From positions 62,001 to 126,000 of the forward strand of contig NZ_ATZA01000005.1 of NCBI RefSeq assembly GCF_000427965.1: DNA of 64,000 nucleotides, written 5' to 3'. Both the position numbers and the translations under genes were made by a program. Positions 1-64,000 of the stretch are shown in pieces (the first letter of the stretch is position 1; each line of letters begins with the position of its first letter). Source of the stretch: Olivibacter sitiensis DSM 17696 (GTDB taxonomy: Bacteria > Bacteroidota > Bacteroidia > Sphingobacteriales > Sphingobacteriaceae). Under the pieces are notes generated by a model. That model saw only the letters and a list, made by a program, of their open reading frames with translations. It did not search any database and was not told where the DNA came from.

Positions 1-1563
1 ATAGGTCTGCTCAAATCCCGATGACATGGCCCGCTGAGCACTGGATATATCAGCGTGAATACCGCTCACCACAGCGGCATACATGGCCGCACCCAAGGCA
101 CAGGCTTGTTCGCTGCGTACAGTTTTTATGGGCCTGTTCAACACATTGGCCAAGGTCTGCATCACGTAGGGCGATTTTTTGCTGATGCCACCTAGGGCGA
201 TAACTTCTTGTACCGGAATACCTTCTTTCTCGAAACGCTCGATAATGGCTCTTGATCCATAAGCGGTGGCTTCGACCAATGCCTTAAATATCCGAGCGGG
301 AGAAGACCCCAAATGCAATCCCGAAAGCACAGCAGTAAGATTCAAATCGACATCTGGTGTACGGCGCCCATTGATCCAGTCCAACGCGATTTCGTCATCT
401 ACGGTAAGGGGAACAAGCGCGGCTTCTTTGTTCAACTCGGACAATATGCGGCCGCTCAGGCCATTCTGCTCCTCGGCAGAGAGTTTTTCTGGATATATGT
501 TCGTGAGTGGAAAGCTTAACAAGTTGGCAAACCATTGATATAGATCACCAAAGGCGGATTGTCCTGCCTCAAAGCCGAGCATATCTGGAATGATAGACCC
601 ATTCACTTGGCCGCATATACCGCGCACAAACTGCCCTCCATGTTTATCGGTAGGAGCCACCAGCATATCGCACGTAGACGTTCCCATCACTTTCACCAAG
701 CTGTACGGAGCAATACAGGCACCTACAGCACCCATATGTGCGTCAATGGCCCCTACGCCTACTTTTACCGCTGGCGATAGACCTAATTTTTCGGCCCACT
801 GCAACGATATTTTCCCCATGCCATGATCGGCCGTATAGGTGTCTTGGTAGAGCCTATTGCGCAATTGGGCTAGTCGGCCATCGAGCTGTTGCAGAAAATT
901 GGCTGTGGGGAGGCCGCCGAAATCCTGATGCCACATGGCCTTATGCCCTGCCGCGCAACGGCTCCGCTTTATCTCCAAGGGATTGGTATTGCCCGTAAGC
1001 ACGGCAGATAGCCAGTCGCATTGTTCCACCCATGAAAATGCACGCTGCGATACCGCATTATCCTTGCGGATAATATGGAGGATTTTGGACCAAAACCATT
1101 CAGAAGAATAACTCCCACCGACATATTGGGTAAAATCCGTTTCCCAACGCTTTGCCAACTCGTTGATCTCGGCCGCTTCTGCATTGGCCGTGTGATCTTT
1201 CCACAAAATGAACATCGCATTCGGATTGTCCGAAAACTCGGGAAGCAGTGAAAGAGGTGTTCCATACTCATCTACCGCAACAGGTGTAGAGCCTGTAGCA
1301 TCTACGGAAATGCCGACGATGTTGTCCCTGACCTGCTGCGAAACGGAAGTCAATACCGCCCGCAGGCCGCGCTCCATACTTTCCAAATAGTCCAACGGAT
1401 GCTGGCGAAACTGCGCCTTGGCCGCACTGCAGTATAAACCGGCCGCCCAGCGAGCAAAAGGGGATACGGCCATACCCATTTCTTCACCCGTCAGCGCATC
1501 GACCACTAAGGCCCTAACGGAATCTGTCCCAAAGTCTAACCCAATAACATATGTTGATTGCAT
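1..1563 (-). CDS. Ribulokinase-like FGGY carbohydrate kinase, C-terminus cut by window edge
   Basis: The frame is open from an ATG at 1563 to the window edge, giving 521 residues; AraB is about 560, so some 40 C-terminal residues lie outside. The N-terminus reads YVIGLDFGTDSVRALVV, the phosphate-binding start of FGGY kinases. It is clearly a paralog of the araB product at 45941-47638: both contain VMGTSTCDMLVAP, EAGQSAFG and QFRQHPLDY, and both have the GAxDxHMGA motif with the likely catalytic Asp. By family it should phosphorylate a ketopentose such as L-ribulose in the cytoplasm. It starts 11 nt after the isomerase-like gene, so the two are almost certainly co-transcribed. There is no AraR-type box upstream. 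Substrate is inferred; L-ribulose, D-ribulose and L-xylulose are all possible. Confidence 0.85.
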   Translation of the reverse strand, partial: MQSTYVIGLDFGTDSVRALVVDALTGEEMGMAVSPFARWAAGLYCSAAKAQFRQHPLDYLESMERGLRAVLTSVSQQVRDNIVGISVDATGSTPVAVDEYGTPLSLLPEFSDNPNAMFILWKDHTANAEAAEINELAKRWETDFTQYVGGSYSSEWFWSKILHIIRKDNAVSQRAFSWVEQCDWLSAVLTGNTNPLEIKRSRCAAGHKAMWHQDFGGLPTANFLQQLDGRLAQLRNRLYQDTYTADHGMGKISLQWAEKLGLSPAVKVGVGAIDAHMGAVGACIAPYSLVKVMGTSTCDMLVAPTDKHGGQFVRGICGQVNGSIIPDMLGFEAGQSAFGDLYQWFANLLSFPLTNIYPEKLSAEEQNGLSGRILSELNKEAALVPLTVDDEIALDWINGRRTPDVDLNLTAVLSGLHLGSSPARIFKALVEATAYGSRAIIERFEKEGIPVQEVIALGGISKKSPYVMQTLANVLNRPIKTVRSEQACALGAAMYAAVVSGIHADISSAQRAMSSGFEQTY

Positions 1564-1574
1564 GCCTGGATAGA

Positions 1575-3197
1575 TTAATGCTCAAAATGTACGTCACCAC
1601 AAAAATGGACCTGAATACCCAATTCATCCAAGGTCACCGCTTTGATACGGCAGGCGCTATGGGCTTGCTGTTCATCTGTTGCGTATACGACATGAATATG
1701 ATTGGCCTGATGCCTTGCCATCAGTTGGTCCCTATTGACGCCATGCAATACGGCGTGCATGATAGGCCATTCCGGTGAGGTTGCCTTCCACCGCCTTTCA
1801 CTTTCTTCGTGAGGCAATTCCAAGGCCTGGCCCACCCCAAGGTCACAATGCAACTCATCGTCCTTCACATAGATACGGCTCCATACGATATAGCCAGCCT
1901 TGCTGACTCCCCTGATGGTTCCACCACCCAGACGGAAATACATGGGCGACTGTCGCCAGCTTTCAGCTCCCGCGTAACCCCCATCGAAGTGGGCGGGCGG
2001 CACTGCACCAGAAATCAGAAATACCCACACAAATGCATCCGTATATTCGTCTTTATACTGCTCGCCCCATCTGATATCGTGCAAGGTATTTTCACCCTCC
2101 ATGCCTAACTGTTCCCATAGTTTATAGGTAATGAGGCTATCGATACCCGCACATTCGTCTACTTCGTTGAAATGCGGTAATGCCTTGCCGGCAAATAACT
2201 CCTTTCCGTCTTCCGAAAATACGGGAGGCCTATCGGTATTATTGAGCAATCCTTCTACCAAATCGCTGGCCACGGTCAAATCTTTCAGTCCCTGTTGGTA
2301 CTGTATCCCAATGGTATCGCAACCAAACTCGGCGGCCATACGCGTAGCTGCAACATACATCTTGCATTGTTCCAAAGTCTGCCTTTTGGTCAATTCCGTG
2401 GTTTCGTCGGCGCCCCACTTGAATTGCATGCCTCTATTTAGCAACCACTGCAATACGGCCTCTGCCTCTCCATCTGTCACCGTCAACATCCGTGCATATA
2501 GCGCTGATTGGCTCAACCTTTCCTTGAAAATGCCCAATTCATGCAACAGGTCATCTGGCACAATGGCATTGTACATACCCATACAGCCTTCATCAAAAAC
2601 GCCCATAATGGCCTTTTCTGATCGAAATGCCCGTGCGAACTGCCTTCCTATACGTTCTTCTTTCCAAGGAAGCTTCACCAGTTCAAAATCCTTGATGTGA
2701 CTTGTATCATGCTTCACCGCCCCACTATCCAGCCATTCCCGAAGTCCTTCTTCAAAAAAAGAATCCGTGAAATCCCTGCTCCACAAGGTGCTGAATTTGA
2801 CGCCTGCTTTGGTGAGCGAACCGTTCAGGTTGAGCATGCCTACCAGTCCAGGCCACTGCCCGCTCCAGTTGGCAACGGTCAGTATCGGCCCCTTATGTGT
2901 CGTCAGTCCCGCCAATACATGGTGGGTATATTGCCAAACGCTTTCTGCTACAATAAGTGGGGCATCTGTTGGAATGGCCTTGAAAACCTCTATTCCCATA
3001 CGTTGCGAGTCTATAAAACCATGTTGTTTTTCTGCATCGTAGGGATGTGCCCGTTGTATCTGATACCCTTGCTTTTCAAGAGCAAGACCCAGCAGTTGTT
3101 CCATATCTGCTTGCGCTTTCCAGCAAGATTGATTGGCAGACAAGCGCAAATCGCCACTGGCTACCAGCCACACTACTTTATTTTCCTTGGTGTCCAT
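1575..3197 (-). CDS. L-fucose/L-arabinose isomerase-like protein (COG2407-type)
   Basis: About 540 residues, no signal peptide, so cytoplasmic. The sequence resembles the fucose/arabinose isomerase-like superfamily: an N-terminal alpha/beta region (VWLVASGDLRL, then LIVAESVWQYTH and TVANWSGQWPG) and a C-terminal domain with the region AAEFGCDTIGIQYQQGLKD. It is not similar to the canonical araA at 48359, so it is a non-orthologous aldose-ketose isomerase. I chose the ATG at 3197; an in-frame TTG at 3248 would add 17 residues of low plausibility. It is the first gene of a two-gene unit with the downstream ribulokinase paralog, and faces an AraC-type regulator across a 249-nt gap. The pair probably feeds an aldose into phosphorylated ketose. 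Which sugar is unknown; a 6-deoxy sugar, D-arabinose or L-arabinose would all fit. Confidence 0.7.
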   Translation of the reverse strand: MDTKENKVVWLVASGDLRLSANQSCWKAQADMEQLLGLALEKQGYQIQRAHPYDAEKQHGFIDSQRMGIEVFKAIPTDAPLIVAESVWQYTHHVLAGLTTHKGPILTVANWSGQWPGLVGMLNLNGSLTKAGVKFSTLWSRDFTDSFFEEGLREWLDSGAVKHDTSHIKDFELVKLPWKEERIGRQFARAFRSEKAIMGVFDEGCMGMYNAIVPDDLLHELGIFKERLSQSALYARMLTVTDGEAEAVLQWLLNRGMQFKWGADETTELTKRQTLEQCKMYVAATRMAAEFGCDTIGIQYQQGLKDLTVASDLVEGLLNNTDRPPVFSEDGKELFAGKALPHFNEVDECAGIDSLITYKLWEQLGMEGENTLHDIRWGEQYKDEYTDAFVWVFLISGAVPPAHFDGGYAGAESWRQSPMYFRLGGGTIRGVSKAGYIVWSRIYVKDDELHCDLGVGQALELPHEESERRWKATSPEWPIMHAVLHGVNRDQLMARHQANHIHVVYATDEQQAHSACRIKAVTLDELGIQVHFCGDVHFEH

Positions 3198-3446
3198 TAT
3201 TTGAGGTTTATATGTATCTATTGGCTGCTTGAACAAATAAAGCTTCAAGCCATGGACAAATGTGGGGATATAAGCGGAGGGGTTTGTGGCACTTATTAGC
3301 TTTTTTTTGTACTATATTATCATTTACTTGTGAAGTAGCTGGAACATGATTAATTTAGGTTCGTTAATCGCTGGCAAAAAGCCATCGGCGATACAAGAAT
3401 AACCAATTAAACATTTTACGAATTATTGAAATAGACCTTACGTGCC

Positions 3447-4325
3447 ATGAAACCGCAATTTCATAAAGTCCCCGTACCTCCACAGACCTCGTTCAGTGTG
3501 CGACACGATATACAGCAAAATTTCGGAAACATCTGGCATTACCATCCAGAACTGGAACTGCATTATGTCATACGCGGCCGTGGTGTCAAGTTTATAGGTG
3601 ATAATATCAGCAATTTTGCCCATGGTGAGATCCTCTTGCTAGGAAGCAACCTTCCCCATATGTGGCGCTGCAATGAAGAATATTTTGACGAGGACGCGGC
3701 GCACGAAATTGAGGCCATTGTAGTTCATTTCTCTCCTTATTTTTTAGGTAAAGATTTCCTGAATCTGCCAGAGACCTATTTGCTCACAAAACTTTTTGAA
3801 AAGGCACGAAAAGGAATGGTTTTTCAGGGCGACACCAGGGAGAAACTGGCTCGACTTATGCATGGCCTGCCGCAGGCCAATGACCTCGATCGCATCATTC
3901 GGTTTCTCTCCATTCTTCGCCTTCTGTCCGAAACGGAAGAGTATGTGCCGCTGGCATCGGCTCACGCTTTCTACCAATCCAATGAACTGGATATTATACG
4001 TCTGAACAAAATATGCAACTACACCCTGCAGCATTATAAAAAAGAGATCTCCCTACAGGAGATCGCTTCCATAAGCAACCTGAGCATCACTTCCTTTTGC
4101 CGTTATTTTAAGCTGATGACCAACAAGACCTATTATGACTTCCTGATAGAGATCCGCATTAGCCATGCCTGCAGGATGCTGGTGGAAGACAAACTGCCCA
4201 TTGACATGATCTGCTTCGAATGCGGCTTCAATAACGTTTCCAATTTCTATCGGCACTTCAAGAAAGTAACCGCCATCACGCCAAGAGACTACAAAATGAA
4301 GTATTTGGATTTGGCGGTCAGTTGA
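3447..4325 (+). CDS. AraC-family transcriptional regulator with cupin sensor domain
   Basis: 292 residues. The N-terminal half is a cupin-type sugar-sensing domain (HYHPELELHYVIRGRG, GEILLLGSNLPHMW). The C-terminal 100 residues form the double helix-turn-helix of AraC proteins (ISLQEIASISNLSITSFCRY, then MICFECGFNNVSNFYRHFKK and TPRDYK). It is read divergently from the isomerase/kinase unit (gap 3198-3446), which is the usual layout for a local activator of its neighbour. It converges on the GH2 gene with only 20 nt between stop codons. The inducer is unknown, presumably the substrate or product of the isomerase-like enzyme. Confidence 0.88.
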   Translation: MKPQFHKVPVPPQTSFSVRHDIQQNFGNIWHYHPELELHYVIRGRGVKFIGDNISNFAHGEILLLGSNLPHMWRCNEEYFDEDAAHEIEAIVVHFSPYFLGKDFLNLPETYLLTKLFEKARKGMVFQGDTREKLARLMHGLPQANDLDRIIRFLSILRLLSETEEYVPLASAHAFYQSNELDIIRLNKICNYTLQHYKKEISLQEIASISNLSITSFCRYFKLMTNKTYYDFLIEIRISHACRMLVEDKLPIDMICFECGFNNVSNFYRHFKKVTAITPRDYKMKYLDLAVS

Positions 4326-4345
4326 ATGGGGTGGGTTAGTCCTGT

Positions 4346-6757
4346 CTACTCCACCTCCAATTCTACCGTCACAGGCTTCAACCAAGTGCTCGAAAACTCG
4401 ACCTGTACCGCCCCCTTTTCTCCAGTTGCCTGTATATAGGCCAGCAACCTGCCGTGATAAGCACGCTGCTCGTCGTCGCGATAGTCACCCATATCCGCAT
4501 TATTGCTAGCCTCCAGACCAAGAAGCTTGGCAGGCCCCACAATACGGCAACGGATATTGTCATCGGCAAGAATTACGGGAAGCCCCTTTTCATCTACGAT
4601 TTCCACGGTAATATGTGCTAGATCCTTGTCCTTCGCCAAGGTTGCGCGGTCTACGCTTGCCTTGAGCTGGTACGGTCTGTCTGAGGTATGGATGGCATAG
4701 CGTGCCTTTTCATCCCCGCGTTCAAGCCCCACGACTTCAAGCTTGCCCGGCTGATAGGGAATATCCCAAGAGATAATTCCTGTTCCATCATCATAGTCCT
4801 TCGTTTTGCCGACGACATTGCCATTCAGCAAAAGCTGTGCCTGTGGGCAGTTGGTGTAGCACACCACGCGTATGGTATCGCCTGCTTTGTAATTCCATAT
4901 CGGCCAGGCATCCATAGACAGGTTTCTCCTATTGCGACCCAAGGGATAAGTACCGATATAGGCCACTGGCTTTTCTGCCCAAAGGGCCTGACGAAAGTAT
5001 CCTCTGGGTTTAATGAAACCACCCAAATCCAACAACCCGGAATAAAAACCGCGTGACGGCCACCTACCCGATTCTCCTAGGTAATCTATCCCCGTCCAAA
5101 GAAACTGCCCGAAGATGTATTCGCTGTCGCGTACGGCTTTCCAGGCATCTATATCGTGCCTGTTCTCGCTGCCGTAGATAATCCTTTCGGGGTAGGTTTT
5201 ATGATCTCGCGCATAGCGGTCTTCGGTATAATTGTATCCTGCAACGTCAAGAGCACCGGGGTAATCCGTGAAATTGGACATCACCACGCCTGCGAGTGCT
5301 GCCGTAACTGGCCGCGAAGTATCATGCGCCTTCACTACTTTCACCAGTCGTTTGGCTATTTCTCCCAATTCTTCTGCGTTTGGCCTTTCCGGCTGATAGC
5401 CGCCATATACCTTTTGACCTATGTTTGCGGTATCCAAGACGGGATGGGTGTAGGGATCGTTGGGATAATCCACTTCATTGCCTATGCTCCACAGGATAAT
5501 GGAGGGATGTCGCTTGTCACGAAGCACCATATCGCGCAAATCCGTTTCGCCCCATTCATCAAAATAGCTGGCATAGCCGTCATAACTCGGTGTACCGACG
5601 TTCCAGCCCTCCACCCATTTGCGCTTCGGCTTTCTCCATTCGTCAAAAGCTTCGTCCATTACCAACAGGCCCAACTCGTCACACAGGTCGTACACGTCCG
5701 TAGCCTGCGGGTTGTGGCTCAAACGAATGGCATTGCAACCTATTTCTTTCAGTTGTTTCAAGCGGCGTTCCCATACTTGCCTGGGTACTGCCGATCCCAG
5801 CACGCCCGCGTCATGGTGTATACACACCCCCTTCAACTTCATCCATTCGCCATTGAGTGCGAATCCTTTATCGGCATCGAATGTGGTGGTTCTTATCCCT
5901 ACTGTAGTCCACTCTTCATCTACCACTTTGCCGTCTTGCACAATGGTTGTTTTCAAGGTATAGAGATTTGGGCTGCGCACCGACCAAAGTTTTGCCGAGG
6001 GCACTTGCATTTCTACGGGTACGTCCGCCGTTCCTCCCGATTCAACTGCTGCCTTCACCTGCTTTTTAACCAAGATCTTGTCACTTCCCTTTTCGGTAAG
6101 CTCTTGTAGAATGCTGACATTGGCCTTGTTTGCCGCTGTATTCTTTACCTTGGTATTGACGGCGAGCCTTGCCTTGCCCGACTGAACACTCTTGGTTTCA
6201 TAGCCAGTCCCCCAAACGTCAATATGAACGGGGCTGGCATAGATGAGTTGTACGTCCCTATAAATACCCGACCCCGTGTACCACCGGGAGTCGTTGTACT
6301 TGCTGTGGTCCACCTTTACGGTGAAAGTATTTTCTTCACCAAAGCGGATAAAGGGCGTTATATCGTAATAAAAGGATACATAGCCATTTGGTCGTTTGCC
6401 GAGGAGCTTCCCATTGAGGTATACTTCGCTATTGTTGTATACTCCTTCGAAATAGATATATACTTGCCTGTCCCTTTGACCGGTTTCTGGCACAAAGGTC
6501 TTCCTGTACCAAGCGATACCTCCGGGCAGGTAGCCCGTGGCACTGCCAAGGGACGGACTCAAGGGAGCTTCCACCGACCAGTCGTGGGGAAGGTCGAGCG
6601 TACGCCAATCCTTTTCATCGCTCTTTTCAGGTAATTCTCCCGGATGGAATTGCCAATTGTTGCTGAACGGTTGAATTTCCCTCGCTGGCTGGGCCAATAA
6701 AGGACATGAAAACAGAAGGCTTAGCGCCCATAGGAAAATAATTGCTCGGTGTTTCAT
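4346..6757 (-). CDS. GH2 glycoside hydrolase (beta-galactosidase/glucuronidase group), secreted
   Basis: 803 residues with a signal peptide ending near LLAQ (residue 23). Domain order is the GH2 standard: jelly-roll sugar-binding domain (about 30-190), immunoglobulin-like domain (about 195-295), TIM barrel (about 300-600), then extra beta-sandwich domains of the type found in Bacteroidota GH2 enzymes. The acid/base is E428 in WSIGNE and the nucleophile is probably E531 in YGSENRHD. It lies 48 nt downstream of the first SusD gene and is the last gene of that small PUL. Shorter than LacZ and lacking the LacZ C-terminal domain, so beta-galactosidase, beta-glucuronidase or another exo-activity cannot be separated from sequence alone. 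Confidence 0.88.
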   Translation of the reverse strand: MKHRAIIFLWALSLLFSCPLLAQPAREIQPFSNNWQFHPGELPEKSDEKDWRTLDLPHDWSVEAPLSPSLGSATGYLPGGIAWYRKTFVPETGQRDRQVYIYFEGVYNNSEVYLNGKLLGKRPNGYVSFYYDITPFIRFGEENTFTVKVDHSKYNDSRWYTGSGIYRDVQLIYASPVHIDVWGTGYETKSVQSGKARLAVNTKVKNTAANKANVSILQELTEKGSDKILVKKQVKAAVESGGTADVPVEMQVPSAKLWSVRSPNLYTLKTTIVQDGKVVDEEWTTVGIRTTTFDADKGFALNGEWMKLKGVCIHHDAGVLGSAVPRQVWERRLKQLKEIGCNAIRLSHNPQATDVYDLCDELGLLVMDEAFDEWRKPKRKWVEGWNVGTPSYDGYASYFDEWGETDLRDMVLRDKRHPSIILWSIGNEVDYPNDPYTHPVLDTANIGQKVYGGYQPERPNAEELGEIAKRLVKVVKAHDTSRPVTAALAGVVMSNFTDYPGALDVAGYNYTEDRYARDHKTYPERIIYGSENRHDIDAWKAVRDSEYIFGQFLWTGIDYLGESGRWPSRGFYSGLLDLGGFIKPRGYFRQALWAEKPVAYIGTYPLGRNRRNLSMDAWPIWNYKAGDTIRVVCYTNCPQAQLLLNGNVVGKTKDYDDGTGIISWDIPYQPGKLEVVGLERGDEKARYAIHTSDRPYQLKASVDRATLAKDKDLAHITVEIVDEKGLPVILADDNIRCRIVGPAKLLGLEASNNADMGDYRDDEQRAYHGRLLAYIQATGEKGAVQVEFSSTWLKPVTVELEVE

Positions 6758-6805
6758 ATATCTATTCTATTGAATCGTCTATTTACAAATAAAGGAAAGC
6801 TCTTT

Positions 6806-8527
6806 TTAATATCCGGGATTTTGTTCCAATTGTCCACCTGAAGCCAATATTTCAGCCCTTGGTATGGGTAGCCAATAGTGTTTATCGGCAAAGCTTCTTC
6901 CATCCAACGCCGTCTTTCTGGTATATGTGTAACCAGAAGTTGTTCTAACGACGTCCATCCCATATGCGGGTACATTCTCTGTTATGTTGGCAATCATCCA
7001 ACGACGTACATCATAGAAACGATGCTCCTCAAAAGCCAGCTCCACCCTCCTTTCATTGCGAATGGCCCGGCGCATGGCTTCCTGGGAAAGGCCTGTAGGC
7101 AAGGCAGGCATATCCACACCTACCCGGGCTCGGACCAGGTTCACGGCCTGTCGGGCAGACATGCTTCCCCCAGCTGGTACCGCGTCCGATCCATAAGCCT
7201 CATTGGCGGCTTCCGCAAAGTTGAGCAATATTTCCGCATACCGGAAATAGATCCATGGCTGAAAACCGGCATTGCCCCACGGATTTTGCAATGGGTAGCT
7301 GTCGTTCATGAACTTCTTGAGATAATAGCCCGTTTTGGTCGTATTCCAATTATCGTTGCCATCGCGACTGTCTCGACCACCAGGGGTAAAGGTCTCCACG
7401 GCTCTTCCCCGGTATTGATTTCCGTTGTAGAGAATAGTCGCCGCAAATCTAGGGTCACGGTTATCATAGGGATTTCCTTCATCATAGCCCGATGCCGTAT
7501 TTATGGAACCATCTTCATTAAAGGGGTTCAATCCGTTTCGCATTTGATAGGCGTCTACCAGATTTTGTAGCGGCGTATTTCCCGCCCAACCTCCGTAACC
7601 ATTCGGCCCATTGGCTATCTCCAAGTGTACGTGATTGGCATTTCTGGTGTAATGCCTTGCAAAAATGGTCTCGCTCGTCTCATCTACTAGAAACAAGTTG
7701 CTGTAACCTCCGCTATATATACTGTACTTGTTAAGGGCAATCACCTCTTGAGCGGCAGATACGGCATCTTCCCAGGTGCCCGCATTATATAGTGGGCTTG
7801 CGGCATAGAGTGCAAGCCGTGATTTCAGGGCCAAGGCAGCCCCTTTTGTGGCTCTTCCCAGCCGCCAAGAAGCGCCATTGTCCAATGGCAATTTTGTCGC
7901 TGCGTCATCCAACTGGGCCATGGTATAGTCTATCCCTTCCCCAATACTTACTCGCTGGAACAAGATAGGATCTTGTAAGTCGTCCGTAAGGTCAAAAACC
8001 GTATCGCCCAGCAATACTACTCGGCCGTAATTCCTGATTAGGTCATGATACCGAAATGCCCTTATGAATTTCAGTTCACCTTCCAGCATCGTTTTTCTGG
8101 CTTCACTCATTTCGATGTTTGCCAGTACGCTGAGGGCATAGTTGCACTCCCTGATACTACGGTAGCTGCGAGCCCACAGTACACCTGCATTGCCCAGGTT
8201 TTCCGGTGCCAATTGACCCCGTTGAACTAGCCAGGTGGCATCGTCATTGTTGTAGATGGACTCGTCTGTTAGCGAGCTCCACATGGCATATTCAAATCCC
8301 CTTCCGAAGCCGGGGTCTGTTCCATCTCCTTCCTTGTCCTGTAGCCTGGCACCGATATACCTATTGGTAATATAGGCTTCCAGAACAGCGGTATCGGCTT
8401 CAATGGCACTGGTCGCAATCCGATCGGTTGGATCCACATTGAGAAAATCCTTGTTGCAGGCGGTCAGCGATATGATAATGGCCAAGCCGGCAAGTATACG
8501 GTTCGTGTTTTTATTTAATGCATTCAT
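6806..8527 (-). CDS. SusD-family outer-membrane glycan-binding lipoprotein (PUL 1)
   Basis: 573 residues. The lipobox ISLTAC gives a mature N-terminal Cys at residue 24, followed by the SusD signature NKDFLNVDPTDR. The middle contains TPR-like helices (RSYRECNYALSVLANIE region and FIRAFRYHDLIRNYG) and the C-terminus has the family pattern RRAIRNERRVELAFEEHRFYDVRRW. It should sit on the cell surface as the lid of the SusC channel encoded 11 nt upstream and bind a glycan. The ligand is not readable from sequence; the only enzyme in this PUL is the GH2 downstream. Confidence 0.93.
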   Translation of the reverse strand: MNALNKNTNRILAGLAIIISLTACNKDFLNVDPTDRIATSAIEADTAVLEAYITNRYIGARLQDKEGDGTDPGFGRGFEYAMWSSLTDESIYNNDDATWLVQRGQLAPENLGNAGVLWARSYRSIRECNYALSVLANIEMSEARKTMLEGELKFIRAFRYHDLIRNYGRVVLLGDTVFDLTDDLQDPILFQRVSIGEGIDYTMAQLDDAATKLPLDNGASWRLGRATKGAALALKSRLALYAASPLYNAGTWEDAVSAAQEVIALNKYSIYSGGYSNLFLVDETSETIFARHYTRNANHVHLEIANGPNGYGGWAGNTPLQNLVDAYQMRNGLNPFNEDGSINTASGYDEGNPYDNRDPRFAATILYNGNQYRGRAVETFTPGGRDSRDGNDNWNTTKTGYYLKKFMNDSYPLQNPWGNAGFQPWIYFRYAEILLNFAEAANEAYGSDAVPAGGSMSARQAVNLVRARVGVDMPALPTGLSQEAMRRAIRNERRVELAFEEHRFYDVRRWMIANITENVPAYGMDVVRTTSGYTYTRKTALDGRSFADKHYWLPIPRAEILASGGQLEQNPGY

Positions 8528-8538
8528 CTTCTTCTCGA

Positions 8539-11500
8539 TTAAAATTTGACATTTACGCCTAGGTTTACGATTCGCTGCTGTGGATAGAACTGCCCGCTAC
8601 CGCTAGATCCTTCGGGATCGTAATCCTCGACCTTGGTGATGGTAAACAGGTTGAATCCACTGGCATAGAAGCGCAAACCGCTAACCTTAATCCTCTCCAG
8701 AAAAGGTGCTTTTACATTGTACCCCAGCTCCACGTTCTTGAGGCGCAAGAAAGAAGCATCGTTCAGCCAGAACGTATTGTTGTATTGCCCTCCGCTGATA
8801 GCGTTCGACGCGCGCTCGGTCACCCTTGGGAATGTCCCTTCAGGATTGCTGATGCTGTAGCGATTATCTGCCCAGCTGCTGTAGAAGTTACCCACACTGC
8901 CCGATTCCGGGAGTACATACTGCGAAACCCTACCTTGGCCTGCGAACAATACCGAAATATCGAAGTTCCTATATCCCGCATTGAGCGAAAAGCCATAAGT
9001 GATTTCCGGTATATTGCCATATTTTGTCCTAAGCATATCGTCCGCGTTGATTACGCCGTCACCGTTATAATCTTCATAAATAAGGTCGCCCAGTTTGGCT
9101 CCGGTAACATGCGGATAGGCGTCCAGATCTTCCTGGGTACGGAACATGCCTATACTGTTGTACAACAGGTAGGTGTTCATGGGAAGCCCCGTTTGCCTTT
9201 GGTAGTCCAATGTGCCGCTAGCCTCGTCTATGAAGATAATCTTGCTCTTGGCGTAAGTAAGGTTGGCAGATACTCCCCAACTAAATTCACCAAGTTTTTG
9301 GAAACCCAAAGTGCCTTCCAAACCACTGCTGTTCACTTTGCCTATATTTTCGGACGGAACCAGCGGATCCGAATCAAATGGGTTAACAATACCCGAAGAC
9401 CCCGGTAATGAAGCATTTCGTGTGGCAAGGATGTCAGAACGCTTTTGTTGGAAGTAAATGGCTTCCAGCGTAAAATATTTCAGGAAAGCGGCATTAATTC
9501 CTATATCCAGTTTTTTGGCTACTTCCCACGTAATATTTGGATTGGCTAATTTGGCCAAACTAACATTAGGCTGGATGATGGGCATTCCATCGTTGACGGC
9601 CACAAAACCATTGCCGACCAGCACATAGTTGTCGAAATACTGAAAAGCATTCACATTGTCGTTCCCCAAAGAACCGTAAGATGCCCGCAATTTCAGGTCG
9701 TCTACAAAAGATATGGACTCATTGAACCAATCTTCTTTTGAGATACGCCAACCGACGGATGCCGATGGGAAATAGCCCCACTGCTTGCCTTCGGGAAAGA
9801 TGGAAGATCCATCCACCCGCAACTGGCCTTCAAAGAGGTAACGCTCGTCAAAATTGTAGGCCAGGCGGCTAATCACGCTTCTCCTGTTGTACCTGGAGCT
9901 GTAGCCCGAATTGAGGTAGTCTGTAGCTGCAGAACCTCCTTGGGACAGCTCTGGCAATAAAGTGGAAAGGTAATTGAAGCGTTGCGCATCGAAATATTCC
10001 AAGAGATTGCTGCTCTGTTCGTAACCCACAAAAGCATCTACATTATGCTTTCCTATTGCCTTGACGTAATTCAGCTTGATATTGGAAGTGATGAGGGATT
10101 CCTGTGTTTGCGACTCGGTAAGGGTAGCGGCATTGTTATTGCCACCCACGATGACGCTGTTGTATTCGCCATCATTGTAACTATACAATAGATAGGGCTT
10201 ACTGAAGCTCTTGCTGAAGGTGTTGGACTTGTCCACCGAGAAAAAGCCATCTACCGATAGGCCGTCCACCCCCGGGATCTGATAGCTTCCCCTCAAGATA
10301 CCGTTCAATACCTGCTTGGGTGAATTGGCCGTTCCCGCTATATCTGTTACCTGCACTGCCGGGTTATTGTTTTCTATACCGGTGGTAGGCAACCCGTTGG
10401 GATAATAAGCCGCAATGATGGGTTTTGCCCTATAGATAGACCTGAATATATCGCCGGCGCCCACCTGTGGAAAGGTGCGGTCTTCTTGCCTTCCAGATAG
10501 CGACAGGCTCATCTTGAAACGTTCATTGATATTGGCATCTACATTAGACCTGAAATTGTACTGTTTATATTTCGTTGCGCCATCCTTGTATATGGCATCT
10601 TGATTTATCAGGCCCAAGGATAGGAAATACTTGACATCCTCGTTGCCACCATTGACAGATAAGTTGTGCTGGTTTTGCAATGCGGTATTTTTCAATGTCG
10701 CATCAATCCAGTCCTGATTGGGGTAAAAAAGCGGATCGGATCCATCCCTGAATTTTTGAATTTCCTCTTCTGTATAGGCCTGATTGAGGCCACCGGCAGG
10801 ATTGGCATCATAATTTATTTCGTTCATGATCTGCGCATAGGTAGGTGCGTCAGCCATCTTTGGTAAGCGAGTGGGAGAGCTGAACCCTTGATTGAAGCTG
10901 TAGCTGATGGTGGGTTTCCCGCTTTTCCCTCGCTTGGTCGTCACCAGTATGACACCATTGGCCGCCCTGTTGCCATAGATGGCAGCAGAGGCGTCTTTTA
11001 GGACGGATACGCTCTCTATGTCGTTTGGATCCAAACGTTCCAAACCGCCAATCTGCCCAGGTATGCCATCTACCACCACCAAGACACTGTTGCTCCCGGT
11101 GGTTGCCAATCCACGGATGGTGATATTCGATCCGTCATAGCCCGGCTCGCCACTGCGGTTGTTGATGACCACACCGGAGAAACGACCCGCCAAAGAATTG
11201 GATAGATTGGGCTGCGGACTTTTTACGATATCGGCTCCTTTCACCTCGGAGATTGAACCCGTTACGGTTGCTTTTTTCTGGGTACCATATCCCACTACGA
11301 CCACCTCGCCCAGGGATTGGGCATCAGCCTTCAATACCACGTCGATACGCTGCTGCCCACCGATTTCTACTTCCTGCGGCATATAGCCCACATAGCTAAA
11401 GACCAATACCACGCTACCATCTGGCACCAGCAGTTGATACATACCCTCTTCGTTAGTGGTGGTTCCCGTACCGGCATTCTTCACCTTAATACTAACTCCG

Positions 11501-11688
11501 GGCAAAGGCAATCCATCCTCATCGGTAACTTTTCCGGTAATGCTCCGTTGATTTTGGTTAGCATGTGCCTCCCTGCTCTCGGCGTAGCTATTTGGTGCCA
11601 AGTAAAATCCGCTCGTCATGAGCGCTAAGGTAATGAGCGCGCATCGGCAATAGGCCGGTACATGCTTAAGCTCGTAGATAATGTTCAT
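8539..11688 (-). CDS. SusC-family TonB-dependent outer-membrane transporter (PUL 1)
   Basis: About 1049 residues from the ATG at 11688; a longer non-ATG frame to 11811 has no support, and the protein has a signal-like segment after the chosen start. Domain order: signal peptide, carboxypeptidase-regulatory-like domain (ITGKVTDEDGLPLPGVSIKV), TonB-box region (GEVVVVGYGTQKK), plug domain (SVLVVVDGIPGQ, SVLKDASAAIYGNRAANGV), then a 22-strand-type barrel ending in a terminal Phe (VNLGVNVKF). It imports oligosaccharides released at the surface, energised by TonB-ExbBD. It is followed by its SusD partner and preceded by the hybrid two-component regulator on the same strand. Confidence 0.94.
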   Translation of the reverse strand: MNIIYELKHVPAYCRCALITLALMTSGFYLAPNSYAESREAHANQNQRSITGKVTDEDGLPLPGVSIKVKNAGTGTTTNEEGMYQLLVPDGSVVLVFSYVGYMPQEVEIGGQQRIDVVLKADAQSLGEVVVVGYGTQKKATVTGSISEVKGADIVKSPQPNLSNSLAGRFSGVVINNRSGEPGYDGSNITIRGLATTGSNSVLVVVDGIPGQIGGLERLDPNDIESVSVLKDASAAIYGNRAANGVILVTTKRGKSGKPTISYSFNQGFSSPTRLPKMADAPTYAQIMNEINYDANPAGGLNQAYTEEEIQKFRDGSDPLFYPNQDWIDATLKNTALQNQHNLSVNGGNEDVKYFLSLGLINQDAIYKDGATKYKQYNFRSNVDANINERFKMSLSLSGRQEDRTFPQVGAGDIFRSIYRAKPIIAAYYPNGLPTTGIENNNPAVQVTDIAGTANSPKQVLNGILRGSYQIPGVDGLSVDGFFSVDKSNTFSKSFSKPYLLYSYNDGEYNSVIVGGNNNAATLTESQTQESLITSNIKLNYVKAIGKHNVDAFVGYEQSSNLLEYFDAQRFNYLSTLLPELSQGGSAATDYLNSGYSSRYNRRSVISRLAYNFDERYLFEGQLRVDGSSIFPEGKQWGYFPSASVGWRISKEDWFNESISFVDDLKLRASYGSLGNDNVNAFQYFDNYVLVGNGFVAVNDGMPIIQPNVSLAKLANPNITWEVAKKLDIGINAAFLKYFTLEAIYFQQKRSDILATRNASLPGSSGIVNPFDSDPLVPSENIGKVNSSGLEGTLGFQKLGEFSWGVSANLTYAKSKIIFIDEASGTLDYQRQTGLPMNTYLLYNSIGMFRTQEDLDAYPHVTGAKLGDLIYEDYNGDGVINADDMLRTKYGNIPEITYGFSLNAGYRNFDISVLFAGQGRVSQYVLPESGSVGNFYSSWADNRYSISNPEGTFPRVTERASNAISGGQYNNTFWLNDASFLRLKNVELGYNVKAPFLERIKVSGLRFYASGFNLFTITKVEDYDPEGSSGSGQFYPQQRIVNLGVNVKF

Positions 11689-11858
11689 TGTTCTTAATTT
11701 GGTTAATAATTGAGCTTCGAACACCGAGCGCCCTGTCACTGCCCACGAGGTATCGAAACTATTACAATTGGCTTTTAGTAGGGACAAATGTCGTTCATAC
11801 GCCAAGCCCAAGTGAGGGGGATATCTGAAAAAAACAGGGGGTAATCTTCAATTTTGTA

Positions 11859-14800
11859 TCAATTGGGATGATAGATGCCATGGAACGGCTTTCTGTATTT
11901 TTTGATATAGGCCGAGGGGTTCATGCCATACTGCTTGGCAAATTGTTCCCTGAAATACTTCAAATCGCGAATGCCGACCCTATCTGCCACCTCATATATC
12001 GTGGCATCGGTATTCAGGAACAACCTGGCAGCCTGCTGCAACCTTATGGTTCGGATGAAGGCGTTCAAGGTTAGCCCATTGATGCTTTTTATGTGGTTGG
12101 ATAAAGTGGCATAGGTCATCCCGCATGAGGCAGCGAGCTTTTGCACATTGAACTTCTCGTCATCTATATTTTTTTCCACAATGGCGATGCACTTCTCGAG
12201 CAATGCCTTCTCCTCTGGCGATATTTTTTGGTAATCCAATGTCCCGGCTATCCCATTGTAGAAATATTCTTTCAGATTGTTTCTTGTCTTCAACAAACTG
12301 CTCACTTTTGCCCGTAATACTTCCTTGTCAAAAGGCTTGATGATGTAATCGTCTGCTCCCTTATGAAGTCCATCCAATTGGGTTTCCACACTATGCATGG
12401 CGGTGAGCAATATGATTGGGATATGCCTTGTGGCATCATCACTTTTCAATGCCTGACAGAACTCTATGCCATTGCTGTGTTTCATCATGATGTCGCACAA
12501 AATAATGTCTGGCAATATTTCCTTCATGATTTCCTGTGCCTCGTCTACCTCATGTACCGCAATCACTTCATATAAAGGCTCAAAAAAGTCATGCAGGTAG
12601 TGTGTCATTTCCGCGTCATCATCTACAACGAGCATTTTGATGGTCGATATAGTTCCCCCTGCCAATTTCATTTTTTCTACCGGTGCACACTTATCGTCCA
12701 CTACCATTAAGGTACTCGGCCCGACAGCTTGTGTCATTTCTGCCCTCTCAGGGTCATTGGCAGGTTTTTCCTTTCCAGTAGGCATGTCAATCAGGAAGCA
12801 CGTTCCTTTCCCCAGTTCACTCTGGTAGCTAATGATCCCTCGATGCATTTCCACAAAATATTTCACCATCCATAAGCCTACGCCAAAACCCTGCATCATG
12901 GGGTGATGCTGGTCTTGCTCCTTATGGTGTACAAATTGCTCAAAAAGTCGGTCGCCGATGGCTTTGTCTATACCGCATCCACTGTCCTTAACGTGTATGA
13001 TCAATCGATCATTTCCTTCGGGGTTGATCGTTATCCTTATCCAGCCGCTCTTCGTAAACTTCACCGCGTTAAACACCAAATTGAACAGCACGATTTCCAG
13101 CTTCTCCCTATCGGCCAAAACAGGCATGGATGATTCATGGGTCTCCAAAATCAAGGCTATTCCTTTTTGCTTGGCCTGATGCTCAAAACAACTCAACACA
13201 TCATTGGCCAATGCCACAACATCCACATTTTCCAAGGAGAGACTTTCTTTGCCCGCCCCTCCTTTGCTGATGGTCAATACCTGATTGGACAGGCGCAACA
13301 GCCTGTTGGTATTGATATACAATGTATTGAGAGAGGGAGCTATTTGCTGCTTGATGCCGTTATTATGCAATAAATCCTTCACCGGATTCAATATCAATGT
13401 CAATGTTGACCTGAACTCATGAGAAAGGCGCATATAAAAATTGATTTTAACCTCATTGAGCTCCTTATCTTTCTCATGTTCTAGCTGGCTTATCTTCAAT
13501 TGATATTTCAGCTCCTGTTTCTGCCTCTTATAGCGCATATAGAAAAAGACAAGGCAAGAAATCGTTGAAAGGTAGAAAAGGTAGGCCCACCATGTCCTGT
13601 ACCAGGGCGGGAGTACTTGTATGCGTAAGCTCCGCATGCTTTTTTCCAATACAGTACCGGCATGCTCCAAAGCCACCTCAAAAGTGTAATCTCCAGGTGC
13701 CAGATAATGGTATGTTGCCGATTGGTTGTCGTGCACAAAATTCCATTCCTTATCCAAGCCTTTTAAGCGGTAGACAAAATTCGTTTCTCCAGACATACCG
13801 AAGTCCAAGGCAGCATATTGTAAGGTGAACGTAGACTGATCGGGATTTAACACAATGCCTTCGGTGTCATTTATGGATTTACTTAGAATGGAATATCCCT
13901 TTTCCCCGGCTATGGGAACCTCCTTACCAAAGACCTCCAGTCCCGTGAAAATAATGGGATAGGTATTCCTTTCTATTTCCAGTGCCGACGGATCGAAATA
14001 GGTCAGTCCACCGGTACCTCCAAAAAACAACTGCCTCCTAGCGGGACTATAAAGCACGGACCTGGGATTGAAGATACCCGATTGTAGGCCTGCCATGGAA
14101 CTATAGTTATGGATCTCCGTGGTTTTCCTACCAATGCTACTAAGTCCTTTATTGGTACTTACCCAACACTGTCTTGCATCATCTCCGATGACTGCCAATA
14201 CCGTATTGCTGGCAAGCCCCTTGCTTTCGTTATAGGACTGGATGATTTCCCTACTGTCCATATCGCACACGAGCAATCCATTGCCCTCTGTCGCAATCCA
14301 CAGTTTTCCATCTTCCCTTACGTACAAATCATAAATCACCTCTGCATTCAGTCGGCAATAAGTATCGTCTTTTAGGAGATAAGCTGAAAAGCGTTCCTTT
14401 TTGGGGTCAAAATATGTGATGCCAGCACCATATGTACCGATAATGAGATTGCCCTTTTCATCTTCTACGATGGAGCGTATGTCATTGGACGGGATACTAC
14501 TATTATGCTGCGCATACTGCGTGAATTTTCCGGTAGACGCATTCAACTTATGAAGTCCCCCGCCGTTTGTTCCTATCCACAATTGATGATCATGGTCTTC
14601 ATATATCGCACGTACATCATTCACTGCCAAGCTTCCTTTCTCCTGCTGGTCATGCAAATACGATTTAAAGGAATTGCTTTCCGGACGAAAAAGCAGCAAG
14701 CCCCCGTTATAGGTACCAAACCACAAGCGATGGGCATGATCTTTGAAACCTACCAAGATGGCATTGTCTGTGATGCCGCTCCCATCTCCTTGTTTAAAAT

Positions 14801-16028
14801 GTTTCAGCAAACGATTTTGCCTGTCTACCACAAAGAGTCCATGTCCATCCGTTCCCAAAAAGAGGTTGTCGTTTTCATCTTCTGTTATCCCATAAAAACG
14901 CATCTCCTTGGCCATCTCTGGCGGCAACAACCGTGTTTTGGGAAAATTGGAAAAATCGTATTTTGGTTTTGCCAGCAAAAACAACCCATCTCCATATGTT
15001 CCTGCCCATAAGTTTTGGTCGCGGTCGAAAAACAAGGTAGGAACAGATCTTTTGGTAATTCCATGGGGACGCAAATCATCGTTATTATCTATATTCCTAA
15101 AACCCATTACCTCGATGGTACCACCTTCAACCGTTCTAACATCCATTTTGTAGCAACCCCCATCCTGCAATCCGACGTATATCTGATCCATGGCATCGAC
15201 AGCAGTGGATAAAAAACGGTCATTGGGCAGCCCAAACGCAGTGCCCTTTACCCATTTATGGGTTCCTGCTCTTGAATCATAAATCAAGAGTCCCTTATCG
15301 GTAGCCACAAACATTCGCCCGTTCTTATCCTCAAAAAATTGATGCACTCTAAAATGGGCATCCACGCTTTGCAGCTTATCGAACGCCGAGAGATGCTTCA
15401 TTTCTTTGCCTCGCACCTGGAACACTTGAAACCCATGGCCTTGGGTACCAATCCATAGACGCCCTTTGCTGTCTTCAAAACAAGACGTGGTCATATTTGA
15501 CCGTAAGCCCAAAAGACTCTCGGTAGTGTACCGGATAAAATCGCCATTTTGTTTATCAAATCGATAGATTCCAAGACCATTTGCCGAAATCCAAAGTATG
15601 GTTGAATTGGCACTTTTACCAATGGCTCCTACATCCATTTTGTATTGCCCACTGGTCCCTTCCAATATGGGATAATGGGTAAAAGATTCCAACTGGCTAT
15701 TGAACTTACTGATTCCCGTACGCGAAGTAAGCCAGAGAACCCCGTCCGCATCCATCAAAACGGCCTGCACATAGTTGCCAGCAAGCCCTTCATTCCATTT
15801 GGCATCGTATTTGAAATTTTTGAAATACTTACCATCGAAACGACTAAGCCCATCTTCGGTCGCAACCCACACAAAGCCCGTGCTATCCTGTGCAATTCCA
15901 TTGACGTTATTGAAGGCCAAACCGTGCTGCAGGGTATATTGATATACCTTGTAATTAGGCGTCTCCGTAGGTTTTTGAAATTTCGCCCCACCTATTGATA
16001 TAAATAGACTTAGAATAGTTATTATCAC
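11859..16028 (-). CDS. Hybrid two-component system sensor/regulator (HTCS)
   Basis: 1389 residues starting at a GTG (16028), directly preceded in frame by a stop. An N-terminal signal or anchor is followed by two beta-propellers of about seven reg-prop repeats each (about 30-690, e.g. GFVWVATEDGLSRFD, QLWIGTNGGGLHKL), a Y_Y_Y domain (about 725-805), one membrane helix (about 812-831), HisKA with His870, ATPase (N box near 983, DSGCGID, GFGVGLWMVK), a receiver domain with Asp1179, and a C-terminal AraC-type HTH (about 1280-1380). The protein senses an oligosaccharide in the periplasm and activates its PUL, most likely the adjacent SusC-SusD-GH2 genes. The H box reads SHEFRSTLTL, lacking the proline common at that place. 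Confidence 0.95.
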   Translation of the reverse strand: MIITILSLFISIGGAKFQKPTETPNYKVYQYTLQHGLAFNNVNGIAQDSTGFVWVATEDGLSRFDGKYFKNFKYDAKWNEGLAGNYVQAVLMDADGVLWLTSRTGISKFNSQLESFTHYPILEGTSGQYKMDVGAIGKSANSTILWISANGLGIYRFDKQNGDFIRYTTESLLGLRSNMTTSCFEDSKGRLWIGTQGHGFQVFQVRGKEMKHLSAFDKLQSVDAHFRVHQFFEDKNGRMFVATDKGLLIYDSRAGTHKWVKGTAFGLPNDRFLSTAVDAMDQIYVGLQDGGCYKMDVRTVEGGTIEVMGFRNIDNNDDLRPHGITKRSVPTLFFDRDQNLWAGTYGDGLFLLAKPKYDFSNFPKTRLLPPEMAKEMRFYGITEDENDNLFLGTDGHGLFVVDRQNRLLKHFKQGDGSGITDNAILVGFKDHAHRLWFGTYNGGLLLFRPESNSFKSYLHDQQEKGSLAVNDVRAIYEDHDHQLWIGTNGGGLHKLNASTGKFTQYAQHNSSIPSNDIRSIVEDEKGNLIIGTYGAGITYFDPKKERFSAYLLKDDTYCRLNAEVIYDLYVREDGKLWIATEGNGLLVCDMDSREIIQSYNESKGLASNTVLAVIGDDARQCWVSTNKGLSSIGRKTTEIHNYSSMAGLQSGIFNPRSVLYSPARRQLFFGGTGGLTYFDPSALEIERNTYPIIFTGLEVFGKEVPIAGEKGYSILSKSINDTEGIVLNPDQSTFTLQYAALDFGMSGETNFVYRLKGLDKEWNFVHDNQSATYHYLAPGDYTFEVALEHAGTVLEKSMRSLRIQVLPPWYRTWWAYLFYLSTISCLVFFYMRYKRQKQELKYQLKISQLEHEKDKELNEVKINFYMRLSHEFRSTLTLILNPVKDLLHNNGIKQQIAPSLNTLYINTNRLLRLSNQVLTISKGGAGKESLSLENVDVVALANDVLSCFEHQAKQKGIALILETHESSMPVLADREKLEIVLFNLVFNAVKFTKSGWIRITINPEGNDRLIIHVKDSGCGIDKAIGDRLFEQFVHHKEQDQHHPMMQGFGVGLWMVKYFVEMHRGIISYQSELGKGTCFLIDMPTGKEKPANDPERAEMTQAVGPSTLMVVDDKCAPVEKMKLAGGTISTIKMLVVDDDAEMTHYLHDFFEPLYEVIAVHEVDEAQEIMKEILPDIILCDIMMKHSNGIEFCQALKSDDATRHIPIILLTAMHSVETQLDGLHKGADDYIIKPFDKEVLRAKVSSLLKTRNNLKEYFYNGIAGTLDYQKISPEEKALLEKCIAIVEKNIDDEKFNVQKLAASCGMTYATLSNHIKSINGLTLNAFIRTIRLQQAARLFLNTDATIYEVADRVGIRDLKYFREQFAKQYGMNPSAYIKKYRKPFHGIYHPN

Positions 16029-16351
16029 AATTTTGGTTTTATATCAGCAAGTTCGTGTTTACCCGAATGATCTCGCTGTTAAAGATAAGGATATTTCGAT
16101 TATCCAAGAATAAGATGAGGCTTGGCATCAATAAGAATTAGCAGGTCGGTTTTGACAAACAATTGATTTTAACCGCTATAAAAGGTACAATTGACAATTA
16201 AAATATTTTTTACTATGGTTAGCCTTTCGTGGATGGCCGTGAGCTAACTGAACCGAATGGCGAAATAACGGCACGCCGTCGAGATCGAGTAGGTTTCCTA
16301 TACTCGTTTTGGAAAGAGGCTATCGGTGCCAATAATAGAATGGGAAAGCGG
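16029..16351. other. Intergenic region upstream of the HTCS gene
   Basis: 323 nt without a plausible gene, between the stop of the CBM9-like gene and the GTG start of the HTCS gene. It must hold the HTCS promoter and the end of the HexNAc operon. The half next to the HTCS gene is AT-rich. I see a short GC-rich dyad ACGGC-AC-GCCGT at 16268-16279 but it has no U-run after it on the minus strand, so I cannot call it a terminator. No convincing TTTG/TAnnTTTG pair was found. Confidence 0.5.
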
Positions 16352-16993
16352 TCAACCAAAGTGTAGCTTGCCAAAAAACTCCGGGGCATGGAAATCTGGC
16401 TTTGGAAGCGCTATGTTATTCCATGCTAGAAAATGAGGAGTATGCAAGCTGTCGCCACATTTATAAAAATTGGCCCTGGCTTCTTTTCCCTTTAGCGAAT
16501 CCAATGGCGTATAACAGAAAACGGTGCGCGGGATAAGCAACACGATTTCCCATACGAAGCGTTTTCTTCCATTGACGCATGCAGAATCTATTTTCCCATA
16601 GGATGGTATACTTTCCACCAGGGAAAGGGGAAGATTTCTCCTCGATACTCTCCTGCTGCCATAGGCTATTTTACAATAACCCAAACAATTAAATTCTAAA
16701 TTATAGTAATTGCCCCTGTCACTATCAAAAGCAATGAAGAATTCCACACAGCTATCCTTGTGCATACCTCCATTGGAGCTTGCATTTGCCTTTACATGAT
16801 ACTCTTCTATAACATATTTAAGGCAAATGGTATCTCCGTCATGTGCGATAGCGAAGTGGGCATCGACTTCGTGCAGGTATTGCGGCCAAGGATTATATGC
16901 TATACGTTGTAGCGCTGACATTTCCAATGACTTAGTAAAGTCCTCTACCGGCGCACCCGATGTGTCAATAAATGGAACAATGAGTTTCTTCAC
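16352..16993 (-). CDS. CBM9/DOMON-like carbohydrate-binding protein without signal peptide
   Basis: 213 residues. The middle and end resemble the carbohydrate-binding family 9-like domain seen in Bacteroidota: DAHFAIAHDGDTICLKYVIEE, then CVEFFIAFDSDRGNYYNLEFN, WEIVLLIPRT and ANFYKCGDSLHTPHFLAWN. The start is a GTG that overlaps the nagB stop (GTGA), so it is translationally coupled to nagB and the last gene of the HexNAc operon. No signal peptide or lipobox is visible, so it is predicted cytoplasmic, which is odd for a carbohydrate-binding module. It may bind an imported sugar or be a structural or regulatory accessory. Function is not established. Confidence 0.7.
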   Translation of the reverse strand: MKKLIVPFIDTSGAPVEDFTKSLEMSALQRIAYNPWPQYLHEVDAHFAIAHDGDTICLKYVIEEYHVKANASSNGGMHKDSCVEFFIAFDSDRGNYYNLEFNCLGYCKIAYGSRRVSRRNLPLSLVESIPSYGKIDSACVNGRKRFVWEIVLLIPRTVFCYTPLDSLKGKEARANFYKCGDSLHTPHFLAWNNIALPKPDFHAPEFFGKLHFG

Positions 16994-17745
16994 CCTCGGC
17001 TTCCAGTTTTATTTAACAATGAGCTACTCTGTTTATCTAAAAATAACATGGTGTTTGCATGCTTTCTCAATATAGTAGCTGGATACATTTCTACGATTTC
17101 ACGTTGCATGGTATCATGAACGGCTTTTGCCTTTGCGGCCCCAGGAACAACGCAATAGATATATGAAGCCGCCAGCATGACGGGGATCGTCAATGTCAAG
17201 GCATGGGTAGGTACTTGTTCAATAGCGTCAAAACAGCCATCATTGACTTGTTGCCGCCTACAAGGTTCGTCTAACTGAACTACTTTAACCCTCTTGGGAT
17301 CATTAAAATTGGCTACAGGAGGATCATTGAACGCAATGTGTCCATTCTCCCCTATGCCCATGCATATGATATGCGGAGGATGCTCGATTATCAAATCCGT
17401 ATATCGAGTACACTCATCCTCGAGATTCTGCGCATTTCCGTTGAGATAATGAACGGATTTGAAGGGCAGCCGGCTAAACAGTCTATCTTTTAAAAATTTG
17501 CCGAAACATTGTGGTTTATTGCTATCCAAACCTATATATTCATCCATATGAAATGCATTGACGTGATTCCAATCAATATCCTCATACAGGCACAAGGCTT
17601 CGAGCATTTCATTTTGAGATGGGGCTGCCGCAAAAATGACATTTACGTCGTCATGAACTGCTAATAGTTCCTCTAGTTTCTTCGCTATTTCCTGAGCGGC
17701 ATCCTCACCCATTAACTGTCTGTTTTCGTATATCCTAATATCCAT
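16990..17745 (-). CDS. nagB: Glucosamine-6-phosphate deaminase-like protein
   Basis: 251 residues, cytoplasmic. It has the family's active-site blocks: HMDEYIGLD (Asp68/Glu69), CMGIGENGHIAFND (His136, Asp141) and a C-terminal region THALTLTIPVML. The reaction expected is glucosamine 6-phosphate to fructose 6-phosphate plus ammonia. It sits directly after nagA (39 nt) and overlaps the next gene by 4 nt. It is a little shorter and more divergent than E. coli NagB (266 aa), belonging to the NagB-like branch common in Bacteroidota and Firmicutes PUL contexts; a related aminosugar-phosphate deaminase such as for galactosamine 6-phosphate cannot be excluded. Confidence 0.85.
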   Translation of the reverse strand: MDIRIYENRQLMGEDAAQEIAKKLEELLAVHDDVNVIFAAAPSQNEMLEALCLYEDIDWNHVNAFHMDEYIGLDSNKPQCFGKFLKDRLFSRLPFKSVHYLNGNAQNLEDECTRYTDLIIEHPPHIICMGIGENGHIAFNDPPVANFNDPKRVKVVQLDEPCRRQQVNDGCFDAIEQVPTHALTLTIPVMLAASYIYCVVPGAAKAKAVHDTMQREIVEMYPATILRKHANTMLFLDKQSSSLLNKTGSRG

Positions 17746-17784
17746 TTCTTCCTACAATCATCAACCCTATTATACTGTCCTTTG

Positions 17785-18984
17785 TTAATCAGAGACTACC
17801 TCTGTAGCGGAATACACTACCTTTCCCCGGACAATGGTAGTATCTATCTTAATATTTTCATCGAACAAGACGATATCGGCATCCTTTCCAGCAACCAGCG
17901 TTCCCTTCCTATCGTCTATTCTCATGATAGTTGCAGGCGTGAGCGACATCATCTTGACGGCATCTATCAATGGTACATCGGCCAATTCGACCATATTGCG
18001 CACTAACCTATCGGCTGTGGCCACACTTCCGGCAAAAGCACTACGATCAGTAAGTTTTGCCACATTATCTTCGATAATCACTTTCATCCCATTGCGCAGG
18101 CTCCCAAGGATACTTTCTCCCGGAGGCATGCTCGCGGCACGCATCGCATCTGTAACTAAGGCAATTTTATCCGGTCCCTTTATTTTGTACACCAGCTTAA
18201 GCAATGGCATAGGCAAGTGTATCCCATCGGCAATGATTTCTACGGTCATTGCGTCTAGGAGATATGCGCTTTCGACCACGCCTGCATAGCGATAGGCATT
18301 ACGCCTCGAAACGCTGGACATGCAGGAGTAAAAATGCGTTGCGTGCGTAAACCCTCTTTCATAGGCTTCCAGTACCTCTTCATAGATCGCATCGGTATGG
18401 GCTATGGCGGGTAAAACATTTTTGCTCATCATATATTCTCCAAACCGCAATGCACCCGGCAATTCCGGTGCAGCACTCCATCTTCTTATGGCGGAAGAGC
18501 TTGCCAATATTTCTTTGTACTCCTGCGGGTCTGGATCACGGATATAACGCGGGTCCTGAGCGCCTTTTTGTTTCATAGAGAAATAAGGGCCTTCGATATG
18601 CAGGCCTATGAATTGCGCCCCAGAAACATTTTCACTATCCGCTTTATCGTATAAGGCTATCGTATCCAACAGGTCCTGTTTTTCGCAGCTCAAGGTTGTC
18701 GGCATCAAAGCCGTAGTACCATAAGCCGCATGCGCTTGGGCTATTCCCAAAAAAGCCTCCAAGGTATTGTCCATAAAATCATGCCCGCCCCCTCCATGTA
18801 CATGAATGTCTATAAATCCTGGCGCAATATATTTGCCTCGTGCATCTATTTCCCTAGCACCTGTTATAGCGATATTCCTGTCGCTTACTTCTTTAATGCG
18901 TCCATCGGCAATAATCACACATCCCTCTTTTATCGTTCTATGAGGTGTAAGTATTTGGCCATTGTATATTTTCAAATAGTCCAT
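17785..18984 (-). CDS. nagA: N-acetylglucosamine-6-phosphate deacetylase
   Basis: 399 residues, cytoplasmic amidohydrolase. Metal and substrate motifs are in the expected order: FIDIHVHGGGGHDFMD near residue 57, LHIEGPYFSMKQKGAQDPRY, AIAHTDA, ATHFYSCMSSVSRRN, IADGIHLP and ALVTDAMRAA. A C-terminal beta-strand cap (GKDADIVLFDENIKI) is present. It removes the acetyl group from GlcNAc 6-phosphate ahead of NagB, which follows it. Where E. coli NagA has HLFNAM this protein has HFYSCM, so it is from a divergent clade; GalNAc 6-phosphate is an alternative substrate. It lies 14 nt after the permease gene. Confidence 0.9.
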   Translation of the reverse strand: MDYLKIYNGQILTPHRTIKEGCVIIADGRIKEVSDRNIAITGAREIDARGKYIAPGFIDIHVHGGGGHDFMDNTLEAFLGIAQAHAAYGTTALMPTTLSCEKQDLLDTIALYDKADSENVSGAQFIGLHIEGPYFSMKQKGAQDPRYIRDPDPQEYKEILASSSAIRRWSAAPELPGALRFGEYMMSKNVLPAIAHTDAIYEEVLEAYERGFTHATHFYSCMSSVSRRNAYRYAGVVESAYLLDAMTVEIIADGIHLPMPLLKLVYKIKGPDKIALVTDAMRAASMPPGESILGSLRNGMKVIIEDNVAKLTDRSAFAGSVATADRLVRNMVELADVPLIDAVKMMSLTPATIMRIDDRKGTLVAGKDADIVLFDENIKIDTTIVRGKVVYSATEVVSD

Positions 18985-18998
18985 TCGCGTGTTTCTTT

Positions 18999-20321
18999 TT
19001 AAAAAGACCAGCTTTTTAACCTATATCCGTAAAAAGCATAAAAAATAAGATAGAGATAACAGGGTAGCAATACCCAATAGGCCTGGCGTAGTCCGTGACC
19101 ATCGGCCCAAAAACCATATAGCAAAGGCATAATTGCATTGCCACACAAGCCCATAATCAGTAGCGATGCCCCAACCTTGATAAAACGACCGAGATTGTCC
19201 AGCGCCAAAGGCCAGATACCCGCCCATATCATGGAATTCGCAAAGCCCAGCAACACTACAAACCAGACAGAAACATCCGTATAGTGCCCCAATAATTGTA
19301 TTTTACCGTGCACCAAAAGAACGAGTAAGCTAAAAAGTAGGCCCAAAATGGTACAGATCCTTAAAGCACTTAGCTGGCTTAGCACCTTAGGTATAAAACT
19401 GATACCCAATAGGTAACCGATGATGGTAGCCGTCAAGGTATAGGACGGAAAAACCTTCGCTTCCAAAAAAGGCACACCAGTCTCGGAGACGTAGCTTATG
19501 ATACTATCTACCGCTATAACCTGTGAGCCGACATGAAAAAATATAGCTATCCCTCCAAGCACCACGTGAGGAAAATCGAGAATGCTTTTTTTCCCCGAAT
19601 TGGTGACCGCGACTTTGTCGTTTTCGGATTCCGTGTCTATTTCTGGCAGGGGCGAATACCTAACAAAAAATCCCAAAGCCAACAATACGACGGAAACAAG
19701 GGCATAAGGCGCGATGACCCTTGCAATGAGCTCGTCCAGTGCCTGTTCCTTCTCACCTCCCTGCATGACAGCTATTTCCTTGAAAAGTTCATTATCCGTA
19801 GGCCGCAGGATAACCGCTGCAAACAACAGCGGAGCAATGATACCTGCCAGTTTATTGCATATGCCCATTATGCTGAACCGCTGCGCTGCCCTTTCTTTAT
19901 CGCCAAGGATGGTAATGTAGGGGTTTGCGGCTGTTTGCAATATGGCCAAACCCATTCCTATAGTAAACAAACCAGCCAAGAAAAGTCCGTAAGTTCGCGT
20001 TAAACCAGCAGGGACAAATATTACAGCTCCAATAGCCATTACCCAAAAGCCAAGCATCATACCGTTCTTGAAACCTATTTTCTTAAGGAGTAAGGCTGCC
20101 GGCAAAGACATGACCAGATAGGCTATATAGAAGGCAAATGCGACTAGGTAGGACTGGAAATTATTGAGCTGGCAGGCTATTTTAAAATAAGGAATGAGGA
20201 TGGCATTTATCCAGGTAACAAAACCGAATATAAAGAACAGCACTCCTATGATGGCTATAGAAATGTTTGTATCTCTCTTACTTAATGAGGTAGCCTGCAC
20301 GGCCCGTTCCTGTTGCTTCAT
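18999..20321 (-). CDS. nagP: MFS sugar permease of the FucP/NagP type
   Basis: 440 residues with about twelve hydrophobic segments in two halves, no signal peptide. It belongs to the FHS/FucP branch of the major facilitator superfamily (INAILIPYFKIACQLNNFQSYLVAFAF is split across helix 1-2, then MGLAILQTAANPYITILG, the FucP/NagP hallmark). It should import a monosaccharide by proton symport across the inner membrane. Position between GH20 and nagA strongly suggests GlcNAc or another HexNAc. If so, a cytoplasmic kinase is needed before NagA; none is encoded in this window. Confidence 0.85.
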   Translation of the reverse strand: MKQQERAVQATSLSKRDTNISIAIIGVLFFIFGFVTWINAILIPYFKIACQLNNFQSYLVAFAFYIAYLVMSLPAALLLKKIGFKNGMMLGFWVMAIGAVIFVPAGLTRTYGLFLAGLFTIGMGLAILQTAANPYITILGDKERAAQRFSIMGICNKLAGIIAPLLFAAVILRPTDNELFKEIAVMQGGEKEQALDELIARVIAPYALVSVVLLALGFFVRYSPLPEIDTESENDKVAVTNSGKKSILDFPHVVLGGIAIFFHVGSQVIAVDSIISYVSETGVPFLEAKVFPSYTLTATIIGYLLGISFIPKVLSQLSALRICTILGLLFSLLVLLVHGKIQLLGHYTDVSVWFVVLLGFANSMIWAGIWPLALDNLGRFIKVGASLLIMGLCGNAIMPLLYGFWADGHGLRQAYWVLLPCYLYLIFYAFYGYRLKSWSF

Positions 20322-20332
20322 AGATTTTAAAA

Positions 20333-22885
20333 TTACTGTATACTGGAAATCCTACTTCCCCTGCCCCTACTGTCAAAGGCCCTGAAAACCAGGTTGCCCC
20401 CGACTTTAACGGGCGAGTTATACATCGGGCTATTCAGCGTTGGTATACTACCATCCGTGGTATATCTTATCGTAAAACCCGGCAACTGACAGTTGGCACT
20501 CACATAGTCTCCTTTCTTTTTCAGGCCAGGTACAGGTATGCGGTATGCAAATCCCCCAGCGTAGTAATCCAGTCTTTTCAGTTCCCTTCTGCCAACAATA
20601 GCAAAGAACTCGGCAAGGGATTTCTCGTATGCCTGTTTTGACTTTAGCGAATCTGGCTCTTCTGCCCACTGGGGGCTTCTGCTCCATGCTTTTTCTGCCA
20701 AGGCCAAGAACCTAGGCAATATTAGATATTCCATTTGATCGGGGCTTTTCACCGTCTCTGACCATAGTAGCCCTTGTATGCCTACGATATTGGCTTTACC
20801 GTCATCTGAAAGTTTTTCTGCATGGGACAATACGCTGTCTTTCAATTGCCGACCCAAATAATCCTTCTGCTGATTTCTAAGGTAATCGAATGGTATAAAA
20901 CTAAAAGGTTTATCCAGTTCGGTAAACCCACCCCAATAAAAGCCAGGCTCTTCAAACTGCTTATGATAGGCCATATCAAAATAGAAGTTGGTCACAAACG
21001 AGAGTACGACTTGATAGCCGGAATTTGCCAATCGATAAGCCAAATCTTCACTTCCCAACAAATTGTTCCATACATTGACATGAATATTCCTGTTGCGGAA
21101 GTCCGTATTGGGTATCCATTTCTTTTTGCCCTCGACGCTTACTTTACGTAGGGCCACCTCTTCCCATCCCGAAAGGTAGAGGCTCTTTTTTTTGAGCATT
21201 TCATAAATATTGTTGAAAAAATATTCCCAAAGGTCTTCTGTCGCCATTATGCTCCCGTGTTCTGATTTCAACTTTTCATAAGCAGGAGACTGCTCCCAGA
21301 CACCGTTGGGCACTTCGTCCCCACCGAAATGGATGGTATTTAGTGCTGCTCCTGCTTCTTTATATATGTCTATCAACTCATCTGTCACTACTTCCAGAAA
21401 ACGGTATACGGATGGCATGGAAACATCCGTTACATTGTCGTTCCATTTCTGCACGGACTGATAGGTTGATTTATCGTTAAGATCTTGCAAAAGGTATTTT
21501 TCGGCATCTTCTTTTTTGCCTTCCTTCACCAACCTTTGGTAGCGCGCTTCCATGGCCTTTATGGCCGCTCTCGCATGCCCTGGCGTTTCTATCTCAGGAA
21601 TGACTTTAATGTGCCTATCTGCTGCATAGCGTAATATTTCGATGAAATCGCTTTTACTATAATAACCGCTTCCGGATGATCGGCCGACGAATGGCCCAGA
21701 GCCGTATGAGGGAGGAAGGCTTGCATGCACTCTTTGATCGATATGCCCTCTTTTGCTGCCCACTTCTGTAAGCTCTGGCAAAGCGGGAATTTCCAGCCGC
21801 CAGCCCTCATCGTCATTCAGGTGAAAATGTAAGGTGTTCAGCTTATAAAGCGCCATCAGGTCCAGTGTTTTTTTTATTTGGTCTTTAGGCTGGAAATTCC
21901 GGGCTACATCAAGCATCAGTGCCCTGAAACCAAACCGTGGCTCGTCCTTTACGGTTACGGCCCTGACATCAACACGGCTGTTCTGAACCGAATAGAAACC
22001 AGGGTCTATCAACGTCTTTAAGGATTGCATACCGTAAAATATGCCTGCCGACGTTGCCGCTTTTATATTTATTCCGTCAGGGTTTACTACCAATTCATAA
22101 GCCTCTCTTTGAAGGGCGTCTTCCTTTTGTAGCCTAATCACATTTTTTACATCCTTTGCAACAATGGATGTTTTCAGCTTTTCTCCCAACAATCCTGCAA
22201 CGTCGGCATTTAAAAGCGTAGCTTCCCGTTCAAAAACGGCATCGTAAACGATAACCGTTTGGTGGTCTATATGAAATGCACCGTCACCCTCTTGATAAAA
22301 GGATGGTGTAGGGAAGATTTTCGGCAGGTCTCGCTCGGAGATATCGCGGATAGTTTCGTTCTGCTCATAAATCATTTCTGGCGAAGTCTCCCTGTCTCGG
22401 CCAAATCTGAAAAACTTCTTATCGTCTATTGGCGCCAACACTTCTCCCTGACCTAGCGGCTGTATTGCCTCACCCTCATTCCAGACAAGGTAAAAACCCT
22501 GCGGGGCATCAGACCTGTTCACCAGCCACGAATTGGAAACCATTTCATAACGCATATGCTCTCCAGGCCTCAGCCCTTCAAAATCGCTAGAAGGGCTTAA
22601 AAAAAAGAAATCACCGTTGACATGCGTAATATCCAGTTTGTCATTTGCCGATTTCGGCGTAATTATCCTTACAAAGTTAAAGTACAGTTTCCAACCGTCT
22701 TTCGGCAAGGTCGTAGTGCCATTATTCCTTATTTCCAAAACAGACAGAGCCCGTTCCTTGCCCAAATAATTATTTTCCAGCGGCTGCCAACTGACGTTTA
22801 TTGGTAGGGTATCGTTTGATGTTTGTCCCTTTACTATTTCGCTCCCGATAAGCAAGCAACAGATGGCTTTTATTATTACTTTCAT
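20333..22885 (-). CDS. GH20 beta-N-acetylhexosaminidase, multi-domain, secreted
   Basis: 850 residues with a signal peptide (cleavage near residue 20, GQT). Domains: N-terminal CHB_HEX carbohydrate-binding domain (about 28-160), GH20b zincin-like domain (about 190-305), GH20 catalytic barrel (about 318-690) with the catalytic pair Asp523-Glu524 in HFGGDEVP, and a C-terminal chitobiase-type domain (about 760-850) ending FRAFDSRGRGS. It should release terminal beta-GlcNAc or GalNAc from oligosaccharides in the periplasm. It is 11 nt upstream of the permease and 30 nt downstream of a second GH20 gene. The domain order is that of chitobiases, which favours chito-oligosaccharides but does not prove them. 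Confidence 0.92.
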   Translation of the reverse strand: MKVIIKAICCLLIGSEIVKGQTSNDTLPINVSWQPLENNYLGKERALSVLEIRNNGTTTLPKDGWKLYFNFVRIITPKSANDKLDITHVNGDFFFLSPSSDFEGLRPGEHMRYEMVSNSWLVNRSDAPQGFYLVWNEGEAIQPLGQGEVLAPIDDKKFFRFGRDRETSPEMIYEQNETIRDISERDLPKIFPTPSFYQEGDGAFHIDHQTVIVYDAVFEREATLLNADVAGLLGEKLKTSIVAKDVKNVIRLQKEDALQREAYELVVNPDGINIKAATSAGIFYGMQSLKTLIDPGFYSVQNSRVDVRAVTVKDEPRFGFRALMLDVARNFQPKDQIKKTLDLMALYKLNTLHFHLNDDEGWRLEIPALPELTEVGSKRGHIDQRVHASLPPSYGSGPFVGRSSGSGYYSKSDFIEILRYAADRHIKVIPEIETPGHARAAIKAMEARYQRLVKEGKKEDAEKYLLQDLNDKSTYQSVQKWNDNVTDVSMPSVYRFLEVVTDELIDIYKEAGAALNTIHFGGDEVPNGVWEQSPAYEKLKSEHGSIMATEDLWEYFFNNIYEMLKKKSLYLSGWEEVALRKVSVEGKKKWIPNTDFRNRNIHVNVWNNLLGSEDLAYRLANSGYQVVLSFVTNFYFDMAYHKQFEEPGFYWGGFTELDKPFSFIPFDYLRNQQKDYLGRQLKDSVLSHAEKLSDDGKANIVGIQGLLWSETVKSPDQMEYLILPRFLALAEKAWSRSPQWAEEPDSLKSKQAYEKSLAEFFAIVGRRELKRLDYYAGGFAYRIPVPGLKKKGDYVSANCQLPGFTIRYTTDGSIPTLNSPMYNSPVKVGGNLVFRAFDSRGRGSRISSIQ

Positions 22886-22915
22886 CCCCTGTTCATTTTA
22901 TTACCAAATAAGACA

Positions 22916-24469
22916 TCATTTAATATTGTGCTTATCGCGCGCGAGACGCTGACGCAACAAGTTTATTTTACTGTTCCTTAGCTTATTTTCCAGCGCTAGC
23001 TCGGCTTTAAAAAATGCATTCTTATTGAGTTTTTTAAATCTTTTTTCTAGCCTGGAAGTGTTGAGTGCATTCAGCTGTGTTAATATCTCGGGAATCTCCT
23101 CTTCTTTAAAAGACGGAGCATTTACTTTCATTTCCAACGACATATAGGTCAGGTATTGTTCCCTTATATCTGCCATCAGGCGATAATGGGCAAACTCCTG
23201 TTTGTTCTTAATAGGTTTTAAAGTTCTAAGCATTTGAGCAGCTATTCTTGCACTGTCGAGCAATTGATCCATACTGACAGAGGCTTTACTTATCGTCCCT
23301 TGGTTTATTTCATAGGGAGCGGCTTTCAAGGCATCCCAGAAAGCCATGGCCTGCTGCTGGTCAAGTCCATATTTGTCTTTTGCATAACCATATATAAAAT
23401 CTTCCACCTCCAGCGGCTCATCCAGATTGACAGCTTGAAAATAAGCATCAATAAGCATGTTGAAACCAGTGATGGGATAAACCCTTCTGATGGCGTACAA
23501 ATCCACGATATCCCTGGTTGTTTCCAAAACTGTCGAGTACAAGCCCGATGTGGACCAGGAAGTCATTATTATGCCTTTATATCCGAAATTCCTGGCTATG
23601 GGCACAAAATCGCGGATATTGTTGAAATGCTTTTCCCATTGGGTCAGGAAATAATTGTCGGGATGACTTCTTATGGCCGGAGAGCCCCATATTTCAAATC
23701 CGCTTTGCATCAATTGCTCGTGGTCTCCTAACATATTTATGTCCCAGCCATAGTTCCAATCTATAAATACAGTCTCCTTGGGCAGGCCTTTGAGCGCGTC
23801 AGGGTATTTTAGCGCAATATCTGCCCAGAGTACTGGACGTTTGCCAAAGCTGATCACGATATCGCACAAAAGCTTAATGTAATCTCCATATAAGCGGCCT
23901 TTGCCAACTGCGGCTACCTTTTCTTTCGACTCTTCCGAATGACCCAGCAGATAGGTTTCATCTCCTCCAATATGGATATAATCAGAATGATGCGTAGACA
24001 CCAAGTCTTCGTAGAGATCGGTAAACAATTGCCTATCGAGGTCTTCCTTCAACGGGTTTACCTGCGAATAGTCTTTTTGGTCTTCGCGCAGTTCCTTATA
24101 CCGATAGTGACGAAGGATATACTCGACATGTCCGAAACTTTGCTGAAGCGGAATCACATCGATGTTCAGTTTACTGCAATAATCGATAAAACCGACCACC
24201 TCTTCCCGCGTATAGGCAAAACGGTTGGGAATCAACGGATGCTTTTTAAAGGGGTAGGTTCCTTCCCATTCCATTACCAAGGTATTCATGCCATTGTCGC
24301 TTAACTTTTTCACAAAAGCTTTGAGTGCAGGCATCGTCATCACCTGTATCCGGAGGTCGAGGTGAAATCCTTTGATTGCAATTGGATCCGTCTCGCGCAC
24401 TTGCGCTTTGGAAATCGTCCCAAACAACACGAGCAAGCATACGATATATAATAAGCATTTTCTATTCAT
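22916..24469 (-). CDS. GH20-family hexosaminidase, short form, secreted
   Basis: 517 residues with a signal peptide ending near SKAQ. The barrel starts almost at once (IKGFHLDLRIQVMTMPALKA), so the GH20b domain is missing. The catalytic pair is Asp170-Glu171 in HIGGDETYLLG, and the substrate-distorting Trp-rich part is represented by FIDWNYGWD and SWSTSGLY. The C-terminal 150 residues are helical and very basic. This short single-domain GH20 class differs from the neighbouring 850-residue enzyme and probably has a different linkage or aglycone preference; some members of this group act on beta-GlcNAc at chain ends of glycans. Exact specificity is unknown. Confidence 0.82.
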   Translation of the reverse strand: MNRKCLLYIVCLLVLFGTISKAQVRETDPIAIKGFHLDLRIQVMTMPALKAFVKKLSDNGMNTLVMEWEGTYPFKKHPLIPNRFAYTREEVVGFIDYCSKLNIDVIPLQQSFGHVEYILRHYRYKELREDQKDYSQVNPLKEDLDRQLFTDLYEDLVSTHHSDYIHIGGDETYLLGHSEESKEKVAAVGKGRLYGDYIKLLCDIVISFGKRPVLWADIALKYPDALKGLPKETVFIDWNYGWDINMLGDHEQLMQSGFEIWGSPAIRSHPDNYFLTQWEKHFNNIRDFVPIARNFGYKGIIMTSWSTSGLYSTVLETTRDIVDLYAIRRVYPITGFNMLIDAYFQAVNLDEPLEVEDFIYGYAKDKYGLDQQQAMAFWDALKAAPYEINQGTISKASVSMDQLLDSARIAAQMLRTLKPIKNKQEFAHYRLMADIREQYLTYMSLEMKVNAPSFKEEEIPEILTQLNALNTSRLEKRFKKLNKNAFFKAELALENKLRNSKINLLRQRLARDKHNIK

Positions 24470-24530
24470 GTAGTTTTAAGTAAAAAATCGCAATGGCCAA
24501 AAATCCAATACTAATTTCAATCCAGTATTC

Positions 24531-25289
24531 TTACTCGAAATACTCGATCTTCTCAATGATCATTTCTTGCTCCGTTGCATCAGAGGGGACTCTACCACGG
24601 AACAGCCATAGATTGAGCCTTAATCGTTCAGTTCCTCTACTTGGTGGAATATTACTTCCCCGATAAGTCCACTCATGGATACGATTACTGTCATCGACGA
24701 TCAAGCCGTGTCCCTGACGGCTGAAAAAATCGACTCTATCCGGTTGCCAATTGAAGGAGTGCGTAGAAAACGCTGTCAGTAGGTCCAAGTCATAGCGTTC
24801 CTTGTTGCCGGGCAAATCTGCAGGTTGCACGGCAAATTGGGAATCTTGATTTTCCTGATCCGACCATTTCGAAAACTCAATATCAATCTCTTCTTCATCG
24901 TTAAGATAAGTAAACAAACCACCAACGACATGTTGGTCCAACTTACTAACATCACTGGATAGGTAAAAAACATATTTGCCATATCCCAAGGACTGCCTCA
25001 GAATTACTCCCGAGCAATACCAGAGTCCTCCTTTCTGAACGATCTTCAAATGTAATCGCCCGTCTTCATCGACCCATACGTTGTCCTCAGAATCTGAAAA
25101 GAAGTTTGGCCCTGGCCCTAGTTTGCCATCGTTAGAAGTACGAACAATCCACTCATAACCCGAGAACTTGATTATCCGTTCCGTCTGTGTCACCTGTTCA
25201 TCGGGTTCTATTGTTGGGCCCGATGAACAAGAGCACAAAAGAACCATGACACCCAAAACCATTTTAAAACTATATAAAACGAATTTCAT
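24531..25289 (-). CDS. GH16-like lipoprotein (endo-glycosidase candidate)
   Basis: 252 residues. A lipobox ends at Cys21 (LLCSC), so it is membrane-anchored, perhaps surface exposed. The fold region is a compact beta-sandwich with the GH16 catalytic motif EIDIEF: Glu134, Asp136 and Glu138 match nucleophile, helper and acid/base. The pattern continues with a C-terminal NLWLFRG and a strand ending IIEKIEYFE. It has no extra modules. Within the operon it follows the fasciclin-type lipoprotein and precedes two GH20 genes, so it may be the endo-acting first step for the HexNAc glycan. GH16 members cleave beta-1,3 or beta-1,4 glucans and galactans; the substrate here is not readable. Confidence 0.78.
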   Translation of the reverse strand: MKFVLYSFKMVLGVMVLLCSCSSGPTIEPDEQVTQTERIIKFSGYEWIVRTSNDGKLGPGPNFFSDSEDNVWVDEDGRLHLKIVQKGGLWYCSGVILRQSLGYGKYVFYLSSDVSKLDQHVVGGLFTYLNDEEEIDIEFSKWSDQENQDSQFAVQPADLPGNKERYDLDLLTAFSTHSFNWQPDRVDFFSRQGHGLIVDDSNRIHEWTYRGSNIPPSRGTERLRLNLWLFRGRVPSDATEQEMIIEKIEYFE

Positions 25290-25299
25290 ATAGCAAAAA

Positions 25300-26757
25300 T
25301 TACTGAATATTGATTTTGACTTCGATATCTTCTAACACAGCACCCGTCCTATCCCTAGCAGATAACACTATGGTATCGTCCCCACTGCTCTCACCATCAT
25401 GGATATAGATCAGGCTCAATGACTGGAGATCCGTCTGCACAAACTCTCCTCCCTGTCCGATTATATCTGCGCCTCTAACGAGCCATCCTTTTGCAGGAGC
25501 GGCTTCCACGGTATAGATGATGTCCGCAGCTTCGGCACCTGATACTTCCAGAAAATCTGTATTGATAACCACGGAACCTCCATTTGAAACCGGAACCTGT
25601 TCATTTGTTCCCACAACCAGTACATTTTGATTTGTTGCCAATGTCGCTATGATCATGGGAGGGTCTAGCGTAGGATGTTCTTTTGAAGCCAGATCGTCGG
25701 TTTTATTACCCGCAGGAGCAGCACCACTTTCCAACATAAAGGAAACCCTTCCACTTGGTGATTCATTTTTGTAAAAATTCGTAATATCAAAATTGAAAGC
25801 ACTCACCTTAGAAGTGGTTACGTAAGAAATACGATCTCCAGCTCTACTGGGAGCATTGTTAAATGTAATCGTGGATTCTGTCCAGTTGTTGTTAGCCACT
25901 TTGTAAAGATCTAGGGTATAGCCATCTCCCGTTGTGAAACTAACGGACAACTTGAGTTTCATATCCACGACGGCTCCTGGCTTTTCAAAATCATCAAGAT
26001 CAAACATCAGGTACGCGATTCTATCATAAGCAGAATTACCCGCTGGACTAGAATATTTCGGTCTGAGGAGCGGATTAGAGCCATAATTCGTATTTGCATA
26101 TAATTCACCAGGACTATCACCAGCCACAAAAGAATCATGCAAAGGATAGATCGTGTCTCTCACCAATGTAGGGTCTTCACTAGCATCAATGGCTGGAGCG
26201 GAAAAATAGACGATAAAATCTACCGCATGCATCACGCCATTAGTCGGTTCCAGATTGGAAGTACGGATTTCCCATTGTCTTGAGGTTCCTTGGTTTATTA
26301 ATCCCACATAATTGTTATTGCGGGAAAGGTACATGGTCTGTCCGTTTTCGGTCTCATAGGCTATAGGTCTATTGCTCGTTATTTCGGGATCGGTAAAAAT
26401 AACACGGGCATTGACTATATGATACCGCAACATATTGCGCAGTATCGGCAAGGGTATATCTTCTACCGAACTGTAACCGCTGCTTTGCAGGTACGTATTG
26501 AACGCAATGTTATTGGGAACTATAAAAGTCCTTTCTTCCTGTTGATAAAGGTCTTGAAGTCCAGTACGAACGATCGCTCTTTGCAGCTGTGCAAAATCGC
26601 TGTTAGACTGAATAAATTCCCATGCCGTCATGCCCAGCTTTCCGTCAACTCCAGAGGGTTCGTATTTGAAATTTTCCTGGATTTCACAGCCCGTCATCAA
26701 GAACACCATCGTGATACACGCTGCTAAAATTCGATTTAAAATTCTTTTCGTTTGCAT
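25300..26757 (-). CDS. Fasciclin + DNRLRE + cadherin-like surface lipoprotein
   Basis: 485 residues. Lipobox LMTGC puts the lipid at Cys24. Residues about 40-185 form a fasciclin (FAS1) domain (AWEFIQSNSDFAQLQRAI, TFIVPNNIAFNTYL, NGVMHAVDFIVYF). Residues about 202-375 match the DNRLRE carbohydrate-binding-type domain (HDSFVAGDSP, YGSNPLLRPKY, RIAYLMFDLDDF, WTESTITFNNAPS). The last 100 residues look like a cadherin/CSPG-type repeat (IIYTVEAAPAKGWLVRG, LSLIYIHDGESSGDDTI). It stands where surface glycan-binding proteins usually stand, right after SusD. I infer that it binds the target glycan or host-type matrix. No catalytic residues are recognisable. Confidence 0.8.
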   Translation of the reverse strand: MQTKRILNRILAACITMVFLMTGCEIQENFKYEPSGVDGKLGMTAWEFIQSNSDFAQLQRAIVRTGLQDLYQQEERTFIVPNNIAFNTYLQSSGYSSVEDIPLPILRNMLRYHIVNARVIFTDPEITSNRPIAYETENGQTMYLSRNNNYVGLINQGTSRQWEIRTSNLEPTNGVMHAVDFIVYFSAPAIDASEDPTLVRDTIYPLHDSFVAGDSPGELYANTNYGSNPLLRPKYSSPAGNSAYDRIAYLMFDLDDFEKPGAVVDMKLKLSVSFTTGDGYTLDLYKVANNNWTESTITFNNAPSRAGDRISYVTTSKVSAFNFDITNFYKNESPSGRVSFMLESGAAPAGNKTDDLASKEHPTLDPPMIIATLATNQNVLVVGTNEQVPVSNGGSVVINTDFLEVSGAEAADIIYTVEAAPAKGWLVRGADIIGQGGEFVQTDLQSLSLIYIHDGESSGDDTIVLSARDRTGAVLEDIEVKINIQ

Positions 26758-26794
26758 AATAAATTGTCTTTATTATCAATGCCTTGGCATCAAA

Positions 26795-28168
26795 TTATCT
26801 GTAAAATTCGTTTTGCACCAGATTTGGATTGCGATTGATAGCATCCTCGTGAATCGGCCATAGTATATTGCGCGGATCACTAAGTCCGTTAATCGGTTGC
26901 ATCACCTCGATAGCTTTATCAGTCCTTACGAGATCAAACCAACGGTGACCTTCGTAACAAAGCTCTATCGATCTTTCATGCATAATGGCGGCAGTGACAT
27001 CGCCGTAGCCTTGCGTTGCAGCTTCTTCGTCCAATCCGCTCAACCCGGCACGACTTCGGATGCTATTCAACAAGGTCAATGCTTCTTGGTTTTGCCCTAA
27101 TCGAGCATGCGCCTCCGCTTTCAGTAACAGAATATCGGCCAATCGAACCAAAACAATGTTGTTGGCAGATGGATCGGCACTTTCGTCATTGAAACCTTCC
27201 CCGAAAAATTTCCAGATTTTTCTTGGTTGCACTTGGGTGTTGTCCCAAATCTTCGGTCTGCGCAAATCCCCGTCTTCGAAGGAATCCATGAACCGCTGGC
27301 TTGGAAAATAGTCTGCATCCGAGCCCAGGGCGTAAAGAACACGCATCAAATTGGTCTGGACCTCGTTGTAGCCGACCTCAAATATACTTTCGCTGCTCAG
27401 CCCAGCGGAAAACATGTTGTTCCAGTTGCTGATCGAAACCAACGAATATAAGGGATTATCGAGTACGCGCTCTGCCGCTATGATGGCATCTCCATATTGC
27501 TTCCGCCACATATATACCTGTGTCAGAATACCATCAGCACCACCACGAGTAATCAAAACCCTATCGCGTTCTCCGCCGTAGCTTGACGAACAGAATTCCG
27601 AAGCGTACAAAAGATCGTCCACGATTTGGTCAAGAATAGCTTCTTTATCCGTTTTTGGCAAAAACAGATCCTGCTGCACACTCTCATAAGGCTCCAAGGT
27701 AAAAGGCACGTCTCCCCATACCCTCACCAAATAAAAATAGGCTATGGCCCGCAATGCTCTTGACTGCCCTATCAATTGATTTCTTAATGCACTGGTTTCA
27801 TCCTCAAAAACCTCCGGAATATATTTTATCGCATAATTGGCCCTGCTGATTACCGTGTACAGGTTATTCCAGTTGGCCGATGTAATGATGGGTGTCAACG
27901 TATTCTGGCGAAGTGCAAAAGGATCTCCGGCGTGGTTGGTCTCGACTGCATCTGCTCTTCCCTCTCCCCAATACGCAAAATTGCCCCGAAATGTGGACTG
28001 CATGGCATTATAGATACCATACACGCCCGCCTGTGCGTCACTTGTACTTTTATAGAATCCCTGTGCCGAGAAACTGCTGATTGGATCTTTATCTAAAATT
28101 GAATCTGCGCAAGAGCCCGATAAAACGAGCATGGCGCCACTTATTATTCGTATAACTGTTCTTTTCAT
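26795..28168 (-). CDS. SusD-family outer-membrane glycan-binding lipoprotein (HexNAc PUL)
   Basis: About 457 residues from the ATG at 28168. Lipobox VLSGSC gives Cys20, followed by ILDKDPISSFSAQGFYKS. SusD TPR-like helices include RALRAIAYFYLVRVWGDVPF, and the C-terminus carries AIMHERSIELCYEGHRWFDLVRT and NPNLVQNEFYR. It pairs with the SusC encoded 11 nt upstream and should present the glycan to the transporter at the cell surface. Upstream genes are SusC and, beyond a regulatory gap, the LacI regulator. The predicted cargo is a HexNAc-containing oligosaccharide because every enzyme downstream handles HexNAc. Confidence 0.92.
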   Translation of the reverse strand: MKRTVIRIISGAMLVLSGSCADSILDKDPISSFSAQGFYKSTSDAQAGVYGIYNAMQSTFRGNFAYWGEGRADAVETNHAGDPFALRQNTLTPIITSANWNNLYTVISRANYAIKYIPEVFEDETSALRNQLIGQSRALRAIAYFYLVRVWGDVPFTLEPYESVQQDLFLPKTDKEAILDQIVDDLLYASEFCSSSYGGERDRVLITRGGADGILTQVYMWRKQYGDAIIAAERVLDNPLYSLVSISNWNNMFSAGLSSESIFEVGYNEVQTNLMRVLYALGSDADYFPSQRFMDSFEDGDLRRPKIWDNTQVQPRKIWKFFGEGFNDESADPSANNIVLVRLADILLLKAEAHARLGQNQEALTLLNSIRSRAGLSGLDEEAATQGYGDVTAAIMHERSIELCYEGHRWFDLVRTDKAIEVMQPINGLSDPRNILWPIHEDAINRNPNLVQNEFYR

Positions 28169-28179
28169 CTCCAAAAATT

Positions 28180-31100
28180 TTAAAGCCCAAAACCTAATCC
28201 GAAAATGACCGTACGACTTTGTGGATAAGATCCCTCGTCCAACCCTACCCGTAATCCGGCATAAGAATTCACATCTGGATCAAAACCGGTATACCTGGTC
28301 CACGTCACCAGATTGGTCGCCGTCACAAAAGCATCCAGCGAGCGTAGACCGATACGATGGATGAAATTGGGCGAGAAGCTATAGCGAAGATTTACATTCT
28401 TGAGTTTGATGTACGATGCATCCTCCACCCATCTGCTCTGCACCCGGCTATCGGTTTGCATGGGATCGTCCCTTACCGGTTTGGGGTAATCCGTTACGTC
28501 TCCCTGCTGTCTCCATCTTCGCAAAGCATCCGTCGACAAGTTATTGTAACGTACCACAGCATTCCGTTGAGCGTTGATTTCGCTATAGATATCGCCGCCA
28601 TAAGAGAATTGGAAAAATACATTCAACGAAAAGTTCTTATACGTAAAATCATTCGATATACCGCCAAAAAATTTCGGTTGAGCATAGCCGATGATCTGCC
28701 GATCGTCCTGATTAATGATATTGTCTCCGTTTACATCGTTCCAGATGGGATCACCACCCTTAAACACCTGTCCCAGGGCACCGTTGGTCACCCCATTCAC
28801 ATTGTCTTCATCTCGGGCATATACACCATCAAACCTCCAGCCGTAGAAGACCCCAATGGGCAGGCCCTCCTGCAAGATATGATAGGATCCATTCTGTATA
28901 TATCCGTTGGTAAGCAATTCCTGTGGGAGCGACTTTACCTTATTTCTGTTGGCACTGATATTGAAGTTGGTACTCCAACCAAATGGTCCGACAAGGTTTT
29001 TGCTGGACAGCAAAACTTCAATCCCACGATTTTCGATGCGCCCGATGTTCTGTGTAATGGCACCGAAACCGGTAGTAGTGGGAATAGGTACATTGTACAA
29101 CAGATTCCTAGTATCCTTCAGGTACACGTCGGCATTTAAAGTAAGTCGGTTTGCCAAGAGCGCCACGTCCAATCCTGCATTGTATTGTGTTGTCGTCTCC
29201 CACGTCAATCCCGCATTGGGCATCACGGATGGTGAGGCGCCAGAATAATCTAGGTAGTTTGTTCCCACAATGAATTCACCTTGGGAAGTATAATCACCAA
29301 TCGCTTCATTTCCTGTCTTTCCGACACTAAAGCGAAGCTTTGCGTCATTTAGAGCCTTCAGATCATTCAAGAACCCTTCTTGGGAAAAGCGCCATCCAAC
29401 CGAAGCCGAAGGGAAGTATCCAAAGCGTTTATCTCTTCCGAACCTGGAAGAACCATCGGCCCTGAGATTGACTTCTGCCAGGTACTTCCCCTGATAGTCG
29501 TAAGATACCCTTCCAAAATAGGACAGCATGGCATGTTCCGAAGCCACATTTATATCCACCCCATTGGCATCCTTATTAGAAATGACGCTCGCGGCATTCA
29601 GGGTCCTGATATTGTCACTCGGAAAATACATACCGTTCAAACCAGTACGTTCGTATTTCCAGTTTTGGAAACTAAATCCAACCAATGCGCCAAGGTTATG
29701 GTCACCATTAAAGACGCGGTTGAACCGCAAGAAGTTTTCATTGCCCCAAGTGAGGTTATTGGTACTTCTTACAGCCCCGGTATTGTATCCCTCCCTATAG
29801 TCCAAAATGGAAGGCATGAATTCATCCTCTTTCATTGCCGTAAAATCGAAATTCAAATTGCTCCGAAAAGTAAGCCCTTCAATAAATTGATACTCTAGGT
29901 ATTCACTGCCGATAATCCGATTGCTTTTGTTCAGATGAGTAGCGTATAAAGCGATCCCAACAGGATTGCGCCTCCCCAGTGAATATCCATTCAATGAACC
30001 GTCTGGTAGGTACATCGACATAATAGGAGGCCTAATTAACAATTCACGAATCACGCTCAGATTACCGCTGCCTCCTGCATTTATCCGATTATTGGTCGCG
30101 TTGGTAAATGAAACGCTTTGTCCTATCGTTAGTTTGTCGTTCACATCAAAGTCCACGTTCAACCTGGAGGTAACCCTTTTGTAATTTGAATTCAGGATAA
30201 CTCCGTCTTGATCCAAGTAAGAAGAGCTCCAGGCATATTTCGTATTTTTTGTACCCCCTCGAATGGCCAAGTCCAGCTTGTGCTGACTCGCCGTACGCAT
30301 CAATTCGCTTTGCCAATCTACGTCTCCGTTGTTCATAGGGTTTAACGAGTCCAAAACCGTCCAGTAAGGTTCTTCGGGATTGGTCATATTCCTATAGGAG
30401 TCCAAGATAACTTCCCTATACTGGCTAGCGTTCAATACGCTCAGTTTCCGCGTAAGCGCACTCACTCCGGTGGTTGCGTTAAAGCTCACCTGAGCTTTTC
30501 CTTCCGCCCCGCGCTTGGTGGTGATCATCACCACCCCGTTGGCTGCCCGTGATCCATAGATGGCCGTAGAAGCAGCATCCTTGAGAATTTCAATGGAAGC
30601 GATATCGCCTGGATTGATATCGGCCAAAGGATTCAGCCCAAAGTTTTCCGTGCCGTTCAATGAGGATAGGGAATTGGATTCAATGGGTATGCCGTCTACC
30701 ACAAACAGCGGATTATTACCAGAATTCAAGGAGGAGTTACCTCTGACGCGAATCGTCATTTCTCCACCTGGGGCTCCCGAATTCGAGGTTACCTGTACAC
30801 CCGCGGCCCTCCCCTGAAGAATCGATATCGGGTCCTGCAAGGTTGTTTTTTCAATCTCTTCACTTCCCACGGATACAACTGAGCCCGTTAAATTCCGCTT
30901 TTTCTGCGTACCATAACCTACGACCACTTCCACTTCACTCAAATCGAAAGCCTCAGCACTAAGCTTTACTTCCAGTTCATCCTGGGTTGTAATATCTACT
31001 GATAGTTTTTTATACCCAAGGAAACTAAATACCAGTACGGGACTGTCGCCAGTCACTTGAATACTAAATCTACCTTGGCCATCCGTCGCTACACTTCTAT

Positions 31101-31272
31101 TCGTAGATAAAAGTGATACGGAAACCCCAGGTAGTGGTTCTCCGGTTACTTCATCTTTAACCTGTCCTGTCACGGTTCTTGAGACACCCTGTGCATGTAT
31201 GGCCGCCGGAACCAGCCATATAAGCACCAATGAAAACAGGAAAATAAGTTGTTTGATATTCCTCATAAACAT
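28180..31272 (-). CDS. SusC-family TonB-dependent transporter (HexNAc PUL)
   Basis: About 1030 residues; start taken at ATG 31272 (an ATG at 31266 is equally good). A signal peptide ends at AIHAQG, then a carboxypeptidase-regulatory-like domain (VTGQVKDEVTGEPLPGVSV), a TonB-box region (VEVVVGYGTQKK), plug domain (NPLFVVDGIPIES, ASTAIYGSRAANGVV) and a barrel that ends TVIFGLGFGL. It is the first gene of a ten-gene minus-strand unit that runs to the CBM9-like gene. Upstream lie two copies of a LacI-type operator sequence. The barrel is somewhat shorter than that of the first SusC. Confidence 0.93.
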   Translation of the reverse strand: MFMRNIKQLIFLFSLVLIWLVPAAIHAQGVSRTVTGQVKDEVTGEPLPGVSVSLLSTNRSVATDGQGRFSIQVTGDSPVLVFSFLGYKKLSVDITTQDELEVKLSAEAFDLSEVEVVVGYGTQKKRNLTGSVVSVGSEEIEKTTLQDPISILQGRAAGVQVTSNSGAPGGEMTIRVRGNSSLNSGNNPLFVVDGIPIESNSLSSLNGTENFGLNPLADINPGDIASIEILKDAASTAIYGSRAANGVVMITTKRGAEGKAQVSFNATTGVSALTRKLSVLNASQYREVILDSYRNMTNPEEPYWTVLDSLNPMNNGDVDWQSELMRTASQHKLDLAIRGGTKNTKYAWSSSYLDQDGVILNSNYKRVTSRLNVDFDVNDKLTIGQSVSFTNATNNRINAGGSGNLSVIRELLIRPPIMSMYLPDGSLNGYSLGRRNPVGIALYATHLNKSNRIIGSEYLEYQFIEGLTFRSNLNFDFTAMKEDEFMPSILDYREGYNTGAVRSTNNLTWGNENFLRFNRVFNGDHNLGALVGFSFQNWKYERTGLNGMYFPSDNIRTLNAASVISNKDANGVDINVASEHAMLSYFGRVSYDYQGKYLAEVNLRADGSSRFGRDKRFGYFPSASVGWRFSQEGFLNDLKALNDAKLRFSVGKTGNEAIGDYTSQGEFIVGTNYLDYSGASPSVMPNAGLTWETTTQYNAGLDVALLANRLTLNADVYLKDTRNLLYNVPIPTTTGFGAITQNIGRIENRGIEVLLSSKNLVGPFGWSTNFNISANRNKVKSLPQELLTNGYIQNGSYHILQEGLPIGVFYGWRFDGVYARDEDNVNGVTNGALGQVFKGGDPIWNDVNGDNIINQDDRQIIGYAQPKFFGGISNDFTYKNFSLNVFFQFSYGGDIYSEINAQRNAVVRYNNLSTDALRRWRQQGDVTDYPKPVRDDPMQTDSRVQSRWVEDASYIKLKNVNLRYSFSPNFIHRIGLRSLDAFVTATNLVTWTRYTGFDPDVNSYAGLRVGLDEGSYPQSRTVIFGLGFGL

Positions 31273-31448
31273 ACTTTTTGCTTGGTTTTTGTTGTTTAAA
31301 ATCAATTTTCTTTAATCTCCGTAGGCATGCCAGAAGCATTTATAGCTATCGTCGCCTCTGTTTTGTAGTCAATTGTAAACACATAACGTCTTATATTAAA
31401 TTAAGGGACTAATATTCCTTTATCCACAGGGAAAAGTCATTCATTTTT

Positions 31449-31466
31449 ACGGTAACGTACACGTTA
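31449..31466. promoter_or_regulatory. Putative LacI-family operator, copy 1
   Basis: The 15-mer ACGGTAACGTACACG (31449-31463) contains, with the next bases, the dyad TAACGT-AC-ACGTTA at 31453-31466, a symmetric site of the size LacI proteins bind. It lies about 180 nt upstream of susC and about 200 nt downstream of the LacI-type gene. An identical 15-mer recurs 66 nt away, which argues against chance. Confidence 0.65.
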
Positions 31467-31514
31467 AATAGCAAAAAAAATATCGATTGATGTATTTTAT
31501 TGTTTTATCCTTTA

Positions 31515-31532
31515 ACGGTAACGTACACGAAA
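31515..31532. promoter_or_regulatory. Putative LacI-family operator, copy 2
   Basis: A second exact copy of ACGGTAACGTACACG (31515-31529). The right arm of the dyad is weaker here (ACGAAA instead of ACGTTA), so it may be the lower-affinity site. Centre-to-centre spacing to copy 1 is 66 bp, roughly six helical turns, which suits cooperative binding or looping by one regulator. Confidence 0.6.
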
Positions 31533-31668
31533 ATAGTAATTCGTCTTCAAAAACCAAATATTTTTCATTTTTTTAACAAAAAAATTTATTTTGAGAGAAA
31601 AATGGCCAGCGGTATCCAGTTCGATACGATTGGCAAAAAACGATTATAAGGAGGGGAAGGAAGATGGT

Positions 31669-32733
31669 CTAGTTTTCGTAAAAAATGTAGTTTTCCCTCG
31701 TAATGATATCAATAGGCATATAATGGAGCTTTTCTATCTCCTGTGACTGAACTAAGTAATGATATAGCGCCATAACACCTCTATATCCTTGTTCTCGAGG
31801 TTTCTGGCAAATCAGAAAATCAATAGTACCATTTTTTAAAAACCTAATATTCTCGTCCAAAAAATCAAACCCTATCAACTTCACATCCTCGCGCCCAGTG
31901 TCCTCCAAGTATTGAGCCACAGAAGAAACTCTGGAATTGGTAACGAATATAATGTCTATAGAATGCGCTGCAAATAGTTCCTCCAAACTACGCTTGATAG
32001 AAGAATAATCTGTTTGTCGCACATCCATTCTTAACAGCTCATTGTCTTGGTAGTACTTTGCAAAGTAGGCTTTAAACCCATCCTCTTTTTTCAGCAAATG
32101 ATGGTGTGTATCGATCTCTTTAGAGATATTTACAACCAGTATCTTCTCATTTCCCCTCACTAGATAGCGTATGAGATGAGCCACAAGGTAGCCACTTTGA
32201 TACAAATTGGGCCCTATATAGCACAGATTGTGCTGATCCTCTATATCGGAATTGATAAATACATATATGATTCCCTTCTTTCTACATCGTTCCAAAAATT
32301 CAAGGGATTCTGCTTCAAACATAGGAGCCAACAACACGCCGTTGTATTCGTTCTCCAATATAGAGGACGATTGCGCAAGAAAAGTCTTTCTGTCGTTTTG
32401 GTCAAAAAAATAAATATCCACTACGATTCCGTAATCTTTTATTTCGGCAGCCGCTTTCCTAATTCCTTCCAATGGAGCATTCCAGTAACCAGTTTCATCC
32501 GAAACCTCGGGGATAAACACAGCAAACTTGATTAATTTCTTGGAGGCAAGCCTTCTGGCCATAATATTAGGCTGATAGTTCAACTCCTTGATAATTTCAA
32601 GAATTCGTTGCTTTGTTTTTTCAGAAACACCGATCCTATTGTTCAATACCCGATCGACCGTAGCAATGGAAACTTTTGCTCTCCTTGCTATTTCTTTGAC
32701 ACCAACAAGTTGCGTTTGGCTTTTTCCTTTCAT
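31669..32733 (-). CDS. LacI-family transcriptional regulator
   Basis: 354 residues from the ATG at 32733 (a TTG one codon earlier is also in frame). The N-terminal HTH reads VGVKEIARRAKVSIATVDRVLNN with the hinge helix segment ARRLASKK, followed by a periplasmic-binding-protein-like sensor domain (about 65-345). VDRVLNN rather than VSRVLN puts it in the branch common in Bacteroidota. It is on the same strand as, and upstream of, the HexNAc PUL, and two matching operator copies lie between the genes. Likely a repressor released by a HexNAc or its phosphate. Repressor versus activator is not shown by sequence. Confidence 0.9.
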   Translation of the reverse strand: MKGKSQTQLVGVKEIARRAKVSIATVDRVLNNRIGVSEKTKQRILEIIKELNYQPNIMARRLASKKLIKFAVFIPEVSDETGYWNAPLEGIRKAAAEIKDYGIVVDIYFFDQNDRKTFLAQSSSILENEYNGVLLAPMFEAESLEFLERCRKKGIIYVFINSDIEDQHNLCYIGPNLYQSGYLVAHLIRYLVRGNEKILVVNISKEIDTHHHLLKKEDGFKAYFAKYYQDNELLRMDVRQTDYSSIKRSLEELFAAHSIDIIFVTNSRVSSVAQYLEDTGREDVKLIGFDFLDENIRFLKNGTIDFLICQKPREQGYRGVMALYHYLVQSQEIEKLHYMPIDIITRENYIFYEN

Positions 32734-32868
32734 CAAGGCAAAGCTATTAAAACACTTTTTTATACAACAACAGTAGAGTAAATTTTAATACAAAAAACTG
32801 ATTTACAAATAAATAATTAGAAATCAACATTTTCCCAATACCACAAACCCTTTTTCGTCATTAAGAAC

Positions 32869-32914
32869 TCACCAAAGTTGCGTGCAGTGCCAAAGCGCAG
32901 GCAAACTTTGGTGA
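32869..32914. repeat. Long inverted repeat, possible terminator of the galactosidase operon
   Basis: Arms TCACCAAAGTT (32869-32879) and AACTTTGGTGA (32904-32914) are perfectly complementary over 11 bp around a 24-nt loop that can extend the stem by GC pairs. It lies 37 nt after the stop of the LacZ-type GH2 gene, the last gene of its minus-strand unit, and upstream of lacI. No U-run follows the hairpin on the minus strand; on the plus strand the 3' side is followed by A-residues. It may end or stabilise the upstream mRNA. Confidence 0.5.
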
Positions 32915-32951
32915 AGTTTTAAAAAAAAGGGGTTTATTTCGTCTGTGTCCC

Positions 32952-37246
<4,295 letters not shown>

Positions 37247-37322
37247 TTCATCTTTTATTTAATAACGACCATTATTATTCCTATAGCGCAAAAAATGGAT
37301 AGTATCCATCATTTCATTTCCT

Positions 37323-39266
37323 TCATCTCTTCACTAGAACAAGTCCCCCGTTAGGCTGTACCGATAGCGTGAGCTGCCCGTTCTTCTTGATATTCAATTC
37401 TTCCACATTCGATTGCCTATTCTTGCTATCGCCATATTTGAGCACCGTTTCTCCTGCCAACATTGGTAGCTCTACCTTCACGGAAAGCTGCTCATCAGTA
37501 GCATTGATCGCTGCTATGTACCATTTTTCTCCACTTCTCCTAGCGAGGATAACATATTTCCCCGGATAGCCATCAATGAATTTGGTTTCGTCCCATGTGG
37601 TTGGGATTTGTTTCATGAAATCTATTTCAAAGCTTGGCACATCATCCAGGTTATTGGGCGCTAAGGCAAACATTTGCACCGCATTCTGGAACAGCACAGC
37701 GGTCGCCAACTGAAAAATATCCGTCGTCTTCCGCACCGTACCGCCATCATTGGTCCTATTGTGGCGCTTATTGAGCAATACGGGACCAAATTCCATAGAC
37801 CCCACCGTATTGCGTATAAACGGGTGCAAGGCGGCATGGAAAGCTTCCTTATCGTTTGCTTCTTGGGTAAATATGAGATTTTCGGAGGCCAGTACGGCTT
37901 CGCTGCCCACATAGTTGGGGTACATGCGCTCCCATCCCCTGGGCAGGGTACAACCGTGGAAAATAATCATCAATCCATAATCATTGGCATCCGAAAGGAT
38001 ATCTTCATAGAGCTTCATGGTTTCCTGTTTATCGCCTCCAAAGAAATCCACCTTGAGTCCCTTGATGCCCAGCTCTTTCAGCCATTTCATTTCTTTCTTA
38101 CGTGCAATGGCATTGTTCATTTTTTGCTTGGCTCCCTGCGGGGCATCGTTCCAATAACCGTTGGAGTTGTACCACAAAAAGACATCAACTCCCTTGGACT
38201 GGGCATACTTGAACAGGTCGGGCATGCGCTCGTAACCAATCTGTTTGTCCCAAAGGCCATCTATCAGCACATATTCATATCCCATGGCTGCCGCTAGGTC
38301 TATATACCGCACCTGGTCATCATAATTGATGCTGTTGTCCTGCCACATAATCCAGCTCCAAGTGGAACGACCGTAACGATAATCCCGGGAGGCTTCGTAC
38401 AGCGGGGAGACAACATCAAAGGGAACGGTAGTTTCGACAATTGGCTGTAAGGTATTGCCAACGGTAATGGTACGCCATGGTGTCTCCCCGGGCAAGGCAA
38501 TGGCAGGATTGGCACTACCAATTCCGTTGTTCTCTCCCGGATTTGGGTAAGCAATGGTGTACAAACCATCCGCACTACCCTCACTTAGGTGAGCCCCACA
38601 ATATAAGCTACGGACTCCCGTTTCCGATAACAGTACCCAGCCATCGCTGCCCACATGGAACAAGGAAGGAAAGGTATAACCCTCACCGTACCGTGACGGT
38701 GTTCCCAAGCGTTCATCGGGCACATAGGTTTCCTCATAACTCGGTTTGGTGCGCATCCACCCGATCATGGGACTTGCTTGCGGACTTAGGAAAGTGGTGG
38801 TATGCTGCGGAAAATCGAAGCCCGTGGCTTCCTTTACGATAATGGCATTGGCCGTTTCCCTGTATTGGAATAAGGCATATTTGAATGCAATATCATGATT
38901 ACTGACCTGAAAGGTAATGGCTATTTGTTTTTTTTCCGCGTTTTCTAGCGTCAGCACCACCTTATTGGCTACATAGTTTACCTTGGAGCGCTTGATACGG
39001 TCAAGGGAATAGGCCTCGTTGATCGTCGACTCTTCCGTATTCACCAATCGCATTTCCTTGCTGAAATCACCTGCGCTGGTCACCAGGCCCAAAGGCGACT
39101 CTTCCAGCATGGCTTTTCCCTGATAGCTCACCGAATAGACGGGCAATCCTTGATGAATATAAAAACGCAGTGCCAGCTGCCCGTCGGGCCCCGTCACGAG
39201 CACTTCTTCTCCAAACAAGCATGTAAAAGCCATCAAAAACAGGCATACCAAGGTAATTCTTTTCAT
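37323..39266 (-). CDS. GH97 glycosidase, retaining type, secreted
   Basis: About 647 residues from ATG 39266 with a signal peptide (ITLVCLFLMAFTCLFG). Domains: N-terminal beta-super-sandwich (about 20-280), (beta/alpha)8 barrel (about 290-545), C-terminal beta-sheet domain. The barrel carries GLKVDFFGGDKQ, whose Asp is the nucleophile type of retaining GH97 (as in the B. theta alpha-galactosidase), and a GSEAVLASE segment for acid/base. The SusB-type inverting glutamates are not expected. By family it is an alpha-galactosidase or beta-L-arabinopyranosidase. Both fit arabinogalactan. It sits between two GH43 genes in the operon. Confidence 0.88.
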   Translation of the reverse strand: MKRITLVCLFLMAFTCLFGEEVLVTGPDGQLALRFYIHQGLPVYSVSYQGKAMLEESPLGLVTSAGDFSKEMRLVNTEESTINEAYSLDRIKRSKVNYVANKVVLTLENAEKKQIAITFQVSNHDIAFKYALFQYRETANAIIVKEATGFDFPQHTTTFLSPQASPMIGWMRTKPSYEETYVPDERLGTPSRYGEGYTFPSLFHVGSDGWVLLSETGVRSLYCGAHLSEGSADGLYTIAYPNPGENNGIGSANPAIALPGETPWRTITVGNTLQPIVETTVPFDVVSPLYEASRDYRYGRSTWSWIMWQDNSINYDDQVRYIDLAAAMGYEYVLIDGLWDKQIGYERMPDLFKYAQSKGVDVFLWYNSNGYWNDAPQGAKQKMNNAIARKKEMKWLKELGIKGLKVDFFGGDKQETMKLYEDILSDANDYGLMIIFHGCTLPRGWERMYPNYVGSEAVLASENLIFTQEANDKEAFHAALHPFIRNTVGSMEFGPVLLNKRHNRTNDGGTVRKTTDIFQLATAVLFQNAVQMFALAPNNLDDVPSFEIDFMKQIPTTWDETKFIDGYPGKYVILARRSGEKWYIAAINATDEQLSVKVELPMLAGETVLKYGDSKNRQSNVEELNIKKNGQLTLSVQPNGGLVLVKR

Positions 39267-39375
39267 TTCAATATCAATCGTTAAAATTAAGTCCAATTGG
39301 TTCACATCCTAACAAGGACAAAACAAATGTACAAATTACATTTAATATCAGGTGGAAGAATTCACCCAAACCGTC

Positions 39376-40377
39376 CTACTTAAACCAATCCAACTGCCAC
39401 TCATCCATCCATTTGACGTAGGGCACTTCTTCGTCAAGACCGATGGGCAGCCATATGTACCTGCTATCCTGCAAATTCTGTGGTCTCCAGATATCGGCCA
39501 TGAAGATAAACGCATCTTTCTTGCCTTGCACGGGCAATATATAGGTCGATTGGCCACCGAAAGTCTTCTTGGCATTTGGCCCACGCATAGGGTCGCCCAA
39601 GAGCGTATACGGCCCCCTTATTTGATCGGCCACGTGTATGGAAGCTTCGTTTGGCGCCCAGCCCGTACAGCCGCTGGTAATCAGGTAATACTTTCCCTTA
39701 TATTTGAACAAGGCAGGTGCCTCCCTTTGTCGCCTAAAGAGAAAAGTATCGTCCGTGGTGGCCGACAGGAAGTCGTCTGCCAGTTTCACGATGCGGAGGT
39801 CCATGTTCTCGTCCGACGAATAGATGTGGTAAGCGCTGCCATCGTCGTCTACATAGAGGTTCATATCCCTGGACATATTGCCATTGGGACGGAAACTGGA
39901 GACAAACTTAAATGGCCCCGTAGGCTTGTCGCTCACGGCCACCCCTGCCCGTGCCGCCGCATAGCCCCTGCCTTTCAGTTCCAGGTGGAACCACATGACA
40001 TATTGATTGGTTTTCCTGTTGTATATGACCTTGGGTCTTTCCATGATACAGCCTAGGGTGATATCGCTATCGGGATCATCGGAAGGCGATAGCGCAATCC
40101 CTTCGTTCTTCCAGTTGTAAAGATCCTTGGAGGAATAGACAGACACCCCGCCCGATGAGGTTTTATCGCCCCGCTTTTCTCCGTACCAATAGTAAGTTCC
40201 GTTCTGGAACAATATCCCTCCGCCATGGGCATTGATGTGCTTGCCTTCGGTATCGGGCCATATGGAACCTGGCTGAAAGACATCCATCATTTTATGCTGT
40301 CCTTGCACCTCTGCAAGTTCCAATAATATCAAGCACAGTAAGGTCATACAAAATCTTGTTCTCATAATCATGGTCAT
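39376..40377 (-). CDS. GH43_24-type exo-beta-1,3-galactanase, secreted
   Basis: 333 residues with a signal peptide ending near EVQGQ; ATGs at 40371 and 40365 are alternative starts. The first blade reads HINAHGGGILFQNGTYYWYGE, with no catalytic-base Asp. Instead the protein has Glu113 (MERPKV), Glu219 (REAPAL) and Gln276 (GGQSTY). This is the Glu/Glu/Gln arrangement described for GH43 subfamily 24 exo-beta-1,3-galactanases such as Phanerochaete Pc1,3Gal43A. It should release galactose (or a beta-1,6-branched unit) from the backbone of type II arabinogalactan. First gene of the four-gene minus-strand unit; its promoter shares a gap with the divergent tandem GH43 gene. Confidence 0.87.
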   Translation of the reverse strand: MTMIMRTRFCMTLLCLILLELAEVQGQHKMMDVFQPGSIWPDTEGKHINAHGGGILFQNGTYYWYGEKRGDKTSSGGVSVYSSKDLYNWKNEGIALSPSDDPDSDITLGCIMERPKVIYNRKTNQYVMWFHLELKGRGYAAARAGVAVSDKPTGPFKFVSSFRPNGNMSRDMNLYVDDDGSAYHIYSSDENMDLRIVKLADDFLSATTDDTFLFRRQREAPALFKYKGKYYLITSGCTGWAPNEASIHVADQIRGPYTLLGDPMRGPNAKKTFGGQSTYILPVQGKKDAFIFMADIWRPQNLQDSRYIWLPIGLDEEVPYVKWMDEWQLDWFK

Positions 40378-40480
40378 AGCTGCTATATTTTACTGGCTAA
40401 AGATGCCGATTTCGTCCGATACGCAACATGGTCACTTTCGTATAATTGAGGGGGCAAATTCGCTTTGGCGCGCCGATAAT

Positions 40481-40499
40481 AAAAGTAAGTTTGACATTT
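40481..40499 (+). promoter_or_regulatory. Putative AraR operator in the GH43/GH43 divergent gap
   Basis: AAAAGT-AAGTTTG-ACATTT, one mismatch from the AAATGT-N7-ACATTT palindrome seen at three other places. It contains TTTGACATTT in the plus orientation, facing the tandem GH43 gene 60 nt downstream. The TTTG (40490-40493) can serve as a -33 element; a weak -7 (TATCTTGC, 40513-40520) lies 19 nt after it. Divergent control of the minus-strand GH43 operon is possible. Confidence 0.55.
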
Positions 40500-40558
40500 A
40501 TTTGTTTTTGATTATCTTGCCGTGTTTTTTACCAGTTATAAAGATACTAGAGAACCAT

Positions 40559-42490
40559 ATGAAAACGCGCTCTTTTCCATCCACGCCTCTTCTCTGCTTG
40601 GCACTATTCATCTGTTTTTTCCCTTTGGCCATGAAGGCCCAAAGCGTTCCTCCTAACGTGGCGGAAAAGGACTACACCGCTTACCTATTTGCCTATTTCA
40701 CGGGCAACCGCATAGAAGAAGAAGCCGTACGCTTTGCCATAAGCCCCGACGGTTATCGTTATTACGCTTTGAACAACAACGATCCGATCCTCGACTCCAG
40801 GACCATCAGCTCCACCGGTGGCGTGCGAGACCCACATATACTGCGCGGAGAGAACGGAAAAACGTTCTATATGGTACTGACCGATATGGTTTCTTCCAAA
40901 GGTTGGGATTCCAATAGGGCCATGGTACTGCTCAAATCAGATGACCTGATCAATTGGAAATCGAGCGTCATCAATATCCAGCAGAAATACCCCAATCAGG
41001 AAAACCTCCTACGGGTATGGGCGCCACAGACCATTTACGACAAAGAGGCAAGGAAATATATGGTGTACTGGTCCATGAAGCACGGAGATGGGCCAGACAT
41101 CATTTACTATGCTTATGCCAATGCAGACTTCAGCGATCTGGAAAGCGAGCCCAAACAATTGTTTTTCCCCAAGAACGGCAAATCCTGCATTGATGGCGAT
41201 ATCCTGTACAAGGACGGCCTGTACCACCTATTCTACAAGACCGAGGGGCACGGCAACGGTATCAAACATGCCACTACCGATAGGCTGACTTCAGGTCAAT
41301 GGAAAGAAGATGACGATTACAAACAACAAACCAATGACGCGGTAGAAGGCGCGGGCACGTTCAAACTCATCAACTCGGACACGTATATCCTCATGTATGA
41401 TGTTTATACCAAAGGCAAATACCAGTTTACCAAGAGCACTGATTTGGAACACTTTGAGGTGATAGACGAGGAAATCTCCATGGACTTTCATCCCAGGCAC
41501 GGCACCATTATTCCCATTACGCAGAAAGAACTGAAAACGCTCATCGACAAATGGGGAAAACCCAAAGCATACCCCGAAATTGCCTGGAAAAATAATCCCA
41601 TCCTAGAAGGCTATTATGCCGATCCGGAAATCCTGTATAGCCAGAAAACCAAGAAATACTATTTGTATCCAACCAGTGATGGGTTTGACGGTTGGAGTGG
41701 CTATTATTTCAAGACGTTCTCCTCCGACAATTTAAAAGACTGGAAAGATGAAGGTATCATCCTTGACCTAAAAAAGGACGTCCCATGGGCAGGCAGGCAC
41801 GCTTGGGCCCCTGCCATTGAGGAGAAGAAAATAAAAGGAAAATACAAGTATTTTTATTATTTCACAGGAGCACAGAAGGTAGGTATGGCCGTAGCCGACT
41901 CGCCCACTGGGCCGTTTACCGATATCGGCAAACCATTGGTAGACAAAAGACCCGAAGGCATCAAGGGAGGACAAGAGATAGATCCCGACGTGTTTACGGA
42001 TCCCAAATCCAAGAAAAGCTATCTCTATTGGGGCAATGGATACCTGGCCGTTGTCGAGCTGAATAACGATATGGTATCTATCAAATCTTCCAGCCCAAAG
42101 ATCATCACTCCGAGCGATGGTACCTTTCGCGAAGGGGCCTACGTATTCTACCGCAAGGGCATTTATTACTTTCTTTGGTCCGAGGACGATACGCGCAGCG
42201 AAAACTACAGGGTCAGGTACGGCACTTCCAAATCACCTTTGGGACCCATCGAAATTCCAAAGGACAACCTAATCCTAAGCAAAGTCCCAGAAAAGGGCAT
42301 CTACGGAACAGGGCATAACTCGGTGCTGCAGATGCCCAATAGCGACGAATGGTATATCGTGTACCACCGTTTCAATATTCCCAACGGCATCAAAATGGGG
42401 CAAGCGGCCGGTTTTCACCGCGAAGTATGCATGGACAAGCTGGAATTTAGGACAGATGGTAGCATTGTGCCTGTAGTACCTACAAATTAG
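40559..42490 (+). CDS. Tandem two-module GH43 protein, secreted
   Basis: 643 residues from ATG 40559; a longer reading to 40370 would overlap the divergent gene and is rejected. Signal peptide ends near MKAQS. Two complete GH43 propellers follow: module 1 (about 35-330) with Asp91 (GGVRDPHI), Asp212 (CIDGDI) and Glu263 (AVEGAG); module 2 (about 345-640) with Asp355 (GYYADPEI), Asp475 (EIDPDV) and Glu525 (FREGAY). Both triads are intact, so both modules could be active, perhaps on different linkages in arabinogalactan or arabinoxylan. It has an AraR-type box 60 nt upstream and converges with the GH127 gene (23 nt gap). Confidence 0.88.
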   Translation: MKTRSFPSTPLLCLALFICFFPLAMKAQSVPPNVAEKDYTAYLFAYFTGNRIEEEAVRFAISPDGYRYYALNNNDPILDSRTISSTGGVRDPHILRGENGKTFYMVLTDMVSSKGWDSNRAMVLLKSDDLINWKSSVINIQQKYPNQENLLRVWAPQTIYDKEARKYMVYWSMKHGDGPDIIYYAYANADFSDLESEPKQLFFPKNGKSCIDGDILYKDGLYHLFYKTEGHGNGIKHATTDRLTSGQWKEDDDYKQQTNDAVEGAGTFKLINSDTYILMYDVYTKGKYQFTKSTDLEHFEVIDEEISMDFHPRHGTIIPITQKELKTLIDKWGKPKAYPEIAWKNNPILEGYYADPEILYSQKTKKYYLYPTSDGFDGWSGYYFKTFSSDNLKDWKDEGIILDLKKDVPWAGRHAWAPAIEEKKIKGKYKYFYYFTGAQKVGMAVADSPTGPFTDIGKPLVDKRPEGIKGGQEIDPDVFTDPKSKKSYLYWGNGYLAVVELNNDMVSIKSSSPKIITPSDGTFREGAYVFYRKGIYYFLWSEDDTRSENYRVRYGTSKSPLGPIEIPKDNLILSKVPEKGIYGTGHNSVLQMPNSDEWYIVYHRFNIPNGIKMGQAAGFHREVCMDKLEFRTDGSIVPVVPTN

Positions 42491-42513
42491 GAGGCCTTTG
42501 GCAAATAGAGGGA

Positions 42514-44865
42514 TTATCTGAGTAATCGGATATAATACACCCCCCCAGCTACCGAGCCTTTTTGGGCGACAAATTTCAAGTTCAATACAGGATCAGAAGT
42601 CATGCCATCAGCCAGCTCATAGTCCACGTCATAAAAGCCGTCCTGCCCTTCAGCATGTGCCGTCACCCTTTCCAACAGCTTATCATTAACATATATATCG
42701 AAACTACGTCCTTTATCCCCTCCGAAATAGGTGATCCGTAGCGTTTGGGCATCTTTGCCTGGATTCTTCAGATTATAGCTGAACCATCCTCTTGCATGTC
42801 TCCAGTGCCTGTCTTGAAACACGCCAGACTCGGTACGCTCTCCTTTAAAGCCGTGATCGGATTCCGGCTGTTGCTCCCCAGGAGTTATTTTATCGATCGT
42901 GCGTGATTCCAGTTCCAGCATAGCCTGTTCCTCTTCTTGGAGTTTCAGCACGATACTGTCCAGGTTTTCTGGGCTGGTTTGCATCCAATACAACATATAA
43001 CGCGCGTCGTGAAGCTGAAAGAAAGGTTTCAACTCCAACGTTCCCTCGTGTTCCGGATAATATGCGTTTGTAATGTTATACGTCAAAGGTTCGCCTTCAA
43101 CTGGCCTTAAAGACTGGAGAATTTCCGCGGGCTCACCGACCAAAAGCGGGGCCTTATCAATGGGGTATAGGGGGCCATGGGCAATATGGCCCATCCTGCT
43201 GCCATCTGCAAACAGCCCATCCAAACCGCTCGAGTCTACCGCCGCCGCCAGTACAATGGGGCCGTGAACAAAAGAATACCAGGGCGATTGATCGGGCATT
43301 TGTTCCAAAGTCGTTTCCATGGGCAATGATACGCTAACAATATCTCCATTTTTCCATGTGCGTTCTACAGCGATATAGGAAGATACCACATCTTCGGTAG
43401 CCGCCACCCGTTTACCATTTACTTTGACCTGAAAACCGCTATCCTTTACCCAAGACGGCTTTCTGATATAAACGGTAAATAACCGTTTCCTCTCTAGATT
43501 TATTTTGATCTCGGTGGCTTCTTCAAATGGAAATTTAGTGTCTTGGGAAATCTTCGCCCCTTTTTCTTTCCAATTCAGCGTAGATGGAATGAACAGGTTG
43601 ACAAATAGATCCTCGCCATTATGCGCATAGACCAACTCGCCATATTTGCCGTGGTTTTCCAGACCCGAGCCTACGCAGCACCAAAAACCTTCGTCCACCC
43701 GAGAGTATACGCGGTAGTGCCTTGGGCGCATGGGCGTAAAATAAACGAAGCCTCCTTGCGGGTGCTGTGAGGAGAGGATGTGGTTGTACAATGTCCGTTC
43801 ATAGTAATCAATCAGTTCAGGTGATGGCTTGGTCAGGAACAATTGTTTCGACAGCTTCAGCATGTTGTACGAATTGCATGTCTCCGGTCCCTCCACCGAT
43901 TCCAGCATGGAAGAAAAATTATCCGAAGGATGGAAATGTTCGCGCACGCTGTTACCGCCTATCGATATCGTTCGCTTGTTGACTACCGTATTCCAGAAAA
44001 AACGGGCCGCTTTGGCCCATTCCTGCTCATCTGTCAACTGGGCAACACTGTAAAAGCCTATTACTTTTGGAATCTGGGTATTGGCATGTAACCCGTTGAG
44101 CTCATCGCGGCCTTCCAGCAAGGGATTCAAAATCCGGCGGTCTGAAAATCGCTGTGCCAATCTTACGTAGCGCTTATCTTTGGTGATACTGGCAACATAG
44201 GCAAAAGTCTCATTCATGCCCCCATGCTCCGAGATGAGCATTTCCTGCATCTGTTCATCGGTCAAATTATCCGTCAAGCCAAGGCACCATTCCGAAAGTT
44301 TTACCAACACATCCTTTGCCTGCTCGTTATGTGCCAACAGGTAGGCATCGCAAAGGCCAGCATACAATTTGTGGATGTTGTACCAGGGAACCCATTTTCC
44401 GTTGAGCGAAAAGGAACTGGCCTCTATCTTGCCTTCGGCAATCTCCTTCCAAAGCGCCTTTCCATCCGGTATTCCGCCAACATAGCCATTCCCATTGCTC
44501 TTTTGGCAATCTGCCAATTCGGAAATCATATATTCCAGCCTTTTCCCTATAGCGGAATCGGCTGTGGATGCATACATATTGGCAAGTGCCGACAGGTAAT
44601 GTCCGCCAATATGACCATCCAACCCGGTAGATTCCCAGTTGCCATAACTTTCTTTCCTTACAGCCAAATCCGCTTCTTTTCTGAATGGAGCCAACAGCCT
44701 GTCTGGATCCAATTTCATGATATAGGCCCTATCTGTTTCTTGTGCTTCAGAAAACGGGCTTTCTGTTAATCGCACATCTTCAAGCGAGAATGTCGAAAGC
44801 CTCTTGGTTTGCCCTATTATAACGAACGGGCTAATGGAAAGGAAAAGGAAAAGATACTTTTTCAT
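42514..44865 (-). CDS. GH127 beta-L-arabinofuranosidase (DUF1680), secreted
   Basis: 783 residues with a signal peptide (LFLSISPFVIIGQ). An (alpha/alpha)6 barrel of the DUF1680 type spans about 25-430, with beta-sandwiches after it. The zinc/cysteine site of the HypBA1 family is present: Glu328-x-Cys330 (EGPETC) and Cys396-Cys397 (GFWCCVGSG), where the second Cys of the pair is the nucleophile in HypBA1. It cleaves terminal beta-L-arabinofuranosyl units, found on plant hydroxyproline-rich glycoproteins and some pectins. Its promoter carries the best copy of the AraR box (44956-44980) and the araR gene lies upstream on the same strand. Confidence 0.9.
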   Translation of the reverse strand: MKKYLFLFLSISPFVIIGQTKRLSTFSLEDVRLTESPFSEAQETDRAYIMKLDPDRLLAPFRKEADLAVRKESYGNWESTGLDGHIGGHYLSALANMYASTADSAIGKRLEYMISELADCQKSNGNGYVGGIPDGKALWKEIAEGKIEASSFSLNGKWVPWYNIHKLYAGLCDAYLLAHNEQAKDVLVKLSEWCLGLTDNLTDEQMQEMLISEHGGMNETFAYVASITKDKRYVRLAQRFSDRRILNPLLEGRDELNGLHANTQIPKVIGFYSVAQLTDEQEWAKAARFFWNTVVNKRTISIGGNSVREHFHPSDNFSSMLESVEGPETCNSYNMLKLSKQLFLTKPSPELIDYYERTLYNHILSSQHPQGGFVYFTPMRPRHYRVYSRVDEGFWCCVGSGLENHGKYGELVYAHNGEDLFVNLFIPSTLNWKEKGAKISQDTKFPFEEATEIKINLERKRLFTVYIRKPSWVKDSGFQVKVNGKRVAATEDVVSSYIAVERTWKNGDIVSVSLPMETTLEQMPDQSPWYSFVHGPIVLAAAVDSSGLDGLFADGSRMGHIAHGPLYPIDKAPLLVGEPAEILQSLRPVEGEPLTYNITNAYYPEHEGTLELKPFFQLHDARYMLYWMQTSPENLDSIVLKLQEEEQAMLELESRTIDKITPGEQQPESDHGFKGERTESGVFQDRHWRHARGWFSYNLKNPGKDAQTLRITYFGGDKGRSFDIYVNDKLLERVTAHAEGQDGFYDVDYELADGMTSDPVLNLKFVAQKGSVAGGVYYIRLLR

Positions 44866-44937
44866 CTGCGGTCTTAATGGCTATACATTGGTTAACAACA
44901 TAGAAGATCGATACCATATGGAGGCAATCTCATGTTG

Positions 44938-44980
44938 CGAATGTATGCATATAATTATAAATGTCAAAAAAACATTTATA
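44938..44980 (-). promoter_or_regulatory. AraR operator and promoter of the GH127 gene
   Basis: Perfect dyad TATAAATGT-N7-ACATTTATA (44956-44980). Read on the minus strand it contains TTTG (44968-44965) followed, after 19 nt, by TACATTCG (44945-44938), a one-mismatch match to the Bacteroidota -7 element TAnnTTTG. The operator thus covers the -33 element, which fits repression. The core box begins 93 nt before the GH127 start codon, the same distance as at araB. Confidence 0.72.
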
Positions 44981-45001
44981 TAACCTGCGGTGAATTGCCC
45001 T

Positions 45002-45703
45002 TTAGTCAATAGGCCATCCGGGTAGGAATCTCAAGAACGACATAATTTTTTCCTTATAGACTTCCGTATTTATCTTAAAATAGAAAGCTCCCTTTTTTGA
45101 ATTTTCGGTATCCTTTTCCTTCAACTTGATAATCAGGCCCGATGAAAGCAATTTGCGACTAAAGTTTCGCCTATCCAAGTCGATATCATACACACTTTCA
45201 TACAACAAGGCAATTTGAGGAATGGTAAATTTCTCCGGCAACAGTTCGAACACAATAGGGTATAGCGCTGCCTTATACTTCAGTTTCTTTTTGGCTACTT
45301 CTACCATTTCATTATGGTCAAATATTAGCTGTGGAACTTCCTTTAACGGAAACCATTCTGCCCTATAATCATGGCTGATGACATGCTCATATTTGTTGAT
45401 ATCTATTAATGCAAAATAGACCACGCTTACCACACGCTGCTCCGTATCTCTGTCAGGCTTGCCAAAAACCGCAATCTGTTCCATATAAACATCCGTAAGC
45501 CCCGTCAATTTTTTGAGAATTCTTGCCGCGGAATCTTCAGGACTTTCAGTAGGCTGGACAAAGCCTCCCATCAAGCTCCACTTATGCCGCTCGGGCTCAA
45601 AGCCACGCTTTATCAGCAATATCTTCAAGCCTTCGCCATCAAAGCCAAATATAATGCAATCAACCGCAAGAAGTACAGGTGGTTCAGTTTTATAAGACGT
45701 CAT
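45002..45703 (-). CDS. araR: AraR, Nudix-family L-arabinose regulator
   Basis: About 233 residues from ATG 45703 (the TTG at 45718 is a possible earlier start). The N-terminal half is a Nudix fold but its Nudix box is degenerate: GGFVQPTESPEDSAARILKK keeps the first Glu, while the REUxEE catalytic glutamates are replaced (R-I-L-K-K-L). The C-terminal part is a winged helix (about 150-228). This is the architecture of NrtR/AraR: the Bacteroides AraR senses L-arabinose with the Nudix domain and represses arabinose genes. It lies divergent to araBDA and upstream of GH127, and operator-like palindromes flank it. Its own gene may be autoregulated through the box at 45829. Confidence 0.88.
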   Translation of the reverse strand: MTSYKTEPPVLLAVDCIIFGFDGEGLKILLIKRGFEPERHKWSLMGGFVQPTESPEDSAARILKKLTGLTDVYMEQIAVFGKPDRDTEQRVVSVVYFALIDINKYEHVISHDYRAEWFPLKEVPQLIFDHNEMVEVAKKKLKYKAALYPIVFELLPEKFTIPQIALLYESVYDIDLDRRNFSRKLLSSGLIIKLKEKDTENSKKGAFYFKINTEVYKEKIMSFLRFLPGWPID

Positions 45704-45828
45704 AAAGTAAAAAGACAATTATATTAAAAAAAATTGCAGCGAACAAATCAATGACTTAATCTCTCTTAAAATTTGCCGACAAAACATGAGTAAACTAATT
45801 CCAGATAAATTTCCATTTCTAAAAAATT

Positions 45829-45847
45829 AAATGTTAATTTGACATTA
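45829..45847 (+). promoter_or_regulatory. Putative AraR operator upstream of araB
   Basis: AAATGT-TAATTTG-ACATTA, one mismatch from the palindrome AAATGT-N7-ACATTT. It contains TTTGACATT in the plus orientation and ends 93 nt before the araB start codon. A clear -7 element is not visible at the usual spacing. The box is in the middle of the 237-nt gap between araR and araB, so it can serve both. Confidence 0.68.
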
Positions 45848-45858
45848 ATTATAATGAA

Positions 45859-45894
45859 AAGGAGTTTTTCGGCATGAAACACCTCCTTGCATGA
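45859..45894 (+). other. araB leader: AAGGAG/CTCCTT pairing and six-codon mini-ORF
   Basis: In the araB leader AAGGAG (45859-45864) is followed by ATG AAA CAC CTC CTT GCA TGA (45874-45894), a six-codon frame whose CTCCTT can pair with that AAGGAG. The araB start at 45941 is further on. A translational or folding role is possible but is inference from position and sequence only. Confidence 0.3.
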
Positions 45895-45940
45895 ACGTTT
45901 ATAATGAAAAAATAACCAAATAAAAAACCTCATTGACAGG

Positions 45941-47638
45941 ATGAACACAGCATTTGTTATAGGAGTAGATTACGGAAGTGACTCGGTACGTTCCGTCATC
46001 GTAAACGCGGGCTCCGGCGAAGAAGTGGCCGCGTCGGTATATTATTATCCGCGATGGAAAAGAGGGGATTTTTGCATTCCATCGGAAAGCCAATTCCGAC
46101 AACATCCCCTGGACTACATAGAAGGACTAGAATTCACCATCAAGGACTGCCTGCAGCAGGCCACCGAACTGGATATAGCCAAAAAAATCAAGGCTATTTC
46201 CATAGATACTACCGGCTCCACACCCATTGCCATTAACGAAGCAGGTGTACCACTAAGCCTCCTGGAAGATTTTTCGGACAACCCCAATGCCATGTTTGTG
46301 CTCTGGAAAGACCATACGGCCGTTCGGGAAGCAGAAGAAATCAACAGACATGCGAAAAACTTCAAAACCGATTACCTGAAATACGTCGGAGGCGTCTATT
46401 CGTCAGAATGGTTTTGGGCCAAATTGCTCCATGTATTCCGGGCTGATGAAAAGGTAAGGAACGCCACCTATACCTGGGTGGAACATTGCGACTATATTCC
46501 TTTCATGCTTTCTGGCGGCAAGCGCGCAAAAGACATAAAACGAGGTGTTTGTTCGGCGGGGCATAAATCCCTATGGGCAGCCGAATTTGGCGGTCTCCCT
46601 CCGAACGAATTTTTCAGCTCCTTAGATCCATTGCTAAATGGTTTTACAGATAGGCTATTTAGCACGACCTACACGGCCGATCAAGCAGCGGGTACCCTAT
46701 GCGAAGAATGGGCCGATACACTGGGCCTATCTACCGATGTAGTCATAGGCATAGGTGCCTTTGATTGCCATATGGGAGCCGTAGGAGGCCAGATAGAACC
46801 CTATTATCTTAGCAAAGTGATGGGTACTTCTACCTGTGATATGTTGGTGGCTCCTAAGGATGAAGTGGCCGATACACTGGTAAAGGGTATCTGTGGACAG
46901 GTCGATGGCTCTATCATTCCTGGCATGATTGGTATGGAGGCCGGGCAATCTGCTTTTGGAGACGCTTACGCTTGGCTAAAACAAGTACTACTCTGGCCTA
47001 GCAAGAACCTATTGGCCGGCCTAGCCAATGTAGATGAAGAGACCATCAATTACCTCATAAAAGAACTTGATGACCAATTGTTGCCGCAATTGAGCAAATT
47101 GGCGGAAGAACTCCCCGTAACGGAATCTTCCGAACTTGCCGTCGATTGGCTGAATGGTCGCCGAACGCCAGATGCGGACCAGACACTAAAGGGGGCCATA
47201 CAGGGATTGAATCTAGGAACCGACACGGTGAAGATATTTAGGGCTATTGTCGAATCCACCTGTTTTGGTGCGAAAAGCATCGTAGAACGTTTCATCGAGC
47301 AGGGAATTCCCGTGAAAGGACTTATCGGTCTCGGTGGCGTGGCCAAAAAATCGCCCTACATCATGCAGACCATGGCCGATATTATGGATATGCCCATTAA
47401 AATCCACAAAAGCGAACAGACCTGCGCCATCGGTGCGGCCATGTTTGCAGCCACTGCAGCAGGCATATATACCAAAGTGGAGGAAGCCATGGAAGCCATG
47501 GGACAAGGTTTTGAAAAAACCTATTATCCCAATGCGGAAAAAACGGCGCTCTATGCCAAACGCTACCTAAAGTACAAGGAATTTGGCAGTTTCCTGAGCA
47601 AAAAGGATATCAAGGAAGAACAGTTAAACCTAGCTTAA
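45941..47638 (+). CDS. araB: Ribulokinase AraB
   Basis: 565 residues, the family's usual length. Starts with AFVIGVDYGSDSVRSVIV (FGGY fold phosphate loop). It contains GIGAFDCHMGAVGG with the probable catalytic Asp, VMGTSTCDMLVAP and the C-terminal GLGGVAKKSPYIMQTMADI and EQTCAIGAAMFAA. It phosphorylates L-ribulose at C5 with ATP. First gene of araB-araD-araA; araD starts 3 nt after its stop. Transcription is expected to be AraR-controlled by the box at 45829. A close paralog lies at 1-1563 in a different regulatory context. Confidence 0.95.
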   Translation: MNTAFVIGVDYGSDSVRSVIVNAGSGEEVAASVYYYPRWKRGDFCIPSESQFRQHPLDYIEGLEFTIKDCLQQATELDIAKKIKAISIDTTGSTPIAINEAGVPLSLLEDFSDNPNAMFVLWKDHTAVREAEEINRHAKNFKTDYLKYVGGVYSSEWFWAKLLHVFRADEKVRNATYTWVEHCDYIPFMLSGGKRAKDIKRGVCSAGHKSLWAAEFGGLPPNEFFSSLDPLLNGFTDRLFSTTYTADQAAGTLCEEWADTLGLSTDVVIGIGAFDCHMGAVGGQIEPYYLSKVMGTSTCDMLVAPKDEVADTLVKGICGQVDGSIIPGMIGMEAGQSAFGDAYAWLKQVLLWPSKNLLAGLANVDEETINYLIKELDDQLLPQLSKLAEELPVTESSELAVDWLNGRRTPDADQTLKGAIQGLNLGTDTVKIFRAIVESTCFGAKSIVERFIEQGIPVKGLIGLGGVAKKSPYIMQTMADIMDMPIKIHKSEQTCAIGAAMFAATAAGIYTKVEEAMEAMGQGFEKTYYPNAEKTALYAKRYLKYKEFGSFLSKKDIKEEQLNLA

Positions 47639-47641
47639 ACC

Positions 47642-48337
47642 ATGTATAACCATATCAAAGAAGAAGCATACCATTGCAACATGCAACTGCCTAAACTGGG
47701 CCTAGTGCTTTTCACCTTTGGCAACGTCAGCGTAGCCGATGCCTCCAAAGGTGTCTTTGCCATCAAGCCCAGTGGCGTACCTTATGAAGAATTATCGCCC
47801 GAAAAAATGGTCGTCGTCGATTTCGAGGGACAAATAGTTGAGGGTCATCTACGGCCCTCTTCGGATACCCAGACCCACGCCGTACTGTACAAGCATTGGG
47901 AGGGAATAGGGGGAGTAACCCACACGCACTCTACCTATGCCACGGCATGGGCACAAAGCCAGCGTGCTATTCCCAATTACGGCACTACCCATGCCGACCA
48001 CCTTACAGCGGACATCCCATGTGCCCCGCCCATGAGCGACGATATGATACGTGGCAACTACGAATACGAGACCGGATTTCAGATTATCAACCACTTTAAG
48101 GAACAGGGCCTCGACTACAAGGAAGTGGAAATGATATTGGTGGGCAACCACGCCCCTTTTGCCTGGGGAAAAACGGGTATCAAATCGGTATATAATAGTG
48201 CCGTACTGGAACAGGTGGCGCAAATGGCACTCCTAACCGAGCAAATCAACCCAAACGCACCCAGGTTGAAAGACGCACTCATAAAGAAACACTACGAACG
48301 AAAACATGGCGGCAATGCCTATTATGGTCAAGAATAA
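47642..48337 (+). CDS. araD: L-ribulose-5-phosphate 4-epimerase AraD
   Basis: 231 residues, class II aldolase/epimerase fold. Zinc ligands are in THTHSTYATAWA (two His) and THADHLTADIPC (third His), with KPSGVPYEELSPEKMVVVD at the substrate phosphate site. It converts L-ribulose 5-phosphate to D-xylulose 5-phosphate, the entry to the pentose phosphate pathway. It follows araB by 3 nt and precedes araA by 21 nt, so araB-araD-araA is one operon. Length and motifs agree with standard AraD. Confidence 0.95.
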   Translation: MYNHIKEEAYHCNMQLPKLGLVLFTFGNVSVADASKGVFAIKPSGVPYEELSPEKMVVVDFEGQIVEGHLRPSSDTQTHAVLYKHWEGIGGVTHTHSTYATAWAQSQRAIPNYGTTHADHLTADIPCAPPMSDDMIRGNYEYETGFQIINHFKEQGLDYKEVEMILVGNHAPFAWGKTGIKSVYNSAVLEQVAQMALLTEQINPNAPRLKDALIKKHYERKHGGNAYYGQE

Positions 48338-48358
48338 ATAAATTTCACTTAAAATAGA

Positions 48359-49858
48359 ATGATAGATTTAAAACAACTGCAAGTCTGGTTCGTTACCGGA
48401 AGCCAAGACTTATATGGGGAAGAAACACTCCAGCAAGTAGCTGCACATGCCGAGGAAATAGCGCAATACCTTTCCACTCACGAAAGTACTCCTATACAAG
48501 TAACCTACAAGCCTATCGTAAAGAACAGCGAAGAAATATACGATACCATCGTCGCTGCCAATGCAGATGCCCATTGCATCGGTATTATCACCTGGATGCA
48601 TACCTTTTCACCGGCAAAAATGTGGATCAGGGGATTGAAGGCGCTGCAAAAGCCTTTGCTGCATCTCCATACGCAATACAACCGGGACATTCCTTGGTCT
48701 AGCATGGACATGGACTTCATGAACCTCAACCAAAGTGCACACGGCGACAGGGAGTTCGGCCATATCGTCACCAGGCTGAACATCAACCGAAAGGTGGTGA
48801 CCGGGCACTGGCAAGATGAAGAGGTATTGGAAAGGATCAACGTGTGGGCCAGGGCCGCGGCCGCTTGGCACGATTGGCAAGGTGCCAAATTTGTACGTTT
48901 TGGCGACAATATGCGTTACGTGGCCGTTACCGACGGGGACAAGGTAGAGGCCGAAACAAAATTCGGCTTCTCTGTCAATACCTACCCCATTGGCGATTTG
49001 GTGGCGGTCATCAATCAAACTAGCGAAGAGGAGATAAACACCTTATTAGCTGAATATGAAACCATCTATGAGTTGGCCGATGACGTGAAAGCCGGCGGCG
49101 CGCAACGCCATAGCCTGGTAGAGGCGGCCAAAATAGAAATAGGGTTGAGAAAGTTCCTTGAACAGGGCAACTTCAAGGGTTTTACCGATACTTTTGAAGA
49201 TTTGCATGGCATGGTACAGTTGCCAGGCTTAGCGGTACAAAGGCTCATGGCCGAAGGTTATGGTTTTGCGGGCGAAGGCGATTGGAAAACCCCAGCCTTG
49301 GTGAGGGCTTGTAAGGTAATGGGCGTCGGACTTCCCGGAACCACCGCTTTCATGGAAGACTATACCTACAACTTCGACCCAGACAATGCCCTGGTGCTGG
49401 GCTCGCACATGCTGGAAGTGGACGCCGCCCTGGCGAAGGGCAAAGCCAGGATAGAGGTGCACCCACTGGGCATTGGCGGAAAGGCAGACCCCGCACGGCT
49501 GGTATTCAACGGCATAAGCGGTCCTGCACTCAATGCCTCCTTGGTAGACCTTGGCACCCGATTTAGGCTTATCGTCAACAAGGTAGAGGGTGTGGAAGTA
49601 GAAAACGAACTGCCTAAATTGCCCGTAGCCAGAGTACTATGGAAACCATTGCCCGATATGAAAACCGGATGCAGCGCATGGATCTATGCCGGAGGCGCCC
49701 ACCATACCGCCTACAGCCTGAGCCTCACCCCCGAATACCTGGAGGACTTTGCCAAAATAGCCAATATCGAATACGTGGCGATAGACGAGAACACGAACCT
49801 TTCGACGTTCGAAAATGAGCTGAAATGGAGTGAATTGTATTATTTATTGAAAAAATAA
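48359..49858 (+). CDS. araA: L-arabinose isomerase AraA
   Basis: 499 residues, the normal length of AraA. Features include [14 protein letters not shown] at the N-terminus, [42 protein letters not shown] (metal Glu and His region) and [11 protein letters not shown] near the C-terminus with a catalytic His. It converts L-arabinose to L-ribulose with Mn2+ or similar metal. It is the last gene of araBDA; a stem-loop lies between it and the symporter gene 71 nt downstream. It is unrelated in sequence to the isomerase-like protein at 1575-3197. Confidence 0.96.
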
Positions 49859-49870
49859 CCAAGACCTGTG

Positions 49871-49905
49871 GGGTTGTCGAAAAAGGTTAACTTTATCGAC
49901 AACCC
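49871..49905 (+). other. Intercistronic stem-loop between araA and the symporter
   Basis: GGGTTGTCGA (49871-49880) and TCGACAACCC (49896-49905) are perfect 10-bp complements around a 15-nt loop. It lies in the 71-nt gap after araA. No U-run follows, so it is not a simple terminator; it may stabilise the araBDA mRNA or tune expression of the transporter downstream. Confidence 0.6.
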
Positions 49906-49929
49906 TATACAAACCAATATGGAACTGAT

Positions 49930-51627
49930 ATGGAAAAATTTGCAACCGTAGATTATATCATATATGTCATCTACTTCTTTCTAGTGGCCGGTTATGGCTA
50001 TTGGATTTATCGAAAGAAAAGCTCAGAAAAGGCCAGTAGCAAGGATTATTTCCTTGCCGAAGGCTCACTCACCTGGTGGGCCATAGGCTCGTCGCTCATT
50101 GCCTCCAACATTTCCGCCGAGCAGTTTATCGGCATGAGTGGCAATGGTTTCACCGTGGGCGTGGCCGTTGCGGCCTACGAATGGATAGCTGCCATAGCCC
50201 TCATCATCGTAGCCGTATGGTTTATCCCTGTCTACCTGAAGAACAAGATATTTACCATGCCGCAGTTCCTGAACAACCGCTACAATGAGACCACCAGCCT
50301 CATTATGGCCGTATTCTGGCTGTTCCTCTATATTTTCGTCAACCTGACATCCATCTTGTTCCTGGGCTCCCTGGCCATAAACAATATGGCGGGCGGCGAA
50401 AGCTTCCACCTCATTGTGGTGGCACTGGCCATTTTTGCCATCGTGATTACACTTGGCGGTATGCGGGTCATAGGGTTTACGGATGTCATCCAGGTAGTTG
50501 TACTCATTATAGGCGGCATCGCCACTACCTATGTGGCGCTGACGCTCGTAAGCGAACATTTCGGTATGGGAAAAGACGTATTGGCAGGTTTCAATAAATT
50601 GTTGAAAGATTCCCCGGACCATTTTGAAATGATTATCGACAAACCTGGCCCCGGCTCCTCCCAGGAGCACATCAACAAATACCTGATGCTGCCGGGCATT
50701 GCCATGTACTTTGCCGGTATCTGGATAGTCAACCTCAACTACTGGGGCTGTAACCAGTACATCACCCAGCGGGCTTTGGGTGCCGACCTGAAAACGGCAC
50801 GTACGGGTATTCTCTTTGCCGGCTTTCTGAAATTGTTCATGCCGGTCATTGTGATGCTCCCCGGTATTGCAGCTTATGTGCTTTACAAAAACGGAGCCTT
50901 GCAGAACGAAATGGCACCCGGCGGCAATTTCAATCCCGACAATGCCTATTCGGCTATCTTGGGCTTCTTGCCAGATGGGCTGAAAGGCCTGTCATTGGCT
51001 GCACTTACCGCTGCCATCGTAGCGTCGTTGGCCGGCAAAGCCAATAGTATTGCTACTATCTTCACACTGGATATCTACAAAAAATACATGGACAAGGGCG
51101 CAAGCGAATCCAAAATGGTATGGGTAGGGAAAATTACCGTTATTGCGTCCATCCTGCTTTCCATCCTATTCACTTGGGACGATATGCTGGGTATTGGGGG
51201 AGCTGGTGGATTTACCTTTATCCAAAAATATACGGGCTTCATCAGCCCCGGGGTATTTGCCATGTTCCTATTGGGCATGTTCTGGAAGCGCACGACCGGT
51301 ACGGCAGCCATATTGGGCCTAATTACCGGCTTTGGTCTATCGGTCTTTTTCAATGAGTTTGCTCCTTCTTTGTTCGGCAACGAAACCTGGATATATACCG
51401 CTTATCCAAATGGTAGAGGCGGATATGAAATTCCTTTTCAGATCTGCATGGGGCTGGCTTTCCTGTTCACCATGATCCTAATGGTTTCCGTTAGCCTATT
51501 GGGTCCAAAGGTAAATCCCAAGGCCTTTGTACTGGATACCAAGATGTTCCGTGTAGAACCATCTGTCATGGTATTGATTGTCATTACCCTTATCTTGGTA
51601 AGTGCCCTTTATGTTAGATTTTGGTAA
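49930..51627 (+). CDS. Sodium/solute symporter (SSS family), likely L-arabinose permease
   Basis: 565 residues with about fourteen hydrophobic segments and no signal peptide. It matches the SSS/SGLT group (SLIASNISAEQFIGMSGNGF, LTAAIVASLAGKANSIATIFTLDI, GLSLAALTAAI). The first helix begins at YIIYVIYFFLVAGYGYW. It should import L-arabinose (or another pentose) with sodium across the inner membrane. Position after araA on the same strand and the AraR box in front of araB suggest co-regulation. Substrate is inferred from context only. Confidence 0.85.
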   Translation: MEKFATVDYIIYVIYFFLVAGYGYWIYRKKSSEKASSKDYFLAEGSLTWWAIGSSLIASNISAEQFIGMSGNGFTVGVAVAAYEWIAAIALIIVAVWFIPVYLKNKIFTMPQFLNNRYNETTSLIMAVFWLFLYIFVNLTSILFLGSLAINNMAGGESFHLIVVALAIFAIVITLGGMRVIGFTDVIQVVVLIIGGIATTYVALTLVSEHFGMGKDVLAGFNKLLKDSPDHFEMIIDKPGPGSSQEHINKYLMLPGIAMYFAGIWIVNLNYWGCNQYITQRALGADLKTARTGILFAGFLKLFMPVIVMLPGIAAYVLYKNGALQNEMAPGGNFNPDNAYSAILGFLPDGLKGLSLAALTAAIVASLAGKANSIATIFTLDIYKKYMDKGASESKMVWVGKITVIASILLSILFTWDDMLGIGGAGGFTFIQKYTGFISPGVFAMFLLGMFWKRTTGTAAILGLITGFGLSVFFNEFAPSLFGNETWIYTAYPNGRGGYEIPFQICMGLAFLFTMILMVSVSLLGPKVNPKAFVLDTKMFRVEPSVMVLIVITLILVSALYVRFW

Positions 51628-51758
51628 TTAACACCGACGACCAATTAAAGGACATGGCCTAACAGATACAGCGGGCTCTTATGAAGATGGTATATGCCCG
51701 TCAATTGGAACCTCAAAGCGAGCATGCATCCACATTAATAATAAGCTCCTTGCCATAG

Positions 51759-51793
51759 AAAAGGCGAAAAGATCGTATTTCTTTTCGCCTTTT
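51759..51793. terminator. Bidirectional rho-independent terminator
   Basis: AAAAGGCGAAAAGA (51759-51772) and TCTTTTCGCCTTTT (51780-51793) are perfect 14-bp complements around a 7-nt loop. A-residues on the 5' side and T-residues on the 3' side let it act from both strands. It lies between the convergent symporter gene (stop 51627) and the talC gene (stop 51814), and so ends both the ara operon and the arabinan PUL. Confidence 0.92.
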
Positions 51794-51813
51794 GCTTTCA
51801 TAGTTCTCCTTGT

Positions 51814-52485
51814 TTACACTACTTGAGCCGCAGCAGCAGCCTTGGCATGGTCTGCCAAAAATTGCTCCAGGCCCTTGTCCGTAAGAGGGTGCTTCAACAG
51901 CCCTAGTATGGCAGATAAAGGCCCTGTCATAACATCTGCCCCAATCTTGGCACATTCGATGATATGCATGTTGTGCCTGATAGATGCCGCCAAAATCTGT
52001 GTTTCATAGCCATAGTTGTCGTATATGGTCCTGATGTCTTCAATCAGCGACAACCCATCCGTGGAAATATCATCCAAACGTCCCACAAATGGAGATACAT
52101 AGGTCGCACCGGCCTTGGCCGCCAGCAATGCTTGTCCAGCGGAGAACACCAAGGTGCAATTGGTACGGATGCCTTGCTCGCTGAAATAACGTATGGCCTT
52201 GATACCATCCTTTATCATGGGTACTTTCACCACGATGTTTTCATGGAGCTCAGCCAATACCAAGCCTTCCTTGACGATGTTCTCATAATCTGTGGCGATC
52301 ACTTCTGCACTCACATCGCCATCTACCAAATCGCAAATAGCTCGGTAGTGCTTTCTTACCGCTTCCTCCCCGCTAATACCTTCCTTGGCCATGAGGGAGG
52401 GATTGGTAGTTACGCCATCCAATACACCCAGATCGTTTGCTATGGCTATCTGTTCGAGATTTGCCGTGTCGATAAAAAATTTCAT
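51814..52485 (-). CDS. Small transaldolase / fructose-6-phosphate aldolase-like (TalC)
   Basis: 223 residues, one TIM barrel. [13 protein letters not shown] and [13 protein letters not shown] are the family's first strands, and the Schiff-base Lys is Lys87 in [17 protein letters not shown]-type phosphate binding is represented by [13 protein letters not shown]. It transfers or cleaves a C3 unit in the non-oxidative pentose phosphate pathway, fitting disposal of D-xylulose 5-phosphate from arabinose. Fsa and TalC cannot be told apart from sequence here. It is the last gene of the minus-strand PUL and overlaps the upstream HAD gene by 4 nt, directly before the terminator. Confidence 0.88.
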
Positions 52486-53180
52486 AAACTTCCCTTATTT
52501 ATTGTTTCGTCAAAATTTCCTTCCATGATTTCCCGAAGAATGGGATCTGTAAAGTCGGCCACAAATGCCTTCACATTGTCCAACCCGACAAAGTCATCTG
52601 GCCCATGCATGGTCATGACCACTACAGCATCCATGCCCGCCCTCTGGGCAGATAGCACGCCATTGGGATTATCCTCAAATACTAGGCATTCCGCTGGAGG
52701 CAATTGCAGCTTACTGGCGCATTGCAGATAGGTTTCTGGGCTAGGTTTGCTCTCCTTTACCTCATCTGCGCTTACTACCGCATCGATCATAGACCTTATA
52801 TGCAAACCATCCAGCACAAAGTCGATATTTTCCTGTATGGCCGCACTGCCGATCGCTATTTTTATCCGGTGATCCTGAAGAAAGAACAGAAAGTTGTACA
52901 GGCCATCCAGCAACTTCAGATGAGGTTCAAAATTTTTTCTATACCTCTCTTCCTTTTCTTTTTCCAGCGCTCTGATTTCCGAAGGGGAAAATCCCCTATC
53001 TGGCAGTAACCTCTTGAGTACTTCCACGTTCTTGCCGTACATTTCGCGGTTCAGGCGCTCAACGCCGACATCTACACCTAGACATTTATGCAAGGCCTCT
53101 TTCCATCCTTGGATGTGATATTGCATATCGTCTACCATGGTGCCATTCAGGTCAAACAGCACGGCTTTATACTTTTGCAT
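52482..53180 (-). CDS. HAD-superfamily hydrolase, beta-phosphoglucomutase-like
   Basis: 232 residues. Motif I is [12 protein letters not shown], with nucleophile Asp10; the second Asp of the usual DxDGT is Asn12. Motif II is AIGSAA, motif III has Lys in [12 protein letters not shown] and motif IV is VFEDNPNGV. The cap domain (about 17-85) is of the beta-PGM type. It may dephosphorylate a sugar phosphate or salvage side products of the arabinose route. Replacement of the acid/base Asp by Asn may lower activity or shift function. It starts 1 nt after the GH43 stop and overlaps talC by 4 nt. Confidence 0.82.
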
Positions 53181-53181
53181 A

Positions 53182-54153
53182 CTAATGTGAATTTATTCCT
53201 TCCGATGTCATGACGACGCGCTTTATGGAACCGTCCTTGTTATATTTCAGCTCATCGATACATACCGAACGGCGGTAGCTTCCTCCATCAGTATTGATGG
53301 CTCCGTTATGGTAGATGAACAGGTCCTTTCCCTTAAAGGTCACGATAGATTGGTGATTGGTATTGGAATTTCCGGCAATCTCATTGATGACACCTTTAAA
53401 TTCCCAAGGCCCATGTATACTCCTGCTCATAGCATAGGCTATCTTCTCTGGGAACTCGGTAGCATAGGACAGGTAGTACCATCCCTTATGCTTATGTATC
53501 CACGGCGCTTCGGTAAACTTTGGGATATTTATGACTTGAATATCTCCTGCCAGTTCGGTCATGTTATTAGCCAATTTGGCATAATAACAGGCCGTATTGC
53601 CCCAAAATAGATAAGCCTGCCCATCATCGTCAATAATGACCGAGGGGTCTATATCATCCCATGAGATGGCTGTCGCTCTCGTCATTTCGTTTGTTATCAA
53701 TGCTTTGCCAAGCGCGTCCTTAAATGGCCCTTCTGGCCTATCGGCCACAGCTACCCCGATGGCCTTGCCGCCATCTTTGTGTTCGGTAGCGACGTACCAA
53801 TAGAACTTGCCATCCCGTTCTATTACCTGCGAAGCCCAGGCATCGCCCTTGGACCAAGAAAAATCCTTTGTGCTCAAAGGAACGGGATGTTCCGTCCATG
53901 TTTTGAGATCGGTCGTGGAGAAGACCAACCATTCATGCATTTCATAAAAGTGCTTGCTTTTTGGTGCCTCATCATGGCCGGCATAAACGTACAATTTCTC
54001 CCCTACCACCAAGCCCGCAGGGTCCGCCGTGTACTTATGAGTGATAATGGGGTTGCCTTTAGCCATAAAGGTCGTATCCTGTGCATTCGCAAAGTCCGCT
54101 TGGGTATGCAGTATAGCCAAAAGGGACAATTGGATTAGCGCTCTCATGTTCAT
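53182..54153 (-). CDS. GH43-family glycosidase, secreted
   Basis: 323 residues with a signal peptide (LSLLAILHTQADFANAQ). One GH43 propeller with all three acids: Asp in KYTADPAGLV (base), Asp in WDDIDPSVI (modulator) and Glu in KFTEAPWIH (acid). The sequence resembles exo-acting alpha-L-arabinofuranosidase or beta-xylosidase members of GH43. It starts 3 nt after the aldose epimerase stop and 1 nt before the HAD gene. It probably trims arabino-oligosaccharides in the periplasm. The exact linkage is not readable. Confidence 0.87.
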   Translation of the reverse strand: MNMRALIQLSLLAILHTQADFANAQDTTFMAKGNPIITHKYTADPAGLVVGEKLYVYAGHDEAPKSKHFYEMHEWLVFSTTDLKTWTEHPVPLSTKDFSWSKGDAWASQVIERDGKFYWYVATEHKDGGKAIGVAVADRPEGPFKDALGKALITNEMTRATAISWDDIDPSVIIDDDGQAYLFWGNTACYYAKLANNMTELAGDIQVINIPKFTEAPWIHKHKGWYYLSYATEFPEKIAYAMSRSIHGPWEFKGVINEIAGNSNTNHQSIVTFKGKDLFIYHNGAINTDGGSYRRSVCIDELKYNKDGSIKRVVMTSEGINSH

Positions 54154-54156
54154 TGT

Positions 54157-55317
54157 CTATTTTACCGTAAAGTGATAGGAAGTTTTCGTTCTGTATTTTT
54201 CTCCCGCCTTCAGCACGGTACTCGGAAATTCGGGCCTGTTGGGGGAATCTGGAAAATGTTGGGTCTCCAAACAAAGAGCCGTGCGATAATCGTAATCCTT
54301 TCCGCCCTTTCCATGATGATCACCGCCTTTCATAAAATTGCCCGAATAGAACTGTACACCTGGCTGATCGGTATAGACTTCCATGAAAATTCCGGTCTCT
54401 GCGCTGTACAGGGAAGCGATCTTTCCATAGCCTTCTTTCTTGTTCAGGACATAGTTATGGTCGTATCCTCCACCCAATTTCAGTTGCTCCTCTTCATTTC
54501 CTATACGCTCACCCACCTTGGTCGCGTTCTTGAAATCAAAAGCCGTACCCTCTACAGGCATCAGTTCACCCGTTGGGATCAGCGTGCTGTCCACCGATGT
54601 TATCGCATCGGCATCGATCTGCAATTCATGCGATAGGATGTCTCCATTTCCCGCTCCATTGAGGTTAAAAAAGCTGTGGTTGGTAAGGTTTGCAACGGTG
54701 TTCTTGTCCGAAGTAGCCTCATAGGAGATCTCAATACTGTTATTGTCGGTCAATCTATAGGTGATTGTAGCCGTTAATGTACCTGGATATCCGGCTTCGC
54801 CGTCAACAGAAATGTAAGTAAGTTTCACCGTTTGACTATCGACTTGCTGTGCATCGAATACTTTAGTATGGAACCCATCCTTTCCGCCATGCAAGCTATT
54901 GCTGCCGTCATTTTGCTGCAACTGATAGGTTTGTCCATCCAATGAAAAAGCACCATCCTTGATCCTATTGCCATAGCGTCCTATGGTACTACCGTAGAAG
55001 GTGGTCGGATTTTTCAGGTATTCGTTTATATTATCGTGACCTAGTACCACGTCAGTGAGCTGGCCATTTTTGTCGGGAACCAACAGTTGTACTAAGCGAG
55101 CACCAAAATTGGTAATAGCCGCACTCACGCCATCCTTGTTTTTCAGATAGTAAATTCCAATTTGCTTTCCTTCATGTTCTTGATTGAAGTTACCAAGTTT
55201 AAAATCCACCGAATCCGCCTTGTCTAGCTCGGCAGATCCCTGTTTTCCCGCGGGGCTGCCACACGCTGCGACTCCTACAACAAGAAGACCAGCAGTCAAT
55301 TTTCCCAAGTTCATCAT
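54157..55317 (-). CDS. galM: Aldose 1-epimerase, lipoprotein
   Basis: 386 residues. The lipobox VAAC gives a lipid at Cys19, so it is anchored in the periplasm or outer membrane. GalM fold with the catalytic residues in NSLHGGKDGF (His), ANLTNHSFFNL (His) and ALCLETQHFPDSPNRP (Glu). It interconverts sugar anomers. Together with GH43/GH51 enzymes it would equilibrate anomers of L-arabinose released outside the cytoplasm so that uptake is fast. It is between two GH43 genes in the minus-strand unit (29 nt after the first). Confidence 0.9.
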   Translation of the reverse strand: MMNLGKLTAGLLVVGVAACGSPAGKQGSAELDKADSVDFKLGNFNQEHEGKQIGIYYLKNKDGVSAAITNFGARLVQLLVPDKNGQLTDVVLGHDNINEYLKNPTTFYGSTIGRYGNRIKDGAFSLDGQTYQLQQNDGSNSLHGGKDGFHTKVFDAQQVDSQTVKLTYISVDGEAGYPGTLTATITYRLTDNNSIEISYEATSDKNTVANLTNHSFFNLNGAGNGDILSHELQIDADAITSVDSTLIPTGELMPVEGTAFDFKNATKVGERIGNEEEQLKLGGGYDHNYVLNKKEGYGKIASLYSAETGIFMEVYTDQPGVQFYSGNFMKGGDHHGKGGKDYDYRTALCLETQHFPDSPNRPEFPSTVLKAGEKYRTKTSYHFTVK

Positions 55318-55345
55318 ATAAGTTTTAATTTATCAGCAATATTAA

Positions 55346-56353
55346 TCAATTAATTTCTGGCCAGCCACTTTTATTCCATGATAACTCGCTCAACCGCAGC
55401 TTGGGCTTGCCGTTGTCATTGCCATCGTAGGCATGAAACAGGATATAGTCTACACCCTTTATGTTCACCACGGCATTGTGTCCAACACCGTGCCAACGCT
55501 CGTCACCCTGCAACAATAACTTGCCACCTCCCCTTGCCATATCCACCCCACGTTCGTCTACGTAAGGTCCTTCCGCGACCTTGGAACGCCCTACGATCAT
55601 CTTATAGGTGCTTTCCTTACCCTTGCAACAGTAATCGATGGATGCAAATAGATAAAAGTACCCTTCATGTCTATAAATAAACGGTGCTTCTATGGCATTG
55701 CCACCCGCATCTACCGGGTTGTTCTCTATGGCCAATGGGTTAGGCAAGGCCGGATCTTTCTTTCTACTGGCTATGGTTTTCAAAGGGTGCTTTAAGGTAT
55801 CGGCCACCGCTAAGGCATCTTGGCGAAGCTTTACTAATTGCAGGCCTCCCCAAAAAGATCCGAAAACCAAATAAGGGTTGCCCCCTTCGTCCAGCACCAT
55901 GTTTGGGTCTATGGCATTCCAATTAGTGACACCTGGAAACGACTGGATAATAAGCCCATGGTCTTCCCAATGAAAGTTGGGATCGTCCCTGTCCAAAGTA
56001 ATATTGGTGGCCAGTCCTATACAGGAGGTGTTTTTCCCAAAAGCCGATACCGAATAGAACAAATAGTACCTCCCTTGATAATAACTGATATCGGGAGCCC
56101 AGATATGCCCTTTGAAGCTCGGTATCTGCTCTTTGGCCCAAAGCGGTGGCTCGGAAAACACAGCAGGCTCGGCTTGCCAGTTCTTCAAATCATCGGAACG
56201 CCATACACTGATCCCGTTGCCGGTAGAAAAAAGGTAATATTTTCCATCCACCTCTTGGAGAACGGGGTCATGTACCACAATGTCTTGCTCCTGAGCAAAC
56301 GATGTGGTGCCAACGATAACAGCCAATAAACCAAAGACCAGTGCGCGCATCAT
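55346..56353 (-). CDS. GH43 arabinanase-like enzyme, secreted
   Basis: 335 residues with a signal peptide (VIVGTTSFAQ). Propeller with Asp in VVHDPVLQ (base), Asp in NAIDPNMV (modulator) and Glu in AIEAPFIY (acid). The blade patterns GHIWAPDISYYQGRYYLFYSVSAF and FASIDYCCKG are typical of alpha-1,5-arabinanase-type GH43 (subfamily 5-like). Short single-domain form, so periplasmic processing of arabinan oligosaccharides is likely. It starts directly where the upstream GH51 gene stops, so translation is tightly linked. Confidence 0.88.
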   Translation of the reverse strand: MMRALVFGLLAVIVGTTSFAQEQDIVVHDPVLQEVDGKYYLFSTGNGISVWRSDDLKNWQAEPAVFSEPPLWAKEQIPSFKGHIWAPDISYYQGRYYLFYSVSAFGKNTSCIGLATNITLDRDDPNFHWEDHGLIIQSFPGVTNWNAIDPNMVLDEGGNPYLVFGSFWGGLQLVKLRQDALAVADTLKHPLKTIASRKKDPALPNPLAIENNPVDAGGNAIEAPFIYRHEGYFYLFASIDYCCKGKESTYKMIVGRSKVAEGPYVDERGVDMARGGGKLLLQGDERWHGVGHNAVVNIKGVDYILFHAYDGNDNGKPKLRLSELSWNKSGWPEIN

Positions 56354-58342
56354 CTATCTTGCTTTGATTCGGTATACATGAAACGAATAGGGTTGCATAC
56401 CTATATCCTTTTGCAGGGCCGCTATGGCCATGTTCTGCTCTCGAGGGCTTACTTTCTTAGGCTCATCCAAGGTGTTGCCGACGTCCAGGTCATCGGCATG
56501 CAGTACCTGAACCGATACCGATTTTTGCCACTTGCCTCCTTTTCCCAAATCAAGCTTGATGTGTTGTTCTTTATTGGAGTGATTGACTACCTTAATGATC
56601 AGCTCTTTCGCTTTGCTATCCCACATGGCAGAAGCATATAGGCTATCCTTGCCTACCAGTGGTGCGCCATCTTTCGTGAGTGGCACTATCTTATCGCCCT
56701 TGTTGGTCGAGTACAATTGCTGCACATAATAGTTTGGTGTGCCATAGGAACGGAGATTATCTACCCATATGAGATCTGGGCTCCACTGCCAGCCATCGAC
56801 ATGGGCAAAAAGCGGTGCATAGGAGGCCATGGCCACCACATCCGCATTGCGATCTATACCCGTGAGAAATGCGGCTTCTGCCACCGCAGCACGCCAAGTG
56901 TTCTTGTTACCATTGCTGGCAATCTTATCGGTATGTGCGGCATATTCCCCCGCAAATATCTTGCTCCCTTGGCGATCGTAGTGGTCATAGCGGGCCGCGC
57001 TTTTCAAAAACCATTCCGGATTACGGTAAAAATGTTCGTCGATGACATCGATTTTCATGGACCTCAACTGCTTGTCCAAAAATTCGAAGCGCTCCCCGTC
57101 GGGATCAGTACCCGAGCTAGCAATGATCTGGATATCGGGATATTTCGTTTTGATGGCCTTCTGAAAAATGGCCAAGCGTTCGATGTACTGCGGCCCCCAA
57201 TTTTCGTTCCCCACGCCCAGCATCTTGAGATGAAAGGGTTCGGGATGGCCCATTTCGGCCCTTAGCTTACCCCAAGCGGTAGAAAGGTCGCCATTGGCAA
57301 ATTCGATCAGGTCCAATGCGTCCTGCACATATTCGTCCAAATCTTCCAAAGGCACCAATTCGGCCGTATTGAACTGACAGGCCATCCCGCAGTTGAGGAT
57401 GGGCAATGGCTGTGCACCGATATCCTCGGCCAACTGGAAATATTCGAAGAAACCCAGTCCGAAACTCTGAAAATAGTCGGGTGTCAGCTTATGCTTAAAC
57501 TCGGTATTCCACCGATTGATGATCAGCTGACGGTCTTCTACGGGGCCTACGGTCTTTTTCCACTGAAAGCGATTGGCCAAGTCGCGCCCTTCTACGATAC
57601 AGCCGCCAGGAAAGCGTATAAACTCAGGCTTTAAGTCAGCCAAGAGCTGCACCATATCTGCCCGCAAACCTCCCGGCCTATTCTTCCAGGTATCTTCGGG
57701 AAACAAGGAAATCATATCCATATCTACTTTTCCCTTGCCTACTATCCATAATCGAAAATGCCCTTTTGCTTCTGTGGCGGTAGCCGTCAAACTGGCATTG
57801 ATTTTTTGCCACTGCCCTGCGGTAGCACCAATCGGGACTTCCTGCGTACCTATTACCCTACCTGTGGTATCGAGCAATTCCAGCGTTAGTTTAATGTCTG
57901 TACCGTCTGTGCGATAGAAAGACGAAAAATCGTACCTCAGCCCCTTCTTGATACCCATGCCCCGAAAACCTTCGTTCTCCAAACCTACCTTGTTCGCTTC
58001 GGCATTTCCGGTATATACACTGATATATCGGGGATTTCGCTCGTATTGCTTCCCGCTCCTGTTGACCACCAGCACATCGCCTTCGGCCACGCCTTTTCCC
58101 AGTTTTTTCCATCCCATCAGGGGCTCGGTAAATTCAAAGGAACGGTTCTTTACTAGCTCGGCATATATGCCACCATCGGCTCCCATATTGATATCCTCAA
58201 AAAATACGCCCCAAAGCTTGTCGGAAACATCCGCCTTTGCGTTTGCCAAGTCTACCTTGAGTGTTTTTACTTCCTGGGCCGTGCCCATAGATACGAGCGA
58301 GATGAGTCCAAGTATACTGCATTTTATGTGTTTTGCAATCAT
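56354..58342 (-). CDS. GH51 alpha-L-arabinofuranosidase, long form, secreted
   Basis: 662 residues with a signal peptide (LISLVSMGTAQ). Domain order: short N-terminal strand region, CBM4-like insertion (about 70-215), TIM barrel (about 220-500), C-terminal beta domain. Acid/base Glu380 (GVGNENWG) and nucleophile Glu436 (VIDEHFYR). The MGADGGIYAELVKNRSFEF region marks the plant/actinobacterial-type long GH51 class. It removes terminal alpha-L-arabinofuranosyl residues. Second of two GH51 genes in tandem, 18 nt after the first; they differ strongly in length and sequence, so they are not a recent duplication. Confidence 0.92.
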   Translation of the reverse strand: MIAKHIKCSILGLISLVSMGTAQEVKTLKVDLANAKADVSDKLWGVFFEDINMGADGGIYAELVKNRSFEFTEPLMGWKKLGKGVAEGDVLVVNRSGKQYERNPRYISVYTGNAEANKVGLENEGFRGMGIKKGLRYDFSSFYRTDGTDIKLTLELLDTTGRVIGTQEVPIGATAGQWQKINASLTATATEAKGHFRLWIVGKGKVDMDMISLFPEDTWKNRPGGLRADMVQLLADLKPEFIRFPGGCIVEGRDLANRFQWKKTVGPVEDRQLIINRWNTEFKHKLTPDYFQSFGLGFFEYFQLAEDIGAQPLPILNCGMACQFNTAELVPLEDLDEYVQDALDLIEFANGDLSTAWGKLRAEMGHPEPFHLKMLGVGNENWGPQYIERLAIFQKAIKTKYPDIQIIASSGTDPDGERFEFLDKQLRSMKIDVIDEHFYRNPEWFLKSAARYDHYDRQGSKIFAGEYAAHTDKIASNGNKNTWRAAVAEAAFLTGIDRNADVVAMASYAPLFAHVDGWQWSPDLIWVDNLRSYGTPNYYVQQLYSTNKGDKIVPLTKDGAPLVGKDSLYASAMWDSKAKELIIKVVNHSNKEQHIKLDLGKGGKWQKSVSVQVLHADDLDVGNTLDEPKKVSPREQNMAIAALQKDIGMQPYSFHVYRIKAR

Positions 58343-58360
58343 GATATAAAATCTAAACCA

Positions 58361-59905
58361 TTAATTCAATTCTAGCACCACTACGGAAAAAGGGGGTAAG
58401 GTAAGACTTAGCTGTCCACTGTTTACCTCCAGATCTTTTAGGATCGATGGTTGAATCAGGTCGGGTTTGTCAAAAGAATTGTAGTCCCTCAAGTTATCCG
58501 AGCGGAGAATCCGCGCCTGTGCCAATTTAAGGTCTTTTCTTCCCAAATCGATATCGACTTTATTGGACTTGGTATCGTCTATGTTTACCAAAGATATATG
58601 AAGCTTGCCTTCCTTATCCAAAGAGGCCGAAGAGGATACGGCAGGTAGCTTTTCCTCCCCGTAGACAAAATCGACCGATTCGATCTTTACCGGAATTAGC
58701 TTGGCATCCTGATGTACCTTGTACATCTCCATGACATGGTAAGTTGGTGTCAATAGCATCCTGTCCTTTTCCGTCAAGATGACGGCTTGCAAAACGTTGA
58801 CCGTTTGGGCCAGGTTGGCCATGCGCACGCGCTCAGCATGGTTGTTGAATACGTTGAGGGTGACACCGGCAATCATGGCATCGCGCATGGTATTCTGCTG
58901 ATAAAGAAACCCGGGATTGGTTCCTTCCTCCACTTCATACCATCCTCCCCACTCGTCCACCACCAGGGCTATTCGCTTCTGCGGATCGTATTTATCCATA
59001 ATAGCACTGTGCTTGGCCACCAGCTCTTCCATACGCCAGGCCGATTTCATAGTCTTGAAATACTCTTCATCGGAATATTTGGTGGCCGAACCTTTCTTGT
59101 TCCATTGCACGTTGGCATAGTGGTGCAAGGCTACGCCCGACACCAAGTTCTTGGGAATTTTCTTCATCAAGGTTTCCGTCCAGTTGTAGTCGTCCACATT
59201 CGCCCCTGAAGCTATGCGGAAAAGTCCACCCGAGTTATCCCAATCGGCCATGAACGTAGCATACTTGCGGTACAGGTCGGCATAGTACTCAGGCAGCATG
59301 TTACCCCCGCAGCCCCAAGCTTCGTTGCCCACTCCCCAGAATTTCACCTTCCAGGGTTTGTCCCGTCCATTTTCCCTGCGGAGATCGGACATGGGGCTCT
59401 TGCCATCAAAATTGACGTATTGTACCCAGTCTGCCAGTTCCTGTACCTCACCGCTCCCGATATTGCCGGCCAGATAGGGCTCGGTACCCAATAGCTCGCA
59501 CATGTTCAGAAAGTCGTGCGTACCAAAACTGTTGTCCTCGGTGACGCCGCCCCACCAGTTGTTGACGATGCTAGGCCGCTCGGCCTTGGGGCCTATGCCA
59601 TCTTTCCAGTGGTAAGTATCGGCAAAACAGCCTCCCGGCCATCTCAAGTTGGGGATATTTAATTTTTTCAGGGCCTCTATGACGTCATTCCTTACGCCGT
59701 TGGTATGGGCTACGGTTTTGTTATCTTCCCCCACATAGATGCCATCGTAAATACAACGACCCAGGTGCTCGGCAAAATGGCCATAAATGTGCTTGCTGAT
59801 GATAACCTCAGCGCTATCTACACCTAACGTGACCTTGGACTGGCCCAGAGAGATACCCCAACAAAAGAAGAATTGAAAGAGTAGAAACAATGATAATTTA
59901 TGCAT
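58361..59905 (-). CDS. GH51 alpha-L-arabinofuranosidase, short form, secreted
   Basis: 514 residues with a signal peptide (QFFFCWGISLGQ). TIM barrel from about 35 with LRWPGGCFADTYHWKDGIGP, acid/base Glu195 (GVGNEAWGCGG) and nucleophile Glu318 (LVVDEWGGWYE), then a C-terminal beta-sandwich. This is the classical bacterial AbfA length. First gene downstream of the internal AraR box (59979-59999), in a minus-strand unit GH51-GH51-GH43-galM-GH43-HAD-talC. It likely removes alpha-1,2/1,3 or 1,5-linked arabinose from arabinan oligosaccharides. Confidence 0.93.
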   Translation of the reverse strand: MHKLSLFLLFQFFFCWGISLGQSKVTLGVDSAEVIISKHIYGHFAEHLGRCIYDGIYVGEDNKTVAHTNGVRNDVIEALKKLNIPNLRWPGGCFADTYHWKDGIGPKAERPSIVNNWWGGVTEDNSFGTHDFLNMCELLGTEPYLAGNIGSGEVQELADWVQYVNFDGKSPMSDLRRENGRDKPWKVKFWGVGNEAWGCGGNMLPEYYADLYRKYATFMADWDNSGGLFRIASGANVDDYNWTETLMKKIPKNLVSGVALHHYANVQWNKKGSATKYSDEEYFKTMKSAWRMEELVAKHSAIMDKYDPQKRIALVVDEWGGWYEVEEGTNPGFLYQQNTMRDAMIAGVTLNVFNNHAERVRMANLAQTVNVLQAVILTEKDRMLLTPTYHVMEMYKVHQDAKLIPVKIESVDFVYGEEKLPAVSSSASLDKEGKLHISLVNIDDTKSNKVDIDLGRKDLKLAQARILRSDNLRDYNSFDKPDLIQPSILKDLEVNSGQLSLTLPPFSVVVLELN

Positions 59906-59923
59906 AATTGGATAATTTTAACT

Positions 59924-59959
59924 TGGCCACAAAATCCTCGTACAAGGACATCGTGGCCA
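59924..59959 (-). repeat. Nested inverted repeat in the GH51 leader
   Basis: TGGCCAC (59924-59930) and GTGGCCA (59953-59959) are perfect complements with an inner pair TCCT/AGGA. It lies between the proposed -7 element and the GH51 start, so the 5' leader could fold. The start of transcription would be close to the right arm; the effect is unknown. Confidence 0.4.
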
Positions 59960-59999
59960 TAAAGATAAGGTAAAAAATTAAATGTCAAAAAAACATTTA
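59960..59999 (-). promoter_or_regulatory. AraR operator and internal promoter of the GH51 unit
   Basis: TAAATGT-CAAAAAA-ACATTTA (59979-59999); the core equals that of the GH127 box. Read on the minus strand it gives TTTG (59989-59986) and, after 18 nt, TATCTTTA (59967-59960), close to TAnnTTTG. The box lies 15 nt beyond the stop of the GH43 lipoprotein gene, so the arabinan PUL has a second, internal promoter here. Confidence 0.68.
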
Positions 60000-60014
60000 T
60001 TTATTATCTGTTTT

Positions 60015-61508
60015 TTATGGTCGTTTCTTCAACCAGATGGACAGGCCTCCGCCATTGAATCCCGACATCACGATGGTGGAGGAGAGTTTATGCTCCCAGT
60101 CCCTTTCGCGGGCCACATACAGCCTATCGACAAAAACGCCACCTGCCCAGCTTAACTCTAACCAGGGGGCTTGATAGTTCCAAGTGTTGTTGCCATCTCC
60201 ATTGATGGTGCCATCGGCAAGGAGTTCGCTGATGAACGAATAGTTGATATTGGGATCAACCTGTTCATCGGCATAGCCGGGTACCGTGACATAACCTTGC
60301 ACGATCTGGTCATAGGCGCCTATCAAATCATCGCTGGTAATCTCCGATTGCGGAACGTTGGCGTACCTTTCGGGCAGCACCAAAGGCCATCCTTCCGGTG
60401 TCCATTGGATTTTGCGTACATGCATCACCATAAAGAACCTATCGACTTGCGGTCGTCCTTGATGGGCCATGTAGTATTGATCAGCATCGTCCTTAAAAAC
60501 GGCACAATGGGCTACTCCTTGCCACCCTGCGTGCTCTTCAAAAGCATAAGGTGCCAGGATCATGGGCGCATTGTTATCGGCAAAAGTAGTGGCGGGCTGT
60601 CCGTCCCAATCCAGGAAAGGCCCGGTAGGGCTGTCCGATCGGAATACCCGTACATTGTATTTGGTATCGATCCAATCGTAGGATACAAAGAGGTAATACT
60701 TGTTCTGCTCAGCATTATAAATGATCTCCGGCGCTTCCAGGTTGCCGTTGTACAAACCGTTGGTCATGCCCCTTCTCACGATCAACGTCCCTTGATCTCC
60801 CGCTGTAGCGGCCAAACCCGTGGCGGGATCTAACCTCACCACGAACAGGCCGTCCCAGGCAGAGCCATAGTACATGTAGTGTTCGCCTCCCGGGGTAACT
60901 ACCACGGAGGGGTCGATGGCATTGGTGCCGGGTCCTGCGGTTACGGAGGTGACCGCCAAGCCGCTTTCCGTCCAAGGTCCCTCCGGGGCAGTAGCGGTCA
61001 ACAGGCCGATGGCACTCACGCGAAAGCCATCAGAGGCTAAGGAATAGTACAAGCGGTATTCATTGCCCACCTGCATGATGTAGGGAGCCCAAATACCTTC
61101 ATTGGGATTGGTCCCCTGGCCTTGTATGAAATCGACAGCTTGCTGGGGCAGACCATCAAGCGCCCATCCTCTATATTCCCATTCTACCAAATCACGCGAA
61201 CGCCTTACCATGATGCCGGGACGCAGCTGTTGGCCATAGGCTACATCCGTACTATAGCAATAATACCATTCGCCTTCCTTTATAACGGATGGGTCATGCA
61301 GATTGTAAGGCCCCCATTGCCCCGTATACGCATAACTAGCAATATGCCCGTAAGTATCCGTAATATTATCTATGTCGAATGGTTTCGGAGCAAAAATCCC
61401 CGGGTCCGTTTCCGTAAGTGGCTGATTTTCGAAATCATTTTTGACGCAGGAAGTAAAAAAAATCGCTCCCCCTATCACAATTGCCACGTATTTTAAGCAC
61501 TTTTTCAT
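60015..61508 (-). CDS. Endo-arabinanase-like GH43 surface lipoprotein
   Basis: About 497 residues from ATG 61508. Lipobox IFFTSC gives Cys21. Propeller with Asp in NLHDPSVIK (base), Asp in NAIDPSVV (modulator) and Glu in NLEAPEII (acid), plus IWAPYIMQVGNEYRLYYS and YYMAHQGRP. A C-terminal domain of about 130 residues follows (ELLADGTINGDGN, VFVDRLYVARERDWEHK), as in surface endo-alpha-1,5-arabinanases of Bacteroidota (GH43_4-like). It follows SusD directly, the usual place for the surface endo-enzyme. It likely cuts arabinan outside the cell before SusC/D uptake. Confidence 0.88.
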   Translation of the reverse strand: MKKCLKYVAIVIGGAIFFTSCVKNDFENQPLTETDPGIFAPKPFDIDNITDTYGHIASYAYTGQWGPYNLHDPSVIKEGEWYYCYSTDVAYGQQLRPGIMVRRSRDLVEWEYRGWALDGLPQQAVDFIQGQGTNPNEGIWAPYIMQVGNEYRLYYSLASDGFRVSAIGLLTATAPEGPWTESGLAVTSVTAGPGTNAIDPSVVVTPGGEHYMYYGSAWDGLFVVRLDPATGLAATAGDQGTLIVRRGMTNGLYNGNLEAPEIIYNAEQNKYYLFVSYDWIDTKYNVRVFRSDSPTGPFLDWDGQPATTFADNNAPMILAPYAFEEHAGWQGVAHCAVFKDDADQYYMAHQGRPQVDRFFMVMHVRKIQWTPEGWPLVLPERYANVPQSEITSDDLIGAYDQIVQGYVTVPGYADEQVDPNINYSFISELLADGTINGDGNNTWNYQAPWLELSWAGGVFVDRLYVARERDWEHKLSSTIVMSGFNGGGLSIWLKKRP

Positions 61509-61632
61509 CTGTAAATAATTTTTATCCATCGGTCAGATGGAGCTTATTTCAATACATTGTTAACCAATAAAACTATCATCAATTCCTTCCTTCCTTCCGC
61601 TGTAAATAGAGCAAACGATATCATTTTAGACC

Positions 61633-63210
61633 TTAGTTTGCATCGTTGGGTGAAAGGTTTCTGTTGTTATTCAATTCGCTGAACGGAATAGGTAGATATT
61701 CCTTTCCGGGTCTCCAGCTATTGAAATCGGAATCTCTTTCCCTCAGCTGTGCCAACTTTGCAGGGTCGTATAGCCAACCCCAGCGAATGATATCATGGAT
61801 TCGCTGTCCTTCTATGGCAAATTCCAAAAATCTTTCATGGGCTATTTGATCCCGCATCTGTATTTGTGAGAGATTGGGCTTTATCGTCGACAGCACAGGT
61901 AAGCGTGCCCTATCCCTTACCTGCTGAATATAAGGATAGGCCTCGCTGGTACGCCCCAGCTCGTTCAGAACCTCTGCATACATCAAAAGAATATCGGCAT
62001 AACGGAGTATGCGGTAGTTGATTCCCCCTGTTTCAAAAGATTCTTTTTGGATAAGCCCCAGCCCGTCATAGGTGTACTTCCTGACATAAATAAGGTTGGT
62101 AGCACTATACGGCCACGGCAGCCCGTAAACCGTGGTAGAATTATCGGCTGGCTCATAAGAAGTAATGGTTGCCAGCAACCTGGGGTCGCTTCTGCCGTCC
62201 GTTGTTTGTTCTGATTTAAATGCATTGTACAGGGAGCGGGTAGGCTCGTAGTCACTATATCCTCCCCACGTTTCTCCTGGAGCCGCATAGGTAACCGCCA
62301 CAGCTGAAAATTGCCTCCAATTGGCATTGGGTTCGCCTGTCCAGTTTCCATCGGTTCCTCCTTCTGCGGTAAACTGTATTTCAAACAATGACTCGGCATT
62401 GTTTTCGTTCACTGTGTTAAAGTTGCTTCGGTAATTAGGCATCAGGGAATATACTCCATTGAGTTCACCTCCAGCCGCTACAAATTTTTCCAGCTGTACG
62501 GCAGCATCGTTGTAGTTTTTGGTATACAGATAGGCTTTGGCCAACAGACCGGCAGCAGCTCCTTTCGTGGCCCGCCCCTTTTGTCCGGCATCGGGACCCG
62601 TCACTCCCTCGTAACTTATCGGCAATAAACCTTCGGCTTGTTTCAGGTCATCTATGATCTGGTTCCATACGGCCTCTGGTGCTGCCGTCTCTGGGTAATA
62701 TTCATCGGCGGTAGTTTGTGGTTCTGTCACCAAGGGTATTTTTTGATACGTATTGATCAGGTTAAAATAAGCCAGTGCCCTTAAAAAATGAGCCTGCCCC
62801 AACACTCTTCCCTTGTGCCCAGCCTCAAATAGGTCGTCGGCAATATCGGGCACATATCGCAATACCTGATTGGCCCTGTTCACTACCAAATAATGGTCTC
62901 TCCACACCCATTCTACAGGTGCCGAATTGCTGGGAATGGTAAAACGTCCCACCAATTCCAAATCGCTCCAAGGGCTGTTGCCTTGCATATCATCGCCTCG
63001 GCTGTCACTAAGTCCAGGGAAAGAGCGAGTATAGGTTCCTTCCAGTGCATAGGCATTATAAACAGATACCACGCCTGCATCGGCATGGGCAGGCGTTTGC
63101 CAGAATGTTTCGGTCACGGGAAAGTTGGGATTGTACAAATCCAGTTTTTTATCGCAGGCAAAGAGAAATACCGATGCTGCCATAAACATATTGATACATG
63201 ATCTTTTCAT
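61633..63210 (-). CDS. SusD-family lipoprotein (arabinan PUL)
   Basis: About 525 residues from ATG 63210; an upstream in-frame ATG at 63234 overlaps the SusC stop and is a less likely start. Lipobox FLFAC gives Cys19, then DKKLDLYNPNFPVTETFWQ. SusD patterns: HFLRALAYFNLINTYQKIPLV, GRATKGAAAGLLAKAYLYTKNY, and C-terminal QIAHERFLEFAIEGQRIHDIIRWG. It binds the polysaccharide at the surface. The neighbour genes (SusC, endo-GH43 and GH51s) indicate arabinan or arabinose-rich pectin side chains. Confidence 0.92.
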   Translation of the reverse strand: MKRSCINMFMAASVFLFACDKKLDLYNPNFPVTETFWQTPAHADAGVVSVYNAYALEGTYTRSFPGLSDSRGDDMQGNSPWSDLELVGRFTIPSNSAPVEWVWRDHYLVVNRANQVLRYVPDIADDLFEAGHKGRVLGQAHFLRALAYFNLINTYQKIPLVTEPQTTADEYYPETAAPEAVWNQIIDDLKQAEGLLPISYEGVTGPDAGQKGRATKGAAAGLLAKAYLYTKNYNDAAVQLEKFVAAGGELNGVYSLMPNYRSNFNTVNENNAESLFEIQFTAEGGTDGNWTGEPNANWRQFSAVAVTYAAPGETWGGYSDYEPTRSLYNAFKSEQTTDGRSDPRLLATITSYEPADNSTTVYGLPWPYSATNLIYVRKYTYDGLGLIQKESFETGGINYRILRYADILLMYAEVLNELGRTSEAYPYIQQVRDRARLPVLSTIKPNLSQIQMRDQIAHERFLEFAIEGQRIHDIIRWGWLYDPAKLAQLRERDSDFNSWRPGKEYLPIPFSELNNNRNLSPNDAN

Positions 63211-63233
63211 TTTCTTGCTTTTTAGATTAACCA

Positions 63234-64000
63234 TTAAAATCCTACCTGCACCCCGAAAAGGATGGTCCTTGGTTTAGGGAACGAACCGTTGTCCAGCCCA
63301 GGCGTAAACACGCCGTAGGCATAATCAGGGTTATAGGATTTATATTTCTGGAAAGTATGGAGATTTTGTGCGGTCACATAAATACGGGTATTGGAAACGG
63401 ACGGGATCAAATTCTGAGGCAGTGCGTAACCCAAGGAAACTGTATTGATCCGCAAGAAAGTACCATCCTGCAGCCATCCCTCTCTATTGGAGCTCTCCCA
63501 GTTGCGGTTAGGGTCGGCCCAGGTAAGGCGGGGGATATTGGTTTCCGTATTGACCGATGTATAGCGATTTAACATGTCCTGGTGATAATTGGCATCGCCA
63601 CCACTGTGCATCAAATCGCGGTACAGACGACTGTTTATAAGGTATTTGCCAGCACCGGAAGCAAACAATGTAAAGTCAAACCGTTTATAGGATGCCGTAA
63701 AGTTCAAGCCATAATTGAATTTAGGTAAGCCGCTTCCCAGATCGGTACGGTCGTTATCGTCCAAAACACCGTCTTCATTGATATCTCGGTACCTTACGTC
63801 TCCCACCGAAGCTCCATCAAACTGGTAGGGATGTGCATCCACTTCTTCCTGCGATTTGAAAATACCATCGGCTATAAATCCATAGTGGCGTCCCACTTCC
63901 TTGCCCACTTCCGTACGGAAGGCACCATCAATCCTCGATTGCACATTTTCGCCCAAGCTCAGCACCTTATTTTTGATGGTGGTAAGATTAGCCGCTATAT
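63234..64000 (-). CDS. SusC-family TonB-dependent transporter, C-terminal part only
   Basis: The frame is open from the stop at 63234 to the window edge (about 255 residues); the start and most of the barrel are outside. The visible part is the last barrel strands: GRHYGFIADGIFKSQEEVDAHP is split by the standard loop, then VGDVRYRDINEDGVLDDNDRTD (calcium-like loop common in SusC), NYGLNFTASYKRFDFTLFASG and the terminal TILFGVQVGF ending in Phe. It pairs with the SusD gene 23 nt downstream. The N-terminus and any plug domain cannot be judged here. Confidence 0.9.
   Translation of the reverse strand, partial: IAANLTTIKNKVLSLGENVQSRIDGAFRTEVGKEVGRHYGFIADGIFKSQEEVDAHPYQFDGASVGDVRYRDINEDGVLDDNDRTDLGSGLPKFNYGLNFTASYKRFDFTLFASGAGKYLINSRLYRDLMHSGGDANYHQDMLNRYTSVNTETNIPRLTWADPNRNWESSNREGWLQDGTFLRINTVSLGYALPQNLIPSVSNTRIYVTAQNLHTFQKYKSYNPDYAYGVFTPGLDNGSFPKPRTILFGVQVGF

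Follow-up and report, generated by a model that had tools for sequence, protein, structure and literature searches.

Gene content of the arabinose locus

The window (the whole 64-kb stretch of Olivibacter sitiensis DNA that was analysed) contains an arabinose and arabinan locus centered on araR, which adjoins araBDA and is divergent from it. Units encoding GH43, GH127, GH97, GH2 and GH51 glycosidases surround these genes, together with a susC-susD-arabinanase unit that continues past the window end (Table 1). Operon extents were inferred from strand and spacing. Pfam and NCBIfam profiles confirmed the genes named in the preliminary description, namely the two-domain GH43, GH127, araB, GH51 and the Nudix-type araR. 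The last gene of the susCD unit has its best NCBIfam match to NF049888 (BT0367 arabinanase), below the cut-off of that profile. The genes scanned in the 36-66 kb interval include no HTCS gene; a single HTCS was seen in the window, at 11859-16028, beside a different susC.

Table 1 Genes and predicted AraR operators of the arabinose locus (window coordinates; bits, independent motif; E, genome-wide sequence model)
Feature	Position	Strand	Sequence	Evidence
GH2 beta-galactosidase-like, GH97-GH43-GH2 run	32952..36194	-		PF02836, PF02929
GH43 glycosidase after GH97	36248..37246	-		PF04616
GH97 glycosidase	37323..39266	-		PF10566; ORF list start GTG 39305, ATG 39266 likelier
Possible operator upstream of GH97-GH43-GH2 run	39325..39343			exact palindrome; 7.9 bits, window rank 7
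GH43 glycosidase	39376..40377	-		PF04616
Probable operator, divergent gap GH43 (-) / two-domain GH43 (+)	40481..40499			one mismatch; 15.2 bits, window rank 4
Two-domain GH43 glycosidase	40559..42490	+		PF04616, two stretches
GH127 beta-L-arabinofuranosidase-like	42514..44865	-		PF07944
Predicted operator upstream of GH127	44959..44977		AAATGTCAAAAAAACATTT	exact; 26.8 bits, window rank 2; model rank 2, E 0.13
araR, Nudix + NrtR/AraR winged-helix regulator, 238 aa	45002..45718	-		PF21906, PF00293, PF19368
Predicted operator between divergent araR and araB	45829..45847		AAATGTTAATTTGACATTA	one mismatch; 29.7 bits, window rank 1; model rank 1, E 0.0018
araB, ribulokinase	45941..47638	+		NF003154, TIGR01234 above cut-off
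araD, L-ribulose-5-phosphate 4-epimerase	47642..48337	+		NF006047 above cut-off
araA, L-arabinose isomerase	48359..49858	+		NF002795 above cut-off
Sodium:solute symporter, probable sugar importer	49930..51627	+		PF00474, TIGR00813
Remainder of GH51 run: second GH51, GH43, aldose 1-epimerase, GH43, HAD-type hydrolase, transaldolase	51814..58342	-		
GH51 arabinofuranosidase, first gene after 59980 site	58361..59905	-		PF06964
Predicted operator upstream of GH51 run	59980..59998			exact; 26.1 bits, window rank 3; model rank 4, E 0.16
GH43 endo-arabinanase-like, last gene of susCD unit	60015..61529	-		PF04616
susD-like	61633..63234	-		PF07980
susC-like	63234..64000, continuing to 66299 (L016:5234-8299)	-		
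Tandem predicted operators before susC	66369 + 66394			one mismatch each

The AraR protein

The regulator is composed of an N-terminal Nudix domain (PF00293) and a C-terminal NrtR/AraR winged helix, with PF21906 and PF19368 also above cut-off. Its closest solved relative is BtAraR (5bs6; phmmer, 217 bits, E 1.9e-63), the BT0354 product of Bacteroides thetaiotaomicron, an NrtR/Nudix regulator with an impaired Nudix box (PMC4666351). The next, SoNrtR, belongs to the NAD-responsive Nudix repressors of Shewanella, which have the same two-domain architecture but match much more weakly (92 bits). All ten residues listed as L-arabinose contacts in PMC4666351 (Y5, R34, F36, G47, G48, F49, R86, V92, F129 and H131) are identical in the window protein. 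The Nudix signature REUXEE reads RILKKL, so that all three glutamates are replaced, as they are lost in BtAraR.

The DNA-contacting residues K179, R180, N181, K184, K204 and R205, called absolutely conserved among the AraR orthologues of that paper, are identical at three of six positions, and the other three are K/R exchanges relative to BtAraR (K179R, K184R and R205K), so that identity is not strict. These exchanges count against the regulatory model presented below; K184R and R205K are usual among araB-linked relatives.

Predicted operators

The preliminary description placed the dyad AAATGT-N7-ACATTT at 40481, 44959, 45829 and 59980 and noticed it nowhere else. A pattern scan found all four at those coordinates, with exact matches at 44959 and 59980, which share an identical 19-mer, and one mismatch each at 40481 (left half AAAAGT) and 45829 (right half ACATTA). 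The restriction to four copies did not hold: a fifth, exact copy lies at 39325, and a tandem pair with one mismatch each, 25 bp apart, stands before susC past the window end (C45:128369/128394, or 66369/66394 in the window frame). The TTTGACATT(T/A) core in gene orientation is present at the original four sites and fails at 39325 and the tandem pair. Sites 40481 and 39325 lie 58-59 bp before a start codon (39325 is 58 bp before the likely GH97 ATG) and the other cluster sites 69-110 bp.

Allowing one mismatch, the window holds five matches against a mean of 0.29 in 100 dinucleotide shuffles, none of which reached five; exact matches number three against 0.03 expected. Spacer controls of N6 and N8 gave no match in the window. 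With up to three mismatches the pattern falls to chance level there (42 observed, 46.9 expected). In the 5.05-Mb genome the only three exact copies are those in the window, while matches with up to one mismatch also occur elsewhere (41 in all, compared with 21 for a backwards control). All seven cluster sites are intergenic, whereas 28 of the 34 remaining genome matches are centered in an ORF and six lie in gaps. Chance AT-rich palindromes are ruled out by the shuffles, the spacing controls and this coding/intergenic contrast. For overlap with a promoter of consensus TTTG/TAnnTTTG, a 5-of-6 match to the minus-7 element occurs at two of five TTTG-carrying sites, with 5 or 6 of 6 matched at 15 of 367 background TTTG occurrences, numbers too small to use.

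A candidate with a TGT-N7-ACA core stands before the ara genes, and 61 of 62 araB-linked loci, the O. sitiensis locus included, yielded a palindrome candidate on the side of araR that faces araB. An independent motif built from 45 araR-araB operators of other genomes ranks 45829, 44959, 59980 and 40481 first to fourth in the window. The tandem pair, with its 25-bp distance, recurs before an orthologous susC in loci L023 and L025, and in L039 it stands before a susC-like gene. The best independent-motif score in 192,965 bp of other stretches of the same genome is 18.3, by an FGE-sulfatase-domain gene, higher than the score of 40481.

The maxima of 12 random windows span 3.3-17.6 bits. The score of 39325 lies within this noise range, and that of 40481 exceeds 11 of the 12 maxima and stands barely above a 14.2-bit match at 29309 inside a susC-like ORF; the standing of both sites with the independent motif counts against the regulatory model. 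The sequence model recovered neither site, whether in the window or genome-wide (150 of 2007 first-look candidates scored). These observations speak for a reading that accepts as operators only the strongest sites, namely 45829, 44959, 59980 and the tandem before susC, and takes 40481 and 39325 for functionless near-palindromes. We regard this as unlikely, though deserving of attention: 39325 is one of just three 12/12 matches in 5.05 Mb, both sites are intergenic at distances before glycosidase starts near those of the others, and GH2, GH97 and GH43 belong to the published AraR regulon.

The genome-wide model search is not exhaustive, because 150 of the 2007 candidates were scored. After rank 1 its E-values are 0.13 or more, with three matches away from arabinose genes interleaved, in a CvfB-like/polyphosphate kinase gap (C14), by a DUF808 gene (C31, where that gene alone was scanned) and between two genes of the succinate-dehydrogenase type (C3); the weak E-values count against the model of regulation. 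Among these and the gap matches with up to one mismatch, no convincing regulon member was found outside the cluster. The 12 neighbors scanned at the six gap matches include no arabinose gene by Pfam (two of the 12 had no Pfam match); they encode phosphoesterases and metal-transport-related, cNMP-binding, relaxase, HipA N-terminal, thioredoxin and acetyltransferase proteins.

Probable assignment of the sites to AraR

The preliminary description linked the palindromes to AraR from position. That link is now supported by the protein family and the ten conserved ligand contacts, by the layout GTGT-N7-ACAC of the BtAraR crystal operator (PMC4666351), by the recurrence of the palindrome beside araR in other genomes, whose motif returns the four original sites at the top, and by the content of the units (araBDA, GH43, GH51, GH2/GH97 and SusCD), which matches the published Bacteroides AraR regulon.

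An AraR paralogue (G000:C49:19694-20377; 61% identity and 79% positives to the window protein) is encoded next to a galactokinase gene, and possible competition from it counts against the model. It is improbable that this protein shares the sites or is their main user. It carries Lys179, as BtAraR does, and its own gap site scores 18.0 with the arabinose motif, but its neighbor is galK rather than ara genes, its pocket has Ile at F36 and Thr at V92 (Thr being common also in araB-linked relatives), and galK-linked proteins of Pedobacter face a different operator, TTGT-N7-ACAA. Binding by a Crp-like or LacI-type regulator is hardly credible: a LacI-family gene lies at 31669-32736 and the published Bacteroides Crp-like motif is also an ATGT...ACAT palindrome, but its consensus spacer is six bases, a spacing without a match in the window, the motif occurs there at chance level (4 observed, 3.3 expected), and the sites recur beside araR in other genomes.

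Comparison with known systems

In vitro binding and in vivo repression have been published for B. thetaiotaomicron AraR. The system of PMC4666351 and the window have in common the ten arabinose contacts, the impaired Nudix box, a semi-palindromic operator with a 7-base spacer, ara catabolism, GH43, GH51, GH2/GH97 and SusCD units, and closely spaced tandem operators. They differ in the outer operator base (mostly A in the window, G in the BtAraR crystal operator), in the position of araR (divergent from araBDA here, inside araMPRDAB there), in the tandem pair (before susC here, before araM there) and in the GH127 unit, which the available regulon account does not name. The window organism, unlike that of BT0354, is outside Bacteroides/Prevotella.

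In B. thetaiotaomicron the arabinan genes are controlled by the HTCS BT0366 together with AraR and BT4338 (PMC5061871). There AraR is the repressor of the arabinose genes and of some arabinan genes, and L-arabinose relieves repression, as would apply to the window by analogy; the HTCS of that system has no counterpart in the scanned genes of the 36-66 kb interval. Bacillus AraR senses arabinose by name and role, but belongs to the GntR family, a different protein family.

AraR-like proteins in related genomes

A new, secondary finding is the occurrence of AraR-like proteins beyond Bacteroides and Prevotella, among them a branch linked to galK. Among the literature matches listed (PMC3878776 in part), we recognised no paper on AraR in Sphingobacterium or on a Nudix galactose regulator. 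The chances are about even that AraR-type Nudix repressors underwent a radiation within Sphingobacteriales and Chitinophagales that produced branches specific for different sugars, with DNA specificity set mainly by recognition-helix residues 179/180 and the window AraR a re-tuned member. In such a radiation a galactose branch would be divergent from galT-galK-symporter, Lys179 would accompany G at the outer operator base and Thr, Asn or Arg179 mostly A or T, and loss of Arg180, which in BtAraR intercalates at the TG step, would accompany a change from TTGT to TAGT.

Outer-base G occurs in 50 of 56 Lys179 loci and in none of 24 non-Lys loci. On the tree this reduces to three independent changes, most of which agree (median p = 0.25), and the link between residue 179 and the outer base is suggestive and not significant. 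The Lys179 araB loci without G are L121 (where a second candidate has G), L127, L142, L145, L161 and L182. Left out of the count were L178, L180 and L248, for which no operator was scored, and L195, whose site lies outside the script pattern and is without G; for the sole Lys179 galK locus, that of the C49 paralogue, G was counted from an imperfect half. A further 27 loci include nine with Lys179 beside araB, eight of which have G in the best araB-side candidate, L273 being without a candidate. A counterexample is Arg179 locus L267, with G/G upstream of araR; Arg179 locus L257 has a doubtful A/A only. Neither the Asp179 group nor the Asn179 group from other contexts yielded a shared palindrome.

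Model of regulation and significance

In all likelihood the palindromes are AraR operators, through which AraR represses six promoter regions and is released by L-arabinose. The sites, their positions, the regulator family, the conserved pocket and the operator conservation in relatives were computed here; binding, repression and release by the window protein are proposed by analogy with B. thetaiotaomicron. When L-arabinose is absent, an AraR dimer on each site would block the promoters of araR/araBDA-symporter, GH127, the GH43 pair, the GH51 run, GH97-GH43-GH2 and, through the tandem pair, susC-susD-arabinanase. Intracellular L-arabinose is predicted to bind the Nudix domain and turn the DNA-binding domains out of register, freeing the DNA, so that the proteins of arabinan capture, debranching, uptake and catabolism would be made together.

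The system is a well-supported further example of known AraR control, outside Bacteroides, and the sites are very probably those of AraR. With it, a repressor system of solved structure reaches beyond gut Bacteroides/Prevotella into a Sphingobacterium-like genome, and the relatives form a natural series for testing how sugar and DNA specificity change in one regulator family. In the predicted regulon, one cytoplasmic arabinose sensor may govern an entire arabinan locus with no hybrid two-component system nearby.

Palindromic sites and their scores

The window contains five copies of the dyad AAATGT-N7-ACATTT when one mismatch is allowed (39325, 40481, 44959, 45829 and 59980), and two further copies lie beyond the window end with a 25 bp step, 69 and 94 bp upstream of the susC start. 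The preliminary description had listed four copies and noticed none elsewhere; those at 40481, 44959, 45829 and 59980 are present, and the exclusivity fails on 39325, which was overlooked, and on the tandem pair past the window. In 100 dinucleotide shuffles, matches with at most one mismatch averaged 0.29, and no shuffle contained five. Spacers of 6 or 8 gave no matches in the window, and at up to three mismatches no enrichment was found there. Across the 5.05-Mb genome, 41 places match with at most one mismatch, versus 21 when the motif is reversed as a control; exact palindromes number three, all of them inside the window. All seven cluster sites lie in gaps, while 28 of the 34 places outside it, all inspected, are centred in an ORF (two of them, in stretches L007 and L014, straddling the ORF end) and six are in gaps. 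Among 12 neighbours scanned at these six gap matches, none is an arabinose gene named by Pfam.

Coordinates of predicted sites and genes (window positions unless a contig is named, the window being C45:62001-126000; bits from the weight matrix)
Feature	Position	Description
Matrix match	29309	rank 5, 14.2 bits; within susC-like ORF
Palindrome	39325	exact; rank 7, 7.9 bits
Palindrome	40481	rank 4, 15.2 bits
Palindrome	44959	exact; rank 2, 26.8 bits
Palindrome	45829	rank 1, 29.7 bits
Palindrome	59980	exact; rank 3, 26.1 bits
Tandem susC palindromes	C45:128369, C45:128394	66369 and 66394 in the window frame
AraR	45002-45718 (-)	238 aa; Nudix domain, NrtR winged helix, AraR C-terminal domain
araB, araD, araA		NCBIfam models above cut-off
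Sodium:solute symporter		downstream of araA
ORF	63234-63965	no Pfam match; C-terminal part of susC-like gene extending past window end
Second AraR-like protein	C49:19694-20377 (L051:9679-10377)	divergent from galactokinase; 61% identity to window AraR

Among 166 distinct AraR-like loci, own genome included, 62 adjoin araB, and an operator candidate was found at 61 of these. The weight matrix was built on 45 distinct araB-side operators, all from other genomes, and gave 21.1 and 17.0 bits for the tandem susC sites. The top scores of 12 first-order random windows spanned 3.3 to 17.6 bits, and other stretches of the own genome, 192,965 bp in total, reached at most 18.3 bits (in L056, where an FGE-sulfatase-domain gene begins). 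By this yardstick only 45829, 44959, 59980 and 66394 are clearly above background, and 66369 and 40481 are not separable from it by score alone. The score of 39325 falls within that background, and it is the exact palindrome and its location that make this site a candidate operator. A sequence-only model made from 39 of the 45 operators recovered 45829, 44959 and 59980 in the window and did not recover 40481 or 39325. Genome-wide, with 150 of 2007 first-look candidates scored, 45829 was top (E 0.0018), followed by 44959, 59980 and 66394 (E 0.13 to 0.32), interleaved with matches on contigs C14, C31 and C3 away from arabinose genes.

Units fronted by the sites

Six units stand behind the sites, with operon extents predicted from strand and spacing: GH97-GH43-GH2, a divergent GH43 pair, GH127, divergent araR/araBDA, a GH51 run and susC-susD-arabinanase. 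The surroundings of araBDA comprise GH127, several GH43, two GH51, GH97, GH2, aldose 1-epimerase, transaldolase and susC/susD. The sites lie 58 to 110 bp from the start codons, given a GH97 start at ATG 39266; the listed GTG at 39305 would reduce that distance to 19 bp. A single run holds genes for a transaldolase, a HAD-type hydrolase and an aldose 1-epimerase (51814-58342) together with two GH51 and two GH43 genes, one GH51 (58361-59905) sitting just ahead of that interval; this packing suggests possible joint control of pentose-phosphate flux and the debranching of arabinan.

The regulator and its predicted operators

The closest solved match of the window AraR is BtAraR (BT0354) of Bacteroides thetaiotaomicron (217 bits; SoNrtR, 92), and its best named matches are from Sphingobacterium species, records very near the own genome possibly being excluded; the host is therefore probably Sphingobacterium-like, within the Sphingobacteriaceae. 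The Nudix box lacks the catalytic glutamates, and all ten arabinose-binding residues listed for BtAraR in PMC4666351 are identical. Of the six base-contact residues, three are unchanged and the others are K/R swaps (K179R, K184R, R205K). The proposed comparison with the published Bacteroides operator holds in its frame, GTGT-N7-ACAC in the BtAraR crystal, with the outer G replaced by A at most half-sites here (PMC4666351, in part). The same paper places a tandem pair ahead of araM, with 3 bp between sites in most Bacteroides genomes, whereas here the pair precedes susC. The identical 25-bp step recurs in relatives L023 and L025 ahead of a susC orthologue (58% and 56% identical, respectively) that is divergent from araR, and a 25-bp pair precedes a susC-like gene (38%) in L039.

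The outer base is G at 50 of 56 Lys179 loci versus 0 of 24 loci with another residue (80 loci). On the tree only three independent changes support this (median p = 0.25), and L267 is a counterexample (Arg179 with G/G); the link is a lead, not a result. In an Asp179 branch, mostly Mucilaginibacter with varied neighbours (L128, L134, L143, L164, L179, L181, L184), no common palindrome was found.

Apo-AraR of B. thetaiotaomicron binds sites of this kind and loses them in the presence of L-arabinose (PMC4666351, in part); in vivo the protein acts as a repressor (PMC5061871, in part). By analogy, AraR without L-arabinose would occupy the window sites and repress, and L-arabinose would abolish binding; repression and release of this type is the best explanation for the sites. 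Between 36 and 66 kb, no scanned gene encoded a hybrid two-component regulator, and AraR may therefore govern the arabinan genes alone. A hybrid regulator at 11859-16028 adjoins a different susC-like gene in a second polysaccharide locus (8539-16028). The predicted regulon is sound and larger than first listed, with two weaker sites, and would be a further case of a known system.

AraR-like paralogues

AraR was reported from 17 Bacteroides and 15 Prevotella species in 2015 (PMC4666351, in part). A phylum-wide sample of 395 genomes yielded AraR-like proteins (E up to 1e-55, paralogues included in the count) in 63, which suggests a broader distribution of the family than in that first description.

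The AraR-like protein on C49, with Ile for F36 and Thr for V92 (Thr92 also being common among araB-linked relatives), is a candidate galactose-responsive paralogue. Six named Pedobacter loci (L155, L158, L160, L165, L174, L180) carry galK beside an AraR-like gene, and in L155 a galT-galK-symporter run is divergent from the regulator gene. The palindrome in L155, L158, L160, L165 and L174, TTAATTGTC-N5-GACAATTAA at about position 4920, differs from the arabinose operator; one half is ATGT in L160 and L174. Among 16 galK-linked loci, the scored site of the 13 with Thr179 is TTGT/TTGT (eight) or TTGT/ATGT (five). The galK-linked proteins of L180 and L248 have Gly180 in place of Arg180, and TAGT replaces TTGT at the step where Arg180 intercalates in BtAraR; these sites lie at -86 and -89 from the regulator start, respectively. 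L-arabinose and D-galactose have the ring pattern at C2-C4 in common, which makes a galactose-sensing branch of AraR-like proteins plausible, and we consider these paralogues of more interest than the regulon itself.
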